From assembly GCA_024697065.1 (NCBI GenBank), contig JAILGE010000011.1, positions 62,001 to 126,000 of the forward strand: a stretch of DNA of 64,000 bases, read 5' to 3'. The position numbers and the translations under genes were made by a program. Of the stretch, positions 1 through 64,000 are shown one piece after another; the stretch's first letter is position 1; each line of letters opens with the position of its first letter. The DNA is from Lachnospiraceae bacterium (GTDB lineage Bacteria; Bacillota; Clostridia; Lachnospirales; Lachnospiraceae). The notes below the pieces were generated by a model. That model was given only the letters and a program-made list of their open reading frames with translations, had not been told where the DNA came from and did no database searches.

Positions 1-17
1 TGTTATAACAGGGATTA

Positions 18-26
18 TGATATAAT
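18..26 (+). promoter_or_regulatory. Extended -10 promoter element before pseI
   Basis: The bases TGATATAAT form a TGn extended -10 box about 26 bp before the pseI start. The matching -35 region would lie at or before the window edge, so it cannot be judged. The surrounding GATTATGATATAAT core is nearly the same as the two promoter copies before the flippase gene at 29586. The leader would be short, and no good ribosome site is visible. Confidence 0.45.
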
Positions 27-51
27 ATACCGGTTGTAAACGGTAATTGAT

Positions 52-1107
52 ATGAATGAAATAAAAATAGGAAACAGGATCATTGGACAGGATCGTCCGG
101 CTTATCTGATCGCCGAAATGAGTGGCAATCATGCGGGCGATTTTTCGCGTGCGGTGGAGATAATCCATGCCGCGAAGGAAGCCGGAGCAGACTGTATCAA
201 GATACAGACTTATACACCGGATACCATAACGCTTAATTGCCATAATGATTATTTTACACTGGGTAAAGGTACATGGGAGAAGGAAAATCTTTACGACCTG
301 TACGGCAAAGCCTATACCCCGTGGGAATGGCAGCAGGGGCTGAAAGAAGAAGCCGACAAGGCAGGGATAGACTTCTTCTCTACGCCATTTGATCTGACTT
401 CGGTGGATTTCCTCGAGCAGATGAAAGTAGGCTTTTATAAGATCGCATCCTTTGAGTTGGTGGATATACCCCTCATAAAAGCTGTTGCCCGTACAGGCAA
501 GCCCATCATAATGTCGGTGGGTATGGGAAGTCCCGAAGAGATACAGGAAGCCATTGATACCGTAAAGGGAGAAGGAAACGATCAGCTTGCCATACTTAAA
601 TGCTGCAGTGTTTACCCGGCGATCTCGGATGATATGAATCTGAGAACGATACCCGATATGATAAAACGTTTTGATGTGCCCGTAGGACTGTCGGATCATT
701 CAATGGGACATGTGGCAGCTCTCACTGCCGTATCCATAGGGGCCTGCATAGTTGAAAAACACTTTTGTCTCTCCAGAGAGATAGAGAACCCTGACTCTTC
801 ATTTTCCATGGAACCGGCGGAATTTGCTGCAATGGTAAAGGATATACGTGAGGCGGAGAAAGCTCTCGGACGTGTGAGTTATGAGCTTACGGAATCTGAA
901 CGGGAGAGCAGAAAGGTGAGAAAATCCATCTTTGTATCGGCGGATATTAAAAAGGGCGATATCTTCACGAATGAGAATATCCGTGTTGTAAGACCTGCAT
1001 ACGGAATGCATCCCAGGTATTACGAGGGGATAATGGGGAAGAGGGCTGCAAAAGACATAGCATTCGGAACCCCGTTGTCAAAGGAAATGATAGAGGATTT
1101 CGAATAA
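52..1107 (+). CDS. pseI: Pseudaminic acid synthase PseI
   Basis: This cytosolic enzyme condenses 2,4-diacetamido-2,4,6-trideoxy-L-altrose with phosphoenolpyruvate to make pseudaminic acid, a nine-carbon acidic sugar. The 351 residues show the NeuB-family TIM barrel (about 1-270, with IAEMSGNHAGD, YKIASFELVDIPLI, GLSDHSMG and VEKHF) and a C-terminal SAF/antifreeze-like domain (about 290-350, with RPAYGMHPRYYEGIMGK). The run LYGKAYTPWEW is typical of PseI rather than NeuB or LegI. The length is normal for the family. pseG follows after 12 bp, which supports the assignment. PseB, PseC and PseF are not in the window and may lie just upstream. The ribosome site is weak, so the exact start is less sure than the identity. 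Confidence 0.93.
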   Translation: MNEIKIGNRIIGQDRPAYLIAEMSGNHAGDFSRAVEIIHAAKEAGADCIKIQTYTPDTITLNCHNDYFTLGKGTWEKENLYDLYGKAYTPWEWQQGLKEEADKAGIDFFSTPFDLTSVDFLEQMKVGFYKIASFELVDIPLIKAVARTGKPIIMSVGMGSPEEIQEAIDTVKGEGNDQLAILKCCSVYPAISDDMNLRTIPDMIKRFDVPVGLSDHSMGHVAALTAVSIGACIVEKHFCLSREIENPDSSFSMEPAEFAAMVKDIREAEKALGRVSYELTESERESRKVRKSIFVSADIKKGDIFTNENIRVVRPAYGMHPRYYEGIMGKRAAKDIAFGTPLSKEMIEDFE

Positions 1108-1119
1108 CGGGAGAAACGA

Positions 1120-2166
1120 TTGGAGCTTTTCATAAGGACAGAAGCAAATGAAACTACGGCATCGGGACATATGACCAGATGCCTTTCTGTTGCGGAAGCT
1201 GCCCGAAAAACAGGGGCGGTTCCTGTCTTTATAGTTGCGGAAGAAGTCTCGGCTGCAATGCCGAGGGAAAAAGGTTTTGAGACAATAGTCTTAAACCGGA
1301 TATTTGATGATTATGATAATGAGATTGCCGTAATGGCAAAACTCGTTGAAAAAAGAGGGATAAAGACACTTCTTATAGACAGCTATTGGGTCACGGAGAA
1401 ATATGTCTCCGCCATGACGAAGCTTACAAATACGGCATATTTCGATGATCTGCACGAAAAGATATGGGATGTTGATATTCTGATCAATTATGCGGTGAAT
1501 GCCAAAAAGTATTCATATGAAAAGGAATACAAAGGCACGAAACTCCTGCTGGGCTGTGATTATATGCCGCTTCGCGGAGAATATAATGAAAACCTGCCGG
1601 AGAAGATAATAAATGATGAAGTGAAAAATATCCTTGTGGTAAGCGGCGGCGCTGATGAACCTCATTTTCTTTACGGGCTGACAAGGCGCCTTAAGGATCA
1701 TGGAGAATTTGCCGGAATAACATTTACTGTGATAACCGGAAGATTCAACAATGATCATGAAAGGATAGAAGAGATCTCAAAAGAGAATTCCTCGGATATA
1801 TCACTTCCGCACATCAGAGTATGCAGAAATCTTCCTTCCCTTAAGGATGAACTGTTAAATGCAGATATATGCATAAGCGCCGGCGGTACTACATTATACG
1901 AGCTGGCGGCAACCGGTACTCCGGGTATCTGCTGTATGATAGCTGATAATCAAAGGGACAATGTGGAGGGCTTTTCTTCAAAGGGATTGCTTGAATATGC
2001 GGGCGATGTCAGAGAAGAAGGATTTTTCAAAGTCCTTTTTGAAAAGCTTACATATCTGAAAGAAAAAAAGGACATCAGAGAGAAAATGTCCGCAGAGCTG
2101 AAAAGAGTTGTTGACGGTAAAGGTGCAGCACGTATCGCATCTGCGATAACGGATAAGATATTATGA
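1120..2166 (+). CDS. pseG: UDP-2,4-diacetamido-2,4,6-trideoxy-L-altropyranose hydrolase PseG
   Basis: PseG removes UDP from the 2,4-diacetamido sugar to give the free substrate of PseI, one step earlier in pseudaminic acid synthesis. The 348 residues have the GT-B-like fold of the family: FIRTEANETTASGHMTRC at the N terminus, where His17 sits at the position of the catalytic His of Campylobacter PseG, then VVSGGADEPHFLYGLTRRL near the middle and ISAGGTTLYELAATGTP in the C-terminal half. The start is TTG, preceded by GGGAGAAA at a suitable distance; no better ATG is close. It lies 12 bp after pseI and shares an ATGA overlap with the next glycosyltransferase, so the genes are probably co-transcribed. 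Confidence 0.9.
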   Translation: MELFIRTEANETTASGHMTRCLSVAEAARKTGAVPVFIVAEEVSAAMPREKGFETIVLNRIFDDYDNEIAVMAKLVEKRGIKTLLIDSYWVTEKYVSAMTKLTNTAYFDDLHEKIWDVDILINYAVNAKKYSYEKEYKGTKLLLGCDYMPLRGEYNENLPEKIINDEVKNILVVSGGADEPHFLYGLTRRLKDHGEFAGITFTVITGRFNNDHERIEEISKENSSDISLPHIRVCRNLPSLKDELLNADICISAGGTTLYELAATGTPGICCMIADNQRDNVEGFSSKGLLEYAGDVREEGFFKVLFEKLTYLKEKKDIREKMSAELKRVVDGKGAARIASAITDKIL

Positions 2167-3206
2167 GATTATCTATTATAGTCCCTGTTTACAACATGGC
2201 GGCAGATGATAAATTGAAGCACTGCCTGGATTCGCTTCTGGCACAGGATCTTGACGATTATGAGGTGATCGCTGTTGACGATGCGTCGACGGATGACTCT
2301 CCGGTGATACTCAGGGAATATGAAGAAAAGTATGCAGAGGGCAGAAAAAAAGTATTCCGTGCGATCTATTGCAGTGAGAATCACCGACAGGGCGGCGCCA
2401 GAAACAGAGGTATGAAAGAAGCCTCCGGTGAATGGATCGGATTTATGGACAGCGATGATTATGCGGCTCCGGACATGTTTAAAAAGCTTTTGGAAAAAGC
2501 AGAAGCTACGGGAGCGGATGTTGTTGGCTGCGATTATACCATCGTTGATCATCACACATTTACGCCACAGAAAAATGTGGCAAATAACAATCCCGGACAG
2601 ACGGGCGTACTCAGCGAAGAACAACATAAAAGTCTGATATTAAGGACAGGAAGTGTTGTTACAAAGATCTACAAAAGAAGCCTTCTGGAAGAGAACGGAC
2701 TGGATTTTCCGGAGGGGATCTTCTATGAAGATAATTGCGCGGCACCGTTATGGTCAATGTATTTTCATCATTTTGAATATGTTCCGGAACCGCTGTATTT
2801 TTATCTGACAGTATCCGGCTCCACGACTCATTATGTGACATGGGAAAAGTGCGAGGACAGGATAAAAGCCGGTCTGATTTTCCTTGAAGAATGTAAGAAG
2901 CGCGGGCTTATGGATAAATACAGAGATGAAATAGAATTCAGATTCAGTGAATTGTCTTATGTGACAACTCTTTTCTCCTATATGTACAGCGGAAAAAAGA
3001 GAAAAGTCAGAAATATTATTTCGTTAAGCCGGATGATAAAGGAAAATGTTCCGGGATTCAGAGAGAATCGGTATTATAAGGAGTTTGTCAAAGAAGAGGA
3101 CAGAAAGCTTATCGATCTTCATATGAAGAATGCTCATCTGTTCTTTGTATGGTATGTAATGCTCTTTGGATACCGTAAGATAGTAAACAGGATACGTGGA
3201 AACTGA
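2163..3206 (+). CDS. Family 2 glycosyltransferase
   Basis: This is a GT-A fold sugar transferase of family GT2 that should add one residue to a growing lipid-linked glycan at the cytoplasmic face. The N terminus (LSIIVPVYNM, then AVDDASTDDS) is the nucleotide-binding half, and WIGFMDSDDYAAPDM carries the metal-binding acidic motif. The C-terminal 100 residues are basic and aromatic, ending in a weakly hydrophobic stretch (HLFFVWYVMLFGY) that may touch the membrane. The start overlaps the pseG stop by four bases (ATGA). Donor and acceptor cannot be read from sequence. Its place directly after pseI-pseG makes pseudaminic acid or a neighbouring sugar a reasonable guess only. Confidence 0.88.
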   Translation: MRLSIIVPVYNMAADDKLKHCLDSLLAQDLDDYEVIAVDDASTDDSPVILREYEEKYAEGRKKVFRAIYCSENHRQGGARNRGMKEASGEWIGFMDSDDYAAPDMFKKLLEKAEATGADVVGCDYTIVDHHTFTPQKNVANNNPGQTGVLSEEQHKSLILRTGSVVTKIYKRSLLEENGLDFPEGIFYEDNCAAPLWSMYFHHFEYVPEPLYFYLTVSGSTTHYVTWEKCEDRIKAGLIFLEECKKRGLMDKYRDEIEFRFSELSYVTTLFSYMYSGKKRKVRNIISLSRMIKENVPGFRENRYYKEFVKEEDRKLIDLHMKNAHLFFVWYVMLFGYRKIVNRIRGN

Positions 3207-3207
3207 T

Positions 3208-5208
3208 ATGGGTATTTTTTTAAGAAAAGCACTTGAGACGGATTGCAGATTATATTTCAACTGGGCAAATGACAGTGCGGTACGTGCGGCATCTTTTTCA
3301 CAGGATGAGATCAAATGGGATGATCATGTAAAGTGGTTTAAGAAAAAGCTTAAGGATGAAGACGCAGAGCTTTTTGTTTGCATGGATTTCTTAAGGCCTC
3401 TCGGACAGGTGCGTATAGAGAGGGATGAAGATGATCCCGTAAAGGCATATATCAGTTACAGTATCGATGAAGCTCTTCGCGGGAGAGGCGTTGGAAAGAA
3501 GATGCTGATCCTTGCGGAAAAAGAGATAGGCGGGGCGGATAACGGTATCAATAAGCTTGTTGCCAAAGTTAAGCCGGAGAATAAGGCGTCGTTAAAAGTA
3601 TTCGAAGCACTTGGCTATGATGTGGTCAGGAGTGAAGACGAAGATTGTGTTACTTTTGAAAAATGGATCGGTTCCGGAAGCGATATAGAGATAAATAAGG
3701 ACAGAAAGCCCAGAGAAGCGGGACTTGAGCTGCTCCGTATACTGGCGATGATGATGGTGATAACACTCCACTATCTTGATAAGGGAGGACTGCTGGCAGA
3801 CTGGAAAGAAGGTGTATCGGGCAAGGCATTACCGTTCTGGATACTTGAAGCCATGTGTTTATGCAGCGTGAACGTATATGTCATGATAAGCGGATATTTT
3901 TATGACAGATCCCGTTTTTCTGTCAGGAAAGCCGTGATGATGTGGCTGAGAGTCCTGTTCTACAGCCTTGGGATAGCGGTGATCGTTTACTCGACTGCCT
4001 GCTTAAGCGGGACGGTTGGCTTCTCGAAAGAGTGGTTTAGTCTGCACAATGTGCTGTTTTATGCATTCCCTGTAGTTAACGGCCATTACTGGTTCGCAAC
4101 ATCATTTATATTGCTTTATCTTATGACGCCGTTTCTGAGTGCGGCGATAAACAAAACAGATAAGTTTACCCACGGGGCAGCAGTGGCGGGACTTTTGATA
4201 CTGTGCTGTGTCGCTAAATCTTTTATCCCCTATGAGATAGTAGACGACAGAGGCAACGGGATACTCTGGTTTATAGTTCTGTATATCACCGCAGCATATG
4301 TAAAACGATACGGAGTACCTTTTATAAAGAAAGGTATAAGTGCTTTTGTATGGTACGTTGCGGCAGTTGCGGGAATTATCTTTTCATACCGTGTGTTCGC
4401 ACTGGTTGGTGCCGGACTTCACGGTGCGGAATATCCGGTTATGATCCCCTCTGCATATAATTTTATATTTGTTTTTCTGGCATCGTTGGCATTGCTTGTT
4501 TTATTCGCCGGAATGAACTTTGGTGACAATATCATCACAAAGTGCATAACATCCGTATCTCCGTATGTATTTGGTGTATATCTGCTGCATGAGCATTACC
4601 TGATAAGATTTAAATGGGTAAGATGGCTCGGTGTGGGAAGAGAGTATGGACCGGCGGGAAGGATCAGAAATTATATCCTGTCCGTCCTGGCGGTATTTGT
4701 GATCGGTATAATTGTTGATCTTATCAGAGATCTCATATTCAGATTATGTGAGAAGATCACGGATATATGCATGAAGATATATTTCTCAAAGAAGGAAGCC
4801 TTTGATTATCTCATCACCGGCGGACTGACCACAGTACTTAACTGGGTCGCATATATCATGTGTGCCTATGTTGCTCTTGTAAATATCATCCCGGGAGAAC
4901 ATGCAAGAGAAAATATTTCGAATGTCATCGCCTGGGTGGCAGCTGTTTTATTTGCATATGTTACCAACAGGATATTTGTCTTCCACAGCGACAAGACGGG
5001 ATTTGTTCCTGTCATGAAAGAGTTCTTCGCGTTTGTGGGAGCCAGAGTTGCATCTTTCGTTGTGGAGCAGCTTCTGTTCATGTTTTCGGTTTATATAATG
5101 AATGATATTGTGGCAAAGCTTTTGATCGGTATTATCGTAATAATACTGAATTATTTTTTCAGTAAACTCTGGATCTTCAAGAAGAAGCAGGGAGAGGAAG
5201 CGGAATGA
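3208..5208 (+). CDS. Three-domain fusion: GNAT acetyltransferase, acyltransferase-3 and GtrA
   Basis: One 666-residue frame contains three modules. Residues 1-155 are a GNAT N-acetyltransferase (FLRKALETDCRLYFNWAND; acetyl-CoA loop RGRGVGK near 91-97; then NKASLKVFEALGY) that could play the PseH role for the pseudaminic acid pathway. Residues 170-515 are an integral membrane acyltransferase-3 (OafA-like) domain starting LELLRILAMMMVITLHYL, with the usual His in the first helix, followed by about ten membrane segments. Residues 532-658 are a four-helix GtrA domain (FDYLITGGLTTVLNWVAYI, ending LNYFFSKLWIFKKK). I chose the ATG at 3208 because GTGGAA lies before it; an in-frame GTG at 3196 would add four residues. 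It follows the GT2 gene directly and overlaps the epimerase start by four bases. Confidence 0.86.
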   Translation: MGIFLRKALETDCRLYFNWANDSAVRAASFSQDEIKWDDHVKWFKKKLKDEDAELFVCMDFLRPLGQVRIERDEDDPVKAYISYSIDEALRGRGVGKKMLILAEKEIGGADNGINKLVAKVKPENKASLKVFEALGYDVVRSEDEDCVTFEKWIGSGSDIEINKDRKPREAGLELLRILAMMMVITLHYLDKGGLLADWKEGVSGKALPFWILEAMCLCSVNVYVMISGYFYDRSRFSVRKAVMMWLRVLFYSLGIAVIVYSTACLSGTVGFSKEWFSLHNVLFYAFPVVNGHYWFATSFILLYLMTPFLSAAINKTDKFTHGAAVAGLLILCCVAKSFIPYEIVDDRGNGILWFIVLYITAAYVKRYGVPFIKKGISAFVWYVAAVAGIIFSYRVFALVGAGLHGAEYPVMIPSAYNFIFVFLASLALLVLFAGMNFGDNIITKCITSVSPYVFGVYLLHEHYLIRFKWVRWLGVGREYGPAGRIRNYILSVLAVFVIGIIVDLIRDLIFRLCEKITDICMKIYFSKKEAFDYLITGGLTTVLNWVAYIMCAYVALVNIIPGEHARENISNVIAWVAAVLFAYVTNRIFVFHSDKTGFVPVMKEFFAFVGARVASFVVEQLLFMFSVYIMNDIVAKLLIGIIVIILNYFFSKLWIFKKKQGEEAE

Positions 5209-6284
5209 ACAGACTGTCTTTAGATGATAAATACATACTGATCACGGGAGCTGCGGGGTTTATCGGTGCAAATCTTGTGACCCGTATCCTGGGAGAAAAG
5301 GAACATTGTCATATCATAGGGGTGGACAGCTTAAATGATTATTATGATGTGAAGATAAAAGAATACAGACTTGCGGAAATAGAAAAAGCAGCAGAGAATT
5401 CGGGGTCTGACTGGGAATTTGTAAAGGGCAATATTGCGGATGCGGGGCTTATCAAACAGCTCTTTTCAAAATATGAATTTTCTGTAGTTGTGAATCTGGC
5501 TGCACAGGCCGGTGTCCGTTATTCGATCACCAATCCCGATGTTTATATGGAATCAAATATCATCGGATTCTATAATCTGCTTGAAGCGTGCCGTCATTCC
5601 TATGACAACGGAAAGACAGGAGTGGAGCATTTGGTTTATGCATCGAGTTCTTCGGTATACGGGAGCAACTCAGTCATTCCCTACAGGGTAGAAGATCCTG
5701 TGGAACATCCGGTATCGCTCTATGCTGCCACAAAGAAATCAAACGAGTTACTGGCGCATGCGTACAGCAAGCTTTATTCGATACCATCAACGGGACTCAG
5801 GTTTTTTACTGTATATGGTCCCGCAGGAAGACCGGATATGGCTTATTTTGGATTCACCGATAAGCTGAGAAAGGGTGAAAAGATAAAGATATTTAATTAC
5901 GGTAAATGCGAGAGAGACTTCACTTATGTGGATGATGTTACCCTGGGCGTTTACAAGGTTATGAAGGGGGCTCCGGACAGAAAGAACGGAGAAGACGGTC
6001 TGCCCATACCCCCGTACTCTCTCTACAATATCGGCAACAGTGCTCCTGTCGGGCTTAAGGATTTTATAAGCATCCTGGGTGAGGAATTAAAGGAAGCAGG
6101 AGTTCTTGCAAAAGATTTTGATATGGAGGCTCACGAGGAGCTTGTTCCCATGCAGGCCGGTGATGTTGCCGTGACTTATGCGGACACGTCCGCCCTTGAG
6201 AGGGATTTTGGCTATAAACCCGAGACGCCATTACGCGAAGGTTTGAGAAGATTTGCAAAATGGTACGGAGAATTTTACTTATAA
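5205..6284 (+). CDS. UDP-glucuronate 4-epimerase family protein
   Basis: This short-chain dehydrogenase/reductase enzyme should interconvert UDP-glucuronate and UDP-galacturonate in the cytosol. The N terminus has the NAD-binding motif TGAAGFIGAN and the long family-typical loop GVDSLNDYYDVKIKEYRL. NLAAQAGVRYSI, YASSSSVYGSN and the catalytic YAATK follow, then FFTVYGPAGRPDMAYFGF, which is characteristic of the CapI/UDP-GlcA 4-epimerase branch. Length (359) is slightly longer than the usual 330-340. The ATG overlaps the previous stop by four bases. With the UDP-GalNAc uronate genes at 24.7-27.0 kb it points to a uronic-acid-rich glycan. Confidence 0.87.
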   Translation: MNRLSLDDKYILITGAAGFIGANLVTRILGEKEHCHIIGVDSLNDYYDVKIKEYRLAEIEKAAENSGSDWEFVKGNIADAGLIKQLFSKYEFSVVVNLAAQAGVRYSITNPDVYMESNIIGFYNLLEACRHSYDNGKTGVEHLVYASSSSVYGSNSVIPYRVEDPVEHPVSLYAATKKSNELLAHAYSKLYSIPSTGLRFFTVYGPAGRPDMAYFGFTDKLRKGEKIKIFNYGKCERDFTYVDDVTLGVYKVMKGAPDRKNGEDGLPIPPYSLYNIGNSAPVGLKDFISILGEELKEAGVLAKDFDMEAHEELVPMQAGDVAVTYADTSALERDFGYKPETPLREGLRRFAKWYGEFYL

Positions 6285-6296
6285 GGAATTAATAAC

Positions 6297-6761
6297 ATGA
6301 AAAAACTTATTGCACAGATAATTAAATTCGGATTAGTGGGAGTGATATGCTTCATCATTGATTTTGGCCTGTACAACGGGCTGAATCTTATTGGAGTCCA
6401 TTATCTTATATCGGGAGCAGTAGGTTTTATCGTTTCCGTTGTGGTAAATTATATCCTTTCCTTTAAATTTGTTTTTGAGAGAAAAGAGAATCTGGATCGA
6501 AGGGCGGAATTTATTATATTTGTAGTGCTTTCTGCCATCGGTCTCGGCGTAAACGAGCTTTTTATCTGGCTTTCCGTTGATGTGGTATATGAAGGAAGCG
6601 CACTGTTACAGGGCCTGATGGGAGAAAATCTGGCGAAGGCGGCAGGTAAGATATTTGCCACAGGTGTCGTCATGGTATATAACTTTGTGACGAGAAAGAT
6701 ATTCCTTGAGAAGAAGACGGATAAGAATACGGACAATAAAGAAAATGAAGAACAAAAATAA
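6297..6761 (+). CDS. GtrA family membrane protein
   Basis: This 154-residue protein has four membrane helices (about 5-27, 36-58, 75-95 and 115-135) and the family ending VYNFVTRKIFLEKK. GtrA proteins are thought to move polyprenyl-phosphate-linked sugars across the inner membrane. In phage-type serotype-conversion loci they act with a GtrB synthase and a polytopic transferase. Both partners are present here at 13472 and 14419, though not adjacent. The lysine-rich tail overlaps the start of the next gene by 17 bases. It is a second GtrA module in addition to the one fused at the end of the protein at 3208; the two are distinct in sequence. Confidence 0.88.
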   Translation: MKKLIAQIIKFGLVGVICFIIDFGLYNGLNLIGVHYLISGAVGFIVSVVVNYILSFKFVFERKENLDRRAEFIIFVVLSAIGLGVNELFIWLSVDVVYEGSALLQGLMGENLAKAAGKIFATGVVMVYNFVTRKIFLEKKTDKNTDNKENEEQK

Positions 6762-8835
6762 GGAAAATCATAATAAAGAAAAACATAATAAAGAAATCCG
6801 GAATATAAAAACTCCTAATAAAGAAACTCAAAATAAAGAGACTCACAATAAAGAGACTCACAATAAAGAGACTCCTAATAAAGAGATTCAAAGTAATGAG
6901 ATCGGTAATGCAGAGAGCAAAACCACAGGCCGGAAAAAAATACCGGATAAGATATTGCTTGCGGCAGGAAGTCTGATACTTCTGATCTTTGTAATGACAG
7001 GGATCTTCTCGGGAGCTGATCTTTCGGATACAACTTACAGTCTTGCAAATTATAAGTATTTTAATTCTCTTGAAGGCAGCTGGAAGTATGCCACTTTTCT
7101 TGCAAATCTGACAGGTTTCTTACTTGTTAAGGTGTTTGGAGGAAACATGATAATGATGAACATGGCTACATCCATGTTTATAGTTATCACTGCAGGAGCA
7201 GTTATGTTTTCTCTGAGGAAGATCATTCCGATACCCGTTCTTTTTGCGGGAGAGGTCATAGCTATAGGCTTATGCTGGTGTCCGTCGGTGATCCTTTACA
7301 ATTACCTGTCATATCTGCTTTTGACCGTTGCATGTCTTTTGCTGTTTTTCGGAATGCTTGGTGACAGGAAGGGGTTTCTTTTTCTTGCAGGTATTTGTCT
7401 TGGACTTAATTTTTTCGTAAGGATCTCGAATGCCGCTCAGGTGATATTGATACTCTGGGTAGTATTTGCTTACTATGCAAAGAAAACCGCGATCCGTCGC
7501 GAGATCGGCGGAACGGGACTTTTAACTGCCATAGGTATGTGTGTTTTGGGATATCTTGCGGGAGTTTTGAGCGGATTTGTTATACTCTTTATTTATGAAA
7601 TGAGCATGGGCGGAAATGCCGCGGCAAGGCTCGGGGAAGTGTTCTCCTGGATCACGGGACTGCTTGGGATCGGAAAGGATGAAGGCAACTCTCTTTCAAG
7701 CGGTACAGGCTACTCCTTTGCGGATATGCTTGGTTCCGTGCTGGAGAATTATAAGGGAAACCTCACATGGGCCGGAATGCTGGTGGGAGAGGTGCTTTTA
7801 GGTTCTGTCTTCTTTGATCTTGAATTCATCGAAAGGTCGGTAAAAGGCAAAAATAAAGCAGGAACGGTTAAGGCCATAGGTATAATAAAGCGTATATGCT
7901 ACACGGTTTGTGTTGTATTACTTTTCGTCTACTATGAGAGAAACGGTATATTTAATCTTACTTACACGAATACCGGAAGCGTGTTCAGGATAAGTGTGGT
8001 ATTCATACTGGTCACAGTGCTGGTGGTGCTGGCGGATATGACAGCGGGATTCCGATGCAGCCCGGAAGAGAGAATGTTGGCATGTATGTGTTTTATCCTG
8101 ATAGCGATCACTCCTATAGGAACGAACAATCATCTCTTTGCCGTTATCAATAACATGTTCATTATTGCCCCTGTCAGCCTGTATCTCATGATACAGTTGC
8201 TGGGAGATATCAGGGATAAAAAATTTCACTATCCTGTTGCGGTGATGTTTTTCGCACTGATTGCCGTGATGATAATCCAGAGTGCAATATTCGGAGTGGT
8301 TTATACATTTAAAGATGGTGAGGACGGAACAAAGCGGTCTGCAGTGATAAGTGAGAAGATACCCACTATGAGTGGAGTACGTACAACGGCGGCTCATGCA
8401 GAGGCGCTGGAGGGATTAAGCGAATATATTGCATCAACGGATGCCGCTGACAAGGGACTGATAGTCTGGGGGAATATGCCCGGTCTTTTCTATATCCTTG
8501 ATCAAAAGCCGGAACTTAATACCCTCTGGCCTGATCTGGACAGTTATCCTTACGATGATTTTTCGGCCGGGCTGACGGCTTTGCAGGAGAGTAAAAAAGA
8601 TCCGTTACTTATCATCTCTGCAGAAGAAGCGGAAGCTTTCGGCGGTGCGAAGGGATATTCGTACAGCGCCGGTGAGGAAGATGATCTTCAGATAATGCTT
8701 AAGAGAATGGCACTTATGGAATTCATGCTGCTGGGAGGCTACAGATGCAGCTACAGCAATCAGGAATTCTTCGTATACGAACCTTATCACATCGAAGATA
8801 TCTGGCAGAATATGCAATGGAATGAAGAGGAATGA
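6745..8835 (+). CDS. Polytopic GT-C-like membrane protein with N-terminal pentapeptide repeats
   Basis: The 696 residues start with about 66 hydrophilic positions rich in Lys, Asn and Glu, nine of them repeats of the type NKETH. About ten to twelve membrane segments follow (from about 68 to 540), and then a soluble C-terminal domain of about 150 residues. The first outer loop has ADLSDTTYSLANY, with acidic residues placed as in GT-C glycosyltransferases, so I read it as a probable outer-face sugar transferase; no conserved domain name is certain. I prefer the ATG at 6745; the in-frame TTG at 6706 would add 13 basic residues with no ribosome site. The gene overlaps gtrA and is followed by wecE. 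A polymerase (Wzy-like) role cannot be excluded. Confidence 0.7.
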   Translation: MKNKNKENHNKEKHNKEIRNIKTPNKETQNKETHNKETHNKETPNKEIQSNEIGNAESKTTGRKKIPDKILLAAGSLILLIFVMTGIFSGADLSDTTYSLANYKYFNSLEGSWKYATFLANLTGFLLVKVFGGNMIMMNMATSMFIVITAGAVMFSLRKIIPIPVLFAGEVIAIGLCWCPSVILYNYLSYLLLTVACLLLFFGMLGDRKGFLFLAGICLGLNFFVRISNAAQVILILWVVFAYYAKKTAIRREIGGTGLLTAIGMCVLGYLAGVLSGFVILFIYEMSMGGNAAARLGEVFSWITGLLGIGKDEGNSLSSGTGYSFADMLGSVLENYKGNLTWAGMLVGEVLLGSVFFDLEFIERSVKGKNKAGTVKAIGIIKRICYTVCVVLLFVYYERNGIFNLTYTNTGSVFRISVVFILVTVLVVLADMTAGFRCSPEERMLACMCFILIAITPIGTNNHLFAVINNMFIIAPVSLYLMIQLLGDIRDKKFHYPVAVMFFALIAVMIIQSAIFGVVYTFKDGEDGTKRSAVISEKIPTMSGVRTTAAHAEALEGLSEYIASTDAADKGLIVWGNMPGLFYILDQKPELNTLWPDLDSYPYDDFSAGLTALQESKKDPLLIISAEEAEAFGGAKGYSYSAGEEDDLQIMLKRMALMEFMLLGGYRCSYSNQEFFVYEPYHIEDIWQNMQWNEEE
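6757..6891 (+). repeat. Nine 15-bp in-frame tandem repeats
   Basis: Nine consecutive 15-bp units of the form AATAAAGARACTCAY code for NKE-x-x pentapeptides at the N terminus of the membrane protein. The middle units are almost identical and the outer ones diverge, as expected if copies arise by slippage. Because 15 is a multiple of three, gain or loss of a unit keeps the frame. Confidence 0.9.
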
Positions 8836-8860
8836 TATCTCTACGCGGAGGAATACAGGA

Positions 8861-9991
8861 ATGATTAATTTTAATGTACCGCCTTATACAGGCAAAGAAC
8901 TTGATTACATAAAGGAATGTGTCGAATCCCAGAAGATCTGCGGAGACGGAAAATATACCAAAAAATGTAATGAGTGGATAGAGAAAAAGACGGGTGTATC
9001 AAAATGCCTGCTGACAACCTCCTGCACTCATGCCACCGAGATGGCTGCTCTTTTGGCTGATATCCGGGAGGGCGATGAAGTGATAATGCCTTCGTATACT
9101 TTTGTATCAACTGCAGATGCCTTTGTTCTCAGAGGTGCAAAGGTTGTTTTCGTGGATATCAGACCGGATACCATGAATATAGATGAACAGAAGATAGAAG
9201 CTGCGATCACTCCTAAGACCAGAGCTGTCGTTCCGGTTCATTATGCCGGCATCGGTTGTGAAATGGATACCATCATGGATATAGCTTCAAGGAAAGGACT
9301 TGTGGTAATAGAAGATGCCGCACAGGGAATAATGTCTGCCTATAAAGGCAAGGCTCTTGGTGCCATTGGCGATATGGGATGCTTTTCTTTTCATGAGACC
9401 AAAAATTACAGCATGGGTGAAGGCGGAGCGCTTCTTATGCGCGATAGTAAATATATAGAAGAGGCTGAGATCATCAGAGAGAAAGGAACGGACAGAAGCA
9501 GGTTCTTCAGAGGACAGGTTGATAAATATACATGGGTCAATTACGGCTCATCATATCTGCCCAGTGATATGAATGCGGCTTATCTGTATGCACAGCTTGA
9601 GATGGCCGATGAGATCAACGATGCCAGAAAGAAGATATGGAATACATATTATAAAGAGCTCAAACCGCTTGAAGAGGCAGGTCTCATAACTCTTCCCACT
9701 GTGCCGGGGGGATGCGTTCATAATGCTCATATGTTTTATATCAAGGCAAAAGATTTCGAAGAACGCACAAAGCTCATAAGCTTCCTTAAAGCAAATGATA
9801 TACTTTCCGTGTTCCACTATATCCCGCTGCATTCGTCTCCTGCCGGATTAAAATTCGGACGCTTTAACGGGGAGGATGAGTATACCACAAAAGAAAGCGA
9901 AAGACTTACCAGGCTTCCGCTTTACTACGGATTAACGGAAGAGCAGAATATGTATATCATCGGCAAGGTGAAGGAATTCTATAAATGTTAA
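8861..9991 (+). CDS. wecE: dTDP-4-amino-4,6-dideoxygalactose transaminase WecE
   Basis: This PLP enzyme of the DegT/DnrJ/EryC1/StrS family transfers an amino group from glutamate to C4 of dTDP-4-keto-6-deoxyglucose, giving dTDP-Fuc4N. The 376 residues follow the enteric WecE/RffA sequence closely from the start (MINFNVPPYTGKELDYI) through ASC-type loops EVIMPSYTFVST and VVPVHYAG, the PLP lysine in CFSFHETKNY, and FFRGQVDKYTWVNYGSSYL. I chose ATG 8861 because GGAGG lies nine bases before it and homologues begin there; ATG 8822 would add 13 residues inside the previous gene. The enzymes that make its substrate (RmlA, RmlB) are not in the window. The GNAT at 12952 could acetylate the product. 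Confidence 0.92.
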   Translation: MINFNVPPYTGKELDYIKECVESQKICGDGKYTKKCNEWIEKKTGVSKCLLTTSCTHATEMAALLADIREGDEVIMPSYTFVSTADAFVLRGAKVVFVDIRPDTMNIDEQKIEAAITPKTRAVVPVHYAGIGCEMDTIMDIASRKGLVVIEDAAQGIMSAYKGKALGAIGDMGCFSFHETKNYSMGEGGALLMRDSKYIEEAEIIREKGTDRSRFFRGQVDKYTWVNYGSSYLPSDMNAAYLYAQLEMADEINDARKKIWNTYYKELKPLEEAGLITLPTVPGGCVHNAHMFYIKAKDFEERTKLISFLKANDILSVFHYIPLHSSPAGLKFGRFNGEDEYTTKESERLTRLPLYYGLTEEQNMYIIGKVKEFYKC

Positions 9992-11232
9992 AAAAGACAG
10001 ATTCCGTTGAGAAAAAAAGAAATGTTGCGGTAATAGTTCAGAACGGGGATGGAGGCGGTGCGGAACGCATGGCTGCCAACATGACTCTCGGCCTGGAAAA
10101 ATACTGCAATGTTTTTTTTGTTTTATTTGACGGGAGCAATATCATATATGATCATGCAGGAAAGGTGATAGATCTTAAGATACCGCCTTTGAGAGAGGCA
10201 GGAGCCTTTAAAAGGATCGCTAATATATGTAAGAGAGTAAAGGCTTTGCGCGATATCAAGAAAAAATATGATATCGATGCTGCAATCTCCCATCTCGACG
10301 GAGCAGATCTTGTAAATATCCTTTCGGGAAGAGGGAGAAAGGGAAAAAAGTGCAGGATCATTTCGGTATATCATTCGGTACCTTCGGTAAATGAGAGCTG
10401 TTCTCTTCCTCATCGTCTGTTCCACAGATTTATAGGGGCTTTTTCCGACAGATATATCATGGTCTCAAAACCGGCAGCCGGAGATATGGCGGAAAATTTT
10501 GGCGTGAATGCGAATAAGATTTCCGTGATCTACAACTTTTCCGATCTGAAAAGGATCGAAAGATTAAAGGATGCATCACTTCCCGAAGAAGCAGATAAGT
10601 TTTACGCTGATCATAAAAAGATGATCATGAATGCAGGAAGGATGGAAAAGGTCAAGAGACAGGAGCGGCTTGTAAAGATTCTCAGGTCGTTACGTTCCGA
10701 AAAGGGGATGACGGATACAGGCCTTGTGATTTTAGGAGACGGACCGGAGAGAGCAAACCTTACAAGGCTTGTTAAAAAATATTCTCTTGAAGAACATGTA
10801 TTTATGCCCGGGAATGTTGACAATCCATTTATGTATATGTCACGTTCCGACGTATATGTGCTCTGCTCCGACTACGAGGGCCTTCCCATGGCTCTTACGG
10901 AAGCGGCTGCCTGCTCCTGTCCTGCCGTATCCTGCGATATGAGATCCGGTGCAAGAGAGATCCTTGCGCCAAAGACCGAGTGGTCGAAACATACGGACAG
11001 TATTGAGATCGCTGAATATGGTATACTCACAAAACCCTTTGACTATCCCGGCGGGGAGAATTTCACTCCGGATGATGGGGATTCCGCTCAGAGCTTCCTT
11101 ACGGATGCCGTCGGCCGAATGCTCACGGATGAAGAGCTTCGCAAGGGGTATATAGCTAAGAGCCATGAATGTGCTTACAGATTTTCACCCGAGAGGATAT
11201 TAAAGAAATGGATGAAGCTGATCGCAGAATAA
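9985..11232 (+). CDS. Family 4 glycosyltransferase
   Basis: This 415-residue GT-B fold transferase should act at the cytoplasmic face of the membrane. The N-terminal acceptor domain begins VIVQNGDGGGAERMAANM, a typical GT4 opening. The C-terminal donor domain has NAGRMEKVKRQERLVKIL, ILGDGPERANL and the E-x7-E motif in YEGLPMALTEAAACSCP. The ATG overlaps the end of wecE by seven bases. The next gene starts within its last 25 bases. Retaining chemistry is known for GT4; donor and acceptor are not predictable here. Confidence 0.9.
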   Translation: MLKKTDSVEKKRNVAVIVQNGDGGGAERMAANMTLGLEKYCNVFFVLFDGSNIIYDHAGKVIDLKIPPLREAGAFKRIANICKRVKALRDIKKKYDIDAAISHLDGADLVNILSGRGRKGKKCRIISVYHSVPSVNESCSLPHRLFHRFIGAFSDRYIMVSKPAAGDMAENFGVNANKISVIYNFSDLKRIERLKDASLPEEADKFYADHKKMIMNAGRMEKVKRQERLVKILRSLRSEKGMTDTGLVILGDGPERANLTRLVKKYSLEEHVFMPGNVDNPFMYMSRSDVYVLCSDYEGLPMALTEAAACSCPAVSCDMRSGAREILAPKTEWSKHTDSIEIAEYGILTKPFDYPGGENFTPDDGDSAQSFLTDAVGRMLTDEELRKGYIAKSHECAYRFSPERILKKWMKLIAE

Positions 11233-12965
11233 AATCGGATAAACTGATCACGGTGATCGCTCTTGCTGTCACCGCTTTTGTTTTTATACCTGTATTCATA
11301 AGAAGAGATATCATATTTGCGTTGAACGACGACGTGATGATAAGGGATATCTTAAGCGGAAGCTATACGGGAGACACTTCATGCATGACAGTGTATATGA
11401 GAGTACCGCTTTCTTTCGTGCTTTCGCTGCTTTATCGGATCCAGCCCTTTGTACCATGGTTCGGAGCGTTCCAGTGCGGCTGTTTTATCGCTTCTTTTTT
11501 TCTTATCCTTGCCCGTATTTATGGTATTACTTTTTCGAGGTACCGTGATCGGGATGACGGGAAAAGCAGGATTAACCTCGGCGTAAGGATAATCGTTTAT
11601 TCCATACTCTGTGCTGTTTTCTTTTTCTGCGTCATCTATCCCAGATTTGTTCTTATCCATTACACGATAACTGCGGCCGTAACCGGAGGAACAGGACTTT
11701 TTTTGCTTATAACCTCAGCAGAGCCTCAGGAAAATGAGAGAAAGACCCTGTGGGCAGATGCGGCGGTGATGCTGATACTCTGCGACCAGATCAGATCACA
11801 GGTATTTATCATGATTCTTCCGTTTATCTTTGTCTCTGTTCTGTTTCTTATCATGATCAAAAGAAAAGGCGTGATCAGATGGTTTATAGTAAGTGCCCTG
11901 ATATATGCAGCTTTACTGGGCATACATACAGCATGTTATGCCGGGGGATCATGGAGAGAATATAAAGACTACAACGCAGCAAGAACGGAATTATATGATT
12001 ATGCACTTGTGTGGGACACGGATGATGCCAGGGCGTTCTACAGGCAAATGGGGATATCGGATGTAGAGTATCCCGTATTGAAGAATTATGATATAGCTCT
12101 GGATGAAGCTGCGGATGCGGAGCTTTTCAGAAATATGGCAGCCTTTTCTTCCGGTAATGATCAAAAGAGTTTTCAGGTAAAACTAAAGGAGACTGTCTGG
12201 ATGATAAAGCACAATATCATCTCAAAGGGGACGGAAAGGTCGTATGCCCTGCTTCTCCTGTCGGGATATGTGCTTATCACTGTTGCTATCTTCATTAAAA
12301 AGAAATATGCATTTTTCATACCGGCAGCATCCGGTCTTATCCTTCATTTCGGATTATACGGTCTGTTGTTATGGCGCGGACGTTTTCCGGAAAGAGTGAT
12401 GATATCTCTGTATTTCGCGGAGTATCTGATCATAGCAGCTCTTTTTGTCGGACTTTTGCGTTACGGAAAGACAGACAGAGATGAAAAGATCTGGTGCGGA
12501 ACCATAATCCTGTGCGCGATAATGACTGTGGAACTGACATATATATATAGATCGGCGGATTTGATAAGAGTCTTTGACAGAACGTATGATCGCCAGCTTT
12601 CTGTAAATAGCGACTGCAATATGTTATACTTGTATCTGGCTTCCGAAGCGAAAAAAGACGCATGTTACCTGACAGATATCTACACCTGTGTGGATGCGAC
12701 CGGAAACGCGCTGTCGGAAAACTGTCCTCAAAAAGGCGGGGCTTGTATTCCTGAAATGTTTACCGCCGGAGGATGGATAACGGGAAGCCCGCATATGGAA
12801 AAGAGACAGGAGTCCTTTGGACCGGATCCGAAGAGGATGTATGTCTGCAGAGAGAATACAGGGCTTTCACCTGAAGATTTTGCAAGATTTACAGGGTTAT
12901 ATCTGACAGAGATCAAAAGGATAGAGACGGGCTACGGCACCTTTGTGATATATGATGGAAATTGA
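11208..12965 (+). CDS. Polytopic membrane protein, probable GT-C-type transferase
   Basis: The 585 residues hold about ten or eleven membrane helices between about 10 and 440 and a soluble C-terminal domain of about 140 residues ending GYGTFVIYDGN. The first outer loop contains FALNDDVMIRDILSGSYTG; paired acids in this position are the usual catalytic feature of GT-C enzymes. I have seen the same NDDVMxRDIxSG pattern in unnamed membrane proteins of Firmicutes glycan clusters, but know no assigned function. The ATG at 11208 reduces overlap with the GT4 gene to 25 bases; an ATG at 11169 would extend it by 13 residues. It overlaps the downstream GNAT by 14 bases. A Wzy-like polymerase is an alternative. 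Confidence 0.65.
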   Translation: MDEADRRIKSDKLITVIALAVTAFVFIPVFIRRDIIFALNDDVMIRDILSGSYTGDTSCMTVYMRVPLSFVLSLLYRIQPFVPWFGAFQCGCFIASFFLILARIYGITFSRYRDRDDGKSRINLGVRIIVYSILCAVFFFCVIYPRFVLIHYTITAAVTGGTGLFLLITSAEPQENERKTLWADAAVMLILCDQIRSQVFIMILPFIFVSVLFLIMIKRKGVIRWFIVSALIYAALLGIHTACYAGGSWREYKDYNAARTELYDYALVWDTDDARAFYRQMGISDVEYPVLKNYDIALDEAADAELFRNMAAFSSGNDQKSFQVKLKETVWMIKHNIISKGTERSYALLLLSGYVLITVAIFIKKKYAFFIPAASGLILHFGLYGLLLWRGRFPERVMISLYFAEYLIIAALFVGLLRYGKTDRDEKIWCGTIILCAIMTVELTYIYRSADLIRVFDRTYDRQLSVNSDCNMLYLYLASEAKKDACYLTDIYTCVDATGNALSENCPQKGGACIPEMFTAGGWITGSPHMEKRQESFGPDPKRMYVCRENTGLSPEDFARFTGLYLTEIKRIETGYGTFVIYDGN

Positions 12966-13479
12966 CCGTATAGAAGGAAACAGAATATTCTTAAGACAGA
13001 TGAGGGCAGATGACACAAAGGATATACTCAGGTGGCGCAATAATCCTTCGGTCGTCCGCCGTTTTATTTACAGGGAAACCGTAACTGAAGAGGATCATCT
13101 GAAGTGGATTCGCGAGAAGGTTGATACAGGACTTGTAAAGCAGTTTATTATCACCGTCAGAGAAACCGGACGGGGAATAGGAAGTGTCTATCTTCAAAAG
13201 ATAGATATGGATAATAAGACCGCTGAATTTGGGATTTTTATCGGCGAAGATGATGAAAATGGAAAAGGCTACGGTACAGAGGCGCTGCAGCTGATCACAA
13301 ATTATGCTTTTGAAAAGCTTGGGCTGGTCAGGCTAACTCTCAGGGTTCTTGAAGATAATAAAAGCGCAAGATCGGTATACGAGAAAAACGGATGGATAAT
13401 GGTTCCTGACGACTGCGGAAGTATTATGTCGGATGGGAGAGAGGTCCGTATACTTGATATGGAGAAGACAAATGGATGA
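12952..13479 (+). CDS. GNAT family N-acetyltransferase, probably acting on an amino sugar
   Basis: This 175-residue protein belongs to the RimJ/RimL-like GNAT branch: NRIFLRQMRADDTKDILRWRNN at the N terminus, GFGI-type beta-4 (AEFGIFIGEDDENGKGYG with the acetyl-CoA loop GKGYGT) and NKSARSVYEKNGW near the end. The same branch includes PseH and several nucleotide-sugar acetyltransferases. In this locus the likely substrates are dTDP-Fuc4N from WecE or the PseC product, because both need an N-acetylation step. The start overlaps the preceding membrane protein, and ATGs at 12952 and 12955 are equally possible. Its stop overlaps the following GtrB-like gene. Confidence 0.8.
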   Translation: MMEIDRIEGNRIFLRQMRADDTKDILRWRNNPSVVRRFIYRETVTEEDHLKWIREKVDTGLVKQFIITVRETGRGIGSVYLQKIDMDNKTAEFGIFIGEDDENGKGYGTEALQLITNYAFEKLGLVRLTLRVLEDNKSARSVYEKNGWIMVPDDCGSIMSDGREVRILDMEKTNG

Positions 13480-14422
13480 CAAAAAACTACTGAGCTTTGT
13501 TATACCGTGCTACAGGTCGGAAAAGACCATAGGTAGTGTTGTGGATGAGATCAATTCCGCAATGGAGAAGCTTTCGGGATATGATCATGAGATCATTCTG
13601 GTAAATGATTGTTCTCCTGACGGGACCATGGATGTGATCAAAGAAATATGTTCACGTGATAAATGTGTAACAGGAATTGATTTTGCCAGAAACTTCGGAC
13701 AGCATTCGGCACTGATGGCCGGCCTCAGGCAGACCAGGGGAGATATAGTCATATGTCTTGATGACGACGGACAGACTCCGGCTGATGAGGCACATCTCCT
13801 TATAGAAGCTCTTGAAGACGGCGCTGATGCCTGCTATGCAAGATACATGGTAAAGGAACATTCCCAGTTCAGGAATTTCGGGACATTTCTTAATGAGAAG
13901 ATGGCGGAGTTTATGCTGGAGAAGCCGAAGGAGCTTTATGTCTCCAGCTATTTCGCGGTTAAGAGATATATCGTTAATGATATGATAAGGTACGAGAATT
14001 CTTATCCCTATGTTATAGGACTTGTTCTCAGGACCACGAGAAATATCGTTAATGTCGATATCAGTCACAGAAAGAGAATGGTTGGAAATTCGGGATACAC
14101 TTTTTCAAAGCTTCTGGGACTCTGGCTTAACGGCTTCACATCCTTTTCGATCAAGCCGTTGAGAGTTGCGACCATAATTGGAGCGCTGTCGGCATTTTGC
14201 GGATTTATCTACGGAATAGTAGTAATAGTTCAGAAATTTGTGCTTCCCGATCGTGTATTGGGATTTTCATCATTGATGGCCATGCTGATATTTTTCGGAG
14301 GCATGATAATGATCATGCTGGGACTCATCGGAGAATATGTGGGGCGTATTTATATCAGCATGAATAATTCACCGCAGTATGTAATCAAGGAGATAATATC
14401 TCCGAATAATGAAAAGAAATGA
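13472..14422 (+). CDS. GtrB/DPM1-like polyprenyl-phosphate glycosyltransferase
   Basis: This family-2 transferase should move a sugar from a nucleotide donor to undecaprenyl phosphate. Residues 1-225 are the GT-A domain (SFVIPCYRSEKTIG, LVNDCSPDGT, ICLDDDGQTP as the metal motif). Two membrane helices lie near 235-257 and 270-295, and the end reads EYVGRIYISMNNSPQYVIKE, the usual ArnC/GtrB/DPM1-like tail. I chose the ATG at 13472 because GGAG lies about nine bases upstream; an upstream ATG at 13433 sits inside the GNAT gene. The next gene, a Gtr-II-type transferase, starts in its stop codon (ATGA), which makes a functional pair very likely. Confidence 0.88.
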   Translation: MDDKKLLSFVIPCYRSEKTIGSVVDEINSAMEKLSGYDHEIILVNDCSPDGTMDVIKEICSRDKCVTGIDFARNFGQHSALMAGLRQTRGDIVICLDDDGQTPADEAHLLIEALEDGADACYARYMVKEHSQFRNFGTFLNEKMAEFMLEKPKELYVSSYFAVKRYIVNDMIRYENSYPYVIGLVLRTTRNIVNVDISHRKRMVGNSGYTFSKLLGLWLNGFTSFSIKPLRVATIIGALSAFCGFIYGIVVIVQKFVLPDRVLGFSSLMAMLIFFGGMIMIMLGLIGEYVGRIYISMNNSPQYVIKEIISPNNEKK

Positions 14423-15981
14423 ATTTATTTAAGAATATAAAAGAAAATATCACCTCTTCCGATAAGAAAGTCTTTCTGACGGCTTGTATTGCCGGATTCA
14501 TAGCGCATGGGTTCAGACTGACCAACAAGTTCTATTGCGAAGATTCATTTAACTATCTTAAGTCAATATCTGCTTCCTGGACAACCTCCATAGGAAGATT
14601 TCTGCTGAGGTTTGTTGAAAATGTCAGGGGACCCTATGAAGTCACCTGGCTCATCGGTATTCTGTCTATCCTGTGGATAGCCATTGCCTCAGTATTGATG
14701 GTAAGGACACTGGATATTAAGAAAGAATCCGGGAGGTATCTTGTTCCCTGTATCATGGCATGCAATCCTGCGGTGACTGCAACTTTTGCATATATGTATA
14801 CTGCTGACGGATATTTCTTCGGCCTTATGATGTCGATTCTTGCGGCTTATTTGGCCTGTATAAAAAGAAGAAAGAGAGATATTGCATATGCAGCCGTGGC
14901 CCTTGCGGTTTCAATGGGATTCTATCAGGCTTATCTGTCTGTTACGATCGTCGCACTTATGATATCCCTGATGATCATGACGCTCGATCCTGCGAAGACC
15001 GTAAAGGATGTGGGAAAAGAAGCGGGACGATATACTCTCATGGGGATTATCGGGATGGGAATATACTATCCGGCCATGAAGATCGCCATGAAGCTTGCGG
15101 ATCTGGAACTTGTCAATTATATGGGTATCGCGGATGGACAGAAATTCGATGCATCCCGTATCAAAAATATCTTCGTAAATTCATATATTGAATTTGCGAG
15201 ATTCTATCTGGTCAGAAAAAAGATTACTTTCTATAACGTATCCAATGTTGCAGTATTTGCGATCATCGGGATACTCATTGCGGCACTGTTTATAAAGGGG
15301 TGGCGCGGAAGCAAAAAGAAAGATTATTCTCCTGCCTGGAGGATAGCCGTTATCCTTGTTTTATTACTCTTACTTCCCGTGGCAACCCATATATTCTTTG
15401 TGATATCACCGGATGTTTCCTATATATCTGCGATCATGGCTTACAGCATGTGTCTCGTATATATACTTCCGGTTATCTTATGGGAGAAGATAGATCCGCT
15501 TAAAAGTGAAAGACTTAATGGCGTGCGGACTGTCGGATTGATTTTTCTCTGGGTGATAACCTTTCATTTTACGGTTATAGCGGGACAGGCTTATGAAAGC
15601 ATGTACAGAGCAAATGTCAATGTGATGAATGAATTAAACCGCATCGTAACAAGAATGGAAATGATCCCGGGATATGACCCGGAAATGGAGATCGCCGTAT
15701 TCGGAAATACTTATCAGGAGCCTGATTATGTTAAGAGCGCACCCATGATGCCGGGGGTGGTATCAAATAAATTCCTGACATATCCCGATACGTATGTGAG
15801 TGCCATCAACTGGTTTATGTCTGCCCGTTACCAAAAAGCCGATAAAGACAGAATGAAAGAGCTTGCGGCCACAGATGAATTCTCGGAAATGAAAAGATGG
15901 CCTGAAGACGGCTCCGTAAAGATAATAGATGGGACCATGGTGATATTCCTGGATGACAATGATCTGTACGAATATCAATAA
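14419..15981 (+). CDS. Gtr-II-like membrane glucosyltransferase domain protein
   Basis: The 520 residues give about eleven membrane helices and match the pattern of the glucosyltransferase GtrII family (PF14264): LTACIAGFIAHGFRLTNKFY, then CEDSFNYLKSISASWTTSIGRFL with the acidic residue of the first outer loop and the S-x-GR motif. Such proteins take a sugar from polyprenyl phosphate and attach it to a glycan outside the membrane; in Shigella they change the O-antigen serotype. It overlaps the gtrB-like gene by four bases, and a gtrA-like gene lies at 6297. A C-terminal soluble stretch of about 110 residues follows the last helix. The family name is from memory of the motif pattern. Confidence 0.78.
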   Translation: MNLFKNIKENITSSDKKVFLTACIAGFIAHGFRLTNKFYCEDSFNYLKSISASWTTSIGRFLLRFVENVRGPYEVTWLIGILSILWIAIASVLMVRTLDIKKESGRYLVPCIMACNPAVTATFAYMYTADGYFFGLMMSILAAYLACIKRRKRDIAYAAVALAVSMGFYQAYLSVTIVALMISLMIMTLDPAKTVKDVGKEAGRYTLMGIIGMGIYYPAMKIAMKLADLELVNYMGIADGQKFDASRIKNIFVNSYIEFARFYLVRKKITFYNVSNVAVFAIIGILIAALFIKGWRGSKKKDYSPAWRIAVILVLLLLLPVATHIFFVISPDVSYISAIMAYSMCLVYILPVILWEKIDPLKSERLNGVRTVGLIFLWVITFHFTVIAGQAYESMYRANVNVMNELNRIVTRMEMIPGYDPEMEIAVFGNTYQEPDYVKSAPMMPGVVSNKFLTYPDTYVSAINWFMSARYQKADKDRMKELAATDEFSEMKRWPEDGSVKIIDGTMVIFLDDNDLYEYQ

Positions 15982-15996
15982 AATGTGTGGATCCGG

Positions 15997-16110
15997 TATC
16001 TCCGTTCCGGGAAGTATCTGAATGTGAGAGGTCGATATCCCTGTTCCGGGAAGTATCTGAATGTGAGAGGTCGATATCCCTGTGCCGGTATGTATCTGAA
16101 TGAGAGGAAC
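15997..16110 (+). repeat. 39-bp direct repeats, two and a decayed third copy
   Basis: Copies at 15997-16035 and 16036-16074 differ at only two or three positions. A third copy at 16075-16110 is shortened and more divergent. The unit is 13 codons long, so a GTG-started frame from 15985 to 16182 reads a repeat of the type YLNVRGRYPCSGK and ends exactly where the TTG of the next gene begins. No ribosome site precedes that GTG, so I do not call it a gene. There are no spacers, so it is not a CRISPR array. Confidence 0.85.
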
Positions 16111-16178
16111 TATATCTCCGTGGTGCGTAAAGACATATGGGAGAGAGCATTTGATATTTCTGTATTGAGGAAAATGAT

Positions 16179-16940
16179 TTGAGAAAGATAACCATAAGAA
16201 TTGATGATGTTACTCCGGGGATGAATGCCGGTAAGATGATACGTTTTGCGGAACTGTTGGACAGATATGATATCAAACCGCTGATAGGGATCATACCCGA
16301 AAACAGAGACGGATCCCCGGAAGTGGTTGAGGATAGGTGTGACGAAGAAACGCAAAGCTCCATCGATTTCAAATGGATCAGAGAACGACTGGAGGGAGGA
16401 TGGATCGCGGCCCAGCACGGTTGTTATCATGTTTATACTACGAAAAGCGGCGGACTGTTTCCGTTGAATTCGTATTCGGAATTTGCGGGCCTTTCTTTTG
16501 AAGAGCAGGAGAGACTTATCTCTCACGGGAAAAAAGTGCTGGGAGAAAATGGTATAAATACAAAGATCTTCATGGCACCTGCACATTCCTATGATAAGAA
16601 TACGCTGAAGGCGCTCAGGGCCAACGGTTTTGAATTTGTCACCGACGGATTCGGAAGTCTTCCCTACAATATGGGGGGATTGGTTTTCCTTCCGATATCC
16701 TTTTTAAGATCGCGAGAGCTTAAGACGGATAAGGATGGTATCACAACCTTTGTTGTACATACGGGAATGATGGAAGAATCTGATTTTGAAGAATATGAAG
16801 GATTGCTTGAAAAGTATCGGGATCGATTCGTTGATTATTCCGAATTCCTTAAGATCCCGCCTGTAAGATGCAGCAGAGGAAAGCATTACGGTGAATACCT
16901 CATGGCAAAGGGCAAGCATACAGCTGCGAAGATATTTTAA
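16179..16940 (+). CDS. DUF2334-like polysaccharide deacetylase-fold protein
   Basis: The 253 residues look like a NodB/polysaccharide-deacetylase relative. The N terminus ITIRIDDVTPGM carries the paired Asp of the metal site, IAAQHGCYHVY supplies the two His residues, and FMAPAHSYDKNTLKAL resembles the R-P-P-x-G region. These features fit DUF2334, whose members are assumed to remove acyl groups from sugars. No signal peptide is visible, so it probably acts in the cytosol on a nucleotide- or lipid-linked sugar. The start is TTG with GAGG eight bases upstream. It sits directly after the 39-bp repeats and four bases before a GT4 gene. Confidence 0.72.
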   Translation: MRKITIRIDDVTPGMNAGKMIRFAELLDRYDIKPLIGIIPENRDGSPEVVEDRCDEETQSSIDFKWIRERLEGGWIAAQHGCYHVYTTKSGGLFPLNSYSEFAGLSFEEQERLISHGKKVLGENGINTKIFMAPAHSYDKNTLKALRANGFEFVTDGFGSLPYNMGGLVFLPISFLRSRELKTDKDGITTFVVHTGMMEESDFEEYEGLLEKYRDRFVDYSEFLKIPPVRCSRGKHYGEYLMAKGKHTAAKIF

Positions 16941-16943
16941 GAC

Positions 16944-18104
16944 ATGGAAAACGGAAAGATAGTATGTCTTCAGGTGATCGGCGGACTCTCAATGGGCGGA
17001 GCCGAAAGCCGTGTGATGGATATCGCAAGACATATCGATAAAAACAAGATCTGTTTTGATTTTTTATTGGATGAACCGCCGGGATTCTATGAGCCGGAAG
17101 CATTGGAGCTTGGCTGCAGGATCTACAGAGTGCCGCGGTTCAGATTTTTTAATTGGTTTCAATATGCGGGTGCAATGGACAGATTCTTTGCGGAGCATAA
17201 AGAGATCGATATAGTTCAGGGAAGTCTTACAAGTACGGCATCGATATATATGCCTATAGCAAAGAAAAACGGTGTCCCGGTCACAATGGGATATGCAAGA
17301 AGCGCAGGCGTGGATCCGGGGCCTAAGGGATGGCTTACAAGATACTTGAGACGAGATCTGTTCAACAGATGCGATATCGCTGCCGCAGTGTCGTCCGAAG
17401 CAGGCGATTCCGTGTACGGAAAGGGAAGATCGGCGAAGGGTGAAGTGATGATCATTCCGGATTCGTTTGAGCTTGATAAATTCATTCCGGATGAGGAAAG
17501 ATGCGCAAAAGGTTCGGCCATCAGAAAGAGATTCGGACTTGATGATGCCTTTGTTGTGGGGCATGTCGGCAGATTTCATTATGCAAAGAATCACGAATTC
17601 CTGCTTAAGATATTTGCGGAGATAAAGAAGAAAAAAAAGAATGCCAGACTTTTGCTGGCCGGAACGGGACCGTTGTTTGGAACAGTACAAAAACAGGCTG
17701 CATCCATGGGGATCGATAAAGATGTCATATTTGCCGGGCAGACGGATGAGCCGGAATCATTTTATCAGGCTTTTGACATATTCGTATTCCCTTCAAGATA
17801 TGAAGGCCTCCCGGGAACCGTGATAGAAGCCCAGACAGCAGGTGTCCCGTGTCTTATGTCCGATACCATAACAAAGGAAGCGGCGGTGACCGATCTGGTG
17901 AGAGTATGCGGTCTCGGGAAGAGTGCGGATATTTGGGCAAAGGAAGCCTGTGATCTGTACGATATGTGGAAGGAAAAGTACGGAGATAAAGAGCATGCAT
18001 CCCGGATCGATGATCTGAAGAAAGCGGGCTTCGATGTTAAGACAGAATCGGTACGTCTGGAAGAACTTTACGGAAAGCTTTTGGAAGAAAGTAAGAGAAA
18101 TTGA
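16944..18104 (+). CDS. Family 4 glycosyltransferase (EpsF-like)
   Basis: A 386-residue GT-B transferase. It opens with CLQVIGGLSMGGAESRVMDIA, characteristic of the EpsF-like GT4 group of exopolysaccharide clusters. The donor domain has VGHVGRFHYAKNHEFLL, LLLAGTGPL and the E-x7-E motif in RYEGLPGTVIEAQTAGVP. Three bases separate it from the deacetylase-like gene, so they are co-transcribed. It should add one residue to the lipid-linked glycan at the cytoplasmic face. The next gene follows after 67 bases, the largest gap in this part of the cluster. Confidence 0.9.
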   Translation: MENGKIVCLQVIGGLSMGGAESRVMDIARHIDKNKICFDFLLDEPPGFYEPEALELGCRIYRVPRFRFFNWFQYAGAMDRFFAEHKEIDIVQGSLTSTASIYMPIAKKNGVPVTMGYARSAGVDPGPKGWLTRYLRRDLFNRCDIAAAVSSEAGDSVYGKGRSAKGEVMIIPDSFELDKFIPDEERCAKGSAIRKRFGLDDAFVVGHVGRFHYAKNHEFLLKIFAEIKKKKKNARLLLAGTGPLFGTVQKQAASMGIDKDVIFAGQTDEPESFYQAFDIFVFPSRYEGLPGTVIEAQTAGVPCLMSDTITKEAAVTDLVRVCGLGKSADIWAKEACDLYDMWKEKYGDKEHASRIDDLKKAGFDVKTESVRLEELYGKLLEESKRN

Positions 18105-18171
18105 CAGACAGAATTGCCGGTCATAATAGTGGCTTGTGATTACGGTGATAGAAAATGGGAAGAGATCTTTG

Positions 18172-18933
18172 ATGAAGGAGTATTGTACAGTCATACCTGC
18201 ATATAAAAAGCAGTTCGATGCTGATGAAAAAGCATGTACGGATGGCTTTTTCAGAACTCTTAAGAGCGATAAATTCTTTTTTGTGCCGGAGAGCCTTGAC
18301 TTATCATGGTATGAATCCAATTATCCTGATGCTCGTTTTATCAGATTTCCGGACAGTTATTTTACGGGGACCAAGGGATATAACAGGCTCTTATTGAATG
18401 AGAGATTCTACGATAAGTTCGCGGATTATACATATATACTTATAGCGCAGCCTGATGCCGCCCTCTGGAGCAGTCAGGATCGCATACCGGAATTTATAGC
18501 AAAGGGGTACGATTATATAGGTGCGCCGTGGGAACCGGAACGCCGTATCTGGGAGTGGACATTTCCGAAGAAAAAGGGCGGGCGCATAAAGTGTCTTAAG
18601 AAAAAGGGACAGGGTATAACCATGGGAAACGGAGGCTTCTGCCTTCGAAACGTAAAGATGTGTAAAGCGCTGATCCATGAATTCAGATGGAGAAAGTGTT
18701 ATTGGTTCTTTAAACGAAGTGAAGATATATTCTTCGGAGTATTCGGCCCGGATAACAGATGCGGATTTAAAAATGCGGACGTAAAAACCGGAAGAAGTTT
18801 TTCAAGAGAGTATGGATTAAGGGAAAGCGTCAGGAACGGCGATGTTCCGTATGCTGTTCACGGATGGTCAAAGGATTTTGAGAGTTTTACCGAAATGAGA
18901 TCATTCCTTGCGGAATACGGTATCAATATTTGA
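18172..18933 (+). CDS. DUF5672 family protein
   Basis: This 253-residue protein matches the DUF5672 pattern found in surface-glycan clusters: CTVIPAYKKQFDADEKAC, FPDSYFTGTKGYNRLLL, FADYTYILIAQPDAALW, YDYIGAPWEPE and GNGGFCLRNVKMC. The ILIAQPDAALW stretch resembles the D-x-D region of GT-A transferases, so a glycosyltransferase role is likely but unproven. I chose ATG 18172 because GGGAAGAG lies upstream; a GTG at 18136 would add 12 residues. It has no membrane segment and probably works in the cytosol beside the GT2 and GT4 enzymes that flank it. Confidence 0.75.
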   Translation: MKEYCTVIPAYKKQFDADEKACTDGFFRTLKSDKFFFVPESLDLSWYESNYPDARFIRFPDSYFTGTKGYNRLLLNERFYDKFADYTYILIAQPDAALWSSQDRIPEFIAKGYDYIGAPWEPERRIWEWTFPKKKGGRIKCLKKKGQGITMGNGGFCLRNVKMCKALIHEFRWRKCYWFFKRSEDIFFGVFGPDNRCGFKNADVKTGRSFSREYGLRESVRNGDVPYAVHGWSKDFESFTEMRSFLAEYGINI

Positions 18934-18948
18934 AAGGAGTGCGGGTGA

Positions 18949-20070
18949 ATGGGGGAAAAAAATCTTGTCAGCGTGATCATTCCTGTATATCAGGCAAAGG
19001 ATAATCTGGAGACATGTCTTGCAAGTGTACTTGCACAGGATGCCACTGATTTTGAAGTTGTCCTTGTGGATGACGGATCCACGGACGGATCGGCAGAGAT
19101 ATGTGATGAATTTGCGCGGAAGCATGAATGCGTTAAAGTATTTCATACCGATAATCACGGAGCTGCCGCAGCAAGAAATTACGGTATTGATAAAGCAGAG
19201 GGAGAACTTATCTGTTTTATAGACAGTGATGATACGGTTACCAAGGATCATATTTCATACCTGAGAAAGCTGTTGACGGAAACCGAATCGGATATAGCTG
19301 TAGGCTCCTTCGGAAAAATTTATGAAGAAAAAAACAAAGAAGGACAAAAGAGTACGGCAGACAGTATTCGCAGTACTATGAAGGATATCTTTGCGGAAAC
19401 CAAAAGTGTTTCTTCCAGAGTTTTTTCGGACGTGAAAAAGTTCGCGGATAAAAAAATGGGAAAGGATGACACGGACAGTGTCTCTGAAAATGCCGAAGAT
19501 ATATTATTCTATTCCGGTAATACAGCTCTGGAAGATCTCCTGTATCAGAAGCACTTTATGTCGGTTCCATGGGGAATGATCTCACAGAGAAAGCTTTGGA
19601 ATAGTGTCAGATTTCCGGAAGGTACTGAAGCGGAAGATATGGGAACGATATACAGGCTGTTTGCCGCGGCAAACGGGATAGTATGGGGCGGAAGGAAGAC
19701 CTACAGGTATTATCAGAGATCCGGAAGTACCATGTATTCTACCGGTTCCACCAGAAACAAAGCATACTACAGACACAGCAGGGAGATGCTTGTTTTCATA
19801 AAGGACAGATATCCTTCATATTATCCCGCTGCTCTTTCAAGACATTTTTCAACATGCTGTCAGATATTATCCGAAGCGGAAAGCGGTATCGGTAAGTCAC
19901 TGGAAATGCATGTCAAAAAGGATATCACTCTTCTTGCACCTAGGATAATAAAAGATGACAGGTGCAGAGTGCAGAACAAGTCTGCCGCATCCATTGCGCT
20001 TGTCAGTGTGGATGCGCTGGCAGGGTCACTTAAGGTGTACGACAAAGGAAAGAGATGGTATCTCGGATGA
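18949..20070 (+). CDS. Family 2 glycosyltransferase
   Basis: A 373-residue GT2 enzyme. The start VSVIIPVYQAKDNLETCL, LVDDGSTDGSAEICDEF and CFIDSDDTVTKDH are the standard GT-A motifs. Between about 120 and 190 lies a charged insert rich in Lys, Asp and Ser (FGKIYEEKNKEGQKS and following) that ordinary GT2 proteins lack. The conserved acceptor half then resumes with GNTALEDLLYQKHF. AAAGGAG stands nine bases before the ATG, one of the best ribosome sites in the locus. Its stop overlaps the next gene by four bases. Confidence 0.88.
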   Translation: MGEKNLVSVIIPVYQAKDNLETCLASVLAQDATDFEVVLVDDGSTDGSAEICDEFARKHECVKVFHTDNHGAAAARNYGIDKAEGELICFIDSDDTVTKDHISYLRKLLTETESDIAVGSFGKIYEEKNKEGQKSTADSIRSTMKDIFAETKSVSSRVFSDVKKFADKKMGKDDTDSVSENAEDILFYSGNTALEDLLYQKHFMSVPWGMISQRKLWNSVRFPEGTEAEDMGTIYRLFAAANGIVWGGRKTYRYYQRSGSTMYSTGSTRNKAYYRHSREMLVFIKDRYPSYYPAALSRHFSTCCQILSEAESGIGKSLEMHVKKDITLLAPRIIKDDRCRVQNKSAASIALVSVDALAGSLKVYDKGKRWYLG

Positions 20071-21248
20071 ATATACTTACTGTTGCCGAATATCAGGGCA
20101 GATGCGATGAAGCGGGAAGAGCTGTGGGGCATGCGCCGAAGGTCCTTACGGAATACCTGTCATGTGTCCATGAAGGAAGAGACGTGCGTGTATTTGCGCC
20201 CAAAAACGTTATAAGATCCGCATGTTGTATCGCCGGCGTCAAAAAGAAGGAGACCGCTGAGGATGGCGATAAGGCACTTCTCTGGAAAAAACTTATCAGA
20301 GAACATAAAGTAAGGGTACTTCCTCATCATATAGTAATGAAGGGGCATACCTCATTCTGCGGCAGGATAATGAATAAGCTTCGGATGTTTGCCAATATCA
20401 GGATGGTTCTCAGAAACTCCCCCGGGAAAAAGGTATGGTTTTTTAATACTGAATATTATCTGATGCTGTATCTTGCTCTGTTCGGGAATGGCGGGAAAGA
20501 AATATATATCACTACCTTTATGGAAGGCTTCAGGGCCGGAAAGAACGGAAGGTTTGCTTACTTTAAACAAAAGATTTTTGAGAAGGCGCAAAAGAAGATT
20601 AAACTTATCATAGCAACGGGGCCGGGGTATGAGTTTAAAAATGCCGAATCTGTTTTTATTCCGGATTATATATATGATCCGGGATTATATGAAAAGTTCC
20701 GAAAGGATAAAAACGACAGAGAACTGAAAAAGTATGCTGTCTGTCTGGGAACCATGAATCCGGAAAAACAGCTTGAGGAAATGGTGGAGGCTTTTACAAG
20801 GACCGGGTATCCGCTGATCGTTGCAGGATTTTTTTATGATAAAGACAGGCTTTTGAAGTTAAGACAGATGGCAGGAGACAATGTGGATATCCGTGACGGA
20901 TATCTGTCAAAGGATGAATATCTGGATCTCCTTGCGGGAGCGGAGTTTGCGGTTCTCCCGTATTCGCCGGACCAGTATTCCAATCAGACATCCGGCGTGC
21001 TTCAGGAGGCGGTATTTCTTGATACGGTCCCGTTATCTTACAATGCAGTACTTGATGGGAACAGGGTACCGGGTGTGGGCTTCGATTCCTTTGATGACAT
21101 AGATACGGATATGTTAGAGATCTCTGAAAAAAAGAGAAAAGAATTTACCGCTCATTATATGCACCTGAGGGAAGAGATATATGACAGTTCTGTTGTGGAG
21201 ACAAAGCTTCAAAAATGTTTTGATCAGTCCGAAGAGGCAGACGCCTGA
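20067..21248 (+). CDS. Family 4-like glycosyltransferase
   Basis: A 393-residue GT-B type protein. It begins MNILTVAEYQGRCDEAGRA, and the C-terminal donor domain has YAVCLGTMNPEKQLEEMVEAF, LIVAGFFYDKDRLLKL and LLAGAEFAVLPYSPDQYSNQ. The usual first Glu of the GT4 E-x7-E motif is replaced by a Asn/Gln-rich turn before SGVLQEAVFLDTVPL, so it belongs to a divergent branch. I prefer the ATG at 20067, which overlaps the previous stop (ATGA); ATG 20055 would add four residues. Sugar specificity is unknown. Confidence 0.8.
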   Translation: MNILTVAEYQGRCDEAGRAVGHAPKVLTEYLSCVHEGRDVRVFAPKNVIRSACCIAGVKKKETAEDGDKALLWKKLIREHKVRVLPHHIVMKGHTSFCGRIMNKLRMFANIRMVLRNSPGKKVWFFNTEYYLMLYLALFGNGGKEIYITTFMEGFRAGKNGRFAYFKQKIFEKAQKKIKLIIATGPGYEFKNAESVFIPDYIYDPGLYEKFRKDKNDRELKKYAVCLGTMNPEKQLEEMVEAFTRTGYPLIVAGFFYDKDRLLKLRQMAGDNVDIRDGYLSKDEYLDLLAGAEFAVLPYSPDQYSNQTSGVLQEAVFLDTVPLSYNAVLDGNRVPGVGFDSFDDIDTDMLEISEKKRKEFTAHYMHLREEIYDSSVVETKLQKCFDQSEEADA

Positions 21249-21283
21249 TAATTCAGATCGGGTTGCAGACGGAGAAAGTAAAG

Positions 21284-22390
21284 ATGGGAAAAGACATCAA
21301 AAAAATAATGTTTCATATCAACAGCCTTGAAAGAGGCGGCGCAGAGCGCGTGGTAACTGTTCTGTCCGCTGAATTTGTAAAGATGGGATATGAGGTTTCC
21401 ATAGCGACAGAGTGGCAGAAAGAAAATGAATATCCGCTTCCGCAAGGCGTAAGCAGGATAGACGTGGGGCTTGGTGAAGCGGAAAGCGGACTTTCCAGAT
21501 CTGCCAGGATACGGAAAAGGATAACACTTCTTCATGAAGCCATAGTCAAAGAAAAACCGGATGTGCTTTTTGCTTTCTTAAGAAACAATAATTACAGAGC
21601 TGTGGCTGCTGCAAAGGGGACGGATACGGAAGTGATAGTCTCCGAAAGAAGCGACCCCAGAGCGGAATACGCATCAAAGGCACAGAAGCTTCTTGCTGCT
21701 TATTATTACGGTGCGGCAGCGGGATGTGTTTTCCAGACAAAGCAGGCACTGGATTTTTTCGGAAGCGGCATCAGGAAAAAATCCTGTGTGATACTTAATC
21801 CGCTGGACAGGAAATATCTGGAGGCTGATATTGATGTTCCAAAGAGGAAATCAATAGTATGTGCGGCCAGGATAGCATATGTAAAAGATCATATGACGCT
21901 TTTGCGTGCATATGAAAGAGTGCTGGAAAAGCATCCGGATCATGTGCTTGAGCTCTACGGCGGACGAGGTGAAGACAATGCCGTATTTCAGCTTAAGGAG
22001 CATATCAGGTCTCATGGACTGGAGGATAAAGTAAAGCTTTTCGGAGCATGTAATGATCTTGAAAAAAGGCTCCCGGGGGCTGAAGTGTCTGTACTGGCTT
22101 CAAAATTTGAAGGTATGCCAAATTCCATAATGGAAGCCATGGCCATGGGGATACCCTGTGTTGCAAGTGACTGCCCCGGAGGTGTACGTATGCTAGTTAA
22201 AGACGGAGAGACGGGACTCTTATTCAGGACAGGGGATGATGAGGAGCTTGCCGCAGGAATATGCAAAATGATAGAGAATCCGGGTGAAGCTGCAAGGATC
22301 GCGAAGACAGCCCGTGAGTCTGTTCTTAAGTGCACACCGGAAATGATAGCAAACGAATGGCTGGAATATGCGCGGAAGGTACGCAAATGA
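21284..22390 (+). CDS. Family 4 glycosyltransferase
   Basis: A 368-residue GT4 enzyme. FHINSLERGGAERVVTVL is the standard N-terminal glycine-rich motif. The donor domain shows CAARIAYVKDHMTLLRAYE and FEGMPNSIMEAMAMGIPC with the E-x7-E pair, followed by SDCPGG and the C-terminal helix. The ATG at 21284 has GGAG nine bases upstream; a TTG at 21263 would add seven residues. It overlaps the next GT4 gene by four bases and is separated from the previous one by 35 bases. Confidence 0.9.
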   Translation: MGKDIKKIMFHINSLERGGAERVVTVLSAEFVKMGYEVSIATEWQKENEYPLPQGVSRIDVGLGEAESGLSRSARIRKRITLLHEAIVKEKPDVLFAFLRNNNYRAVAAAKGTDTEVIVSERSDPRAEYASKAQKLLAAYYYGAAAGCVFQTKQALDFFGSGIRKKSCVILNPLDRKYLEADIDVPKRKSIVCAARIAYVKDHMTLLRAYERVLEKHPDHVLELYGGRGEDNAVFQLKEHIRSHGLEDKVKLFGACNDLEKRLPGAEVSVLASKFEGMPNSIMEAMAMGIPCVASDCPGGVRMLVKDGETGLLFRTGDDEELAAGICKMIENPGEAARIAKTARESVLKCTPEMIANEWLEYARKVRK

Positions 22391-23553
22391 GTGCAAAGAA
22401 GATTCTCATCGCGGCAGAGACTCCGGTCCTTCCCATAGACCGCGGAAACAGAAAAAGAATATGGAATCTGATGAAGCTTTTGGAACAGCATGGCTGTGAA
22501 GTTGATTTTCTATATCTGGATACTTATGATGATGCGGATATAACCGAGACTCGTGAATGGATCGGGGAAGAGCATTTTTACAGTATACAGAATAAGAAAA
22601 GGTCGTTTCCCGTATTTGTAAAGCGCAAGATCAGGAAGATCATGGAGATACTTCATTGTCAGATAGCTTTCAAATATTTCAGCCTTGATGAGAGAGTATC
22701 GCCGAAGCTGGATGATGATCTGAAGGAATTCTTTGACAGTCATCATTACGATCAGGTGTGGGTTGTATGTATATATAACTCCAGGGTGTTCCTCTCTGTG
22801 CCGAAGGGGACGTTAAAAGTTCTTGAGACTCAGAACGTGTCCTGCGTAAAAAGGCAGGAGTACGAAGCGGTAGGATACCGCAATTATGAGTTCGCTTTAA
22901 AAAAAGACGTTGAAGCAAAGGGCCTGGCCCGTGCTGATGTGGTGATAGCCATACAAAATGAAGAGGAAGCATTTTTCGAAAGCATTCTTCCGGACTGCGT
23001 AAAGGCTGTCACCATAGGAGAAAACATGCCTGTTCATGAGCCGCATGTTTCTTCGTCGAAGATGGTTTTATTCCTTGGAAGCACTTATGTTATAAACAGG
23101 GACGGGCTTATGAATTTCATTGATAATGTCCTTCCGGTTCTTAAAGAGAAGTGCCCGGAGGCGGAGGTTGTCATTGCAGGGTCGATCTGTAAGACCATTC
23201 CCGACAGTGCCGATTACAGGAAGATGGGGTGGGTGGATGATCTGGATGAGATATATAAACAAGCCAGAGTGGTGATAAATCCCGTAAGACACGGTGCAGG
23301 GCTCAACATTAAAATGGTGGAAGCACTGTCACAGGCAAAACCCATAGTCTCTGTGCAAAAGGGAATGAGAGGACTGAAAGGCTGCGGTGCTTCCGTAACC
23401 GATGATCCTGTGAAATTTGCGGAAGAGATAACGGCCGTGATAAGAGATGACAGGAAAGCTCTTGAGATGTCAGAGCGCGCTGTTGATTTTATGAAAGAAT
23501 ACGAAGAAGCCAACAGTCTTGCACTTAAAGAACTGCTGGATATATCTGTATGA
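22387..23553 (+). CDS. Family 4 glycosyltransferase
   Basis: A 388-residue GT-B protein with the opening KILIAAETPVLPIDRGNRKR, an N-terminal acceptor domain, and a donor domain with VLFLGSTYVINRDGLMNFI, VVIAGSICKTIP and the motif VINPVRHGAGLNIKMVEAL. That last form (GxGxNxKMVEA) is typical of the GT4 group annotated as Glyco_trans_1_4. I chose the ATG in the stop of the previous gene, with GGAAGG seven bases upstream. Donor and acceptor are not predictable. Confidence 0.87.
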   Translation: MSAKKILIAAETPVLPIDRGNRKRIWNLMKLLEQHGCEVDFLYLDTYDDADITETREWIGEEHFYSIQNKKRSFPVFVKRKIRKIMEILHCQIAFKYFSLDERVSPKLDDDLKEFFDSHHYDQVWVVCIYNSRVFLSVPKGTLKVLETQNVSCVKRQEYEAVGYRNYEFALKKDVEAKGLARADVVIAIQNEEEAFFESILPDCVKAVTIGENMPVHEPHVSSSKMVLFLGSTYVINRDGLMNFIDNVLPVLKEKCPEAEVVIAGSICKTIPDSADYRKMGWVDDLDEIYKQARVVINPVRHGAGLNIKMVEALSQAKPIVSVQKGMRGLKGCGASVTDDPVKFAEEITAVIRDDRKALEMSERAVDFMKEYEEANSLALKELLDISV

Positions 23554-23566
23554 GAGACGACGGAAA

Positions 23567-24721
23567 ATGAGTGACGTAAAGAAACTGAAGAAAATTGCTG
23601 TAGTTGGTCCGGTTTATCCCTATGCCAGCGGGATATCTCACTATACGGGCCTGCTCATAAAAGCCCTTAGGAAAAAGTATGATGTGGAAGCATTTTCATA
23701 TTCGCTTCAATATCCGAAGTTTATGTTCAAACGTAAGCAAAAGGATTTCAGCAACAGGACTTTTGAAATCGACGGAGCACACTTTATGATAAATACTGCG
23801 AATCCTTTTAACTGGTTTGCATCGGCATCTAAGATAAAGAAGACAGATCCGGATCTGGTCATTGTTCAGTGGTGGCATCCTTATTTTGCACCCTGCTATC
23901 AGATGATGCTCGCAGGAATGAAGAAAAAGATTCCGGTGATATTTGTCTGTCATAATGTGCTGCCTCATGAGAGATTTCCCATGGACAGATTCCTCACAAA
24001 GGGGACATTGAAAAAGGGAAGCTTTTGCATACTCCATTCAAAGGGCGATGAAAAGGATCTGAAAGATCTGTTGCCGGACATGCCGTATAAGAGAACTGTT
24101 CTTGCTACATACAATGCTTTTAAGCTTACCGGTATGAGTAGGGAAGCGGCAAGAGAGAAACTGGGTATTTCGGAAGATGAAAAGCTGATTCTTTTCTTTG
24201 GCCTGGTAAGACCCTACAAGGGACTCAAATATCTTATACAGGCATCGGGGGAGATCGTGGAAAAGATCCCCAAGGCGAAGATACTCATAGCCGGAGATTT
24301 CGGAAACAGCAAAGATGAATATATGAAGATGATAGAAGACAGCGGAGTGAAGGAACACTTTATGATCCGTGACGGATACGTTCCGGATACCGAAGTGGAA
24401 CCTTTCTTTGCCGCAGCGGATGTAAATGTATGTCCGTATATCTCGGCGACACAATCGGCAATAGTCCAGATAGCATTCGGCTTCGAACTTCCTGTGATCG
24501 CTACGGATGTGGGAGGCCTTCCGGAAGCAGTGACTGACGGGAAGACGGGCATGATCGTTCCGCCCGAAGACTCTTCCTTGCTTGCCAAAGCTGTTGTAAA
24601 ATACTTTGTTGAAGGTAAGGCAGAGGAATTCAGAAAGAATGTTAAGGATGAGGCGTACAGGTTTTCGTGGGAACACCTTACCGAGATATTTGAAGAAAGT
24701 TATGAAAGTATAAGGAGATGA
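23567..24721 (+). CDS. Family 4 glycosyltransferase
   Basis: A 384-residue GT4 protein. The opening IAVVGPVYPYASGISHYTG is typical, VIVQWWHPYFAPCYQMML and VFVCHNVLPHE lie in the acceptor half, and LFFGLVRPYKGLKYLIQA with ILIAGDFGNS marks the donor half. The E-x7-E region reads CPYISATQSAIVQIAFGFELP, so the first Glu is missing, as in several GT4 subgroups. It starts 13 bases after the previous stop with only a weak GGA box. The nucleotide-sugar dehydrogenase follows at once. Confidence 0.87.
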   Translation: MSDVKKLKKIAVVGPVYPYASGISHYTGLLIKALRKKYDVEAFSYSLQYPKFMFKRKQKDFSNRTFEIDGAHFMINTANPFNWFASASKIKKTDPDLVIVQWWHPYFAPCYQMMLAGMKKKIPVIFVCHNVLPHERFPMDRFLTKGTLKKGSFCILHSKGDEKDLKDLLPDMPYKRTVLATYNAFKLTGMSREAAREKLGISEDEKLILFFGLVRPYKGLKYLIQASGEIVEKIPKAKILIAGDFGNSKDEYMKMIEDSGVKEHFMIRDGYVPDTEVEPFFAAADVNVCPYISATQSAIVQIAFGFELPVIATDVGGLPEAVTDGKTGMIVPPEDSSLLAKAVVKYFVEGKAEEFRKNVKDEAYRFSWEHLTEIFEESYESIRR

Positions 24722-24726
24722 TCCAA

Positions 24727-26040
24727 ATGGATATTCTGGAAAAACTTAAAAAGGGTGAGACTAAACTTTCCCTTGTAGGCCTTGGATATGTGGGAATGCC
24801 TATTGCTGTGGAATTTGCAAAGCGCGGTATCAAAGTAATAGGATATGATCTCAATGAGGAAAAGATAGAGCTTTACAGGAGGGGGATCGATCCTACAAAA
24901 GAAGCAGGAGATGAAGTGATCAAAAACACAACGGTGGAATTCACGTCCGATCCGGAAAAACTTAAGGAAGCTTCTTTTCATATCGTGGCTGTACCCACAC
25001 CCGTAAACAGTGATCATACTCCGGATCTTCGCCCTGTGGAAGGAGCGGCAAGAATACTGGGACAGCATATAGCCAGAGGTTCGGTCGTAGTATTTGAATC
25101 TACCGTGTATCCCGGAGTTACGGAGGATATCTGTGTTCCGATCATTGAAAAGGAATCGGGACTGAAGTGCGGCATTGATTTCAAGATCGGTTATTCACCG
25201 GAACGTATCAATCCGGGAGATAAGATTCACAGATTAAGTTCTATCAGGAAGATAGTGTCCGGTATGGATGAAGAGACTCTTGAGACCGTGGCAGGCGTTT
25301 ACAGCATTGTTGTGGATGCGGGAGTACATAAGGCAGAGTCCATCAAAGTTGCAGAAGCCGCAAAAGTTATAGAGAACAGTCAGCGTGATATCAATATCGC
25401 ATTCATGAATGAACTTTCCATCATATTCGGCAAAATGGGGATCGATACTCTTGCGGTCCTTGAAGCTGCGGGAACAAAGTGGAACTTTCTCCCCTTCAGA
25501 CCGGGACTGGTGGGAGGTCATTGCATAGGCGTGGATCCTTACTACCTTACCTACAAGGCTGAAGAACTGGGATATCATTCACAGGTCATACTATCGGGAC
25601 GCAGGATAAATGATTCTATGGGTAAGTATGTTGCGGAGAACTGTGTTAAGCAGCTTATCGCCGTAGAAAAGCCCGTAAAAAATGCCAGGGTAGCCATACT
25701 TGGATTTACATTTAAAGAAAACTGCCCCGACACCAGGAACAGTAAGGTATTCGACATTGTTGAAGAACTCCGCGAGTACGGTATTGAGCCTGTCATAGCA
25801 GATCCTCAGGCGGATCGGGACGAGGCAAAGAGACTTTACGGAGTTACGCTTTCGGATATGAAGGATGTAAAGGATATGGATGCGGTCATTCTTGCTGTAG
25901 CGCATTCCGATTTCGAATCCCTGACGATTAAAGATATGGATGGTTTCTTCGGAAACGGGACAAGACTTCTCCTTGATATAAAGGGAACGAAGAACAGAAA
26001 GGAATATGAAAAAGCAGGCTACCGTTATTGGAGACTGTGA
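24727..26040 (+). CDS. UDP-N-acetyl-D-galactosamine dehydrogenase (TviB/WbpO-like)
   Basis: This NAD-dependent enzyme oxidises C6 of a UDP-HexNAc to the uronic acid, most likely UDP-GalNAc to UDP-GalNAcA. The 437 residues show the Rossmann motif GLGYVGMPIAVEF, VPTPVNSDHTPDL, ESTVYPGVTEDICVPI, YSPERINPGD, the catalytic Cys in GLVGGHCIGVDPYYL and the C-terminal domain from GFTFKENCPDTRN. The wording YYLTYKAEELGYH and SGRRINDSMG is that of TviB/WbpO rather than WecC or UDP-glucose dehydrogenase. AAGGAG lies nine bases before the ATG at 24727; ATG 24718 is too close to it. The TviC/WbpP-like epimerase follows directly, completing the pathway seen in the Vi antigen. Confidence 0.87.
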   Translation: MDILEKLKKGETKLSLVGLGYVGMPIAVEFAKRGIKVIGYDLNEEKIELYRRGIDPTKEAGDEVIKNTTVEFTSDPEKLKEASFHIVAVPTPVNSDHTPDLRPVEGAARILGQHIARGSVVVFESTVYPGVTEDICVPIIEKESGLKCGIDFKIGYSPERINPGDKIHRLSSIRKIVSGMDEETLETVAGVYSIVVDAGVHKAESIKVAEAAKVIENSQRDINIAFMNELSIIFGKMGIDTLAVLEAAGTKWNFLPFRPGLVGGHCIGVDPYYLTYKAEELGYHSQVILSGRRINDSMGKYVAENCVKQLIAVEKPVKNARVAILGFTFKENCPDTRNSKVFDIVEELREYGIEPVIADPQADRDEAKRLYGVTLSDMKDVKDMDAVILAVAHSDFESLTIKDMDGFFGNGTRLLLDIKGTKNRKEYEKAGYRYWRL

Positions 26041-26051
26041 GGAATAGGATT

Positions 26052-27029
26052 ATGGGATATAAAGATTTAAAATTTCCGGAGAACTCCCTGTTTCTGGTAA
26101 CGGGCGGAGCAGGTTTTATAGGATCAAATCTGTGCGAAGCGATACTGGGACTGGGCTGCAGAGTAAGATGTCTTGATGATCTCTCTACAGGCAAGCAGCG
26201 TAATGTGGATATGTTTGCCGACAATCCCCGATATGAATTCATAAAGGGTGATATTAAAGATCTGGAAACATGTATGAAAGCCTGCGAAGGAGTGGATTAT
26301 GTTCTGAACGAGGCGGCATGGGGATCTGTCCCCAGATCGATTGAGATGCCTCTCTTCTATTGCATGAACAACATCATGGGAACGCTCAACATGCTTGAAG
26401 CTGCAAGACAGAAGGGCGTAAAGAAATTTGTCTACGCATCGAGTTCCAGCGTATACGGTGATGAACCTGTATTGCCCAAAAAGGAAGGCAGGGAGGGAAA
26501 TCTCTTATCTCCCTATGCAGTCAGCAAGCGTGCTGATGAAGAGTGGGCAAAACAATATACAAGACACTATGGTTTGGATACCTACGGGCTCAGATATTTT
26601 AATGTGTTCGGAAGAAGGCAGGACCCGGATGGCGCATACGCAGCTGTTATCCCGAAATTCATAAGGCAGCTTCTTCGCGGAGAGACTCCTGTCATTAACG
26701 GCGACGGAAAGCAGAGCAGAGATTTCACCTACATAGATAATGTTATAGAAGCCAATCTCAAGGCATGCCTTGCGGGGCACGATGCCGCAGGCGAAGCTTA
26801 CAATGTAGCTTTTGGTGGAAGAGAATACCTGATAGATATCTACAAGGGTCTTAACGAAGCACTGGGTATAAATGTGGAGCCCAAGTTCGGTCCCGACAGA
26901 GCGGGAGATATCAAGCACAGTAATGCGGATATTTCGAAGGCCAGGGAGAAGCTGGGATACGATCCGGAATGGAGCTTTGAAAGAGGTATTAAAGAAGCCA
27001 TAGACTGGTATAAAGCAGATCTGGGTTAA
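26052..27029 (+). CDS. UDP-N-acetylglucosamine 4-epimerase (TviC/WbpP-like)
   Basis: This SDR enzyme should convert UDP-GlcNAc to UDP-GalNAc, or act on the corresponding uronates, and so supply the dehydrogenase encoded before it. The 325 residues have TGGAGFIGSNLCEAIL, LDDLSTGKQRNVDMF, NEAAWGSVPRSIEMP (the family-typical substitute for NLAA), YASSSSVYGDEP, the catalytic YAVSK, and FNVFGRRQDPDGAYAAVIP. The EAAWGSVPRS and GRRQDP features are those of WbpP and TviC. AGGA lies eight bases before the ATG at 26052. It is the last + strand gene before the two - strand genes, which converge on it. Confidence 0.88.
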   Translation: MGYKDLKFPENSLFLVTGGAGFIGSNLCEAILGLGCRVRCLDDLSTGKQRNVDMFADNPRYEFIKGDIKDLETCMKACEGVDYVLNEAAWGSVPRSIEMPLFYCMNNIMGTLNMLEAARQKGVKKFVYASSSSVYGDEPVLPKKEGREGNLLSPYAVSKRADEEWAKQYTRHYGLDTYGLRYFNVFGRRQDPDGAYAAVIPKFIRQLLRGETPVINGDGKQSRDFTYIDNVIEANLKACLAGHDAAGEAYNVAFGGREYLIDIYKGLNEALGINVEPKFGPDRAGDIKHSNADISKAREKLGYDPEWSFERGIKEAIDWYKADLG

Positions 27030-27042
27030 GAAGGCTGCGGAA

Positions 27043-27074
27043 GATCCCGGAAAATACCGGATACGTTTTCGGAT
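27043..27074. terminator. Possible bidirectional hairpin between converging genes
   Basis: Between the converging stops, GATCCCGGAAAA (27043-27054) can pair with TTTTCGGATC (27065-27074) with a small bulge. There is no separate T run after the stem, so it is a weak terminator candidate. Confidence 0.25.
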
Positions 27075-28822
27075 CAGGAAGCAACAGGTGATAATGTGAC
27101 AGTTGCTATGAATGGCAGTGAAGTATAGAGAGCATAAGCATAGCGAAGTTCTCCGAAAACAGGTGTGGCAATAAGCAGTGTAAATATTATTGCCATGAGT
27201 GGAACACACATAGCGGGGATGATATTTCCGTTTCTGCGGGAGATAAAAGAGAAACCCGCACAGATGACGATCGCCCACGTTGCAAGACCTATAGAACAGA
27301 ATATACTACTCTCAAGAACGTTTCCCATTATTTCCGCCAATGAAAGAAGGAAAGGAATAAGGGGAGCGTTTTTAATTTTCATATCATTGTCCATGGTGAC
27401 GCCGGCAGCTGTGACCCAATGCGTATAACCGGCGTTCCAGTAACCTCTTGTCTGCAGAATCCATGCTTTCAGATATGTAAGAGGTGCCCTTTTTCCCACA
27501 TCAAACCACAACTTAAGGTAAGCTGACGTGTTGGCTGAAATGGCTTCGTTTCCATCATAGCTCCTGATAAGATTTTTGACAGGGTCCGAAACACCGGGAG
27601 TGTATACTTTACCTATCTCATCAAAATCAGCTGTTTCATTGATAAGTGATATTTCTTCTTCTGAAAAAGGAATACCGTCTGCTATACATGCAGCTATCTG
27701 TTGTTCGGGAATAGAGAATACTTCGGCGCTGTCGGGAGGAGTAACATGAAAAATATTTCTTATGGCGGATTTCCAGGATAAACTCAATATAAGTGAGACG
27801 AAGCAGATCGCTACTATACGTTTTTCTTTTTTTATGAACATTAACAAAAATATGACAGATGTAAGAATGAGAGCGTAGGCTCCGTTGCTTCTGAATATTC
27901 CGAAACCAATACCGGAGAATAACAGCATGATAAGATTGGGCTTATCTTTTCCGATATGTCCGGAAATACGAAAAATGCTGATGATAAAAAGGAGTACGGA
28001 GTCTGCAAAGAGTACATCCTTCCAGACTGTGACCGAGAACATGCAATAGATCGGGACCAGTGCATAGGCTGTGGTGATTAGTCTGCATTTGAAGCCGGAG
28101 ATACCTGCCTGTTTTAAGGTCATGATACAGAATGAGAAAACAGCAGCCTGAACGAGAAGCTGAAAAATACAATAAAGAGCAACACCGAAATTGATATCGT
28201 GAAAGATATTATTACCGATATTGATAAAAATGCCTACAAGCAAAGTGTGAGCAAAGGGGTGATGATCGGTATATACTCCCGATAATACCTGCCCTATCTG
28301 TGTGAAGCTGTCTCTTGATAAACTTCCGGGATATACAGCAAGAAACAGGTAGAGAAGACTTTCACCGGAAAGGATAATAAACGGTTTGAAGAAGAAAGAA
28401 GTCATTTTATCCTGCTTTTCTTCTGAGGAAGGTTTTATCTTCAGAAAAACATCATACAGGTAATGGAGCGCTCCCGCCCACATAAAAAACGTGCTTATCG
28501 GGAAGAATAGTCTTCTGGAATATGCAATATAATCCGAATCAGGGTAAATGTAGAGTTCAAAATCAGCTAGCGAAGAGATAAAAGAAAAGAGGATAGTCAT
28601 CAATAACAGAGAGTTTTTTTCTTGTCTGCTCCCGGAGATTGATATGCCGGATATCATATTCAGATAAAAAAGGAAAGAAAAAAAGGCGGGAAGAAGCGAT
28701 GCATAACGGTTGGCATCTGCATCCGTCACTGTTCCCGCAAAATATAATGTAAAGATAATTCCCACTCCGGCTATGAGACGGATTTTATGCTTATAAAGAT
28801 GATCTTTCATAAAATCTTTCAT
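27074..28822 (-). CDS. DUF6020-like polytopic membrane protein, probable GT-C
   Basis: A 582-residue membrane protein with about thirteen hydrophobic helices. YPGSLSRDSFTQIGQVLSG and YTDHHPFAHTLLVGIF lie in an outer loop after about helix five; the Asp and the HHPF pair are the features I associate with DUF6020 and related GT-C-like families. A long loop of about 110 residues (SAIRNIFHVTPPDSAEVF onward) lies outside, then four more helices. Its ATG overlaps the stop of the hexapeptide gene upstream of it by four bases, so the two form one - strand unit. Function is probably transfer of a polyprenyl-linked sugar, but this is inferred. Confidence 0.7.
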   Translation of the reverse strand: MKDFMKDHLYKHKIRLIAGVGIIFTLYFAGTVTDADANRYASLLPAFFSFLFYLNMISGISISGSRQEKNSLLLMTILFSFISSLADFELYIYPDSDYIAYSRRLFFPISTFFMWAGALHYLYDVFLKIKPSSEEKQDKMTSFFFKPFIILSGESLLYLFLAVYPGSLSRDSFTQIGQVLSGVYTDHHPFAHTLLVGIFINIGNNIFHDINFGVALYCIFQLLVQAAVFSFCIMTLKQAGISGFKCRLITTAYALVPIYCMFSVTVWKDVLFADSVLLFIISIFRISGHIGKDKPNLIMLLFSGIGFGIFRSNGAYALILTSVIFLLMFIKKEKRIVAICFVSLILSLSWKSAIRNIFHVTPPDSAEVFSIPEQQIAACIADGIPFSEEEISLINETADFDEIGKVYTPGVSDPVKNLIRSYDGNEAISANTSAYLKLWFDVGKRAPLTYLKAWILQTRGYWNAGYTHWVTAAGVTMDNDMKIKNAPLIPFLLSLAEIMGNVLESSIFCSIGLATWAIVICAGFSFISRRNGNIIPAMCVPLMAIIFTLLIATPVFGELRYAYALYTSLPFIATVTLSPVAS

Positions 28823-29376
28823 ACCCTGTGATTTATATAACTTTCTGTGGCGTTATCCCTGTGATGGATGACTGCGGGATTGCCGATGACCACGCTGTGG
28901 GAGGGAACATCGGTATTTACAAATGCGCCCGGGCAGATCATGACGTCGTCACCGATGGTGATCTTGCCGACTATGACAGCGTTGGTCCCTATCCAGACAT
29001 CGTTCCCGATGACGGGAGTGCCTTTACGCTCTCCACGATTGGCCTGCCCGATGGTAACCCCTGTTGCGATATTGATGTTATTGCCGAGGGTAACGTCGGG
29101 ATGTATTATAAGGCGCCCAAAATGACCGATATAGATACCGGAACCGGCCTGAACTTCTCGTGGAAGGGTAATCTGTGTCCTGTTCATGGCCCGGTCAAGC
29201 CAAAAACCGTACCATTTGCGTAAAAAACCGCCTTTTTTGCGGTAATATGCGGCTTTCCTCCAAAGGATAAGATATCTTACCTGGGGAGGCAGGCTATAAG
29301 CCCCAAAAAGAGGCAGGGATTTAATATCCAGTCTGGCCAGATCAGAAAGTATAAGGTTTTTGAGCTCTTTATCCAT
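28819..29376 (-). CDS. Hexapeptide-repeat acyltransferase (serine acetyltransferase-like)
   Basis: The 185 residues have an N-terminal helical part (1-70) and a left-handed beta-helix of hexapeptide repeats (about 75-165: GSGIYIGHFGRLIIHPDV, NINIATGVTIGQANRGERK, IGNDVWIGTNAVIVGKITIG), ending VVIGNPAVIHHR. The sequence is close to the serine O-acetyltransferase/LpxA-like group used in many glycan loci as a sugar O-acetyltransferase with acetyl-CoA. The short N terminus and glycan neighbours favour sugar acylation over cysteine synthesis. The ATG at 29376 is used here; an ATG three codons upstream is possible. No good ribosome site is visible. Confidence 0.8.
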   Translation of the reverse strand: MDKELKNLILSDLARLDIKSLPLFGAYSLPPQVRYLILWRKAAYYRKKGGFLRKWYGFWLDRAMNRTQITLPREVQAGSGIYIGHFGRLIIHPDVTLGNNINIATGVTIGQANRGERKGTPVIGNDVWIGTNAVIVGKITIGDDVMICPGAFVNTDVPSHSVVIGNPAVIHHRDNATESYINHRV

Positions 29377-29448
29377 AGCACACAATATAACATATTTCCG
29401 CCCCTAATGCGATACTGTCAAACCGCAATGCACCGATGGCAGAAGTCG

Positions 29449-29478
29449 ATGACAGGCACCGACTGATTATGGTATAAC
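29449..29478 (+). promoter_or_regulatory. Promoter copy 1 before the flippase gene
   Basis: ATGACA and TATAAC are separated by 18 bases, and TGG before TATAAC gives a TGn extension. The core 22 bases (29456-29477) recur exactly 72 bp downstream. Its -10 box is one base worse than that of copy 2. Confidence 0.55.
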
Positions 29479-29549
29479 AAGGATGTTTTGCCGTAATCAG
29501 GAGGGAACCGCGAGTCAAGGATGACGAGCACCGACTGATTATGGTATAA
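29456..29549 (+). repeat. 22-bp exact direct repeat carrying a promoter
   Basis: The same 22 bases occur at 29456-29477 and 29528-29549, both ending in GATTATGGTATAA. The similarity extends a few bases upstream (GATGAC in both). The distance of 72 bp is close to seven helical turns. Confidence 0.9.
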
Positions 29550-29550
29550 T
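29521..29550 (+). promoter_or_regulatory. Promoter copy 2 before the flippase gene
   Basis: ATGACG and a perfect extended -10 box (TGGTATAAT, 29542-29550) lie 18 bases apart. The start of transcription would be near 29557, leaving about 29 bases before the ATG at 29586 and including its GGAG ribosome site. Confidence 0.7.
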
Positions 29551-29585
29551 TACCAAGTTAATGACTTGATTTTCGGAGATTTTTT

Positions 29586-31325
29586 ATGAATGTATACCGC
29601 AGACTTAAAACTCTGCTGGATAAAAAACAAAAAAGACAGTTTTTCGGATTACTTATCCTTATTTTTATAAGCGCCCTTCTTGAGACGGTGGGTGTATCTG
29701 TTATCCTGCCCATCGTATCTGCAGTGGTGACTCCGGAAACTCTGCTTTCCAATGAAGTCGTCAGATCCGTGATGGGATACTGCGGGATAGCCGGAGATGA
29801 TAATGACAGCTTTGTAAAACTGTTGCTGATCTTTGCTATTGCTGTGTATGTATTTAAGAATCTGTTTATGCTCTATTTGTACTATGCACAGTCGGGATAT
29901 GTTACAAAACTTGAAAGCAGGACATCTCAGCGGCTGTTAGGGGACTATCTTAACAGGCCTTATGAGTTTTATCTGAATGCGGACGTTAATGCCATATTTC
30001 AGACGATCAACAAGGACATACCACACGTATTCATACTGCTTCAGGAAGTTATGATGCTTCTTACAGAGGCTGCGGTCGCTGTGTGCCTGTGCGGATTTCT
30101 TATTCTTGTGGATTTTAAGATGACGATATTTATCGCCATCGTGATGATAATACTTGTGGGCATCATCATCTTTTTCATAAAACCGAAACTCGGTAAGCTC
30201 GGTCAGATGAGAGTGGCACAGCAGGTCAGGACCATGAAGTGGATGCAGCAGGGTATCTTTGGTATCAAAGATGTCAAAGTTGCAGCCAAGGAAGGTCATT
30301 TTTTAAGCGCCTTCAGTGATGCTTACGACAAGCTGGCCTATGCTAACAGGCGATTCACGGTATTCAATAATACTCCGAGACTTGCCATAGAGGCTTTTTG
30401 TATGGTGGGGGCTCTCGGATATATGTATCTGTGCGTTATCCGGGGAAGGGATATGAAGGGGATGTTCCCCATGCTTTCGGCATTTGCCATGGCAGCAGCC
30501 AGACTGATGCCAAGCGTTAACCGCATTTCAACGCATATGTCGTCCATAGCGTATTATGAGCCGTCTCTTAATTATGTATGCGATAACCTTGATATCTCTG
30601 GGCTTAGAGATGAGGTTAATGTCATCCGGGAAAAAGAAAATGAAAGATCGTTAAAACCCGAAAAAGAGATCGAGATCAAAGATATCACTTACAGATATCC
30701 GAATACCGAGAAGGCTATCTTTGAGGATGCGTCAATGAACATACCGGTCGGGAAGAGTGTTGGTGTAATAGGTCCGAGCGGTGCAGGTAAGACTACAGTT
30801 ATAGACATACTCCTTGGACTGCTTGTTCCTGAAAAGGGAAAGGTTCTGGCTGACGGAAAAGACATCAGGGATAATATGACAGGGTGGCTTAACAATACCG
30901 GATATATAGCACAGAATATATATATGTTGGACACATCCATCCGCGATAATGTGGCATTCGGGATAAAAGAAGCGGATGATGACAGGATATGGGAAGTACT
31001 TAAAGAAGCCCAGATGGATGAGTTTGTAAAGAGTCTTCCCGAAGGACTGGATACGGTAATCGGAGACAGAGGCGTCAGGATCTCCGGTGGTCAGAGGCAG
31101 AGAATAGGTATTGCCAGAGCGCTTTACAATGATCCGGAACTTCTGGTATTTGATGAAGCGACAAGCGCGCTTGATAATGATACGGAAGCTGCGATAATGG
31201 ATGCCATTAATTCATTAAAAGGCAGGAAGACTCTGGTGATCATCGCACACAGATTAAAGACTGTGGAAAACTGCGATATTCTTTACAGGGTTGAGAACGG
31301 GAAGATCAATAAGACTTCCCTTTAA
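29586..31325 (+). CDS. ABC transporter, fused permease/ATPase (PglK/MsbA-like flippase)
   Basis: A half-transporter that works as a homodimer and most likely flips a lipid-linked oligosaccharide across the membrane using ATP. Residues 1-340 hold six membrane helices; the first includes ALLETVGVSVILPIVSAV, typical of the PglK/WlaB branch. The nucleotide-binding domain (about 361-579) has Walker A GPSGAGKT (396-403), signature ISGGQRQR (499-506), Walker B LLVFDEATSALD (519-530) and the H-loop AHRLK. GGAG lies seven bases before the ATG. It has its own tandem promoter, and a GT4 gene follows after 15 bases. It is the only clear export component of the glycan locus. Confidence 0.87.
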   Translation: MNVYRRLKTLLDKKQKRQFFGLLILIFISALLETVGVSVILPIVSAVVTPETLLSNEVVRSVMGYCGIAGDDNDSFVKLLLIFAIAVYVFKNLFMLYLYYAQSGYVTKLESRTSQRLLGDYLNRPYEFYLNADVNAIFQTINKDIPHVFILLQEVMMLLTEAAVAVCLCGFLILVDFKMTIFIAIVMIILVGIIIFFIKPKLGKLGQMRVAQQVRTMKWMQQGIFGIKDVKVAAKEGHFLSAFSDAYDKLAYANRRFTVFNNTPRLAIEAFCMVGALGYMYLCVIRGRDMKGMFPMLSAFAMAAARLMPSVNRISTHMSSIAYYEPSLNYVCDNLDISGLRDEVNVIREKENERSLKPEKEIEIKDITYRYPNTEKAIFEDASMNIPVGKSVGVIGPSGAGKTTVIDILLGLLVPEKGKVLADGKDIRDNMTGWLNNTGYIAQNIYMLDTSIRDNVAFGIKEADDDRIWEVLKEAQMDEFVKSLPEGLDTVIGDRGVRISGGQRQRIGIARALYNDPELLVFDEATSALDNDTEAAIMDAINSLKGRKTLVIIAHRLKTVENCDILYRVENGKINKTSL

Positions 31326-31340
31326 AGGTGAGACGGGAAA

Positions 31341-32522
31341 TTGGATAAGTCGGGTGAAAAAAGAAAACTTAAGATAGCATTTATTCTTCCTCATTTCTAT
31401 CCATACGTGGGTGGGGCTGAGCAGATGTTCTATGATCTGGCGAAGAGACTTGCCGCTTCGGGACACAGGATCCATGTTGTGGCCGAGCAGGTGGATGATG
31501 AATACAGGGGAAAAAAGGAGTTTGACGGCATCAAAGTATGGTATTGTCCATGGAGATCACTCTTCGGTCATCCTTTTCCCAGAAGAAAAGATATTGAGAG
31601 ACATATAAAATGGTGTGATATCGTTCACACTTCAATATTTACTACAGCGCCGGTAACAAGCTTTCTTGCACAAAAATACCATAAGCCTTCGGTCATGACG
31701 GTTCATGAAGTGAGAGGCAGCAAGTGGTTTTGGACCGATGCCTGGTACAAAGCCGCTATTTACTGGTGTGTTGAGCAGTTTACTTGCAGACAGAAGTTTG
31801 ATGTATATCATGCAATATCCGATTCCACAAAGAGGGATTATTATCGCTATATAGGAAAGCGCAACGTAAAAAGAGTATACATTGCCATAGATATAGGTAA
31901 GACTCCGGAATTCACCGGAATGAGAAGTGATTTTTCACTTAGAGAATATTTCGGGGTGGATGATGAATTCGTATTTCTGTATTACGGACGCCCCGGAAGG
32001 ACAAAAGGCGTTTTCGTGTATGAGAATGCGTTAAAGAAGTTAAAGGATAAGGGATTCTTTGCTGACAGAAAGGTGAGATTCTGTTTTGTCCTCGGAAAAG
32101 AACCGGCCGCCCCCAGAAAAGAGCTGCTGGATAAGATAAAGAAGGACGGTCTGGAAGATATCGTTACCATCAGGGATTCCGTGGAAAGGTCAGAGCTTTC
32201 TGCATGCATTAAGGATGCAGACTGCATTGTTGTGCCGTCCCTTACGGAAGGATTCGGATTCAGTGCATTGGAAGCATGTCAGTCGGGAACACCGCTTATC
32301 TGTTCCGATGGAGGCTCACTTCCCGAGGTTGTTTATGGAAAGTGTGCATTCTTCAGAAACCGCGATTCGGCAGATCTTGCAAGAGTCATTGAGAAGACGC
32401 TGCTTCACGGGGATGAGGCGTTTGCCATGATACCCGAAAAAGTATTTTCTTATGATGATATGCTTGGCGGGATCCGGAAAATCTATTATGATCTGATGAA
32501 TACGAGGGAATGGGATAAGTGA
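31341..32522 (+). CDS. Family 4 glycosyltransferase
   Basis: A 393-residue GT4 enzyme. IAFILPHFYPYVGGAEQMFYD is the standard opening, TVHEVRGSKWFWTDAWY and YHAISDSTKRDYYRY lie in the acceptor half. The donor half has LYYGRPGRTKGVFVYENAL, CFVLGKEPAA and the E-x7-E motif in LTEGFGFSALEACQSGTP, then CSDGGSLPEV. The start is TTG with GAGACGGGAAA just upstream; the nearest ATG is too far inside. It overlaps the next membrane-protein gene by one base. Confidence 0.88.
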   Translation: MDKSGEKRKLKIAFILPHFYPYVGGAEQMFYDLAKRLAASGHRIHVVAEQVDDEYRGKKEFDGIKVWYCPWRSLFGHPFPRRKDIERHIKWCDIVHTSIFTTAPVTSFLAQKYHKPSVMTVHEVRGSKWFWTDAWYKAAIYWCVEQFTCRQKFDVYHAISDSTKRDYYRYIGKRNVKRVYIAIDIGKTPEFTGMRSDFSLREYFGVDDEFVFLYYGRPGRTKGVFVYENALKKLKDKGFFADRKVRFCFVLGKEPAAPRKELLDKIKKDGLEDIVTIRDSVERSELSACIKDADCIVVPSLTEGFGFSALEACQSGTPLICSDGGSLPEVVYGKCAFFRNRDSADLARVIEKTLLHGDEAFAMIPEKVFSYDDMLGGIRKIYYDLMNTREWDK

Positions 32523-34579
32523 TGATCATAGTTTGCTTTATACTGGGAATTGCTGCTGCGTGGTTTATGACTGCGCAGATATTCAGAAAAACAGATCTGG
32601 TTAAGATCGCTGCCCTGGGGACAGGGTTTTATTTCAGTGCTTATACAGTCCTGTCGGGTTTGATGATATGGATAAATCATTTTTCTGTAGTACGTGCTGT
32701 GATATGTACACTTATCGTAGCCGTCATCACAGATGTATTTCTCTTTGTTACCAAGACGGGAAGGATCCACAGGATAAAGTTTAACTGGAAGTCTTACATA
32801 CCCCTTGCAATAATGCTGGCCCTTGCAGCATTTTTATCATGCAGGAATCATGCAGAGATGTATTACATGGGACAGGATTCGGGACCTTATGAATCCCGCG
32901 CCATGTTTTATTTGGGAGGATATAACGATAATGTGATCTCTTTTCCCGAGATCGGTGACAGTTTAAACGAGTGGGAGAAGTGGCATTATATCGATGAATT
33001 AAAGGATCTTGACGGATTCTATGCAGAATATCCCTCGGACGAAGCTGTGGCCGGCACCGTGAACGTGACCGGCGTGATACACGGTATCAACACTTTCCCT
33101 GCAGTCATGGCTCTCTGGGCGATGATGTTTGGGCTGGATAGTATGCCGGGAATCCTTACGGTATTCTATATGCTGCTGATCGCATATATCTGGTTTATAT
33201 GCGTGAACCTTAAATTCAAGACTTCCGTGAGGACCATCATAACGGCAGTAATGGTTTTATGTCCAATTATCCTGTGGAATTCGCAGAATACTCTTCCGGA
33301 GATACTTCTTGCGGCATTCCTGGCGATGTCTTTTGAACTTATAAGCGAGGGAACAAAAAAGCGTGTGACATTCATGTCCGCTGTCCCGCTGGCTGCTTTT
33401 GCATTCCTGCATATTCAGATGACGATACTGATGCCGTTGTTTGTTTGTATCTACCTGATCAATTATTTCTACACCAGGCACAGAGGATATCTGAATGCAT
33501 TGCTGGTAGTGCTTGTATCCTACGTTTGCGGATTCATCATGATGTTTACTACGGCAAGGGTATATGTTAATAAGAATTTCGCGGCTATCTACAATAAGAC
33601 TTTCGGGCTGGTCACAGAGAAAAATATTGTAGTGGTTATATTCATCACATCCATCATAGCTGCGGCAGCTGTTGTAATGATGAAGCTTGTCGGTAAGAGA
33701 TTCTTTGCGATAAGAATTTCGCAGATTCTCAAGAACAGTAAAAAAGCAGGAACGAATGCACGTGCTGTTATTGCCGTTGTGCTGCTCATATTGACGGGAA
33801 TATATGTATATAAAGCTTTTACGTCCGTTATTCCTTCGGATATGCGAATAGCCAGGATGTCTGTCATGGGACTACTTCAGATGACCGGATTTGTGATACT
33901 TCCTTTTGCGCTCATCGCGATGATATATAAGGGAAAAGATTTCTTCAAAGACAGATTGTTTGCATCGTCAGTGATCTCGATGATATATGTTCTTATCCTG
34001 TATTGCAGGGTGGTGGTACCGCAGGTATATTATTATTTTTACTTTGCAAGATATCTTACTCCGTTTATCTTCCTGGTACCGGTCACGGCCGGTTTTATAC
34101 TCAACAGGATAAAGCCCAAATATATGATGCCTCTACCTGTTGCGGGAATACTTGTGATGATATGGCAGAGCAGGATCCTTTATACTGAACGGGATCTTAC
34201 ATATTCGCAGTATGAGATAATGGAGAGTATCGCATCCTGTGTGACTGAAAAAGATGCCGTGCTTATTAATGAGCAGGGATACAGATGCCAGAGGATCTTC
34301 CTGTTGCCCTTAAAGGCGCTTACAGGTGCAGATATTTTCTTTGTTGATCAGGACAATATAGATACACAGCTGGCATATTATAAATCGAAATACGACGATG
34401 TATTTTGCTTTACCTATGATATAGGTCACATTAACGAGGAGTCGGGAGTGTGGAGGGCTGTATATAAGGGCGTGGCACACGGGTCAATTTATGAAACGTA
34501 CTATGAATATATTCAGCCTTATCCGCTGAAAACGGATAAGCTTGAGACACCTGTCGTATTGTATATTGCTCAGCACTGA
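32522..34579 (+). CDS. Polytopic membrane protein, probable GT-C-type transferase
   Basis: The 685 residues have about fourteen hydrophobic helices between 1 and 550, a long outer loop (about 105-200) and a soluble C-terminal domain of about 130 residues. The loop begins HAEMYYMGQDSGPYESRAMF; an acidic residue soon after the early helices is the usual GT-C arrangement. The start is the ATG of a TGATG overlap with the GT4 gene, preceded by GAGGGAATGGGA. The protein is unrelated by eye to the other polytopic proteins of the locus. It may use a polyprenyl-phosphate sugar made by one of the DPM1-like enzymes that follow; that pairing is inferred from position. Confidence 0.65.
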   Translation: MIIVCFILGIAAAWFMTAQIFRKTDLVKIAALGTGFYFSAYTVLSGLMIWINHFSVVRAVICTLIVAVITDVFLFVTKTGRIHRIKFNWKSYIPLAIMLALAAFLSCRNHAEMYYMGQDSGPYESRAMFYLGGYNDNVISFPEIGDSLNEWEKWHYIDELKDLDGFYAEYPSDEAVAGTVNVTGVIHGINTFPAVMALWAMMFGLDSMPGILTVFYMLLIAYIWFICVNLKFKTSVRTIITAVMVLCPIILWNSQNTLPEILLAAFLAMSFELISEGTKKRVTFMSAVPLAAFAFLHIQMTILMPLFVCIYLINYFYTRHRGYLNALLVVLVSYVCGFIMMFTTARVYVNKNFAAIYNKTFGLVTEKNIVVVIFITSIIAAAAVVMMKLVGKRFFAIRISQILKNSKKAGTNARAVIAVVLLILTGIYVYKAFTSVIPSDMRIARMSVMGLLQMTGFVILPFALIAMIYKGKDFFKDRLFASSVISMIYVLILYCRVVVPQVYYYFYFARYLTPFIFLVPVTAGFILNRIKPKYMMPLPVAGILVMIWQSRILYTERDLTYSQYEIMESIASCVTEKDAVLINEQGYRCQRIFLLPLKALTGADIFFVDQDNIDTQLAYYKSKYDDVFCFTYDIGHINEESGVWRAVYKGVAHGSIYETYYEYIQPYPLKTDKLETPVVLYIAQH

Positions 34580-34620
34580 AGAGCTTATATTTCAAACAGG
34601 GATTGGCACGGATAATAATT

Positions 34621-34674
34621 GCTGCGCATGCGCACTGATTCCGCAGCTCTGAATATTTTCTGACGAAAATATTC
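34621..34674 (+). promoter_or_regulatory. Two inverted repeats before the DPM1-like gene
   Basis: GCTGCG (34621-34626) pairs with CGCAGC (34642-34647) around a 12-bp palindrome TGCGCATGCGCA (34623-34634). A perfect 10-bp stem follows: GAATATTTTC (34651-34660), loop TGAC, GAAAATATTC (34665-34674). The second stem ends about six bases before the GGAGG of the gene at 34690. No T run follows, so I read these as leader structures or protein sites rather than a terminator. Confidence 0.6.
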
Positions 34675-34689
34675 TTCTTGGAGGATAAT

Positions 34690-35718
34690 ATGAAACTAAT
34701 AATTCAGATACCGTGTTATAACGAGGCTGAGACACTGGAGATCGCACTTAACGATCTTCCGAAAAAAGTTGAGGGTATCGATGAGATCGAATATATGATA
34801 ATCGATGACGGCAGCACGGATAAAACCGTGGATGTGGCATTGAAATGGGGCGTGCATCATGTCGTGAGCTTCACCAGAAATAAAGGCCTGGCCAAGGGGT
34901 TCATGGCGGGTATCGAAGCGGCTCTTTCATATGGCGCTGATATCATTGTAAATACGGATGCGGATAATCAATATGCAGGCTCTGATATAGAGAAGCTGGT
35001 AAAGCCGATCCTTGACGGAGACGCTGATATAGTTATCGGTGAGAGACCGATCGATGAGATAAAGCATTTCTCGTGGCTTAAGAAGAAGCTTCAGCATTTC
35101 GGCAGCTGGGTTGTCAGAAAAGCTTCCAAAACAGATATTCCCGATGCACCGTCAGGCTTCCGTGCTTTTTCAAGAGAAGCAGCGATGCATATCAATGTTG
35201 TAAATGAATATACGTATACATTAGAGACTATAGTTCAGGCGGGAAGAAATAAGATGGCTATAACGTCCGTTCCCGTACATACCAATCCGGAACTTAGGAA
35301 GTCCAGACTGTTCCACAGCATGGGAGCTTATGTTAAGAAATCCATGCTTACGATACTTAGAGCGCTTCTCATGTACAGGCCGCTAATAGTACTTACGATT
35401 GTCGGTGCGATACCGTTTATCATGGGTTTTGCCATAGGATTCAGATTCCTGTTGCTATACTTTTCGGGAAGAAGCGCAGGGCATGTACAATCGCTGATAC
35501 TTGCATGTACCCTTATGATAATGGGTTTTATGACTTTCGTAATAGGTATGTTGGCTGATGTCATCTCAGCAAACCGCAAGATACTTGAGGATGTTCAATA
35601 TCATGTGAGAAAACTTACCTATGATGAGTCCACTGCCAAAGTATGGCAGGAGGCCGCGAGCAATAAGGTGGAGAAGGAAGCGGTGGCAGAAAATGCAGAC
35701 TATTCCTCGGATGACTGA
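34690..35718 (+). CDS. DPM1/GtrB-like polyprenyl-phosphate glycosyltransferase
   Basis: A 342-residue GT2 enzyme expected to make a polyprenyl-phosphate sugar. IIQIPCYNEAETLEIAL, IIDDGSTDKTVDVAL and IVNTDADNQYAGSDIEKL are the GT-A motifs; APSGFRAFSREAA is the acceptor-loop region typical of DPM1-like proteins. Two C-terminal membrane helices follow (about 237-262 and 275-300), then a charged tail rich in Glu and Lys. GGAGG lies five bases before the ATG; the TTG at 34678 would add four residues inside that site. It starts the run of four short genes to 37893 and overlaps the next by one base. Confidence 0.85.
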   Translation: MKLIIQIPCYNEAETLEIALNDLPKKVEGIDEIEYMIIDDGSTDKTVDVALKWGVHHVVSFTRNKGLAKGFMAGIEAALSYGADIIVNTDADNQYAGSDIEKLVKPILDGDADIVIGERPIDEIKHFSWLKKKLQHFGSWVVRKASKTDIPDAPSGFRAFSREAAMHINVVNEYTYTLETIVQAGRNKMAITSVPVHTNPELRKSRLFHSMGAYVKKSMLTILRALLMYRPLIVLTIVGAIPFIMGFAIGFRFLLLYFSGRSAGHVQSLILACTLMIMGFMTFVIGMLADVISANRKILEDVQYHVRKLTYDESTAKVWQEAASNKVEKEAVAENADYSSDD

Positions 35719-36515
35719 TGAAAGATAAGAAACCGTTAGTAAGTCTTTGGATATTGATGTACAACAACAGCTCGGATCTTAAGGAGACGGTAGACTCGGT
35801 ACTTATGCAGGACTATGATGAGATCGAAGTGATCTTCAGCGATGACGGATCCGCAAAGCTTGATAAGGAAGCTGTTGAAAAAGAGGCTGCAAGAGTACGT
35901 GAAAAATATTCCGAGGTAAGAGTTTATTTCAATCCGGAGAATATGGGTACGGTAGCCCATATCAATTCCGTTGTGGACAGATCCAAGGGTAAGTATTTTG
36001 TCAGTTGCTGTCCGGGAGACAGATTTCATTCGCCGGATACTGTAAGACGTATAGTGGAAAGGATGGAAAAAAAGCATTCCCTCATGCTCACCACAAGAAG
36101 GAATGATATATATCCGGATCGCATCAGCGTAAAGCCGCCGGCCATTACCGGAGTTGCGCTCAGATTTGCTCCGCGTCTTTTGTGTGATTATATGCTCAGA
36201 AAGAGGAATCTGATAAGCGGGTGTTGTACTTTTACGGCTAAGGAACTGTTTGAAAGATACGGAAAATACGATACTGATTACAGATTGCTTGAGGATTATC
36301 CTTATGTGGTAGATCTGCTGAGGAACGGAGCAAGAATAGATTTCATGAACCTTGTTACAATCGACCATTCCATCGGTGGAGTTTCCACGGGGAAGATACA
36401 TCCGCTGATCTGGAAAGATATAGTGTGCATGAGAAAAAAACTTCTTAAGGATCCGCATGGTCTTATGAAAAAGACGGTGAGATTCCTTGAGGAGACATCA
36501 AAAGAAACAGATTGA
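35718..36515 (+). CDS. Family 2 glycosyltransferase
   Basis: A compact 265-residue GT2 enzyme without membrane helices. PLVSLWILMYNNSSDLKETVDSVL, VIFSDDGSAKLDKEA and YFVSCCPGDRFHSPDT correspond to the GT-A motifs, although the usual D-x-D is changed to PGD, which is seen in some family members. The second half has GCCTFTAKELFERYG and DYRLLEDYPYVVDLL. The ATG overlaps the previous stop (TGATG). It should add one residue in the cytosol; specificity is unknown. Confidence 0.83.
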   Translation: MKDKKPLVSLWILMYNNSSDLKETVDSVLMQDYDEIEVIFSDDGSAKLDKEAVEKEAARVREKYSEVRVYFNPENMGTVAHINSVVDRSKGKYFVSCCPGDRFHSPDTVRRIVERMEKKHSLMLTTRRNDIYPDRISVKPPAITGVALRFAPRLLCDYMLRKRNLISGCCTFTAKELFERYGKYDTDYRLLEDYPYVVDLLRNGARIDFMNLVTIDHSIGGVSTGKIHPLIWKDIVCMRKKLLKDPHGLMKKTVRFLEETSKETD

Positions 36516-36517
36516 TT

Positions 36518-36919
36518 ATGGATATTAAGAGATACAGGTTACAACAGCATGGCGACTGGAGAGGACATCTTGTCGCACTTGAAGAGATGAAGGATATCCC
36601 TTTTGAAGTCAAACGTGTCTATTACATGTATGACACAAAGCCCGGGATCATCCGTGGTATGCATGCGCATAAGTCTCTTGAACAGTTGCTTGTTTGTGTA
36701 AACGGATCCGTGGATGTGCTTCTTGATGACGGTACCGAGAGGCAGCATGTGATATTGAATGACCCCTGCGAAGGCATCTACATCGCAAATAATATCTGGA
36801 GAGAAATGTCGGATTTTACAGAGAATGCTGTTCTGATGGTATTTGCTTCAAAGTATTATGACGAGAACGATTACATCAGGGATTATGATGAGTTCCTTAG
36901 GTTTGTAGGAAAAAAATAA
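36518..36919 (+). CDS. fdtA: dTDP-4-oxo-6-deoxyglucose 3,4-ketoisomerase (FdtA/QdtA/WxcM-like)
   Basis: This small cupin (133 residues) should move the keto group of dTDP-4-keto-6-deoxyglucose from C4 to C3, the first committed step to 3-amino-3,6-dideoxyhexoses such as Fuc3NAc. RGHLVALEEMKDIPF, KRVYYMYDT, IIRGMHAHKSLEQLLVCVNG and ASKYYDENDYIRDYDEFL follow the family consensus, with the active-site His pair in HAHK. By memory of the sequences it resembles FdtA more than QdtA, but the two cannot be separated safely by eye. No FdtB-like aminotransferase is in the window; WecE uses the 4-keto isomer. The ATG at 36518 is used; a TTG at 36512 is possible. Confidence 0.82.
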   Translation: MDIKRYRLQQHGDWRGHLVALEEMKDIPFEVKRVYYMYDTKPGIIRGMHAHKSLEQLLVCVNGSVDVLLDDGTERQHVILNDPCEGIYIANNIWREMSDFTENAVLMVFASKYYDENDYIRDYDEFLRFVGKK

Positions 36920-36936
36920 ACGGAGAGCTGCATTAA

Positions 36937-37893
36937 ATGGATCGTATAGCGGTATTGATCCCGTGTTATAACGAGGAGAAGACAATCAAAAAAGTTGTGG
37001 AAGATGCAAAGAAGGTTCTTCCGGAAGCTTCTGTATATGTCTATGACAACAATTCCACTGACAGGACTTATGAGATAGCAACTGCCGCAGGGGCTATTGT
37101 ACGAAAAGAAACCAGACAGGGAAAAGGCTTTGTTTTAAGAAGGATGTTCAGGGAGATAGATGCTCTTTGTTATATCTGCGTGGATGGGGATGATACATAT
37201 CCTATGGAGTTCGCACGTGAAATGGCGGACAAGGTCCTGAATGAGAATGCCGATATGGTTGTGGGAGACAGGCTTTCATCAACATATTTTACAGAGAACA
37301 AGAGACCTTTCCATAACGCGGGCAATTCCATGGTAAGGAAATTCATTAACAGTTTTTTTAAAAGTGATATCAAGGATATAATGACAGGCTTCAGAGCTTT
37401 GTCTTATGAATTTGTCAAAAGTTATCCGGTTCTCAGCAGAGGATTTGAGATAGAGACTGAGATGACTATACATGCCGTTTTTAATGAGATGGTAATAGAA
37501 AATGTAGTGGTTGAATACCGCGACAGACCTGAGGGAAGTGAGAGTAAGCTAAATACCTATTCCGATGGAGCGAAGGTCATTGGCACGATCATCAAATTAT
37601 ACAAAAATTATAAGCCGTTGAGCTTCTTTTCCGCACTTGCGGCAGTGATGCTCATTGTTGCTGCGGCAATGTTTTTGTGGGTATTTGCCAGATTCCTGAA
37701 CACGCATCTTGTTGAAAACATGCCGACTCTTGTGGTAAGCGGCTTTATAGCGCTTGCTGCCATTCAGGCATTCTTTTCGGGCCTCATCCTTTCCGATATG
37801 GTAACGGAGAAAAGGCGCAGTTTTGAGATGACTTTAAACAGGATACATGAGAGAAAGATCGATCTGATACAAAAAGATGAAGAAGGAAAGTGA
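36937..37893 (+). CDS. DPM1-like polyprenyl-phosphate glycosyltransferase
   Basis: A 318-residue GT2 enzyme, the third DPM1-like protein of the locus. IAVLIPCYNEEKTIKKVVED, VYVYDNNSTDRTYEIA and YICVDGDDTYPMEFAREM are the donor motifs, and IKDIMTGFRALSYEF is the typical acceptor-loop region. Helices near 230-255 and 268-288 close the protein. Its first half resembles the widespread Dol-P-mannosyl/glucosyl transferase group in Firmicutes. GGAG lies eleven bases before the ATG. The next gene, a polytopic membrane protein, starts inside its last 17 bases, suggesting a synthase/user pair. Confidence 0.86.
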   Translation: MDRIAVLIPCYNEEKTIKKVVEDAKKVLPEASVYVYDNNSTDRTYEIATAAGAIVRKETRQGKGFVLRRMFREIDALCYICVDGDDTYPMEFAREMADKVLNENADMVVGDRLSSTYFTENKRPFHNAGNSMVRKFINSFFKSDIKDIMTGFRALSYEFVKSYPVLSRGFEIETEMTIHAVFNEMVIENVVVEYRDRPEGSESKLNTYSDGAKVIGTIIKLYKNYKPLSFFSALAAVMLIVAAAMFLWVFARFLNTHLVENMPTLVVSGFIALAAIQAFFSGLILSDMVTEKRRSFEMTLNRIHERKIDLIQKDEEGK

Positions 37894-39292
37894 AAATAAA
37901 TCTAAGATAACAATACGCACGCGGATCATAGAGCTTTCGGTCTGTGTGCTTTTTTATATGTTTTTTTGCGTCGCATACGGTGTTTATATCGGTGCGGATT
38001 CCAAAGGATATATGGAGATGATAGCGGCAAGGGAACCGGTATATCCATTGTTGCTCGCATTATTCAGAAAGATATTCGGAAAGGATGATTATCTGTTTCC
38101 GGTGATAGTTTTTCAGAATCTGTTACAGGCTGCGTCTGTTTTTTTCTGCGTGGACTATCTGAGAACAAGATTCAGACTTCCTGAATTAATATCTGTCATG
38201 ATGTATGCGGTTAATTTCGGAGTGGCTTTTCTTTGTCAGTTTGCATCAGAGAGAGGCGCGATATATTCCAGTAATATAATGACGGAAGGCATTACGGTTT
38301 CTTTATGGCTGGTATTCATGACGCTGGTTTTGAAGGGGATCGTTGATGATGATAACAGGTCGATCTTTCTTGCACTTATTATTGAGACTATACTCGTAGA
38401 TACCAGAAAACAGATGGCAGTGGGATATATAGTTATTTTCCTGGCGGTGCTCATCTGCCGTGCCGGCAGGGATAAGAAAGGAAAGTATTTCGCAAGACTC
38501 GCACTGGTTACGGCAGGGATAATATTGAGTCTTGTTACGGCTGTCTGCGGGACCAGGCTCTACAATCTGATACTCAGGGGTGAGTTCGTTCAGAATGTAA
38601 GAGATATGAACCTGGTTCTTACCACATCTCTCTATGTTGCGGACAAAGAGGATGACAGGCTCATAGAAGACGCAGATGCGAGAGAACTGTTCCAAAGAAC
38701 CTATGTGCTCCTGGAGGAGACGGAGAGTAATTACAGCTTTGCAAAGGGCGGCCTCGCCGGTCTGGAATCTCATTATGAAGAACATTATGATGTGATAACC
38801 ATAGAGATCACAAAGAATCTTTTTGAGGATTTCGCTAGAGAAAAAGGGGCTGCGGATGAACTTGGTGCTGCCATTGAAGCTGACAGATTAAGCGGAGTGA
38901 TCGTAAAAAGTCTGTTAAAGGATAATATAGCAACATATGCAAAGGTTTATCTTTCATCCGTCATAAACGGGCTTGTAAACACCGTGGCTCACAGGAACAG
39001 GATCCTCGATATATGTGCTTACATCGCATACGGAGCATATATTGTCCTGTTAGTGATATGCAGGTTCAAAACCGGGAAAAGGGACGTGGCAGATGTTTCG
39101 CTGACGGTGCTTGGTGCGCTCCTTGTTAATGTTGGAGTTACAGCGGCACTTATCTTTTGCCAGAGCAGATATATGATCTATAATATGGCATTATTCTATA
39201 TGGCCGGAATCTTAATGGTCTATGAGATCTTTCTTCATCATGAAACCGCACAGACCGCCGCGCTTTCTGGCAGTGAATCTGTGAGAGAATAG
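37877..39292 (+). CDS. Polytopic membrane protein, probable GT-C-type transferase
   Basis: The 471 residues have about ten membrane helices. The first outer loop reads GVYIGADSKGYMEMIAAREP, followed by VYPLLLALFRKIFG; an acidic residue in this place followed by R-x-P-x-YP is common to GT-C enzymes such as ArnT-like and mannosyltransferase families. An extra outer loop of about 120 residues (from GEFVQNVRDMN) interrupts the helices. The start overlaps the DPM1-like gene by 17 bases. The last 81 bases overlap pgeF on the other strand. It is the last gene of the glycan locus. Confidence 0.68.
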   Translation: MKKESENKSKITIRTRIIELSVCVLFYMFFCVAYGVYIGADSKGYMEMIAAREPVYPLLLALFRKIFGKDDYLFPVIVFQNLLQAASVFFCVDYLRTRFRLPELISVMMYAVNFGVAFLCQFASERGAIYSSNIMTEGITVSLWLVFMTLVLKGIVDDDNRSIFLALIIETILVDTRKQMAVGYIVIFLAVLICRAGRDKKGKYFARLALVTAGIILSLVTAVCGTRLYNLILRGEFVQNVRDMNLVLTTSLYVADKEDDRLIEDADARELFQRTYVLLEETESNYSFAKGGLAGLESHYEEHYDVITIEITKNLFEDFAREKGAADELGAAIEADRLSGVIVKSLLKDNIATYAKVYLSSVINGLVNTVAHRNRILDICAYIAYGAYIVLLVICRFKTGKRDVADVSLTVLGALLVNVGVTAALIFCQSRYMIYNMALFYMAGILMVYEIFLHHETAQTAALSGSESVRE

Positions 39293-40141
39293 GAGATCCG
39301 GATTGCAGCATGTGCAGATGTCAGTAAGATGGATATTCTCAGCGGGGACTCCCGAATCTATCAGATTCAGGAAGCATGCATGATGCAGATCTAAAAGATA
39401 TTTGTCATTACTGTCGGGTATAGGAGTTACTACGTTTAATGATCCTTTTGCAGGGAAGGGATCATTTTTTTCTTTTTCGGAATATACCCTGATAAATTCA
39501 TCTGCGACATCTTTGCTTACTTCGTAATGCTCTCTGCAGATGCCGGGACCGATATATGCAGTGATATCTTTGGGTGAAGAACCGAAATCTTCCTTCATTT
39601 TTCTGATGGTGGCGCCTGCTATATCGGCAATGGTTCCGCGCCAGCCGGAGTGGGCAAGCCCGATGGCTTTCTTTACGGGGTCTGCGAAAAAGATGGGGAT
39701 ACAATCGGCAAAACCTGCCACAAGGCAGACATTGGGAGTATCTGTTACCAGAGCATCGATATCGTCAAAGTCACGTTCTCTTGTGACTCCCATACCGCGA
39801 TGTCTCCCGGTTACATGGAGAACATTGGCTGTATGCGTCTGTTTTGCATATACCATATCGTCTGCAGGAATGTCACCCAGAGATACGCCCATCCTCTTAA
39901 AGTTTTCAAGGATGTTATCCGGTTCATCACCTCTGCCTGATGCGAAATTAAGACTTTCAAAGATTCCCTCCGAAACACCGCCCAGTCTTGTGGAGAATCC
40001 GTGAATCATAAATGAAAAAACTTTGCTTTCATAAGGTATAAATGAAATGAAGGGAGGCAGACTGCTGCCTCTCTTTATGATCTTAGTGGTTCTCGGGCGT
40101 CCCGGGAGATATTTGATCTGTGGAATTGTTATTTCAGCCAA
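39212..40141 (-). CDS. pgeF: Peptidoglycan editing factor PgeF (multicopper oxidase/YfiH family)
   Basis: This 309-residue cytosolic protein belongs to DUF152/YfiH, known as a purine nucleoside phosphorylase-like/laccase-domain fold and, in E. coli, as a factor that keeps wrong amino acids out of peptidoglycan precursors. MIHGFSTRLGGVSEGIF, VCLVAGFADCIPIFFADP, GLAHSGWRGTIADIAGAT, AYIGPGICREHYEV and DICTCCNPDLLFSHR are the family motifs, with the metal ligands in AHSGWRG and the Cys region. The start is TTG, with GGAG nine bases upstream in the last codons of the DUF436 gene; no ATG fits. It is the last gene of a - strand operon and runs into the end of the glycan locus. Confidence 0.88.
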   Translation of the reverse strand: MAEITIPQIKYLPGRPRTTKIIKRGSSLPPFISFIPYESKVFSFMIHGFSTRLGGVSEGIFESLNFASGRGDEPDNILENFKRMGVSLGDIPADDMVYAKQTHTANVLHVTGRHRGMGVTRERDFDDIDALVTDTPNVCLVAGFADCIPIFFADPVKKAIGLAHSGWRGTIADIAGATIRKMKEDFGSSPKDITAYIGPGICREHYEVSKDVADEFIRVYSEKEKNDPFPAKGSLNVVTPIPDSNDKYLLDLHHACFLNLIDSGVPAENIHLTDICTCCNPDLLFSHRFTARKRGGLCGFMMKKDLIDH

Positions 40142-40147
40142 CCCGTG

Positions 40148-40741
40148 TCACTCCAGTGAGTCATTATATATAGCGCGGGCGCCGCCGACATATTTGGGCC
40201 TGCGTCTTGCGGCGATGATGGTTGCTTTGCAGATATTTCTCCGGGTTATCTTAAGGGGAACGACTACAGGTTTGATATGCATGCCGATGAGCACACCGCC
40301 TATGTCGATCCCGGCGTCTGCCTTCTGTTTGAGGCTCTCTGCAACAACGGGATCTTTACAGTTCTTGTAAACGGTTGTGCCGAAGGATCCGCCTGCCTTG
40401 GGCTGGGGGATCACATTTACTTCGTCCAGATCAAGCTTTTCCAGGACTTCGCGTTCCATTACTATGGCACGGTTTAAGTGTTCGCAACACTGAGCGGTAA
40501 TGATGATCCCTTTGGGTGCGGTGATCCTTGTGATGCCTCTGTAGAGAGCGCCGGCTACATCCATGCTGGAGTGTGTGCCGACACGTTCACCGACAACTTC
40601 GCTGGAGGAACATCCTATGACCAGGACCTGTCCTTCCTTTAATTTTGCAAGCTCACATACTTCCTCGGTGACTGCGGCTGCTTCTTCTTCGATCTGTTTA
40701 AGATCTACATCGGGATCGTTTTCATATGTTTTTAATTCCAT
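40148..40741 (-). CDS. DUF436 (TIGR01440, YwlG-like) protein
   Basis: The 197 residues match the DUF436/UPF0340 family of Firmicutes, whose function is unknown. LVIGCSSSEVVGERVGTHSS, TAQCCEHLNRAIVME, VIPQPKAGGSFGTTVY, KQKADAGIDIGGVLIGMH and RRRPKYVGGARAIYN are highly conserved blocks. Cys residues in CSSSEV and QCCEHLNRA could bind a ligand. GGAGG lies seven bases before the ATG. It is the third gene of the - strand operon and its last codons contain the ribosome site of pgeF. Confidence 0.87.
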   Translation of the reverse strand: MELKTYENDPDVDLKQIEEEAAAVTEEVCELAKLKEGQVLVIGCSSSEVVGERVGTHSSMDVAGALYRGITRITAPKGIIITAQCCEHLNRAIVMEREVLEKLDLDEVNVIPQPKAGGSFGTTVYKNCKDPVVAESLKQKADAGIDIGGVLIGMHIKPVVVPLKITRRNICKATIIAARRRPKYVGGARAIYNDSLE

Positions 40742-40799
40742 TTTCGTGCCTCCGTGAAAGGGATTTCTGTATGGAAAGACCGTTTCATTACTTCTATAT

Positions 40800-41810
40800 T
40801 CATAATATTTTTACGCTGTTTTGTATGGGATCGATCTCCACGATATCGGAGAAAGACTCCATAAATGATGCGAATTTGCTGTACCCAAGCTGTTTGGCTG
40901 AAAATCTGGGGTTCCATGCTTTGAGCTCTTCATTGATGATAGCCATATTGTTTATGGAACCGTCATGTTCTTTTAATATCCTGATGATCTGTTCTTTGAT
41001 ATCATCCTTGGAGATGTCCTCTTTGCGTATGGTCACGATGGTGGAACCGTTCTTTTTCTGGAGAACAAAGTTCTTAAAGCTTCCGTCTATGAAAGTGGTA
41101 AGCTTCGTGCAGCCGTAGTTGCGGACATCGAAGTCGGGATATTTGTTTCCGAGCCTGGAACCGATCTCACCGATGAAAGTCTCTTTTCCCTTGTTGGAAT
41201 TCTCGTCGATGATCTTGTAGATAGAGTCTTCAAGTTCTCCCAGGGGGGTGAATGCGACTGTATCGAAGTCGTTATTTTCTGCCACACCGGATTTTTTTGA
41301 TGTATCGGATCTTGTACCGGCGCCTGCCCTGCCTGTATCCTTTTTCTTATTCTTAGCGACTGTTTTTATATCTTCTCCGGAGAGAACTTCCAGTACTTTA
41401 AAGGCATTGCAGGCTGTTCTTAGAGCCATGGGTGTTTTGGATTCTCCGACACCTACCACGTATTTTCCGGCTTCACGAAGTCTTGCGGCCAGTCTTGTGA
41501 AATCACTGTCGCTGGTAACCAGATAAAAGCCGTCAACATTTCCGGTGTAAAGGATATCCATGGCATCAATTATCATGGCTGAATCGGTGGCGTTTTTTCC
41601 AATAGTATAGCTGTATTGCTGGATGGGCATTACGGACAGCTCAAGCATTACCTGTTTCCACTTTTCGCGTCCCTTGGCTGTCCAGTCGGAGTAGACACGT
41701 TTGTAGGTAGCCACACCGTTGTCTGCCACCTCGTCGAGTATTGTTTTTAGATACTTGGGCGAGACATTGTCACCGTCTATCAGAACGGCAAATTTCATAT
41801 CATTGTTCAT
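40800..41810 (-). CDS. NYN domain protein with two OST-HTH/LOTUS domains
   Basis: Residues 1-145 form a NYN (LabA/DUF88) PIN-like nuclease fold: FAVLIDGDNVSPKYL, NATDSAMIIDAMDILY and FYLVTSDSDFTRLAARL supply the acidic residues of a metal-dependent RNase site. After a Lys/Gly-rich linker, two winged-helix OST-HTH domains follow (about 195-265 with GSRLGNKYPDFDVRNYG, and 272-336 with NEELKAWNPRFSAKQLGYSKF), which are thought to bind RNA. So an RNA-cutting or RNA-regulating role is likely but unproven. AAAGGA is 15 bases before the ATG, a loose spacing. It lies between the metal-sensor gene and the DUF436 gene on the same strand. Confidence 0.85.
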   Translation of the reverse strand: MNNDMKFAVLIDGDNVSPKYLKTILDEVADNGVATYKRVYSDWTAKGREKWKQVMLELSVMPIQQYSYTIGKNATDSAMIIDAMDILYTGNVDGFYLVTSDSDFTRLAARLREAGKYVVGVGESKTPMALRTACNAFKVLEVLSGEDIKTVAKNKKKDTGRAGAGTRSDTSKKSGVAENNDFDTVAFTPLGELEDSIYKIIDENSNKGKETFIGEIGSRLGNKYPDFDVRNYGCTKLTTFIDGSFKNFVLQKKNGSTIVTIRKEDISKDDIKEQIIRILKEHDGSINNMAIINEELKAWNPRFSAKQLGYSKFASFMESFSDIVEIDPIQNSVKIL

Positions 41811-41838
41811 TAATCGGTTTTATATTCCTTTCATCAGG

Positions 41839-42237
41839 TCATTTCATAAACATATCAATGGCCTTATTCATTCTGTCTATGGACTCCTGGTCATTCTCAG
41901 CCACAGCTTCCACGATACAGTGCTCCAGATGTTCCTTTAAAAGAGCTTTCCCCGCACTGCTTATCTCTGCTCTTATCGCAGCAAGCTGTATCAGAACATC
42001 GGCACAGTCCCTGCCGTCTTCAAGCATGTGTTTGGTGGATTCAAGATGCCCCGCCGCTTTTGAAATACGGTTTATGATCTTCTTTATCTCACGGGGATCG
42101 TGTGTATGAGAATGAGAGTGGGTATGGTCATGAGAGTGCTCATGGCCGTCAGCGTGCTCATGGCCGTCGGTGTGCTCATGGTCATGAACATTCTCGTATA
42201 TATGTTTTTTGCTCATATTATTTTTAATATTACTCAT
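41839..42237 (-). CDS. CsoR/RcnR-family metal sensor with histidine-rich N terminus
   Basis: This 132-residue repressor of the CsoR/RcnR/FrmR family (DUF156) should release DNA when it binds metal. The four-helix core starts near residue 49 (PREIKKIINRISKAAGHLES). Cys78, His103 and Cys107 are placed as the copper ligands of CsoR, so a Cu(I) sensor is the best guess. Residues 12-46 contain 14 His in an HEHADG-type repeat, which ordinary CsoR lacks and which may store metal or widen specificity. I start at ATG 42237, because the only promoter-like box lies upstream at 42274-42282 and would exclude an ATG at 42285. No copper exporter is adjacent; the operon continues into the NYN gene. Confidence 0.83.
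   Translation of the reverse strand: MSNIKNNMSKKHIYENVHDHEHTDGHEHADGHEHSHDHTHSHSHTHDPREIKKIINRISKAAGHLESTKHMLEDGRDCADVLIQLAAIRAEISSAGKALLKEHLEHCIVEAVAENDQESIDRMNKAIDMFMK
42127..42180 (-). repeat. 18-bp in-frame repeats coding for histidine-rich hexapeptides
   Basis: Three consecutive 18-bp units code for HEHTDG, HEHADG and HEHSHD near the N terminus of the CsoR-like sensor. The first two units are nearly identical at the DNA level. Confidence 0.8.
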
Positions 42238-42273
42238 CCGGATATGCCATTCCTCATGGGGGTCGATTATTGA

Positions 42274-42282
42274 AGTATAGCA
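42274..42282 (-). promoter_or_regulatory. Extended -10 promoter of the metal-sensor operon
   Basis: Read on the - strand the bases are TGCTATACT, a TGn extension followed by a good -10 box. No clear -35 box is present, as is common with extended -10 promoters. Transcription would start near 42267, about 30 bases before the ATG. A CCCCC run just downstream (42258-42262 region) could be part of a CsoR-type operator. Confidence 0.5.
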
Positions 42283-42330
42283 CAAAACGGTGTTTTCTTT
42301 AATTATGGTGGATGTAAAGCGCAGGAAAAT

Positions 42331-42350
42331 ATGATAAGATAGTCTATCAT
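42331..42350 (+). promoter_or_regulatory. -10-like box with overlapping dyad before the DUF6935 gene
   Basis: TGATAAGAT (42332-42340) is an extended -10-like box. It sits in a dyad, ATGATA at 42331-42336 and TATCAT at 42345-42350, with an inner GATAG-T-CTATC at 42338-42348. A repressor bound there would cover the promoter; none is identified. Confidence 0.4.
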
Positions 42351-42378
42351 TGTGAATATTATTCTTAATGGGGGGATT

Positions 42379-42891
42379 ATGGTAACAGGAACAATGAGTC
42401 TTAGGTTTGATACTCTTCCGCAGAGCATTGAAGACATTAAGGCGTCCGGGTATGGTTCGCTCAGCGAGCCGGAGTATACTGCAGGTCTTTTTGTTGCTGC
42501 AATGATGATGTACGAGAAGAATAAGGAGCTGGCATTTGAAATGGTTAATTTCCTGAAAGGGCCGGATCCGCTTAGTAATTTTAAAATATCTTTTATTAAC
42601 GACCGCCTTGAAAAAGGAGCGAAATTCTATAAGATCCGTTCATATTTTGAAGGATCATCTCCCGATAATGACTATACACCGACAGTTCCTTATACAACAG
42701 TGCCTATCATGCGCAGAGAGGATACTTTTGATAATGAAGGCTGGGCAAGAGTTTTTATGAAATCTACCGGAGCTGATACTGAGAGGGAAGTAAGGCTCAG
42801 ACTTAAGAAATCCACCAATCAGTGGTTCCTTAACGAGGAATATCTGCTTCCGGATATAAGAGTGCCGAAATCGGCCGATCCGTGGGCTTAG
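42379..42891 (+). CDS. DUF6935 family protein
   Basis: A 170-residue soluble protein of unknown function. SLRFDTLPQSIEDIKA, AGLFVAAMMMYEKNKELAFEM, NFLKGPDPLSNFKISFIND, YKIRSYFEGSSPDNDYTP and STNQWFLNEEYLLPDIRVP fit a family I know as DUF6935, common in Lachnospiraceae. I see no catalytic motif, signal peptide or membrane helix. The start is uncertain: ATG 42379 follows a GGGGGG run very closely, and ATG 42394 follows AGGA. The GGDEF gene starts 24 bases after its stop, so the two may be co-transcribed. Confidence 0.7.
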   Translation: MVTGTMSLRFDTLPQSIEDIKASGYGSLSEPEYTAGLFVAAMMMYEKNKELAFEMVNFLKGPDPLSNFKISFINDRLEKGAKFYKIRSYFEGSSPDNDYTPTVPYTTVPIMRREDTFDNEGWARVFMKSTGADTEREVRLRLKKSTNQWFLNEEYLLPDIRVPKSADPWA

Positions 42892-42915
42892 ATTACAGAA
42901 GGAACGATTGATCCT

Positions 42916-44637
42916 TTGAAGAACTACATCAGAGAAAAATGTATGGATATTGTCATAATGGCAGTGACTGTGGTCACGGTTGTATTTTTTGTGCTCAATA
43001 TCACTCATGATCCTGTCTTTCTTGCTTTCGAATCTGATGAAATGCAATTATTCGATAAGGGATGGAGAACGGAAGCCGGTGATGAGGTCCGGCCGGATAA
43101 ACTAAGCGATTACGTAAAAGATAAAGGTATCATATCTGATATAACCATTATAAATACTCTTCCCGGAGATCTGACCGGTAATGATTCTTTTAATTTCAGA
43201 TCGCGCAATCTCACCTACAAGGTTTATATAGATGGTGAACTGATTGAGGATTTTGATCCTCATATACCAAGAATTGCCGGAAACTCCTATGGCACGGCAT
43301 TTCATCACATACTCCTTCCCGCGTCGGCGGCGGGAAAAGAGATCAGGATGGAGTGTCACTTCCTGTATGAAGACGGTCATTGTTATTTCGACATGATACG
43401 TTTGGGCGACGGAGGTGATTACTACCATTGGCTTATGACCAGCCGACTTCCTGCCTTCCTTGTAAGTATAGTGATCATTATTTTCGGTATGGCCATGTTC
43501 TTTTCATCTTTTCTGGTTAAGGAAAAGAGTTCGGAGCGAAGCATGTTCTATCTGGGAATGCTCGGAATAGTGGTTGGATTCTTTACGCTGAGTGAGACGC
43601 TTTTTATGCAATTGATGTGGGGTGGAACACTTTTTTGGCATTGCATGTCATATTTCGGGCAGATGCTGATGGTATATCCGGGATTCTGCTACGTTAACAG
43701 CATAATGCTGCGACCGGAAAAAATGTATGACCGGCTGGTATTTATCATCACCATGATCCAGATCGCGGTATGTTTCATCGCAAATGCTGTCGGAATAGCC
43801 GATTATCACGCAATGCTTCCTCTGGTTCATGTATATCAGGTTGTAATCCTTGTGGCTATCGTTGCATTTCTGGTAAGCGATGCCATCACATATAAGAAGC
43901 TGAAGACATCCAATCCCAACAGCCTTGTTTATGTTGCTTTTGGTATCTTTCTTCTCAGTGCATCGATAGATATGATCACTTACGATCTGTCTATAGGATC
44001 ACAGAGCGGTGATAACAACAGAAACATGCGGGTAGGGATAATGATATTCATCTTTGTTCTTTCCATAAGATCGATCAGATCTTTCCTGATAAAGATGAAG
44101 CTTGCAAACGAATCTGAGGTACTCAGCAAGATAGCTTTTTCGGATCCCCTTACAGGTATCGGAAACCGTGCTGCCTTCATTCAGCAGGAAGAAATATATG
44201 AAGAAAAGATAAAAGATGGAGAACTCAAGGGCGTTCTGGTCGGAATGTTTGACCTTAACAGATTAAAGCAGGTCAATGATAATTTCGGTCATTCGGCGGG
44301 AGATGATTTTATCCGCGGAGCGGCAGAGGTTATCAAGAGCTCTTTCGGACCTGATTGCGGATGGTATCGTACCGGCGGAGACGAGTTCATAATACTCATG
44401 CCAGGGGGCGCTGAGGAAACAGATGAAAAATACCGCCGTGCACTGGAAGCCATGGAAATGGCGGAAGAGGCATATAATGCGACTTCTTCCATAAAAGTCC
44501 CTATGTATATCGCACACGGCCATGCATATGCGGGAGAAGGTAACGGGGTCTCCGTTCTGGAGGCAGAGCGCATAGCCGACGGCAGGATGTATGAAGATAA
44601 GAAGAAGTCAAAGTCTGAAGACACATCCCGAAATTAA
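42916..44637 (+). CDS. Membrane diguanylate cyclase (GGDEF) with 7TM sensor
   Basis: The 573 residues suggest a sensor that makes cyclic di-GMP. Helix 1 (about 10-32) leads to an outside domain of about 140 residues (33-172, with FNFRSRNLTYKVYIDGELI), then seven hydrophobic helices (about 175-385), the layout of 7TMR-DISM-type receptors. The cytosolic GGDEF domain (about 405-565) starts SDPLTGIGNRAAF and has FDLNRLKQVNDNFGHSAGDD and an intact RTGGDEF. The region before GGDEF reads GPDCGWYRTGGDEF, so the RxxD inhibitory site is absent. The start is TTG with AAGGA upstream; ATG 42943 is the next choice. No EAL or HD-GYP partner is nearby. Confidence 0.86.
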   Translation: MKNYIREKCMDIVIMAVTVVTVVFFVLNITHDPVFLAFESDEMQLFDKGWRTEAGDEVRPDKLSDYVKDKGIISDITIINTLPGDLTGNDSFNFRSRNLTYKVYIDGELIEDFDPHIPRIAGNSYGTAFHHILLPASAAGKEIRMECHFLYEDGHCYFDMIRLGDGGDYYHWLMTSRLPAFLVSIVIIIFGMAMFFSSFLVKEKSSERSMFYLGMLGIVVGFFTLSETLFMQLMWGGTLFWHCMSYFGQMLMVYPGFCYVNSIMLRPEKMYDRLVFIITMIQIAVCFIANAVGIADYHAMLPLVHVYQVVILVAIVAFLVSDAITYKKLKTSNPNSLVYVAFGIFLLSASIDMITYDLSIGSQSGDNNRNMRVGIMIFIFVLSIRSIRSFLIKMKLANESEVLSKIAFSDPLTGIGNRAAFIQQEEIYEEKIKDGELKGVLVGMFDLNRLKQVNDNFGHSAGDDFIRGAAEVIKSSFGPDCGWYRTGGDEFIILMPGGAEETDEKYRRALEAMEMAEEAYNATSSIKVPMYIAHGHAYAGEGNGVSVLEAERIADGRMYEDKKKSKSEDTSRN

Positions 44638-44680
44638 AGTTTTTAATAACCGAATACATAGTTTTTAATACCGTCTCATC

Positions 44681-44709
44681 TTGATTTTATGGGGGAGCTG
44701 ACTTAAAAT
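44681..44709 (+). promoter_or_regulatory. Promoter of ptb-buk
   Basis: TTGATT (44681-44686) and TAAAAT (44704-44709) are separated by exactly 17 bases. Transcription would start near 44716, giving a leader of about 75 bases before ptb. Two AGTTTTTAATA copies lie just upstream (about 44638-44670). Confidence 0.65.
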
Positions 44710-44792
44710 CATTATTGTCTGTGCGCCGGATAGGCAGCAGAGACGGCGAATAAGATAATAAAAGCTATAATAAATATGAAAGAGGTGTAATG

Positions 44793-45704
44793 ATGAACAG
44801 AGGTTTTGATGATCTGCTGGCAAAGGTTTCACAGGTAAGCAGAAAGAAAGTATCGGTTGCATGTGCTCATGATTCCGCAGTACTTGAAGCGGTTGAGACA
44901 GCAAGAAAAAGAGGTATTGCTGATGCTGTGCTTGTAGGTGATGCTGCCAAGATGAAGGAGCTTGCCGCTGCAGATGGTATTGACCTTTCAAATTTTGAGA
45001 TCATTGATGAGCCGGATAACATCGCTGCAGCTCATAAGGCTGTAGAGCTTGTTCATGAAGGTAAGGCTGATATCTACATGAAGGGCCTCATCGATACAAA
45101 GTCATTTTTAAAGAGCGTGCTTGATAAGGAAGTTGGTCTCCGTACTGATAAGACACTTTCACACGTATGTGTATTTGATATCAAGGGCGTTGACAGACTC
45201 CTCTTCCTTGCGGATGTTGCTTTCATACCTTATCCTACACTTGAGAACAAGGAAGCCATCATCAACAATACCGTTGAGATAGCACATGCATGCGGAGTAG
45301 AGTGCCCTAAGGTTGCGCCTCTTGCTGCTGTAGAAGTCGTAAATCCCAAGATGCCCGTAACTGTTGAAGCAGACGAGCTTACAAAGATGAACGCAGAGGG
45401 AAAGATCACAGGCTGCGTGATTGACGGCCCCCTCTCTCTCGATATAGCCATCGACAAGGAAGCTGCTTCACACAAGGGAGCAGATGGAAGAAAGATCGCA
45501 GGCGATGCCGATGTTCTTCTTTTCCCGGATATCCATTCCGGTAACCTTGTTTACAAGACACTCACACATCTTTGCGATTGCAGAAACGGTAATATCATGA
45601 CAGGTACTTCCGCACCTGTTATCCTTACAAGCCGTTCCGACTCAACAGAGGTTAAGGTTAATTCCCTTATACTTGCCGCAATAGCTGCAGAACACGTTAA
45701 GTAA
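44793..45704 (+). CDS. ptb: Phosphate butyryltransferase
   Basis: Ptb converts butyryl-CoA and phosphate to butyryl phosphate and CoA, the first of two steps that yield butyrate and ATP. The 303 residues follow the phosphotransacetylase/Ptb family: LLAKVSQVSRKKVSVACAHD, ADIYMKGLIDTKSFLKSVL, THV-type block LSHVCVFDIKGVDRLLFLAD, GCVIDGPLSLDIAIDKEA and FPDIHSGNLVYKTLTHL. The GPLSLDIAI and MKGLI blocks distinguish it from phosphate acetyltransferase. Two ATGs stand side by side; the second (44793) has better spacing from AGAGGTG. buk follows 29 bases later. Codon use here is more biased than in the glycan locus, as expected for a highly expressed gene. Confidence 0.93.
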   Translation: MNRGFDDLLAKVSQVSRKKVSVACAHDSAVLEAVETARKRGIADAVLVGDAAKMKELAAADGIDLSNFEIIDEPDNIAAAHKAVELVHEGKADIYMKGLIDTKSFLKSVLDKEVGLRTDKTLSHVCVFDIKGVDRLLFLADVAFIPYPTLENKEAIINNTVEIAHACGVECPKVAPLAAVEVVNPKMPVTVEADELTKMNAEGKITGCVIDGPLSLDIAIDKEAASHKGADGRKIAGDADVLLFPDIHSGNLVYKTLTHLCDCRNGNIMTGTSAPVILTSRSDSTEVKVNSLILAAIAAEHVK

Positions 45705-45733
45705 TCTGATAAAGATCAAGAAAGGACGTAAAA

Positions 45734-46798
45734 ATGGCTAAACTGCTTGTTATCAACCCCGGTTCAACATCAACAAAGATCGGTGTATTTGAAGATGAGA
45801 CACTTCTCTTCGATGAGACATTACGTCATTCTACCGAAGAGATCTCAAAATATGAGACTATAGTAGATCAGAAGGATTTCCGTCTGGGGATCATCATGGA
45901 TTTCCTCAAGTCAAAAGGTCTTGAAGCTAAGGATTTTGACTGTGTAGTAGGAAGAGGCGGAATGCTTAAGCCTATTCCCGGCGGTACATACCCTGTAACA
46001 GACGATCTCCTTGAGGATCTTAAGATCGGAAAGCAGGGACAGCATGCTTCCAATCTCGGAGGTATCCTTGCCAGAGAGATAGCTGATTCCGTAGGAAAGC
46101 CTTCTTATATCGTTGATCCCGTTGTTGTGGATGAGATGGAGCCCCTTGCAAGATACTCAGGCGTTCCCGAGCTTCCCAGAACTTCCGTATTCCATGCTCT
46201 TAACCAGAAGGCTGTAGCTAAGCGCTACGCTAAGGAAAAGGGTGTTAAGTATGAAGATCTTAATCTCATCGTTGTTCACATGGGCGGCGGTGTTTCTGTA
46301 GGACCTCACAAGAAGGGCAAAGTAGTTGATATCTTCAATGCTCTTGACGGAGACGGTGCATTTTCACCTGAGAGAGCAGGAGCAGTTCCTTCAGGCGCAC
46401 TTATCAAGATGTGCTTTTCCGGAAAGTATTCCGAGAAGGAAGTATATAAGAAGATCTGCGGAAACGGCGGATTCAATGCATATCTTAAAACAAACGATGC
46501 AAGAGAAGTTGAGAAGATGATCGAGAACGGTGACAGAGAGGCTGAGAACGTTTACCGTGCATTCATCTATCAGGTTGCAAAAAATGTTGGTGCCATGGCA
46601 GCAGTTCTTGACGGTAAGGTTGATCAGATCATTCTCACCGGCGGAATAGCTTATTCAAAATGGGTAGTTGCAGAACTTACCAGAAAAGTTAGCTGGATCG
46701 CACCTCTTACGGTTTATCCGGGTGAAGACGAGCTTCTTGCTCTTGCACAGGGTGCACTTCGCGTAATGAACGGTGAAGAAGAGCCGATGAAGTATTGA
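45734..46798 (+). CDS. buk: Butyrate kinase
   Basis: Buk transfers the phosphate of butyryl phosphate to ADP, releasing butyrate. The 354 residues belong to the acetokinase family: [19 protein letters not shown] at the N terminus (phosphate-binding), [46 protein letters not shown] and [19 protein letters not shown], and [14 protein letters not shown] near the end. The length matches other butyrate kinases and is shorter than acetate kinase. AGGACG lies a few bases before the ATG. A strong terminator follows the stop by 20 bases, so ptb-buk forms a two-gene unit. Confidence 0.94.
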
Positions 46799-46817
46799 TC
46801 AAACAGCTGTTTATCAA

Positions 46818-46851
46818 CCCGTCTGCGACATCGATCGCAGGCGGGTTTTTT
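46818..46851 (+). terminator. Rho-independent terminator after buk
   Basis: CCCGTCTGCGA (46818-46828) and TCGCAGGCGGG (46835-46845) form an 11-bp stem with one G-T pair and a six-base loop, followed by six T. Confidence 0.93.
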
Positions 46852-46866
46852 GTCGCCTTCTATTAG

Positions 46867-46895
46867 TTGCGATTAGGGACTCATTCTGATAAAAT
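46867..46895 (+). promoter_or_regulatory. Promoter of secA
   Basis: TTGCGA (46867-46872) and TAAAAT (46890-46895) are 17 bases apart, and TGA directly before TAAAAT gives an extended -10. Transcription would start near 46902, leaving a leader of about 86 bases. Confidence 0.6.
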
Positions 46896-46936
46896 AGCCC
46901 TTATGGTCTGTCTGCGCACAACGCATACGGGCAAAA

Positions 46937-46959
46937 GGCGTTCTTTAATTCAGAACGCC
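46937..46959 (+). promoter_or_regulatory. Hairpin in the secA leader
   Basis: GGCGTTCT (46937-46944) and AGAACGCC (46952-46959) form a perfect 8-bp stem with loop TTAATTC. No T run follows, so it is not a terminator. It ends 29 bases before the secA ATG and just before the purine-rich ribosome site. Confidence 0.7.
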
Positions 46960-46988
46960 AATGCAACAGGATAAGGAAAGGAAAAGAT

Positions 46989-49580
46989 ATGTCTTTTATT
47001 GAAAAGATATTCGGAACACATTCCGATCGCGAACTTAAGCGTATAGAACCTATTGTTGACAAGATAGAGAGCTATCGTTCTTCCATGCATGAACTCTCGG
47101 ATGAGGATCTGAAGGGCAAGACGGAGGAATTTAAGAAAAGGCTTGCTGATGGGGAGACTCTGGATGATATATTGCCCGAGGCATTTGCTACAGTAAGAGA
47201 AGCTGCCAGACGTGTCCGTGACATGGAGCATTACAGAGTGCAGCTTATCGGTGGTATCGTTCTTCATCAGGGCAGGATAGCCGAGATGAGAACCGGTGAA
47301 GGTAAGACACTTGTGGCTACTCTTCCGTCCTATCTGAATGCACTTGAGGGAAAGGGCGTATGTGTTGTAACGGTTAACGAATATCTTGCAAAGCGTGATG
47401 CGGAGTGGATGGGAGCGATTCATGAGTTCCTGGGTCTTAAGGTCGGATATGTTACTCACGACATGAAGAGCGAAGAACGTCGCGCCATGTATAATTGTGA
47501 TATCACTTATATCACCAACAATGAACTTGGATTCGATTACCTTAGAGACAACATGGTAATCTATAAGGAACAGTTAGTTCAGAGAGGTCTTAATTATGCC
47601 ATCATCGATGAGGTTGACTCCATTCTTATCGATGAAGCAAGAACACCTCTTATCATTTCCGGTCAAAGTGGAAAGGCTACCAAGCTTTATGAAGTATGCG
47701 ATGTACTCGCCAAACAGATGAAGCGTGGCGCCGATGAAGAGATGGTTTACAAGCTTGATGCAGTCATGGATACCATGATGGGAACAGACAGTAAGCCGGA
47801 AGAGACCGGAGACTTTGTTCTTAATGAGAAGGATAAGATCGTAAACCTCACAGCCCAGGGTGTTACCAAGGTAGAGAAATTTTTCCATATCGATAACCTC
47901 GCTGATTCGGATAACAGTGAGATCCAGCACGGCGTGATACTCGCACTCCGTGCAAATTACCTGATGTTCAAGGATCAGGATTATATCGTTAAAGATGATC
48001 AGGTTGTTATCGTAGATGCTTTCACCGGACGTCTTATGCCCGGAAGAAGATTTTCGGACGGCTTACATCAGGCTATTGAAGCCAAGGAACATGTTAAGGT
48101 TAAGCGCGAGTCCATGACTCTTGCTACTATCACTTTCCAGAACTTCTTCAATAAGTTCGAGAAAAAAGCCGGTATGACAGGTACGGCTATGACCGAGGAA
48201 CAGGAATTCCGTGATATCTACGGAATGGATGTTATAGCTATCCCTACCAATAAGCCTGTACTCAGGATCGATCGTGATGATTGCGTATATCGTACGAGAA
48301 AAGAAAAACTCCATGAGATAATCGAGCGTGTTAAGGAAGCTCATGCTACCGGACAGCCTATCCTTGTCGGTACCGTAAATATTGATGCGTCCGAGGAATT
48401 GAGTAAGCTTCTTAATAAAGAGGGAATCAAGCATACAGTACTTAATGCAAAGTTTCATGAAATGGAAGCTGAGATAGTTGCTCAGGCAGGTACCCACGGA
48501 TCTGTTACCATTGCTACAAACATGGCAGGTCGTGGTACGGATATCAAGCTTGATGATGAGGCAAAAGAAGCGGGTGGTCTGCTCATAATCGGTACGGAGA
48601 GACATGAATCCAGACGTATCGACAACCAGCTGCGCGGACGTTCCGGACGACAGGGTGATCCGGGTGAGTCTGTATTCTATATCTCTCTCGAAGATGATCT
48701 GATGAGACTCTTCGGTTCGGAAAGGCTCATTGATATATTCAATTCTCTCGGAGTTCAGGAGAATCAGAGGATAGAGCACAAGATGCTCTCCGGCGCTATA
48801 GAGAAGGCTCAGAAGCGTATTGAGAGCAATAACTTCGGCAGACGTAAGAACGTGCTTCAGTACGATCAGGTAATGAATGAACAACGTGAAGTGATCTATG
48901 CCGAGCGTCGCAGAGTTCTTGATGGCGAGAGCATGCGAGATGTCATCTACAAGATGATCCAGGATATCATAGAGGGTGCGGTTGAGACTGTTGTCGGTGA
49001 AGAGGCTGATGCAGAAAAATGGAATCTGAATGAGTTAAATTCACTGCTTATTCCGATCATTCCCATTGAGCCCCTTACTCTTGATAGAATAGAACATAAG
49101 AAAAACGGTCTCATGCAGCAGCTTAAGGAAGAGGCTGTCAAGATGTACGAGGCTAAGGAAGCGGAATTCCCCGAGCCTGAACAGATAAGAGAAGTTGAGC
49201 GAGTGGTACTTCTTAAATCCATTGACCGCAAGTGGATGAATCATATCGATGATATGGATCAGCTGGAGCGTGCATCCGGACTTTCAAGTCTCGGTCAGCA
49301 GGACCCTCTTGCAGAGTACAAGCGCAGTGCTTTTGAGATGTTTAATGCAATGGAGCAGTCTATCAAGGAAGAGACTGTCAGAGTGCTTTACAGGATAAGG
49401 ATCGAGCAGAAGGTTGAACGTGAACAGGTTGCCAAGATCAGCGGAACCAACAAGGATGATTCTGCGCAGAAGCAGCCGGTTAAGAAGACTGCGAAGAAAA
49501 TCTATCCCAATGATCCCTGTCCTTGCGGAAGCGGAAAGAAATGCAAGAATTGCCATCCGGAATATCTGCAGAGACAGTGA
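46989..49580 (+). CDS. secA: Preprotein translocase ATPase SecA
   Basis: SecA is the ATP-driven motor that pushes unfolded proteins through SecYEG. The 863 residues are complete: [17 protein letters not shown] (Walker A), the helicase block [19 protein letters not shown], the protein-crosslinking domain, [22 protein letters not shown] of the second nucleotide fold, [12 protein letters not shown], and the helical scaffold with [15 protein letters not shown]. The C terminus ends in the zinc-binding SEC-C motif [13 protein letters not shown], which binds SecB and lipids in other bacteria. AAGGAAAGGA precedes the ATG. It has its own promoter and prfB follows 50 bases later. Confidence 0.97.
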
Positions 49581-49630
49581 TGATCACCTGTCTTGACTGC
49601 AGTAAGAATGGTTTTTAAGGAGAATATCCA

Positions 49631-50770
49631 ATGGTCGAACTTGATCAGATGAAAATTGAACTGGGGCAGTATAAAGAGCCCCTGGCAGAGGTGAGGGATG
49701 CTCTTCATCTTGAAGATAAGGAAAAGCGGATAGAAGAGCTTGATATGGATATGTCATCTCCGGATTTCTGGAATGATCCGGATCGTGCCAACAAGCTTTC
49801 AAGGGAATCCAAGAATCTCAAGGATACTGTGGAAGAGTGTCGTGCTATGGAGCAGGCATATGATGACATTGAAGTCATGATCGAAATGGGTAATGAGGAA
49901 AATGATCAGTCCATGATCGAGGAAGTCCGCAGGGAGCTTGATGATCTTGCAGACAGGATCGAGAAAGTAAGGCTCAGGACATTGCTGACAGGCGAATATG
50001 ACGGAAATAATGCCATCCTTAGTCTTAATGCGGGAGCCGGAGGAACAGAGAGCTGCGACTGGTGTGGAATGCTCTATCGTATGTATATGAGATGGGCTGA
50101 GAGAAAGGGATTCACTTTTGAAGAACTTTCCATGGTTGAAGGTGATGAAGCAGGTGTTAAGTCAGCGGATTTCCAGATAAGCGGAGAGAATGCCTACGGA
50201 TATTTAAAGAGCGAGCAGGGTGTTCACCGTTTGGTACGTATATCTCCCTTCAATGCTCAGGGAAAGAGACAGACGTCATTCGTTTCGCTGGATGTACTTC
50301 CCGAGATCAAGGATGATAATGTTATCGAGATAAAGCCGGATGATATAAGGATAGATACTTACCGAAGCAGCGGCGCCGGTGGACAGCATATCAACAAGAC
50401 GTCTTCTGCTATACGTATCACGCACTTCCCTACGGGAATAGTTGTCACATGTCAGAATGAGCGTTCACAGTTCCAGAATAAGGATAAGGCGATGGAGATC
50501 CTTCGCGGTAAGCTCCTTCAGGTTAAGCAGAGAGAAGAAGATGCGAAGCTTAAAGGAATTCAGGGTGATCTGAAAGCTATCGGATGGGGAAGCCAGATCA
50601 GATCATATGTGCTTCAGCCTTATCAGATGGTCAAGGATCATCGTACCGGCGAAGAAACCGGTAATCCGGATGCGGTACTTGATGGTGATATAGATCGTTT
50701 TATAAATGCTTACCTTAAGAATTTGAGTCAGGGAACATTGAAGACCGGAGATACCGGCGAAGATATGTAA
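49631..50770 (+). CDS. prfB: Peptide chain release factor 2, no programmed frameshift
   Basis: RF2 reads UGA and UAA stop codons and triggers peptide release. The 379 residues have the N-terminal helical domain, then VRISPFNAQGKRQTSF with the SPF tripeptide that selects UGA/UAA, and SSGAGGQHINKTSSA with the catalytic GGQ. In most bacteria an in-frame UGA near codon 25 (CUUUGAC) forces a +1 frameshift. Here the frame is open from the ATG and that place reads DALHLEDKEKRIEELD with no stop. AAGGAG lies eight bases before the ATG. A bidirectional terminator follows. Confidence 0.96.
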   Translation: MVELDQMKIELGQYKEPLAEVRDALHLEDKEKRIEELDMDMSSPDFWNDPDRANKLSRESKNLKDTVEECRAMEQAYDDIEVMIEMGNEENDQSMIEEVRRELDDLADRIEKVRLRTLLTGEYDGNNAILSLNAGAGGTESCDWCGMLYRMYMRWAERKGFTFEELSMVEGDEAGVKSADFQISGENAYGYLKSEQGVHRLVRISPFNAQGKRQTSFVSLDVLPEIKDDNVIEIKPDDIRIDTYRSSGAGGQHINKTSSAIRITHFPTGIVVTCQNERSQFQNKDKAMEILRGKLLQVKQREEDAKLKGIQGDLKAIGWGSQIRSYVLQPYQMVKDHRTGEETGNPDAVLDGDIDRFINAYLKNLSQGTLKTGDTGEDM

Positions 50771-50774
50771 AAAG

Positions 50775-50816
50775 AACTTCCGGTTAGCGACTGACCGTCG
50801 CGCCGGAAGTTTTTTA
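50775..50816. terminator. Bidirectional terminator between prfB and the GH25 gene
   Basis: AACTTCCGG (50775-50783) pairs with CCGGAAGTT (50803-50811), with an inner GCGAC/GTCGC stem. Six T follow on the + strand, and a T-rich run follows on the - strand. The stop codon of the converging GH25 gene lies in this T run. Confidence 0.92.
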
Positions 50817-51926
50817 TTTAAACCACAGATTCATATCAACTTTGCCGTTGATGCCGGGAACCTGAGCTTCGGTGCTGTACTGCCAGATGCTCATGGCATA
50901 CGGATAATAGATGTAATTATTGTAGAAAGCGTACCATACGTCGTACCTGCTGATCTCTCTGGGGTCGAGCATGGCTGCAAAGGTATATGTATTTCCGTAG
51001 ATCATGGGTTCATAGCCTGCGGATTCGATCCTTTCGCAGAATGCTTTTACTACAGCGGTACGCTCTTCCCTGGAAATTTGATTTCCTCTTGCGGTACTGT
51101 CATCGGGATGTTCCACATCTATAACAACGGGAAGAGTGACGTTATAAGGGGCTATGTTTTCGAGTACGAATTCAGCTTCTTCGACAGCTTCTTCCTCGGT
51201 TACAGCCTGTGTATAAAAATATACACCGACTTTAAGGCCTGCCTTAAGTGCGTTGATAATATTGTATTCAAAGGTATCGTCGAGAACAACCGCGCCGCTG
51301 CCGTAACCACGGAAGCCTACGCGTATGATGGCATATCGGATACCGGAATCGTAGACCTGTTCCCAATCGATCTCGCCCTGATGCTTGGATACATCTATCA
51401 GTGCCTCGGCAGGAACCCCTGCTGCGGAGGTATACGTTATGGATCCGTTTGCTGAAACCGTCAGGCGTGAATTGTCGATCTCGTTTGCCGGAAGATCCGC
51501 TTCCACAGGAACGAAGTGATAACCGGATCCGTCCTGATAGAGCAGATACTCGGGATAAAGATTTCTGATGACGTCATTTACACTTGTCTTTTGCCCCGAA
51601 TCTGAAAGTTTGATCCTTATATCATCGCGCAACTCATCCGCGCCTTTATCTTCACCTTCTTCGCGAGCGGCTTCAATAAGGTTGTTTACTGTATCCTGAG
51701 TATATATCCGGACCGCATCCTGAGAAGGGGATGGCTCGCTTTTGCCGGGTTTCATGCAAAGATGCAGTGTTACACCGAGAGAAGCAAGCGTAGAACCTGC
51801 AAGTATCACACAAACAGGCGCAAGTGGATTGCGACTGAACTTCTTTTTCTTTCTGGGTTTCTTTTTACCGGATGGTCTGTCCTGATCCCCGCTTTTGTTT
51901 TTTTCTGTATCGTTATAGTATTCCAT
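50814..51926 (-). CDS. Membrane-anchored GH25 family muramidase
   Basis: A 370-residue cell-wall hydrolase. Residues 1-35 are cytosolic and very basic, then one membrane helix (about 36-57, LAPVCVILAGSTLASLGVTL) anchors it. A linker domain (58-170) precedes the GH25 catalytic domain (about 174-370): ALIDVSKHQGEIDWEQVYD, YAIIRVGFRGYGSG, VGVYFYTQAVTEEEAVEEA, the D-x-E site in PVVIDVEHPDDS and YDVWYAFYNN. It should cut between MurNAc and GlcNAc of peptidoglycan, for wall remodelling or division. The ribosome site is poor. It converges with prfB and diverges from the gene at 52035. Confidence 0.88.
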   Translation of the reverse strand: MEYYNDTEKNKSGDQDRPSGKKKPRKKKKFSRNPLAPVCVILAGSTLASLGVTLHLCMKPGKSEPSPSQDAVRIYTQDTVNNLIEAAREEGEDKGADELRDDIRIKLSDSGQKTSVNDVIRNLYPEYLLYQDGSGYHFVPVEADLPANEIDNSRLTVSANGSITYTSAAGVPAEALIDVSKHQGEIDWEQVYDSGIRYAIIRVGFRGYGSGAVVLDDTFEYNIINALKAGLKVGVYFYTQAVTEEEAVEEAEFVLENIAPYNVTLPVVIDVEHPDDSTARGNQISREERTAVVKAFCERIESAGYEPMIYGNTYTFAAMLDPREISRYDVWYAFYNNYIYYPYAMSIWQYSTEAQVPGINGKVDMNLWFK

Positions 51927-51997
51927 ATAACGGTAAAGTTAACATAAATGTGATGAATAAACAAGGAAAAAGTATTCTTTCTTTTGATATTGAGTGA

Positions 51998-52006
51998 TGA
52001 TATAAT
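51998..52006 (+). promoter_or_regulatory. Extended -10 promoter before the repeat protein
   Basis: TGATATAAT is a perfect TGn extended -10 box at 51998-52006. No good -35 box is at the normal distance. The leader to the ATG at 52035 would be about 22 bases and includes AAGGAAAAGAAG. Confidence 0.55.
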
Positions 52007-52034
52007 TAAACCAAATACATTTAAGGAAAAGAAG

Positions 52035-52553
52035 ATGGATAACGGCGGCAATTATAATAATGCGAACGGACAGATGCCGGGTGGAAATAATTTCAACAAC
52101 GCGAACGGACAGATGCCGGGTGGAAATAATTTCAATAACGTGAACGGACAGATGCCCGGCGGCGCAAGGGTCATAAGACTCAATATGTTTTCCGTAATGG
52201 CTGTGATCTTTGCCATGCTTGCGGTTTTAACGGTGCTGATCGGGTTTTTACCTTTGTTCTTCGGTAGTATGGCAATCATATTTGCGGTGCTCTCCAAGGG
52301 CGGAGACCTCAGGATGAATTCACTTGCGAAATCATCTGTGATAGGTTCGATACTTGCGATGATAGCCGGAGCGGCGATATTGGTATCCGCTTATAATTCA
52401 TTAAAGAATGATCCTATGGTAAGAGAAGCTGCGGATAAGATGATGATGGAATCTTACGGTGTGACTTTTGATGAATACTGGAAAGGAATTGAACAGTATC
52501 AAAAGACAGGTGAGGTCCCGGAGTTCATCAAACAGCAGGGAGGTGGTCTCTGA
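52035..52553 (+). CDS. Small membrane protein with N-terminal Asn/Gly/Pro repeats
   Basis: The 172 residues start with a low-complexity segment of 13-residue repeats (8-43, NNANGQMPGGNNF type), then two or three hydrophobic helices (about 48-78 and 92-115), and a short acidic tail with YGVTFDEYWKGIEQYQKTG. The arrangement (flexible Pro/Gly/Asn head, paired helices) is like DUF4190-type proteins, function unknown. AAGGAAAAGAAG lies right before the ATG; an in-frame ATG at 51984 would lie upstream of the promoter box and is unlikely. It overlaps the next gene by one base (TGATG). Confidence 0.75.
   Translation: MDNGGNYNNANGQMPGGNNFNNANGQMPGGNNFNNVNGQMPGGARVIRLNMFSVMAVIFAMLAVLTVLIGFLPLFFGSMAIIFAVLSKGGDLRMNSLAKSSVIGSILAMIAGAAILVSAYNSLKNDPMVREAADKMMMESYGVTFDEYWKGIEQYQKTGEVPEFIKQQGGGL
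52056..52163 (+). repeat. 39-bp in-frame tandem repeats, two and three-quarter copies
   Basis: Two full 39-bp units and a 30-bp partial unit code for 13-residue repeats ending QMPGG. The copies differ at a few third positions. Confidence 0.9.
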
Positions 52554-53113
52554 TGGAAATAGGAAGACTTAACGGACCGGGTTACGGTTTTAATATGCCA
52601 TGGATGTATCAGGCAGGCGCGTCATTGGGGGTCAATACCGGTGATGCGGGAAGGATCGGCAGAACTTCGGAAACAGATGGAGCTCGCGGAGCTGATGAAG
52701 TTTCGGGAGAAAAGGATGTTCAGAAGGGCATAGACGATCCTGTTGCAAAGTCCACAGGGAAAAAAGAATGTCAGACCTGTAAGGAACGCAAATATGTTGA
52801 CGGATCCGATGAACAGGTTTCATTCAAATCGGCTGCAAGGATCAATCCTAATGCGGTATATGCACGTGTGCGTGCTCATGAGCAGGAACATGTTACAAAT
52901 GCTTATGATCAGGCGATGGAAAAAGGCGGCAAAGTCAGACAGGCCAGTGTTTCCATTCACTATGCGATATGTCCCGAGTGCGGACGCAGATATGTTTCCG
53001 GCGGTACCACCCACACCAGTATTTCATATCCGAAAGATAATGCGTACGGTTCAAACAAGAAGGCTTTCGAAGCGGAAGCTACACGCGGAAATAATATAGA
53101 TATGGCGGTTTAA
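52553..53113 (+). CDS. SprA-related putative zinc metalloprotease
   Basis: The 186 residues carry RAHEQEHVTNAYDQA; HEQEH at 109-113 is the HExxH zinc motif. Two Cys pairs (CQTC at 73-76 and CPEC at 140-143) may hold a second, structural zinc. KSAARINPNAVYARVRAHEQEH and QASVSIHYAICPECGRRYVSGG fit the SprA-related family, whose members have no settled function. No signal peptide is visible, so export is not supported. GGGAGGTGG lies six bases before the ATG, a strong site. It is the middle gene of three, overlapping the repeat protein and followed by a DUF975 protein after one base. Confidence 0.75.
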   Translation: MEIGRLNGPGYGFNMPWMYQAGASLGVNTGDAGRIGRTSETDGARGADEVSGEKDVQKGIDDPVAKSTGKKECQTCKERKYVDGSDEQVSFKSAARINPNAVYARVRAHEQEHVTNAYDQAMEKGGKVRQASVSIHYAICPECGRRYVSGGTTHTSISYPKDNAYGSNKKAFEAEATRGNNIDMAV

Positions 53114-53114
53114 A

Positions 53115-53831
53115 ATGAAGATAAAGAAAAACGCGGAGATCAGAGCTGCCGCCAGAGAACGTCTGCTGGGTCAGTACAGCAGAGTTATATTGGTTCAGTT
53201 ATTTTATATTTTCCTGGTATTCGGAATAATGATAGCGTCAGGCAGTGGCACCGGAACGGATATCGGTGCCATAGTGCTGTATTATGCCATCACTTTTATA
53301 TCATACATAATCCTTCAGGTATTTATGTTTGGGCTGAGTAAGACATATCTGAATGCCTGCTGCAGGATGCCTTACGGCGTTGGAAGCCTTTTTTCGGGTT
53401 TTGGCGATAACAGAGTTGTTGTCAGTGCAATCATGTTTGCAACACTTCAGTTTATTTTTTCCATACCGGGTCTCATTATGGCGGAAAAATATTTAAGCAG
53501 CGGCAACGGGATCTATGAAGAATATGCGCTGCTTGCTTCTTCTGCGGGAACAATTGTTTACTATATAGTTTGGCTGTCATTTTCACAGCTTTACTATGTG
53601 TTGCTTGATTTTCCGGAGAAGAGTCTTGGTGATTGCATAAAGATGTCAATATGGCTTATGAAGGGGCAGAAGCTTAAATTTGTGGGAATGCAGATAAGCT
53701 TCTTTCCACTTTTGCTTCTTACCATTCCTACGCTTGGACTTGGGCTGTTGTGGGTGATGCCATATATGCAGGCTTCGGAAGCAAGTTTTTATCTTAGTCT
53801 CACCAGCGGAAAAGCGGCAGGAACGAACTGA
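53115..53831 (+). CDS. DUF975 family membrane protein
   Basis: A 238-residue protein with about six hydrophobic helices. It opens KKNAEIRAAARERLLGQYSRV, a typical DUF975 start, and contains the amphipathic block PYGVGSLFSGFGDNRVV and LDFPEKSLGDCIKMSIWLMKGQKLKF; the end reads GLGLLWVMPYMQASEASFYLSL. DUF975 proteins are common in Firmicutes; no activity is known. It follows the SprA-related gene by one base. Its stop codon lies in the loop of a terminator hairpin, which ends the three-gene operon. Confidence 0.85.
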   Translation: MKIKKNAEIRAAARERLLGQYSRVILVQLFYIFLVFGIMIASGSGTGTDIGAIVLYYAITFISYIILQVFMFGLSKTYLNACCRMPYGVGSLFSGFGDNRVVVSAIMFATLQFIFSIPGLIMAEKYLSSGNGIYEEYALLASSAGTIVYYIVWLSFSQLYYVLLDFPEKSLGDCIKMSIWLMKGQKLKFVGMQISFFPLLLLTIPTLGLGLLWVMPYMQASEASFYLSLTSGKAAGTN

Positions 53832-53844
53832 TCCTGCGCTTTTT
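53813..53844 (+). terminator. Terminator overlapping the DUF975 stop
   Basis: AGCGGCAGGA (53813-53822) pairs with TCCTGCGCT (53832-53840) with one bulged G, followed by five T. The TGA stop (53829-53831) lies in the loop. Confidence 0.8.
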
Positions 53845-53854
53845 GTGAAACTGC

Positions 53855-53883
53855 TTGACATTAAACGTGATAATGCGTAAAGT
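53855..53883 (+). promoter_or_regulatory. Promoter of the ribU transcript
   Basis: A perfect TTGACA (53855-53860) is 17 bases from TAAAGT (53878-53883). Transcription would start near 53890, about 13 bases before the riboswitch. Confidence 0.8.
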
Positions 53884-53902
53884 ATTTCTGTAACATGAAT
53901 AA

Positions 53903-54024
53903 GGATCTTCGGGGCAGGGTGAAATTCCCTACCGGCGGTGATTTAAGTCCGCGAACCTGCAACCTTTGCAGGCCGATCCGGTGAGATTCCGGAACCGACA
54001 GTAAAGTCTGGATGGAAGAAGATG
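53903..54024 (+). promoter_or_regulatory. FMN riboswitch (RFN element)
   Basis: All conserved parts of the RFN element are present in order: GGATCTTCGGGGCAGGGTGA at the 5' end, ATTCCCTACCGGCGGTGA, then AGTCCGCGA, the variable arm CCTGCAACCTTTGCAGG, GATCCGGTGAGATTCCGG, GACAGTAAAGTCTGGATG and GAAGAAGAT closing the P1 helix. It binds FMN and should stop ribU expression when flavin is plentiful, through the terminator at 54055. Confidence 0.97.
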
Positions 54025-54054
54025 TAATGACAGGATGTTTGTCTGGTCTATGTC

Positions 54055-54086
54055 CCCGTGTACCGTTGTACATGGGTTTTTTATTT
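54055..54086 (+). terminator. Riboswitch-controlled terminator
   Basis: CCCGTGTAC (54055-54063), loop CGTT, and GTACATGGG (54068-54076) form a 9-bp stem with one G-T pair, followed by six T, one A and four T. It lies 30 bases after the FMN aptamer and 60 before ribU, so it is the likely expression platform. Confidence 0.9.
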
Positions 54087-54145
54087 TAGAAGATCCTTAC
54101 AATAAACGCGGATATCCGCAGCAAAAGAAAGAGAGGATCTTAAAA

Positions 54146-54802
54146 ATGAACAAAGAAATCGGAAAGAGTGCAGTTTTGAACGAGAAAACTTCTGAAAAAA
54201 AGTTAACAGGTTCGGGGGTATCAAGAACAAGGTATATCGCGGTGGTCGGAATGCTTTCTGCCATTTCGTATGTACTTATGTTTCTGGAGTTCCCGCTTCC
54301 CATGCTTATACCGGATTTTGTAAAGATGGATTTCTCAGATCTTCCGGCGCTTATCGCGGCATTTTCACTCGGCCCTGTAGCGGGTGTGCTGGTTGCGCTT
54401 GTAAAGAATCTCCTTCATCTTTTTAACACGCATTCCGGCGGTGTGGGTGAGCTTGCAAATTTCATGTTATGTGCTTCATTCGTCTGGACTGCAGGTATGA
54501 TCTACAAGTTTAATAAGAACAGAAAGACTGCGATAATAGCTGCTTTTGTAAGCGCAGTGATCATGGCTCTTATCTCTGTTCCTACGAATTATTACATCAC
54601 TTATCCCGTATATCAGAACTTTATGCCTATCGAAGCTATCATCGGTATGTATCAGAAGATCAATCCTTCCGTAAACGGACTTCTCGAGTGTCTCGTAGTA
54701 TTCAATATGCCCTTCACGTTAGGAAAAGCTCTGGCTTCCGCTATAATAACGATCTTTGTATATAAGCCCCTTTCACCTGTGATAAAGGGTTTTGATAGGT
54801 AA
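54146..54802 (+). CDS. ribU: Riboflavin ECF transporter S component RibU
   Basis: RibU is the membrane subunit that binds riboflavin and works with the shared EcfA/EcfA'/EcfT module, which is not in the window. The 218 residues have a short cytosolic head and six helices. The block YIAVVGMLSAISYVLMFLEFPLP, PDFVKMDFSDLPALIAAFSLGP and KNLLHLFNTHSGGVGELANF matches RibU. An upstream in-frame ATG at 54035 lies inside the riboswitch region and must be wrong; the ATG at 54146 has GAGAGGATC in front. Control by the FMN riboswitch is clear. A terminator lies 117 bases after the stop. Confidence 0.94.
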   Translation: MNKEIGKSAVLNEKTSEKKLTGSGVSRTRYIAVVGMLSAISYVLMFLEFPLPMLIPDFVKMDFSDLPALIAAFSLGPVAGVLVALVKNLLHLFNTHSGGVGELANFMLCASFVWTAGMIYKFNKNRKTAIIAAFVSAVIMALISVPTNYYITYPVYQNFMPIEAIIGMYQKINPSVNGLLECLVVFNMPFTLGKALASAIITIFVYKPLSPVIKGFDR

Positions 54803-54859
54803 TAAAATTAAGTCAGAGTTAAGAATATATTAATGATTTAATGAAGTCGTATGTGATAT

Positions 54860-54893
54860 CATAACAACTTGTAATGGTCGTTTGGTTGTTATG
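54860..54893 (+). other. Hairpin in the ribU-efflux intergenic region
   Basis: CATAACAAC (54860-54868) and GTTGTTATG (54885-54893) form a perfect 9-bp stem with a 16-base loop. No T run follows. With the terminator at 54919 it could be the 3' end of the ribU mRNA or part of a small RNA; I see no open frame here. Confidence 0.45.
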
Positions 54894-54918
54894 AACGCAT
54901 AAATAGCAGTTTATACAC

Positions 54919-54951
54919 CGGAACGGTCAAGGGTACCGTTCCGTTTTTTTT
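54919..54951 (+). terminator. Strong terminator downstream of ribU
   Basis: CGGAACGGT (54919-54927) and ACCGTTCCG (54935-54943) form a perfect 9-bp stem with a seven-base loop, followed by eight T. Confidence 0.95.
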
Positions 54952-54961
54952 AAACAGAATA

Positions 54962-55014
54962 AGTGTAAATCAAGCAAAATACAGTGTAAACGGGACTTCA
55001 GGACATCCTGTCCC
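54962..55014 (+). promoter_or_regulatory. Spaced direct repeat and hairpin before the efflux operon
   Basis: AGTGTAAA occurs at 54962-54969 and again at 54983-54990, 21 bp apart, or two helical turns. An imperfect inverted repeat (GGGAC at 54992 through GTCCC at 55010-55014 with an inner CAGGA/TCCTG) follows. They lie 50-100 bases before the gene at 55064 and could be the binding site of an activator or repressor. Confidence 0.45.
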
Positions 55015-55063
55015 TTATATTACATAACATACGCAATAATTTTTTAGGGGGAAGTGATTTATC

Positions 55064-56644
55064 ATGGCTTCAGAAAAGAAAAAGAAAAAGAAGAAATGGG
55101 TGAAATGGGTTGTTATCGCCGTTATAGTCCTTGTGTTAGTGATAGTGATAAGAGGATGCTCAGCGAATGCGGCACAGGCGTTATATACTCCCGAGACTGT
55201 TGAGAGCAGGGATATCCAGAATTTCCATACTTTTACGGGAATAGTTGAACCTGTGAAAGAGGAAAAGGTATGCCCGAAGATCGCAAATCTCAAGATCGAA
55301 GATATCGCTGTTGAGGAAGGCGATGAGGTTAAAGAGGGCGATGTCATAATGTATCTCGATAAGGAATCCATTCAGGATCAGATCGATGAGCTTGAGTTAT
55401 CCATGTCTTTAAACGAGGCAACATCGGATCTGAATATCAAGCTTGCAAGGAACAATTATTACGATTACAGGAATAATCTCAACGACGGTTATAATTCAAA
55501 CATAGTTACGGCATCACAGAATCTTGCTTCAGCACAGAGCCAGATGGATACGGCCTTCAGAAAATTCGTTGATGCGACCGAGTCATATCAGCTCTCTGCA
55601 AGTCTTAATGCTGCCGGAAAAAATATCAATAAGATCAATGCACAGAACAAGATAGATTCGGCATATCAGTCAGTTCGTATCGCTCAGGATTCACTTGCCG
55701 AAGCAGATCATGCAAAGAGAAACGGTGAGACTGCCGCAAGAGATCAGGAAACACTTGATCTTGATTACGATACTGCAGAGCACAGACTTGAACAGGCATG
55801 GCTTGATTACAATAATGCGGTGGCGGCACAGAAGGCTACAGAGATAAATGAAGGCGTAGCGCTGGATGATAAGTTCACGGCGGTTCTCGATGCACAGACG
55901 ACGTATCTTAATTCCATAGATGCGTTTAATGCGGCACAATCCGCGTATGAGATTGCGCTTCGAGGTGCGGATTCACAGCTTTCAACATACAGGATCCAGT
56001 ATGATCAGGCTATAAATAACGGAAATGCTTCGCTTAATGAACTGAAGCTTGCGGAATTATACGAGAAGCTTGATGACTGTACCATCAGGGCTTCAATGGA
56101 TGGAGTCATCACTGAACTGCCCAAGAAGAAGGGTGATACAACCGAGCTTATTGAGCCTGTAGCGACAATAACAAGCTTTGACAAGATGAAAGTTGCCATC
56201 AAGATCAATGAGTATAATATGATGGGTACATCGGAAGGTGAGCAGGTTACAGTTACATTAAATGCGATTGAAAAGGATTACGAGGGTACGATCTCTAAGA
56301 TCAGCCGTAATGCCGAATCCAAAAACGGAGTATCTTACTTCAGCTCGGAAGTTGATTTCCTTGCGGATGAAGATGTTCGTGTGGGAATGAGTGTTGAGAT
56401 AAAGCTTATTACCAAAGAAGTTAAAGGCGTTCCCTCTGTAAAGACTGACTCGATCCAGACAAGAGATGACGGCAGCACATACGTTAATGTTTACGGTGAA
56501 GACGGAAAGACCATAGAGGAGAGAGATGTTGAGATAGGTATATCAGATGAAATGTATACCGAAATTAAATCCGGCCTTTCTACGGGTGATACGATACTTG
56601 TTTCACCATTATCATCGATGGATATGGGGCTGGAAATCGGGTAA
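55064..56644 (+). CDS. HlyD/MacA-like efflux adaptor protein
   Basis: The 526 residues begin with a Lys-rich cytosolic head (a short homopolymer run), one membrane helix (about 14-31, VVIAVIVLVLVIVI), then an outside part. A lipoyl/barrel-sandwich half follows (VCPKIANLKIEDIAVEEGDEV), a very long coiled coil rich in Ala, Gln and Asp (about 105-335), the second half (DDCTIRASMDGVITELPKK) and a beta-barrel/membrane-proximal region to the end. Such proteins join a MacB-type ABC transporter to the cell surface. The coiled coil is longer than in E. coli MacA. GGGGGAAGTGA lies before the ATG. It overlaps nothing; the ATPase gene starts after three bases. Confidence 0.87.
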   Translation: MASEKKKKKKKWVKWVVIAVIVLVLVIVIRGCSANAAQALYTPETVESRDIQNFHTFTGIVEPVKEEKVCPKIANLKIEDIAVEEGDEVKEGDVIMYLDKESIQDQIDELELSMSLNEATSDLNIKLARNNYYDYRNNLNDGYNSNIVTASQNLASAQSQMDTAFRKFVDATESYQLSASLNAAGKNINKINAQNKIDSAYQSVRIAQDSLAEADHAKRNGETAARDQETLDLDYDTAEHRLEQAWLDYNNAVAAQKATEINEGVALDDKFTAVLDAQTTYLNSIDAFNAAQSAYEIALRGADSQLSTYRIQYDQAINNGNASLNELKLAELYEKLDDCTIRASMDGVITELPKKKGDTTELIEPVATITSFDKMKVAIKINEYNMMGTSEGEQVTVTLNAIEKDYEGTISKISRNAESKNGVSYFSSEVDFLADEDVRVGMSVEIKLITKEVKGVPSVKTDSIQTRDDGSTYVNVYGEDGKTIEERDVEIGISDEMYTEIKSGLSTGDTILVSPLSSMDMGLEIG

Positions 56645-56647
56645 GTT

Positions 56648-57361
56648 ATGATGATGAATGAAAGCACAGTGGGAGAAGAAATTCTCCGAATGGAAGGAAT
56701 AACAAAAGAATATCAGATGGGTGATGAGGTTTCGGTAGTATTAAAAGGCATCGACCTCACAGTATACAAAGGTGAGTTCCTTGCGATACTGGGACCTTCA
56801 GGCTCGGGAAAAAGTACGCTGATGAATATCATCGGATGCCTCGATGTACCTACATCCGGAAAATATTGGCTTAACAATCGCCTTATCGAAGACGAAGATC
56901 AGACAAGTCTTGCGCATATCAGAAGCAAGGAAGTGGGATTCATATTCCAGTCATTCTATCTTCTGCAGCGTCAGGATGCATGGCATAATGTTGAACTTCC
57001 TCTTATTTATGCGAATATGCATGAGAAGGAAAGAAAAGCTCGTGTTGAGGAGATGCTGACCAAGGTAGGACTGGCTGACAAGATGCATCATTTTCCGAAT
57101 CAGCTCTCCGGTGGACAGCAGCAGAGAGTGGCTATAGCAAGAGCTATCGCAACCAATCCGACCATACTTCTTGCGGATGAGCCTACGGGAGCACTTGATC
57201 AGAAGACAGGCGCTGCAGTAATGGATCTTTTCCATGAGCTGAATGATGAAGGACGTACGATAATCATGATCACCCATGATGCAAAGATCGCATCCCATGC
57301 CGGAAGGATCGTAAGGATACTGGATGGCGATATCAGCGAAGGAAATCTAGAGGATGCGTAA
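56648..57361 (+). CDS. MacB/LolD-type ABC transporter ATPase
   Basis: The 237 residues are a standard ABC ATPase: Walker A GPSGSGKST, Q-loop in FIFQSFYLLQRQDAWHNVEL, signature LSGGQQQRVAIARA, Walker B ILLADEPTGALDQKTG and the H-loop in MITHDAK. The LLQRQDAWHNV wording is typical of the MacB/LolD/FtsE group. Three in-frame ATGs follow each other; which one is used cannot be told. It powers the permease encoded next and the adaptor encoded before it, together probably exporting a peptide, lipid or drug. Confidence 0.9.
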   Translation: MMMNESTVGEEILRMEGITKEYQMGDEVSVVLKGIDLTVYKGEFLAILGPSGSGKSTLMNIIGCLDVPTSGKYWLNNRLIEDEDQTSLAHIRSKEVGFIFQSFYLLQRQDAWHNVELPLIYANMHEKERKARVEEMLTKVGLADKMHHFPNQLSGGQQQRVAIARAIATNPTILLADEPTGALDQKTGAAVMDLFHELNDEGRTIIMITHDAKIASHAGRIVRILDGDISEGNLEDA

Positions 57362-57382
57362 GCTTTTTAGAGGGGAAAAGAA

Positions 57383-58585
57383 ATGCTCAGTTTAGCTGTG
57401 ATCAAGCAGAGCGTGGTAATGGCTCTGCAGAATATAAAATCAAATAAGATGAGATCGTTCCTGACAATGTTGGGAATAATGATCGGTGTTGCGGCGGTAA
57501 TAGGTCTTATCACTATAGTTCAGATAGTATCGGATAATGTGATGAACCAGTTCTCAACTCTGGGCGCCGGCACCCTTAACATTATGACATGGTCAACGCC
57601 TCTTAAGGATGGTCTGACAGAAGGTGATCTAAGATCTATCAGTAATATCGAGGGTGTGGACGGTGTATCACCGACAGTAACTTTCACAACAACATCCGTA
57701 GTAGATAATGAAGTGTATGAAAAAACGGATATCGCGGGAAAGTCGTTTATTTATTTTGAAAGAAATAAAGATATCATCGCCTACGGAAGATCTTTTGTTG
57801 AATCGGATATGAGCGGAGACAGTTATGTCTGCATAGTCGATCCCGTATATGTTAAAAAAGTCCTCAGAGGAAAAGATATCATCGGCAGAAAGATCCTTGT
57901 GGGTGGATATACCTATACAATCATAGGCATCAGAAAAAAGGATGAAAGCATAAATTCTTATATGTCCGACAACAGTCAGAAGGACGGTACCATCATCATT
58001 CCTTATAAGAATGCTCTCGCGATGAGCGGAAAGAACAATGTTGAGAATGCTGAAGTCTATATCAGTTCCGGTGCTAAGATAAGTGAAGTGGAGAGTGCTT
58101 TAAGAAAAGCGCTTAACAGGATCTATAACGGAGATGACGATTTTTATGCAGTCATCAATATGGACTCTCTCATGGAGATGATGGATAAGGTCTACGGACT
58201 TCTCGGGACCATGCTCGGCGGCATTGCATCCATTGCTCTTGTGGTAGGCGGTATCGGTATCATGAACATGATGCTTACAAGCGTATCGGAGAGAACAAAG
58301 GAAATAGGACTCAGAAAGGCCCTCGGCGCCGAGCCTTCCCGGATACAGGCGCAGTTCCTGATCGAATCAGTGGTACTTTCCGGAGTCGGAGGTGTGATAG
58401 GAATAGTTATAGGACTTGTCATGGCGCTTGTGGCAGCGAGCCTCATGAAGGCGCAGTTTACGATATCATTCGGCGCCATTGCACTGGGGTTTGGATTCTC
58501 GGCTGCTGTGGGTATCATATTCGGATGGATGCCTGCAAAACGGGCAAGTAATCTGAATCCTATAGATGCACTCCGATCGGAGTAA
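57383..58585 (+). CDS. MacB-like ABC transporter permease
   Basis: The 400 residues have the MacB/FtsX layout: a first helix (about 20-45) in ALQNIKSNKMRSFLTMLGIM, a large outside domain (about 50-270, with VDGVSPTVTFTTTSVVDNE), and three C-terminal helices (about 270-390) with GGIGIMNMMLTSVSERTKEIG and the final FGWMPAKRASNLNPIDALRSE. The KAL-x-A motif after the second helix is where the ATPase docks. GAGGGGAAAAGAA lies before the ATG. It is the last gene of the operon; a terminator follows the stop by 26 bases. Confidence 0.9.
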   Translation: MLSLAVIKQSVVMALQNIKSNKMRSFLTMLGIMIGVAAVIGLITIVQIVSDNVMNQFSTLGAGTLNIMTWSTPLKDGLTEGDLRSISNIEGVDGVSPTVTFTTTSVVDNEVYEKTDIAGKSFIYFERNKDIIAYGRSFVESDMSGDSYVCIVDPVYVKKVLRGKDIIGRKILVGGYTYTIIGIRKKDESINSYMSDNSQKDGTIIIPYKNALAMSGKNNVENAEVYISSGAKISEVESALRKALNRIYNGDDDFYAVINMDSLMEMMDKVYGLLGTMLGGIASIALVVGGIGIMNMMLTSVSERTKEIGLRKALGAEPSRIQAQFLIESVVLSGVGGVIGIVIGLVMALVAASLMKAQFTISFGAIALGFGFSAAVGIIFGWMPAKRASNLNPIDALRSE

Positions 58586-58611
58586 AGTTATATCGGGGAT
58601 GCTTATCGGAG

Positions 58612-58643
58612 ACGGCCTTGAATTGAATTCGAGGCCGTTTTTT
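58612..58643 (+). terminator. Terminator after the efflux operon
   Basis: ACGGCCT (58612-58618) pairs with AGGCCGT (58632-58638). The stem continues through GAATT/AATTC with one G-T pair, and six T follow. Confidence 0.92.
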
Positions 58644-58708
58644 GTTATCATAAACTGTTAGTATTGAGTATTTATGCGCTTTTGAAGGAGATGGACGGAG
58701 TCGTTGTT

Positions 58709-59242
58709 ATGGAAGCTGATAAAGAAGTAGGCAGTGAAGCGGAAATAAAAGCTGAAGATAAAGAACCGGATATGCATTTTGAGATCCTGATGAATGACAA
58801 GATCCTTTATGATTATCTTGTCTATCATAATTATTCCAAGTTTTCGGGAATCCTTTCTGTATGTTTTGGAGTACTTGGCCTGTTGTTTTTTGCAAAGACC
58901 ATGGAGCCTGTATATCTGGCTCTTGCTATATTGCTGATCCTCTATCTGCCGATCAATCTTAAGTATCGTTCGAAAGTCCAGATGATGAACAGCGTATTTA
59001 AGAAGCCGTTGGTATATGATATCGGAGAAAACGGTATAACTGTTTCACAGGATGATGTGGTTACCTGTGCCGAGTGGGATAAGTGTACAAAGGCTGTATC
59101 TACGAGACAGAGTATCGTGGTTTATACGGGAAAGAGAAATGCATGCATTTTTCCCCGCAGGCAACTGGGAGAGAATCTGTCCGGATTCCTGGCACTGCTT
59201 GGCAAATACATGGATCCGAAGAAGATGAAAGTCAGATATTGA
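58709..59242 (+). CDS. YcxB-like membrane protein
   Basis: The 177 residues have a charged N-terminal part (1-25), two hydrophobic helices (about 45-85, SVCFGVLGLLFFAKTMEPVYLALAIL) and a C-terminal domain of about 85 residues starting SVFKKPLVYDIGENGITVSQDD and ending FLALLGKYMDPKKM. This fits the YcxB-like family of Firmicutes, function unknown. I chose ATG 58709 because GGAG lies eight bases before it; a TTG at 58664 would add 15 residues. The tsaE gene starts in its stop codon, so it belongs to the housekeeping operon. Confidence 0.7.
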   Translation: MEADKEVGSEAEIKAEDKEPDMHFEILMNDKILYDYLVYHNYSKFSGILSVCFGVLGLLFFAKTMEPVYLALAILLILYLPINLKYRSKVQMMNSVFKKPLVYDIGENGITVSQDDVVTCAEWDKCTKAVSTRQSIVVYTGKRNACIFPRRQLGENLSGFLALLGKYMDPKKMKVRY

Positions 59243-59679
59243 TGAATATGGATAATGCAAAGATGATCGAGACATACGGCGCCGAAGAGACATTTGCCCT
59301 TGGAGAGAAGATAGGCAAAGAAGCTGCTCCGGGACTGGTGATCACATTAAAAGGTGATCTCGGTGTGGGAAAGACGGTGCTTGCACAGGGCGTCGCCAGG
59401 GGACTCGGTATAGAGGAACCTGTCAATTCGCCGACGTTTACAATACTGCAGGTATATGATGAGGGAAGACTCCCTTTTTATCATTTTGATGTTTACCGTA
59501 TTGAAGATCCGGATGAAATGTATGAAGTGGGTTTCGAGGACTATTTTTACGGAGAGGGTGTGTGCATGATCGAATGGGCAGAACTCATAGAGGATCTTCT
59601 GCCTGAGGATGCAATGCATATAACTATAGAGAAAGATCCCGGGAAGGGTAATGATTACAGGAAGATAACCATAAGATGA
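59242..59679 (+). CDS. tsaE: tRNA t6A biosynthesis ATPase TsaE
   Basis: TsaE is the small ATPase that assists TsaB and TsaD in making N6-threonylcarbamoyladenosine at position 37 of tRNAs that read ANN codons. The 145 residues have TLKGDLGVGKTVLAQGVARG (Walker A), NSPTFTILQVYDEGRLPFYHFDVYR and the acidic MIEWAELIEDLLPED. The true start is the ATG at 59242 in the stop of the previous gene; a longer frame from 59083 lies in the previous gene. It is followed by tsaB with an ATGA overlap. Confidence 0.95.
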   Translation: MNMDNAKMIETYGAEETFALGEKIGKEAAPGLVITLKGDLGVGKTVLAQGVARGLGIEEPVNSPTFTILQVYDEGRLPFYHFDVYRIEDPDEMYEVGFEDYFYGEGVCMIEWAELIEDLLPEDAMHITIEKDPGKGNDYRKITIR

Positions 59680-60410
59680 AGATAATAGCCATTGATTCTA
59701 CGGGAATGACGGCCAGCGCTGCGATCTATTGTGACGGCCGTCTGTCCGGAGTTTACAGTATCAATCATAAAAAGACACATTCGGAGACGCTTCTTCCCAT
59801 GCTGGATGAAGTGAAGAGGATGACGGAATTTGATCTTGGCCAGGCAGATGCCATAGCTGTTGCGGCGGGACCGGGATCATTTACGGGACTCCGTATAGGT
59901 GCTGCCACGGCGAAGGGAATGGCAGAAGCATTGGGGATACCGATAATACCGGTCCCGACACTTGATGCCATGGCATATCAGTTCTGCGGTACGGATAAAG
60001 TGGTTTGTCCCATGATGGATGCAAGACATGCCCAGGTTTACAGCGGCATATATGCTTTTGATAAGTCAGACGGAGTCACACTTGAGATCATAAACGAGAG
60101 CAAAGCCGTTGATGCCGGAGAACAGGTGGGAAAAGCCTGCGAGGCCGCAAAGCAGAGAAACTGCGGGATAGTTTTTCTCGGTGACGGTGCCGATGCATAC
60201 AGAGAATTGATAAAAGAAAAAGCAGATGCTCCATACATATTTGCTCCGGCTCACAGAAATACGCAGGATGCAGGATGTGTGGCTGTCCTTGGAGAGATCT
60301 ATTTCGGTCAGGGCAGATCGGTCAGTGCGGATGCATTTGTTCCGGAATATTTAAGACCTTCTCAGGCAGAGCGGGTTCGAAATGAGAAGGCGGATGATGC
60401 AGGGACCTGA
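59676..60410 (+). CDS. tsaB: tRNA t6A biosynthesis protein TsaB
   Basis: TsaB is an inactive ASKHA-fold partner of TsaD in the t6A complex. The 244 residues start KIIAIDSTGMTASAAIYCDG and contain KTHSETLLPMLDEV and AIAVAAGPGSFTGLRIGAATAKGMA, the family signature; VPTLDAMAYQF and MDARHAQVYSGIY follow. The length is normal. It overlaps tsaE by four bases and rimI by 14, so translation is probably coupled. Confidence 0.95.
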   Translation: MKIIAIDSTGMTASAAIYCDGRLSGVYSINHKKTHSETLLPMLDEVKRMTEFDLGQADAIAVAAGPGSFTGLRIGAATAKGMAEALGIPIIPVPTLDAMAYQFCGTDKVVCPMMDARHAQVYSGIYAFDKSDGVTLEIINESKAVDAGEQVGKACEAAKQRNCGIVFLGDGADAYRELIKEKADAPYIFAPAHRNTQDAGCVAVLGEIYFGQGRSVSADAFVPEYLRPSQAERVRNEKADDAGT

Positions 60411-60933
60411 AAAAGAAAAAACTGATATAGAAAAAACTGATATAGAAAAAACTGATATAGAAAAGTTTGAGATGAATAAAACCGAGACCGGTGATCTGGA
60501 GTTCAGAAGACTGGAACCCGGGGATCTTGACCAGACTGCAATTCTTGAAAGTGTGTGCTTTTCCACCCCGTGGAAGAGAAAAGATTTTGAAGATGCGCTG
60601 ACTAATGTATCGACATATTTATTCTATGGTGCGTTTGATGGTGAAAGACTTGCGGGACAGGCCGGGCTTGTGATGACACCGCCGGAAGCTGATATAACTA
60701 ATGTTGCGGTAGACCCTGCGTACCGAAGGAGAGGCGTTGCGACGAAGCTCCTTTCCGGATTGATGGAAGCGGGGAGAGAGCTTGGGATAGAAGATTACAC
60801 TCTCGAAGTCAGGGCGGGAAATGAGCCTGCTATTGCGTTGTACGAAAGCCTCGGTTTTTGCGAAGAGGGAAGAAGAAAGAATTTCTACAGTAAGCCGGTT
60901 GAAGATGCGGTGATAATGTGGAAGAGAAAATAG
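60397..60933 (+). CDS. rimI: Ribosomal protein S18 alanine N-acetyltransferase RimI
   Basis: RimI is a GNAT enzyme that acetylates the N-terminal alanine of ribosomal protein S18. The 178 residues have the RimI core from about 35 (FRRLEPGDLDQTAILESVCF, ADITNVAVDPAYRRRGVATKL with the acetyl-CoA loop RRRGVA, EVRAGNEPAIALYESLGF, RKNFYSKPVEDAVIMWK). It has an extra N-terminal segment of about 30 residues with three KTDIE repeats that ordinary RimI lacks. ATG 60397 follows AAGG; ATG 60394 and 60472 are other options, the last of which would remove the repeats. It lies between tsaB and rnz. Confidence 0.9.
   Translation: MQGPEKEKTDIEKTDIEKTDIEKFEMNKTETGDLEFRRLEPGDLDQTAILESVCFSTPWKRKDFEDALTNVSTYLFYGAFDGERLAGQAGLVMTPPEADITNVAVDPAYRRRGVATKLLSGLMEAGRELGIEDYTLEVRAGNEPAIALYESLGFCEEGRRKNFYSKPVEDAVIMWKRK
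60418..60462 (+). repeat. Three exact 15-bp tandem repeats in rimI
   Basis: Three identical 15-bp copies (AAAACTGATATAGAA) code for KTDIE three times at the N terminus of RimI. They sit just after the tsaB stop. Confidence 0.93.
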
Positions 60934-60944
60934 GAATTTAAAGA

Positions 60945-61871
60945 ATGCTTGATATTTGCCTGCTGGGCACCGGCGGAATGATGCCATTGCCCAAACGCTA
61001 TCTGACATCCATGATAGCAAGATATAATGGACTCAGTATATTGATAGATTGCGGCGAGGGAACGCAGATCGCACTTCAGAAAAAAGGATGGAGTGCCAAT
61101 CCCATAGGTGTGATGTGTTTTACCCATTACCATGCGGATCATATCAGCGGTCTCCCGGGGATGCTTTTAAATATGGCAAATTCCGAAAGAACCGAACCGG
61201 TGCTGATGGTGGGCCCCAAGGGACTTGAAAGAGTAGTCAATTCCCTCAGGGTGATAGCAAAGGATCTTCCGTTTGAGATAAGATTCCACGAGCTGTCATC
61301 TCCGGAGGAGAAAATAGAGCTGGATGGCGGATACATACAGGCTTTCAGAGTAAATCATAATGTTATATGTTACGGATACAGCATCGTTATAGAGAGAAAA
61401 GGCAGGTTTGATGCCGAAGCGGCGAAGGAAAAGAATATCCCTCTTAAGTACTGGAACAGATTGCAGCACGGTCAGATCATAGACGAGGAAGGAATGCATT
61501 TTACCCCGGATATGGTCATGGGACCGGGACGCAAGGGACTTAAGGTGACATATGCCACAGATACCAGGCCTACGGAATCCATAGTTGAGAATGCCAGAGG
61601 ATCGGATCTTTTCATATGCGAAGGCATGTACGGTGAAGATGATAAACTGGATAAAGCAAAAGCCAAAAAGCATATGACCTTCAGAGAAGCTGCGGAACTT
61701 GCGGCCAGAGCGAAGCCGGGAGAAATGTGGCTTACGCATTACGGGCCGGCTATGACAAGACCCGAACCTTTTATGCCGATGGTACGTTCTGTTTTTGAGA
61801 ATGCATACGCCGGGAAAGACGGAATGTCAAAGGAATTCGTATTTGAGGATGAACAGGAAGACTGCGGTTAA
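60945..61871 (+). CDS. rnz: Ribonuclease Z
   Basis: RNase Z trims the 3' ends of tRNA precursors. The 308 residues have the metallo-beta-lactamase fold: ICLLGTGGMMPLPKRYLTS, ILIDCGEGTQIALQK, the zinc motif THYHADH (60-66), and RVNHNVICYGYSI, YATDTRPTESIVENA, MTFREAAELAARA and WLTHYGPAM. This is the short (one-domain) bacterial form. AGGA lies nine bases before the ATG. The last 23 bases overlap the next gene. Confidence 0.92.
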   Translation: MLDICLLGTGGMMPLPKRYLTSMIARYNGLSILIDCGEGTQIALQKKGWSANPIGVMCFTHYHADHISGLPGMLLNMANSERTEPVLMVGPKGLERVVNSLRVIAKDLPFEIRFHELSSPEEKIELDGGYIQAFRVNHNVICYGYSIVIERKGRFDAEAAKEKNIPLKYWNRLQHGQIIDEEGMHFTPDMVMGPGRKGLKVTYATDTRPTESIVENARGSDLFICEGMYGEDDKLDKAKAKKHMTFREAAELAARAKPGEMWLTHYGPAMTRPEPFMPMVRSVFENAYAGKDGMSKEFVFEDEQEDCG

Positions 61872-62454
61872 AACAATCATCATAATGATCTTTGTGGTTG
61901 GGGCGCTGATGGGCTTCTATTTCCATTTGACTTCCCGCAACAAGGCTGCGGTGTCCGCGCAGCATCTGGAAGATACTGCGGTAAAAGAGATGACCAGGGT
62001 ACAGAAGATCCTTTCCGGAGCACGCTACAAGGAATATCCTCCAACGCCGGTTCAGGTGGTAAAGTATTATAACGAGATAACCCAATGCTTTTATAACGAA
62101 AGCTACACTCCGGAGGAGCTTATGAGCCTCGCGGTCCTCTCCCGTTCTCTGTTTGATGATGAACTCAAGGCGCAGCAGACGGATGTCGATTACAGAGTGG
62201 CGCTGGAAGCAGATATAGATACGTTTAAAGCGGGAAATATCACAATCCATGACAGTGTGGTATCGCCATCTACGGAAGTTGAGTACTATACCCATGATGG
62301 GTATGAATGTGCCAGACTGTATTGCACATACAGTCTGAAATCGGGTAATACATATACGGCAACAAAGGAAGTCTATATTCTCCGTAAAGATGCGGAGAAC
62401 CATTGGAAGATCTTCGGCTTCGATATTGCCGAAGATAAAAATACACAGGAATGA
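61849..62454 (+). CDS. Single-helix membrane protein (DUF6715-like)
   Basis: The 201 residues begin with a short positive head, one helix (about 7-27, [21 protein letters not shown]) and then a soluble domain with [41 protein letters not shown] and [19 protein letters not shown]. This pattern resembles DUF6715, which I know only from Lachnospiraceae; function unknown. The start ATG 61849 directly follows GAGG, which is too close, so ribosome binding may use AAAGGA further upstream. The gene sits between rnz and tsaD in the t6A operon. Confidence 0.6.
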
Positions 62455-62461
62455 TCGAAAA

Positions 62462-63481
62462 ATGAAAGATACACTGATCCTTGCAATTGAATCGTCATGT
62501 GATGAGACTGCTGCGGCTGTTGTTAAAAACGGCCGAACGGTTTTATCGAATGTTATCTCTTCACAGATAGATATTCATACGCTTTACGGAGGCGTGGTCC
62601 CTGAGATCGCTTCAAGAAAGCATACGGAGAGAGTTAATCAGGTAGTGTCGGAGGGGCTTAAACAGGCGGGAGTCCGCTTGCAGGACGTGGACGCCATAGC
62701 AGTGACTTACGGTCCGGGACTTGTGGGTGCACTCCTTGTGGGAGTTTCTTTTGCAAAGGGGCTTGCTTTTGCTTCGGGAAAACCTCTTGTGGGAGTTCAC
62801 CATATCGAAGGGCATATATGTGCTAATTTCATAGACCATCCGGAACTGGAGCCGCCCTTTCCCTGTCTTGTTGTGTCCGGAGGACATACACATCTGGTGA
62901 GAGTGCTGGATTACGGAAAATACGAGATCCTCGGAAGGACCAGAGACGATGCTGCAGGTGAAGCTTTTGATAAAGTGGCAAGAGCCATAGGCTTAGGTTA
63001 CCCCGGCGGACCCAAGATCGATAAGGTGTCCGATGAGGGAGATCCGGATGCTATAGTTTTTCCTCGCGCAAAAGTCGGAGATTCGGTATATGATTTTTCT
63101 TTCAGCGGTTTAAAGAGCGCTGTATTGAATTATCTCAACTCCTGCAAAATGCAGGGGATAGAAGTCAATCGTGCAGATGTAGCGGCTTCATTTCAGAAAG
63201 CGGTTGTTGACGTGCTGACGGATCATGCCATGACTGCGCTTGATGAAGGTGGGGAAAAAGTCTTTGCCATCGCCGGAGGTGTGGCTTCCAACCGGCATCT
63301 CCGTACGGCATTTGAGGAAAAGTGTAATGCCCGCGGTATAAAATTCTACCGTCCCGCACCCATCTTTTGCACGGATAATGCCGCCATGATAGGCGCGGCC
63401 GGATATTATGAATTCATGAAGGGCGTGCGCAGCGATTACAGTCTGAACGCGGTGCCTAATCTTAAGCTGGGAGAAAGATGA
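62462..63481 (+). CDS. tsaD: tRNA t6A threonylcarbamoyltransferase TsaD
   Basis: TsaD transfers the threonylcarbamoyl group to A37 of tRNA, with TsaB and TsaE. The 339 residues have [15 protein letters not shown] at the N terminus, [36 protein letters not shown], the metal motif [22 protein letters not shown], the [13 protein letters not shown] block, [12 protein letters not shown] and [13 protein letters not shown]. The real start is ATG 62462, which follows AGGAA by ten bases. It overlaps ispD by four bases (ATGA). Confidence 0.96.
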
Positions 63482-64000
63482 ATACAGTGAAAGGAAAGAA
63501 AAAAATACGCACCGCCGCGATAATACTCGCAGGCGGATCGGGAAAGAGGATGCATTCGGATGTTCCGAAACAGTACATGGAAGTGTGCGGTCGTCCTCTT
63601 ATTTATTTTACATTAAAAGCTTTTGAGGAAAGCTCTGTCGATGACATAGTCCTTGTGGTCAATGCCGGCGATGAGGAAATGGTAAGGGATGAATATGTAT
63701 CTGAATACGGCTTTAAGAAAATCGGAGCCATAACGGCAGGCGGGAAGGAACGCTTTAATTCTTCCGCCAACGGATTAAAAGCTGTGAGAGAGATAGAAGC
63801 AGGATATCTTTCCGACAATGACACGGAAGTTATCGTTCTGATTCATGATGCGGCAAGAGCGATGATCACGCCTGAGGTGATAGAACGTACCGTTTGTGAT
63901 GCTGCGGAATACGGCGCATGTGCGGCGGGAGTGCTTTCGAAAGATACCGTAAAGATAGCCGGGGAGGATGGCTTTGTTTCATCCACACCCTCCAGGGATC
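63478..64000 (+). CDS. ispD: 2-C-methyl-D-erythritol 4-phosphate cytidylyltransferase IspD (3' truncated by window)
   Basis: IspD makes CDP-methylerythritol from MEP and CTP in the non-mevalonate isoprenoid pathway. The 174 visible codons start [12 protein letters not shown], then [21 protein letters not shown] with the CTP-binding glycine-rich loop and conserved Lys, [46 protein letters not shown], and [11 protein letters not shown]. About 55-60 residues would be missing at the C terminus compared with usual IspD proteins. The ATG overlaps the tsaD stop. It is cut by the window end, not broken. Confidence 0.93.

Follow-up and report, generated by a model that had tools for sequence, protein, structure and literature searches.

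Why does a single locus of a rumen Lachnospiraceae genus encode three polyprenyl-phosphate-sugar synthases, two GtrA domains and six polytopic membrane proteins? A sequence-only reading of this DNA had proposed that a backbone built inside the cell is decorated outside by several parallel Gtr-like branches. In the window, by which we mean the whole stretch of 64,000 nucleotides analyzed, we confirm the observation behind this proposal, and its interpretation is partly supported. The account that we favor, and as a whole consider probable, is that this is a core cell-surface glycan locus of the genus and an enlarged variant of known multicomponent transmembrane glycosylation, combined with ordinary inside assembly and fed by three donor modules. 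The principle is already known; what is unusual is how large the set is and how it is composed.

Each of the three synthases contains a GT2 domain (Pfam) and two C-terminal hydrophobic helices (hydropathy), as first described, and matches solved polyprenyl-phosphate-sugar synthases:

13433..14422, + strand: S13433, predicted polyprenyl-phosphate-sugar synthase, GtrB/ArnC class (structure matches; DDDGQ motif)
34678..35718, + strand: S34678, predicted polyprenyl-phosphate-sugar synthase, DPMS class (structure match; DADNQ motif)
36937..37893, + strand: S36937, predicted polyprenyl-phosphate-sugar synthase, AglJ/DPMS-like (TIGR04182, 5mlz; motif DGDDT)

S13433 matches ArnC-type structures at E=2.9e-42 and Synechocystis sll0501, known as GtrB, at E=5.9e-34. 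The dolichol-phosphate-mannose synthase 5mlz is matched by S34678 (E=5.1e-14) and by S36937 (E=1.3e-12 over residues 3-253). AglJ (TIGR04182) is the best NCBIfam model for S36937 at 204 bits and gives 115 bits for S34678, both under the curated cut-off of 325. The motif DxDxQ, proposed in a section of PMC10821137 as a hallmark of polyisoprenyl-phosphate GT2 enzymes, is present in S13433 and S34678 and absent from S36937 and from all three soluble GT2s checked. By their matches to solved ArnC/GtrB/DPMS-type enzymes, the three proteins are predicted to be membrane GT-A/GT2 synthases, and by homology each would load a sugar from its nucleotide onto polyprenyl phosphate. Five of the longest open reading frames start 3 to 39 bases ahead of the starts given earlier; the genes previously named 3208, 13472 and 34690 are ORF 3196-5208, 13433 and 34678.

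The resulting sugar lipids would be flipped by GtrA domains, and both domains claimed for the locus are found again, since PF04138 exceeds its cut-off of 26.1 bits twice, at 78.1 bits in a stand-alone protein and at 60.3 bits at the C terminus of a fusion:

3196..5208, + strand: GNAT - acyltransferase-3 (AT3) - GtrA fusion, 670 aa (Pfam)
6297..6761, + strand: stand-alone GtrA-type candidate flippase (PF04138)

The stand-alone protein is found in only part of the loci read. Of the 35 genus genomes, 33 carry both AT3 and GtrA together, and a search of 98 genomes from other genera at E<=1e-20 detected no AT3-GtrA span; within this sample the fusion is genus-specific. If the main reading is right, it would tie acylation to flipping.

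Outside the membrane, GT-C enzymes would use the sugar lipids, and six polytopic proteins are candidates for this role:

6706..8835, + strand: P6706, probable GT-C polytopic protein, true start uncertain (profile match to the 37877 family, 77-84%)
11169..12965, + strand: P11169, probable GT-C polytopic protein (weak profile match to the 37877 family, 40-60%)
14419..15981, + strand: GtrII-type polytopic glycosyltransferase (PF14264, 167.7 bits, gathering cut-off 30 passed)
27074..29385, - strand: DUF6020 polytopic protein (27074) and hexapeptide acetyltransferase, accessory (Pfam; DNA identity to G049)
32519..34579, + strand: P32519, predicted GT-C-fold polytopic protein (AlphaFold2 model, pLDDT 85.7)
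37877..39292, + strand: P37877, predicted GT-C-fold polytopic protein (AlphaFold2 model, pLDDT 91.9)

The Gtr-II-like character proposed for 14419 is borne out by its Pfam match. The other five, previously described as multi-helix proteins with early acidic loops, are polytopic by hydropathy (8-11 predicted helices), and in all of them an acidic motif follows soon after a helix (GADLSDTTY, NDD, SRDSF, GQDSG, and GADS); in 27074 and 32519, however, the motif comes late, only after about 110-170 residues. An acidic residue of the motif does not vary in any of the alignments made for 37877, 6706, 32519, and 11169, the last with an invariant NDD placed after the first helix. Comparison of predicted structures with GT-C folds, the check suggested at the outset, gives a positive result for the two proteins that were folded with an alignment: the first 27 PDB matches of the P37877 model and the first 14 of the P32519 model are entries with GT-C enzymes, and both models resemble such enzymes, although for P37877 the query-normalised TM-scores in the first 14 Foldseek rows are 0.28-0.45, with no match at E=0.001. 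Profile links to the 37877 family reach 88% for 27074, 77% for 6706, 54% for 32519, and 40% for 11169, against <4% between two unrelated membrane controls and all six polytopic families; they depend on 37877, other polytopic pairs giving 1-24%. For 6706, 11169, and 27074, these weak profile matches point to GT-C proteins, probably so for 6706 and 11169. Judged by its DNA identity to G049 (97.6-99.4% over 27001-29000, 94.6% over 29001-29500, and 80-88% in the flanks), the block 27074..29385 appears to have been recently exchanged; 27074 is accessory rather than core.

Four of the six polytopic proteins (6706, 11169, 32519, and 37877) lack a Pfam match at E 0.001 and an NCBIfam match at E 0.1, which leaves some room for the idea that the polytopic proteins are transporters or flippases rather than transferases. 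The predicted GT-C fold of two, the GtrII assignment of a third and the invariant acidic loop residues already disfavor that idea, and we regard it as very improbable. By predicted fold for 37877 and 32519 and by PF14264 for 14419, the locus would encode GT-C transferases, and the favored account, if right, draws attention to four polytopic families unrecognized at those thresholds.

Which synthase serves which transferase is suggested by gene company. Two synthase genes indeed overlap a polytopic gene, S13433 with 14419 by 4 bases and S36937 with 37877 by 17 bases. The former pair lies in module A (about 6-16 kb), together with the following genes:

8822..9991, + strand: WecE-type transaminase (dTDP-4-amino-4,6-dideoxygalactose; NF008687, 4piw)
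9985..11232, + strand: cytosolic GT4 glycosyltransferase (Pfam)
12952..13479, + strand: GNAT, probable amino-sugar N-acetyltransferase (PseH model 90.6 bits, cut-off 93.1 narrowly missed)

The transaminase passes two WecE-type cut-offs (NF008687, 645.3 bits against 375; TIGR02379, 643.1 bits against 434.85) and matches the solved 4piw at E=1.2e-166. With the GNAT it would provide dTDP-4-amino(acetamido)-4,6-dideoxygalactose, to be loaded by S13433. The 6-15 kb part recurs outside the genus as AT3, 6706, WecE-type aminotransferase, 11169, sometimes GNAT, S13433, and then a varying gene. In the eight module-A loci of other genera, the 6706 type adjoins AT3 every time and GNAT2 is present in three. 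The S13433 type is accompanied there by 6706, 11169, and, in stretches of sufficient length, a varying third polytopic gene; one donor may therefore serve several enzymes, and the idea of one branch per synthase does not hold. Going by this company, a single amino sugar on a lipid carrier, either Fuc4N or Fuc4NAc, may feed two or three GT-C enzymes, with 6706, 11169, and GtrII 14419 acting at different acceptors. G002 keeps 6706, 11169, WecE, and GNAT with only a 26% relative of S13433, and L240 has no S13433 relative within its stretch. Tentatively, and with considerable doubt, we picture module A as a Lachnospiraceae system of several genera that places a 4-amino(acetamido)-4,6-dideoxyhexose on polyprenyl monophosphate, without the cytosolic use seen in enterobacterial common antigen (ECA); two or three GT-C enzymes would deliver it, the last slot being exchangeable, and in the genus a flippase fused to AT3 (often with GNAT) would acylate the sugar lipid during crossing.

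Modules B and C lie in a 3' cassette, which also contains these genes:

29586..31325, + strand: PglK-like ABC transporter, candidate lipid-linked oligosaccharide exporter (NF050066, 357 bits, under the cut-off of 1000)
31341..32522, + strand: soluble GT4 glycosyltransferase (Pfam)
35718..36919, + strand: soluble GT2 and FdtA (dTDP-sugar ketoisomerase family; Pfam), FdtA having no NCBIfam match at 1e-10

The cassette PglK-GT4-P32519-S34678-(GT2)-FdtA-S36937-P37877 travels as a unit in most genus loci. P32519 is directly upstream of S34678 in 27/27 genus rows, or 21 genomes once 6 repeats are removed; outside the genus, only 4 of 12 loci place a polytopic gene next to S34678. An S36937-type synthase precedes 37877 relatives even at 27-34% identity, including in Kineothrix. 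In three genomes of the genus (L076-L078), the 37877 relative has no S36937 synthase beside it, and the G014 stretch is without 32519, 34678, and 36937. As far as gene order indicates, S34678 pairs with P32519 (module B) and S36937 with P37877 (module C).

The same cassette could be read differently: AglJ/DPMS-like synthases would prime polyprenyl-monophosphate-linked oligosaccharides, soluble glycosyltransferases extend them, the PglK-like transporter flip them, and 32519 and 37877 transfer them whole. AglJ-AglB in haloarchaea follow a similar route. For WpsA-WpsG-WpsJ in lactococci, such a route has been proposed in part of PMC10821137. AglJ as the best score of S36937, the joint movement of the genes from PglK to P37877, the oligosaccharyltransferase entries that make up the first 14 fold matches of P37877, and the location of all five PF02397 initiating transferases of the genome off this contig agree with it. 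However, the AglJ and PglK cut-offs are both missed, fold ranking is weak evidence at such E-values, initiating transferases do exist elsewhere in the genome, and L118 and L121 have the S36937-37877 pair with no PglK-like match in about 21 kb. We consider this reading unlikely.

In the favored account, by comparison, nucleotide-sugar enzymes and about ten soluble glycosyltransferases (nine matching Pfam at 1e-3 and one more weakly supported) would assemble an oligosaccharide inside, for export by the PglK-like transporter:

52..2166, + strand: PseI (pseudaminic acid synthase) and PseG-like hydrolase (PseI 476 bits, NCBIfam cut-off 340; PseG 154.1, cut-off 153.55)
16944..24721, + strand: soluble GT4/GT2 enzymes, DUF5672 protein, and one weakly GT-like protein (Pfam)
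24718..27029, + strand: nucleotide-sugar dehydrogenase and epimerase (TIGR03026, 397 bits, cut-off 190; epimerase under all named cut-offs)

Assembly itself would fall to the enzymes of 16944..24721, with uronic acid probably supplied by the dehydrogenase and epimerase and nonulosonic acid by the predicted PseI and PseG-like hydrolase. The soluble enzymes and the transporter fit a backbone made inside and decorated outside, but decoration is indistinguishable from polymerization or ligation. Some polytopic proteins may accordingly be a polymerase, chain ligase, or protein oligosaccharyltransferase rather than side-branch enzymes, a serious if minority possibility that lets the main reading stand for the remaining proteins. 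The glycan needs attachment, yet no polymerase or ligase was identified, with no Wzy or STT3 family match among 40 scanned window proteins at 1e-3 and no STT3 anywhere in the genome. Four relatives (G014, G047, G004, and G017) carry an extra, weakly Wzy_C-like gene, in three directly behind the S13433-type synthase (19.8-26.1 bits in G014, G047, and G004, under the cut-off of 31.7; assigned in G017 by 43% identity to G004). Against this, one LCP-type protein is present elsewhere in the genome, and the pairing of polytopic genes with synthases favors sugar-lipid donors.

For 37877, 6706, and 11169 alike, all but one of the 35 genus genomes (34, own genome counted in) contain a relative, the sole 37877 relative of G008 being at 24% identity only. 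In the seven additional loci that were read, the 5' gene order never changes and the 3' cassette persists in six; the genes between them are reshuffled, and 27074 is not core. These genus-wide relatives and the recurring order make the locus more than chance. As far as seen, it is a genus locus and not a phage-borne serotype-conversion set. Median pairwise identity is 72-81% for the synthases and 33-50% for the five usual polytopic proteins; such low conservation is not peculiar to the latter (GT2c 43%, GNAT2 44%). Constant synthases with divergent or swapped transferases are as expected with a fixed donor sugar and an acceptor glycan that varies between species. Upstream, the locus takes in PseI and PseG at 52-2166 and, ahead of the window start, a UDP-galactopyranose mutase together with a DUF2298 protein. 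Downstream, its operon may end at the following site, one of 22 terminator-like consensus matches against 9.8 in shuffles:

39438..39466, + strand: terminator-like hairpin and T run, possible operon end (consensus match only)

If right, the favored account connects three lipid-linked donors with at least five transferases acting outside the cell, in a map for rumen Lachnospiraceae that can be tested. Species-specific surface glycans could then be predicted from the way in which synthases stay fixed while transferases diverge or are swapped.

Among known systems, the Streptococcus mutans SCC uses a two-part rhamnan exporter, whereas the exporter here is PglK-like. That cell-wall glycan cluster has two synthases and two GT-C enzymes (SccN/SccM and SccP/SccQ), and as described in part of PMC11754754 it shares the plan of a backbone made inside, ABC export, and parallel outside decoration branches. 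Our locus differs in having three synthases, five usual polytopic proteins, GtrA domains, and amino-sugar genes, the last suggesting sugars other than glucose. In ECA, Fuc4NAc is added from the dTDP-sugar in the cytosol, whereas the transaminase here accompanies an ArnC/GtrB-class synthase. The likeness to that pathway, for which a section of PMC12826051 lists WecE by gene name, lies in transaminase 8822 exceeding the WecE-type cut-off. The NCBIfam models that score highest with 36937 and 29586 are those of Haloferax AglJ and Campylobacter PglK, at scores far under the curated cut-offs (204/325 and 357/1000 bits).

The claim of a set far larger than usual has to be weighed against Lactococcus lactis, which also has three GT-A/GT-C pairs, CsdAB, CsdCD, and CsdEF; these share one GtrA protein, CflA, and act on three polymers (from portions of PMC8035078). 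There the CsdC/CsdD/CflA genes lie outside the cwps cluster, according to a passage of PMC10821137, and the pairs serve different polymers, whereas here all parts are in a single locus. The Shigella/Salmonella gtrA-gtrB-gtr(type) arrangement likewise combines a constant flippase and synthase with an exchangeable transferase, and for Xanthomonas and a Bacillus, systems of greater complexity that have several candidate GT-Cs are mentioned (both in sections of PMC11127046). In contrast to that single set, we observe a genus locus with three synthases.

All elements that the sequence-only reading named in this glycan locus are present on domain, structure-match, helix and overlap evidence, and the principal ones are given here by ORF start position.

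3196-5208: GNAT-AT3-GtrA protein
6706: polytopic protein
8822: WecE-type transaminase
11169: polytopic protein
12952: GNAT protein
13433: polyprenyl-phosphate-sugar synthase
14419: polytopic protein, GtrII
27074, minus strand: polytopic protein, DUF6020
29586: PglK-like ABC transporter
32519: polytopic protein
34678: polyprenyl-phosphate-sugar synthase
36937: polyprenyl-phosphate-sugar synthase
37877: polytopic protein

ArnC structures are matched by synthase 13433 (E=2.9e-42), as is Synechocystis sll0501 (5.9e-34), a GtrB; dolichol-phosphate-mannose synthase is the match of both 34678 (5.1e-14) and 36937 (1.3e-12). Each of the three synthases carries two hydrophobic helices at its C-terminal end. 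The two GtrA domains of the locus exceed the 26.1-bit cut-off with 78.1 and 60.3 bits, with a third GtrA match of the genome (31.3 bits) lying outside it, and 14419 scores 167.7 bits as GtrII. Synthase gene 13433 shares 4 bases with the polytopic gene after it, and synthase gene 36937 shares 17. A locus from another Lachnospiraceae genus (L214) has 34678-, 13433- (34%) and 36937-like synthases inside 7 kb, and a three-synthase locus is therefore not unique to the genus of the window.

A PDB sequence search with profiles of 37877, 32519 and 6706 gave nothing meaningful, and structure prediction was chosen for that reason. The predicted structure of 37877 (51 sequences) has a mean pLDDT of 91.9, and the 27 top-ranked Foldseek matches all come from entries containing GT-C enzymes (STT3/OST, AglB, PglB, Pmt4, EmbA/B, ArnT, ALG9) at probabilities of 0.93-1.00; beyond these, among the best 50 of 344 matches, unrelated membrane proteins (probability ≤0.13) are mixed with further GT-Cs. 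GT-C entries lead for this predicted model, and the nearest GT-C family is left undecided because no match has an E-value better than 1.1e-3 and the TM-scores are low. For 32519 (22 sequences, pLDDT 85.7), the 14 leading matches are likewise to GT-C enzyme entries (ALG12, STT3, AglB, ArnT, AftD, AftA), the best at E=7.6e-5 and five at ≤0.001. The fold check proposed by the sequence-only reading thus came out positive for both predicted structures.

Profile comparison (hhalign) against the 37877 family gave 88% for 27074 (with a profile of 4 sequences only), 77% for 6706, 54% for 32519, 40% for 11169 and 1.8% for GtrII. Other polytopic pairs range over 1-24% (6706-11169, 4.8%; 11169-32519, 3.2%; 32519-GtrII, 2.8%), and the apparent profile links among these proteins all depend on 37877. 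Two membrane controls, the membrane part of the ABC transporter and the AT3-GtrA protein, stayed below 4% against all six polytopic families. Comparing profiles is not accepted by itself as proving GT-C membership, since pairs without 37877 score low, as does GtrII with 37877, and the 27074 profile holds so few sequences. In the alignments of 37877, 6706, 32519 and 11169, acidic residues after an early helix are invariant. A GT-C assignment is well supported by the models for 37877 and 32519; for 14419 the name of its family supports it, and for 6706, 11169 and 27074 it is likely, at a weaker level. A 15-bp tandem repeat (6755-6901, 8.5-9.7 copies) at the beginning of the 6706 ORF encodes an NKETH-rich N terminus; the true start of this ORF is uncertain because in most of the aligned relatives similarity sets in only at about residue 60-95.

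The locus recurs throughout the genus, for which 35 genomes were sampled, the window's own counted in: relatives of 37877, 6706 and 11169 are each found in 34 of the 35. Reading it in seven other genomes (G049, G002, G020, G017, G047, G004 and G014), we observe the 5' order GT2, AT3-GtrA protein, 6706, WecE-type transaminase, 11169, GNAT, and synthase and/or polytopic gene in all seven, with a 13433 relative only 26% identical in G002 and another polytopic gene replacing GtrII in G047. The 3' cassette of PglK, GT4, 32519, 34678, 36937 and 37877 is kept in order in six of seven, with a soluble GT2 and FdtA in most, while the G014 stretch has neither 32519 nor synthases 34678 and 36937. Soluble GT genes between the two parts are reshuffled, and stand-alone GtrA occurs in three of eight loci (window, G017, G004), the G049 site being masked by the ORF filter. 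Chance grouping of the genes is rejected by this genus-wide recurrence in kept order, and phage-borne serotype conversion is argued against by the genus-wide presence and by the lack of any tRNA in the window.

Several observations accompany these loci. In G014 (NC2008; C5, about 43.6-46.2 kb, L163/L044), a 37877 relative and a GT4-type glycosyltransferase share one 863-aa open frame and may thus represent a soluble GT fused to a GT-C. A second PglK-like transporter, absent from the window, stands behind 37877 in many relatives; in G002 (C6, about 43.8-51 kb, L149) it is followed by a FucT/GT10-type protein and a DUF6056 polytopic protein. In the window itself, the locus is closely followed by the gene of a protein with NYN and OST-HTH/LOTUS domains (40800-41810, minus strand).

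Polytopic gene 32519 lies directly upstream of synthase 34678 in 27/27 genus rows, which come from 21 genomes once repeats are removed. In other genera, 13 loci of 15 available were sampled for 34678 and one (L202) was removed by the ORF filter, leaving a polytopic neighbor in 4/12; of three such neighbors scanned, one falls slightly short of the PMT_2 cut-off (25.7 of 26.1 bits) and the others match no family. For 37877, 66 rows represent 65 loci holding a relative, and the nearest upstream window-type gene is a 36937-type synthase in 33 (23 genus, 10 outside, the latter with 37877 at 27-34% identity and the synthase at 66-71%). Two rows have a 13433-type synthase (55-56%) there, more than 720-750 bases off, five have no window-type gene upstream, and the remainder have other genes; among this remainder are three genus loci (L076-L078), and a dehydrogenase is the gene in several rows. 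Conversely, 37 of 41 rows with a 36937-type synthase have a 37877 relative directly downstream, a biased count, as six rows repeat genomes and most loci were picked for 37877.

The synthases are more conserved than the polytopic proteins. Median pairwise identities were taken over the window and six genomes (G049 omitted for its closeness; relatives of 13433 at ≤40% and PglK at ≤50% dropped; 3 to 7 sequences per gene), and are 71.7% (13433), 77.2% (36937) and 81.0% (34678) for the synthases versus 33.4% (11169), 37.6% (32519), 39.0% (6706), 45.5% (14419) and 50.1% (37877) for the polytopic proteins. Soluble GTs of the same set show 43-61%, and nucleotide-sugar enzymes 70-80% where counted (5205, FdtA, 24718, 8822, 26028). 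Named loci L079-L107 (11-27 sequences per gene, with identity filters) give 81.6 and 78.0% for synthases, 36.5% for 32519 and 53.5% for 37877. Constant synthases with divergent polytopic proteins would result if the donor were fixed and the acceptor varied; a looser constraint on membrane proteins generally could also produce the polytopic divergence.

One branch per synthase is judged too simple a reading, on the evidence of the 6-16 kb part of the locus around the WecE-type gene and synthase 13433. The comparison took in every AT3 match outside the genus at E≤3.5e-53, eight in all from eight genera, three of the stretches being cut by contig ends. AT3 adjoins a 6706 relative in 8/8, and relatives of the WecE-type transaminase (68-78%) and of 11169 are each present in 6/8, the 13433-type synthase (58-61%) in 5/8 and the second GNAT in 3/8; L235 has a different GtrB-like synthase instead, and L236 has AT3 and 6706 only. 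The gene behind a 13433-type synthase is polytopic in 10/14 rows, two of the other four ending with the stretch, and its kind varies: GtrII (3), weakly Wzy_C-like (3, all below cut-off), 37877-like (1), DUF6020-like (1), weakly PMT_2-like (1, below cut-off) and untyped (1). That two or three polytopic genes accompany this one synthase is the main correction to the earlier picture. Transaminase 8822 scores 645 bits against a WecE-type cut-off of 375 and matches the solved structure 4piw (E=1.2e-166), and synthase 13433, of a class including ArnC, would load the amino sugar. Between GtrII and a DUF2334 gene lies a 39-bp tandem repeat (15997-16106, 2.8 copies).

Protein 3196 combines GNAT, AT3 and GtrA. 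A single match across AT3 and GtrA is found in 32/35 genus genomes, a 33rd having two pieces in one 682-aa frame, and the GNAT part is matched in 21/35. No spanning match was found at E≤1e-20 in 98 genomes of other genera, and in genome G109 a distance of 13 bases separates the ends of the GtrA and AT3 matches; the joining appears specific to the genus among the genomes searched. Bacterial carbohydrate AT3 acetyltransferases have two known architectures, AT3 alone and AT3 with an outside domain, commonly SGNH, in the excerpted text of PMC7448272.

The 27074 gene is present as a polytopic gene, as first read, and is no core part of the locus: relatives occur in 11/35 genus genomes (window and G049 counted), and DUF6020 stands at this site only in the window and G049, its nearest relative, of eight loci read. 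The other nine relatives are on contigs different from those of the 37877 and 6706 relatives. Block 27000-29500 is 95-99% identical to G049 in DNA (97.6-99.4% for 27074 and a hexapeptide acetyltransferase over 27001-29000) against 80-88% in the flanks (24001-27000 and 29501-32000), which suggests that an accessory surface-modification cassette was exchanged recently. Outside the window, some 6-10 kb upstream (L004:10123-13904), are a 504-aa polytopic protein with no Pfam family and a 753-aa DUF2298 polytopic protein, the latter with a relative only in G047 (40%) in the stretches of seven relatives, some too short to reach.

The genome of the window spans 2.69 Mb in 44 contigs, and the named relatives that sequence comparison retrieved belong for the most part to rumen Lachnospiraceae (XPB1003, NK4A179, NC2008, AB2028 and many MAGs). 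The window's genome has five PF02397 initiating transferases, all off the window's contig, and one LCP protein outside this locus, which may therefore have its chain start and wall attachment in common with others. Protein N-glycosylation via STT3/PglB is rejected, as the genome has no STT3 match at E≤0.001. An Rfam scan gave an FMN riboswitch alone, outside the locus.

In the titles and abstract openings among the matches listed, no paper concerned the locus, the AT3-GtrA fusion or a WecE-linked GtrB system. The identity of the sugars and of the acceptor, the assignment of flippases, and any polymerising or ligating role among the polytopic proteins are inferred. Decoration outside the cell by a GT-A synthase, a flippase and a GT-C is established in Gram-positives. 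Parallel branches are already known from the excerpted accounts of Streptococcus mutans, with two in one cluster (PMC11754754), and L. lactis, with three pairs and one GtrA (PMC8035078), and the locus is therefore a large variant and no new principle.
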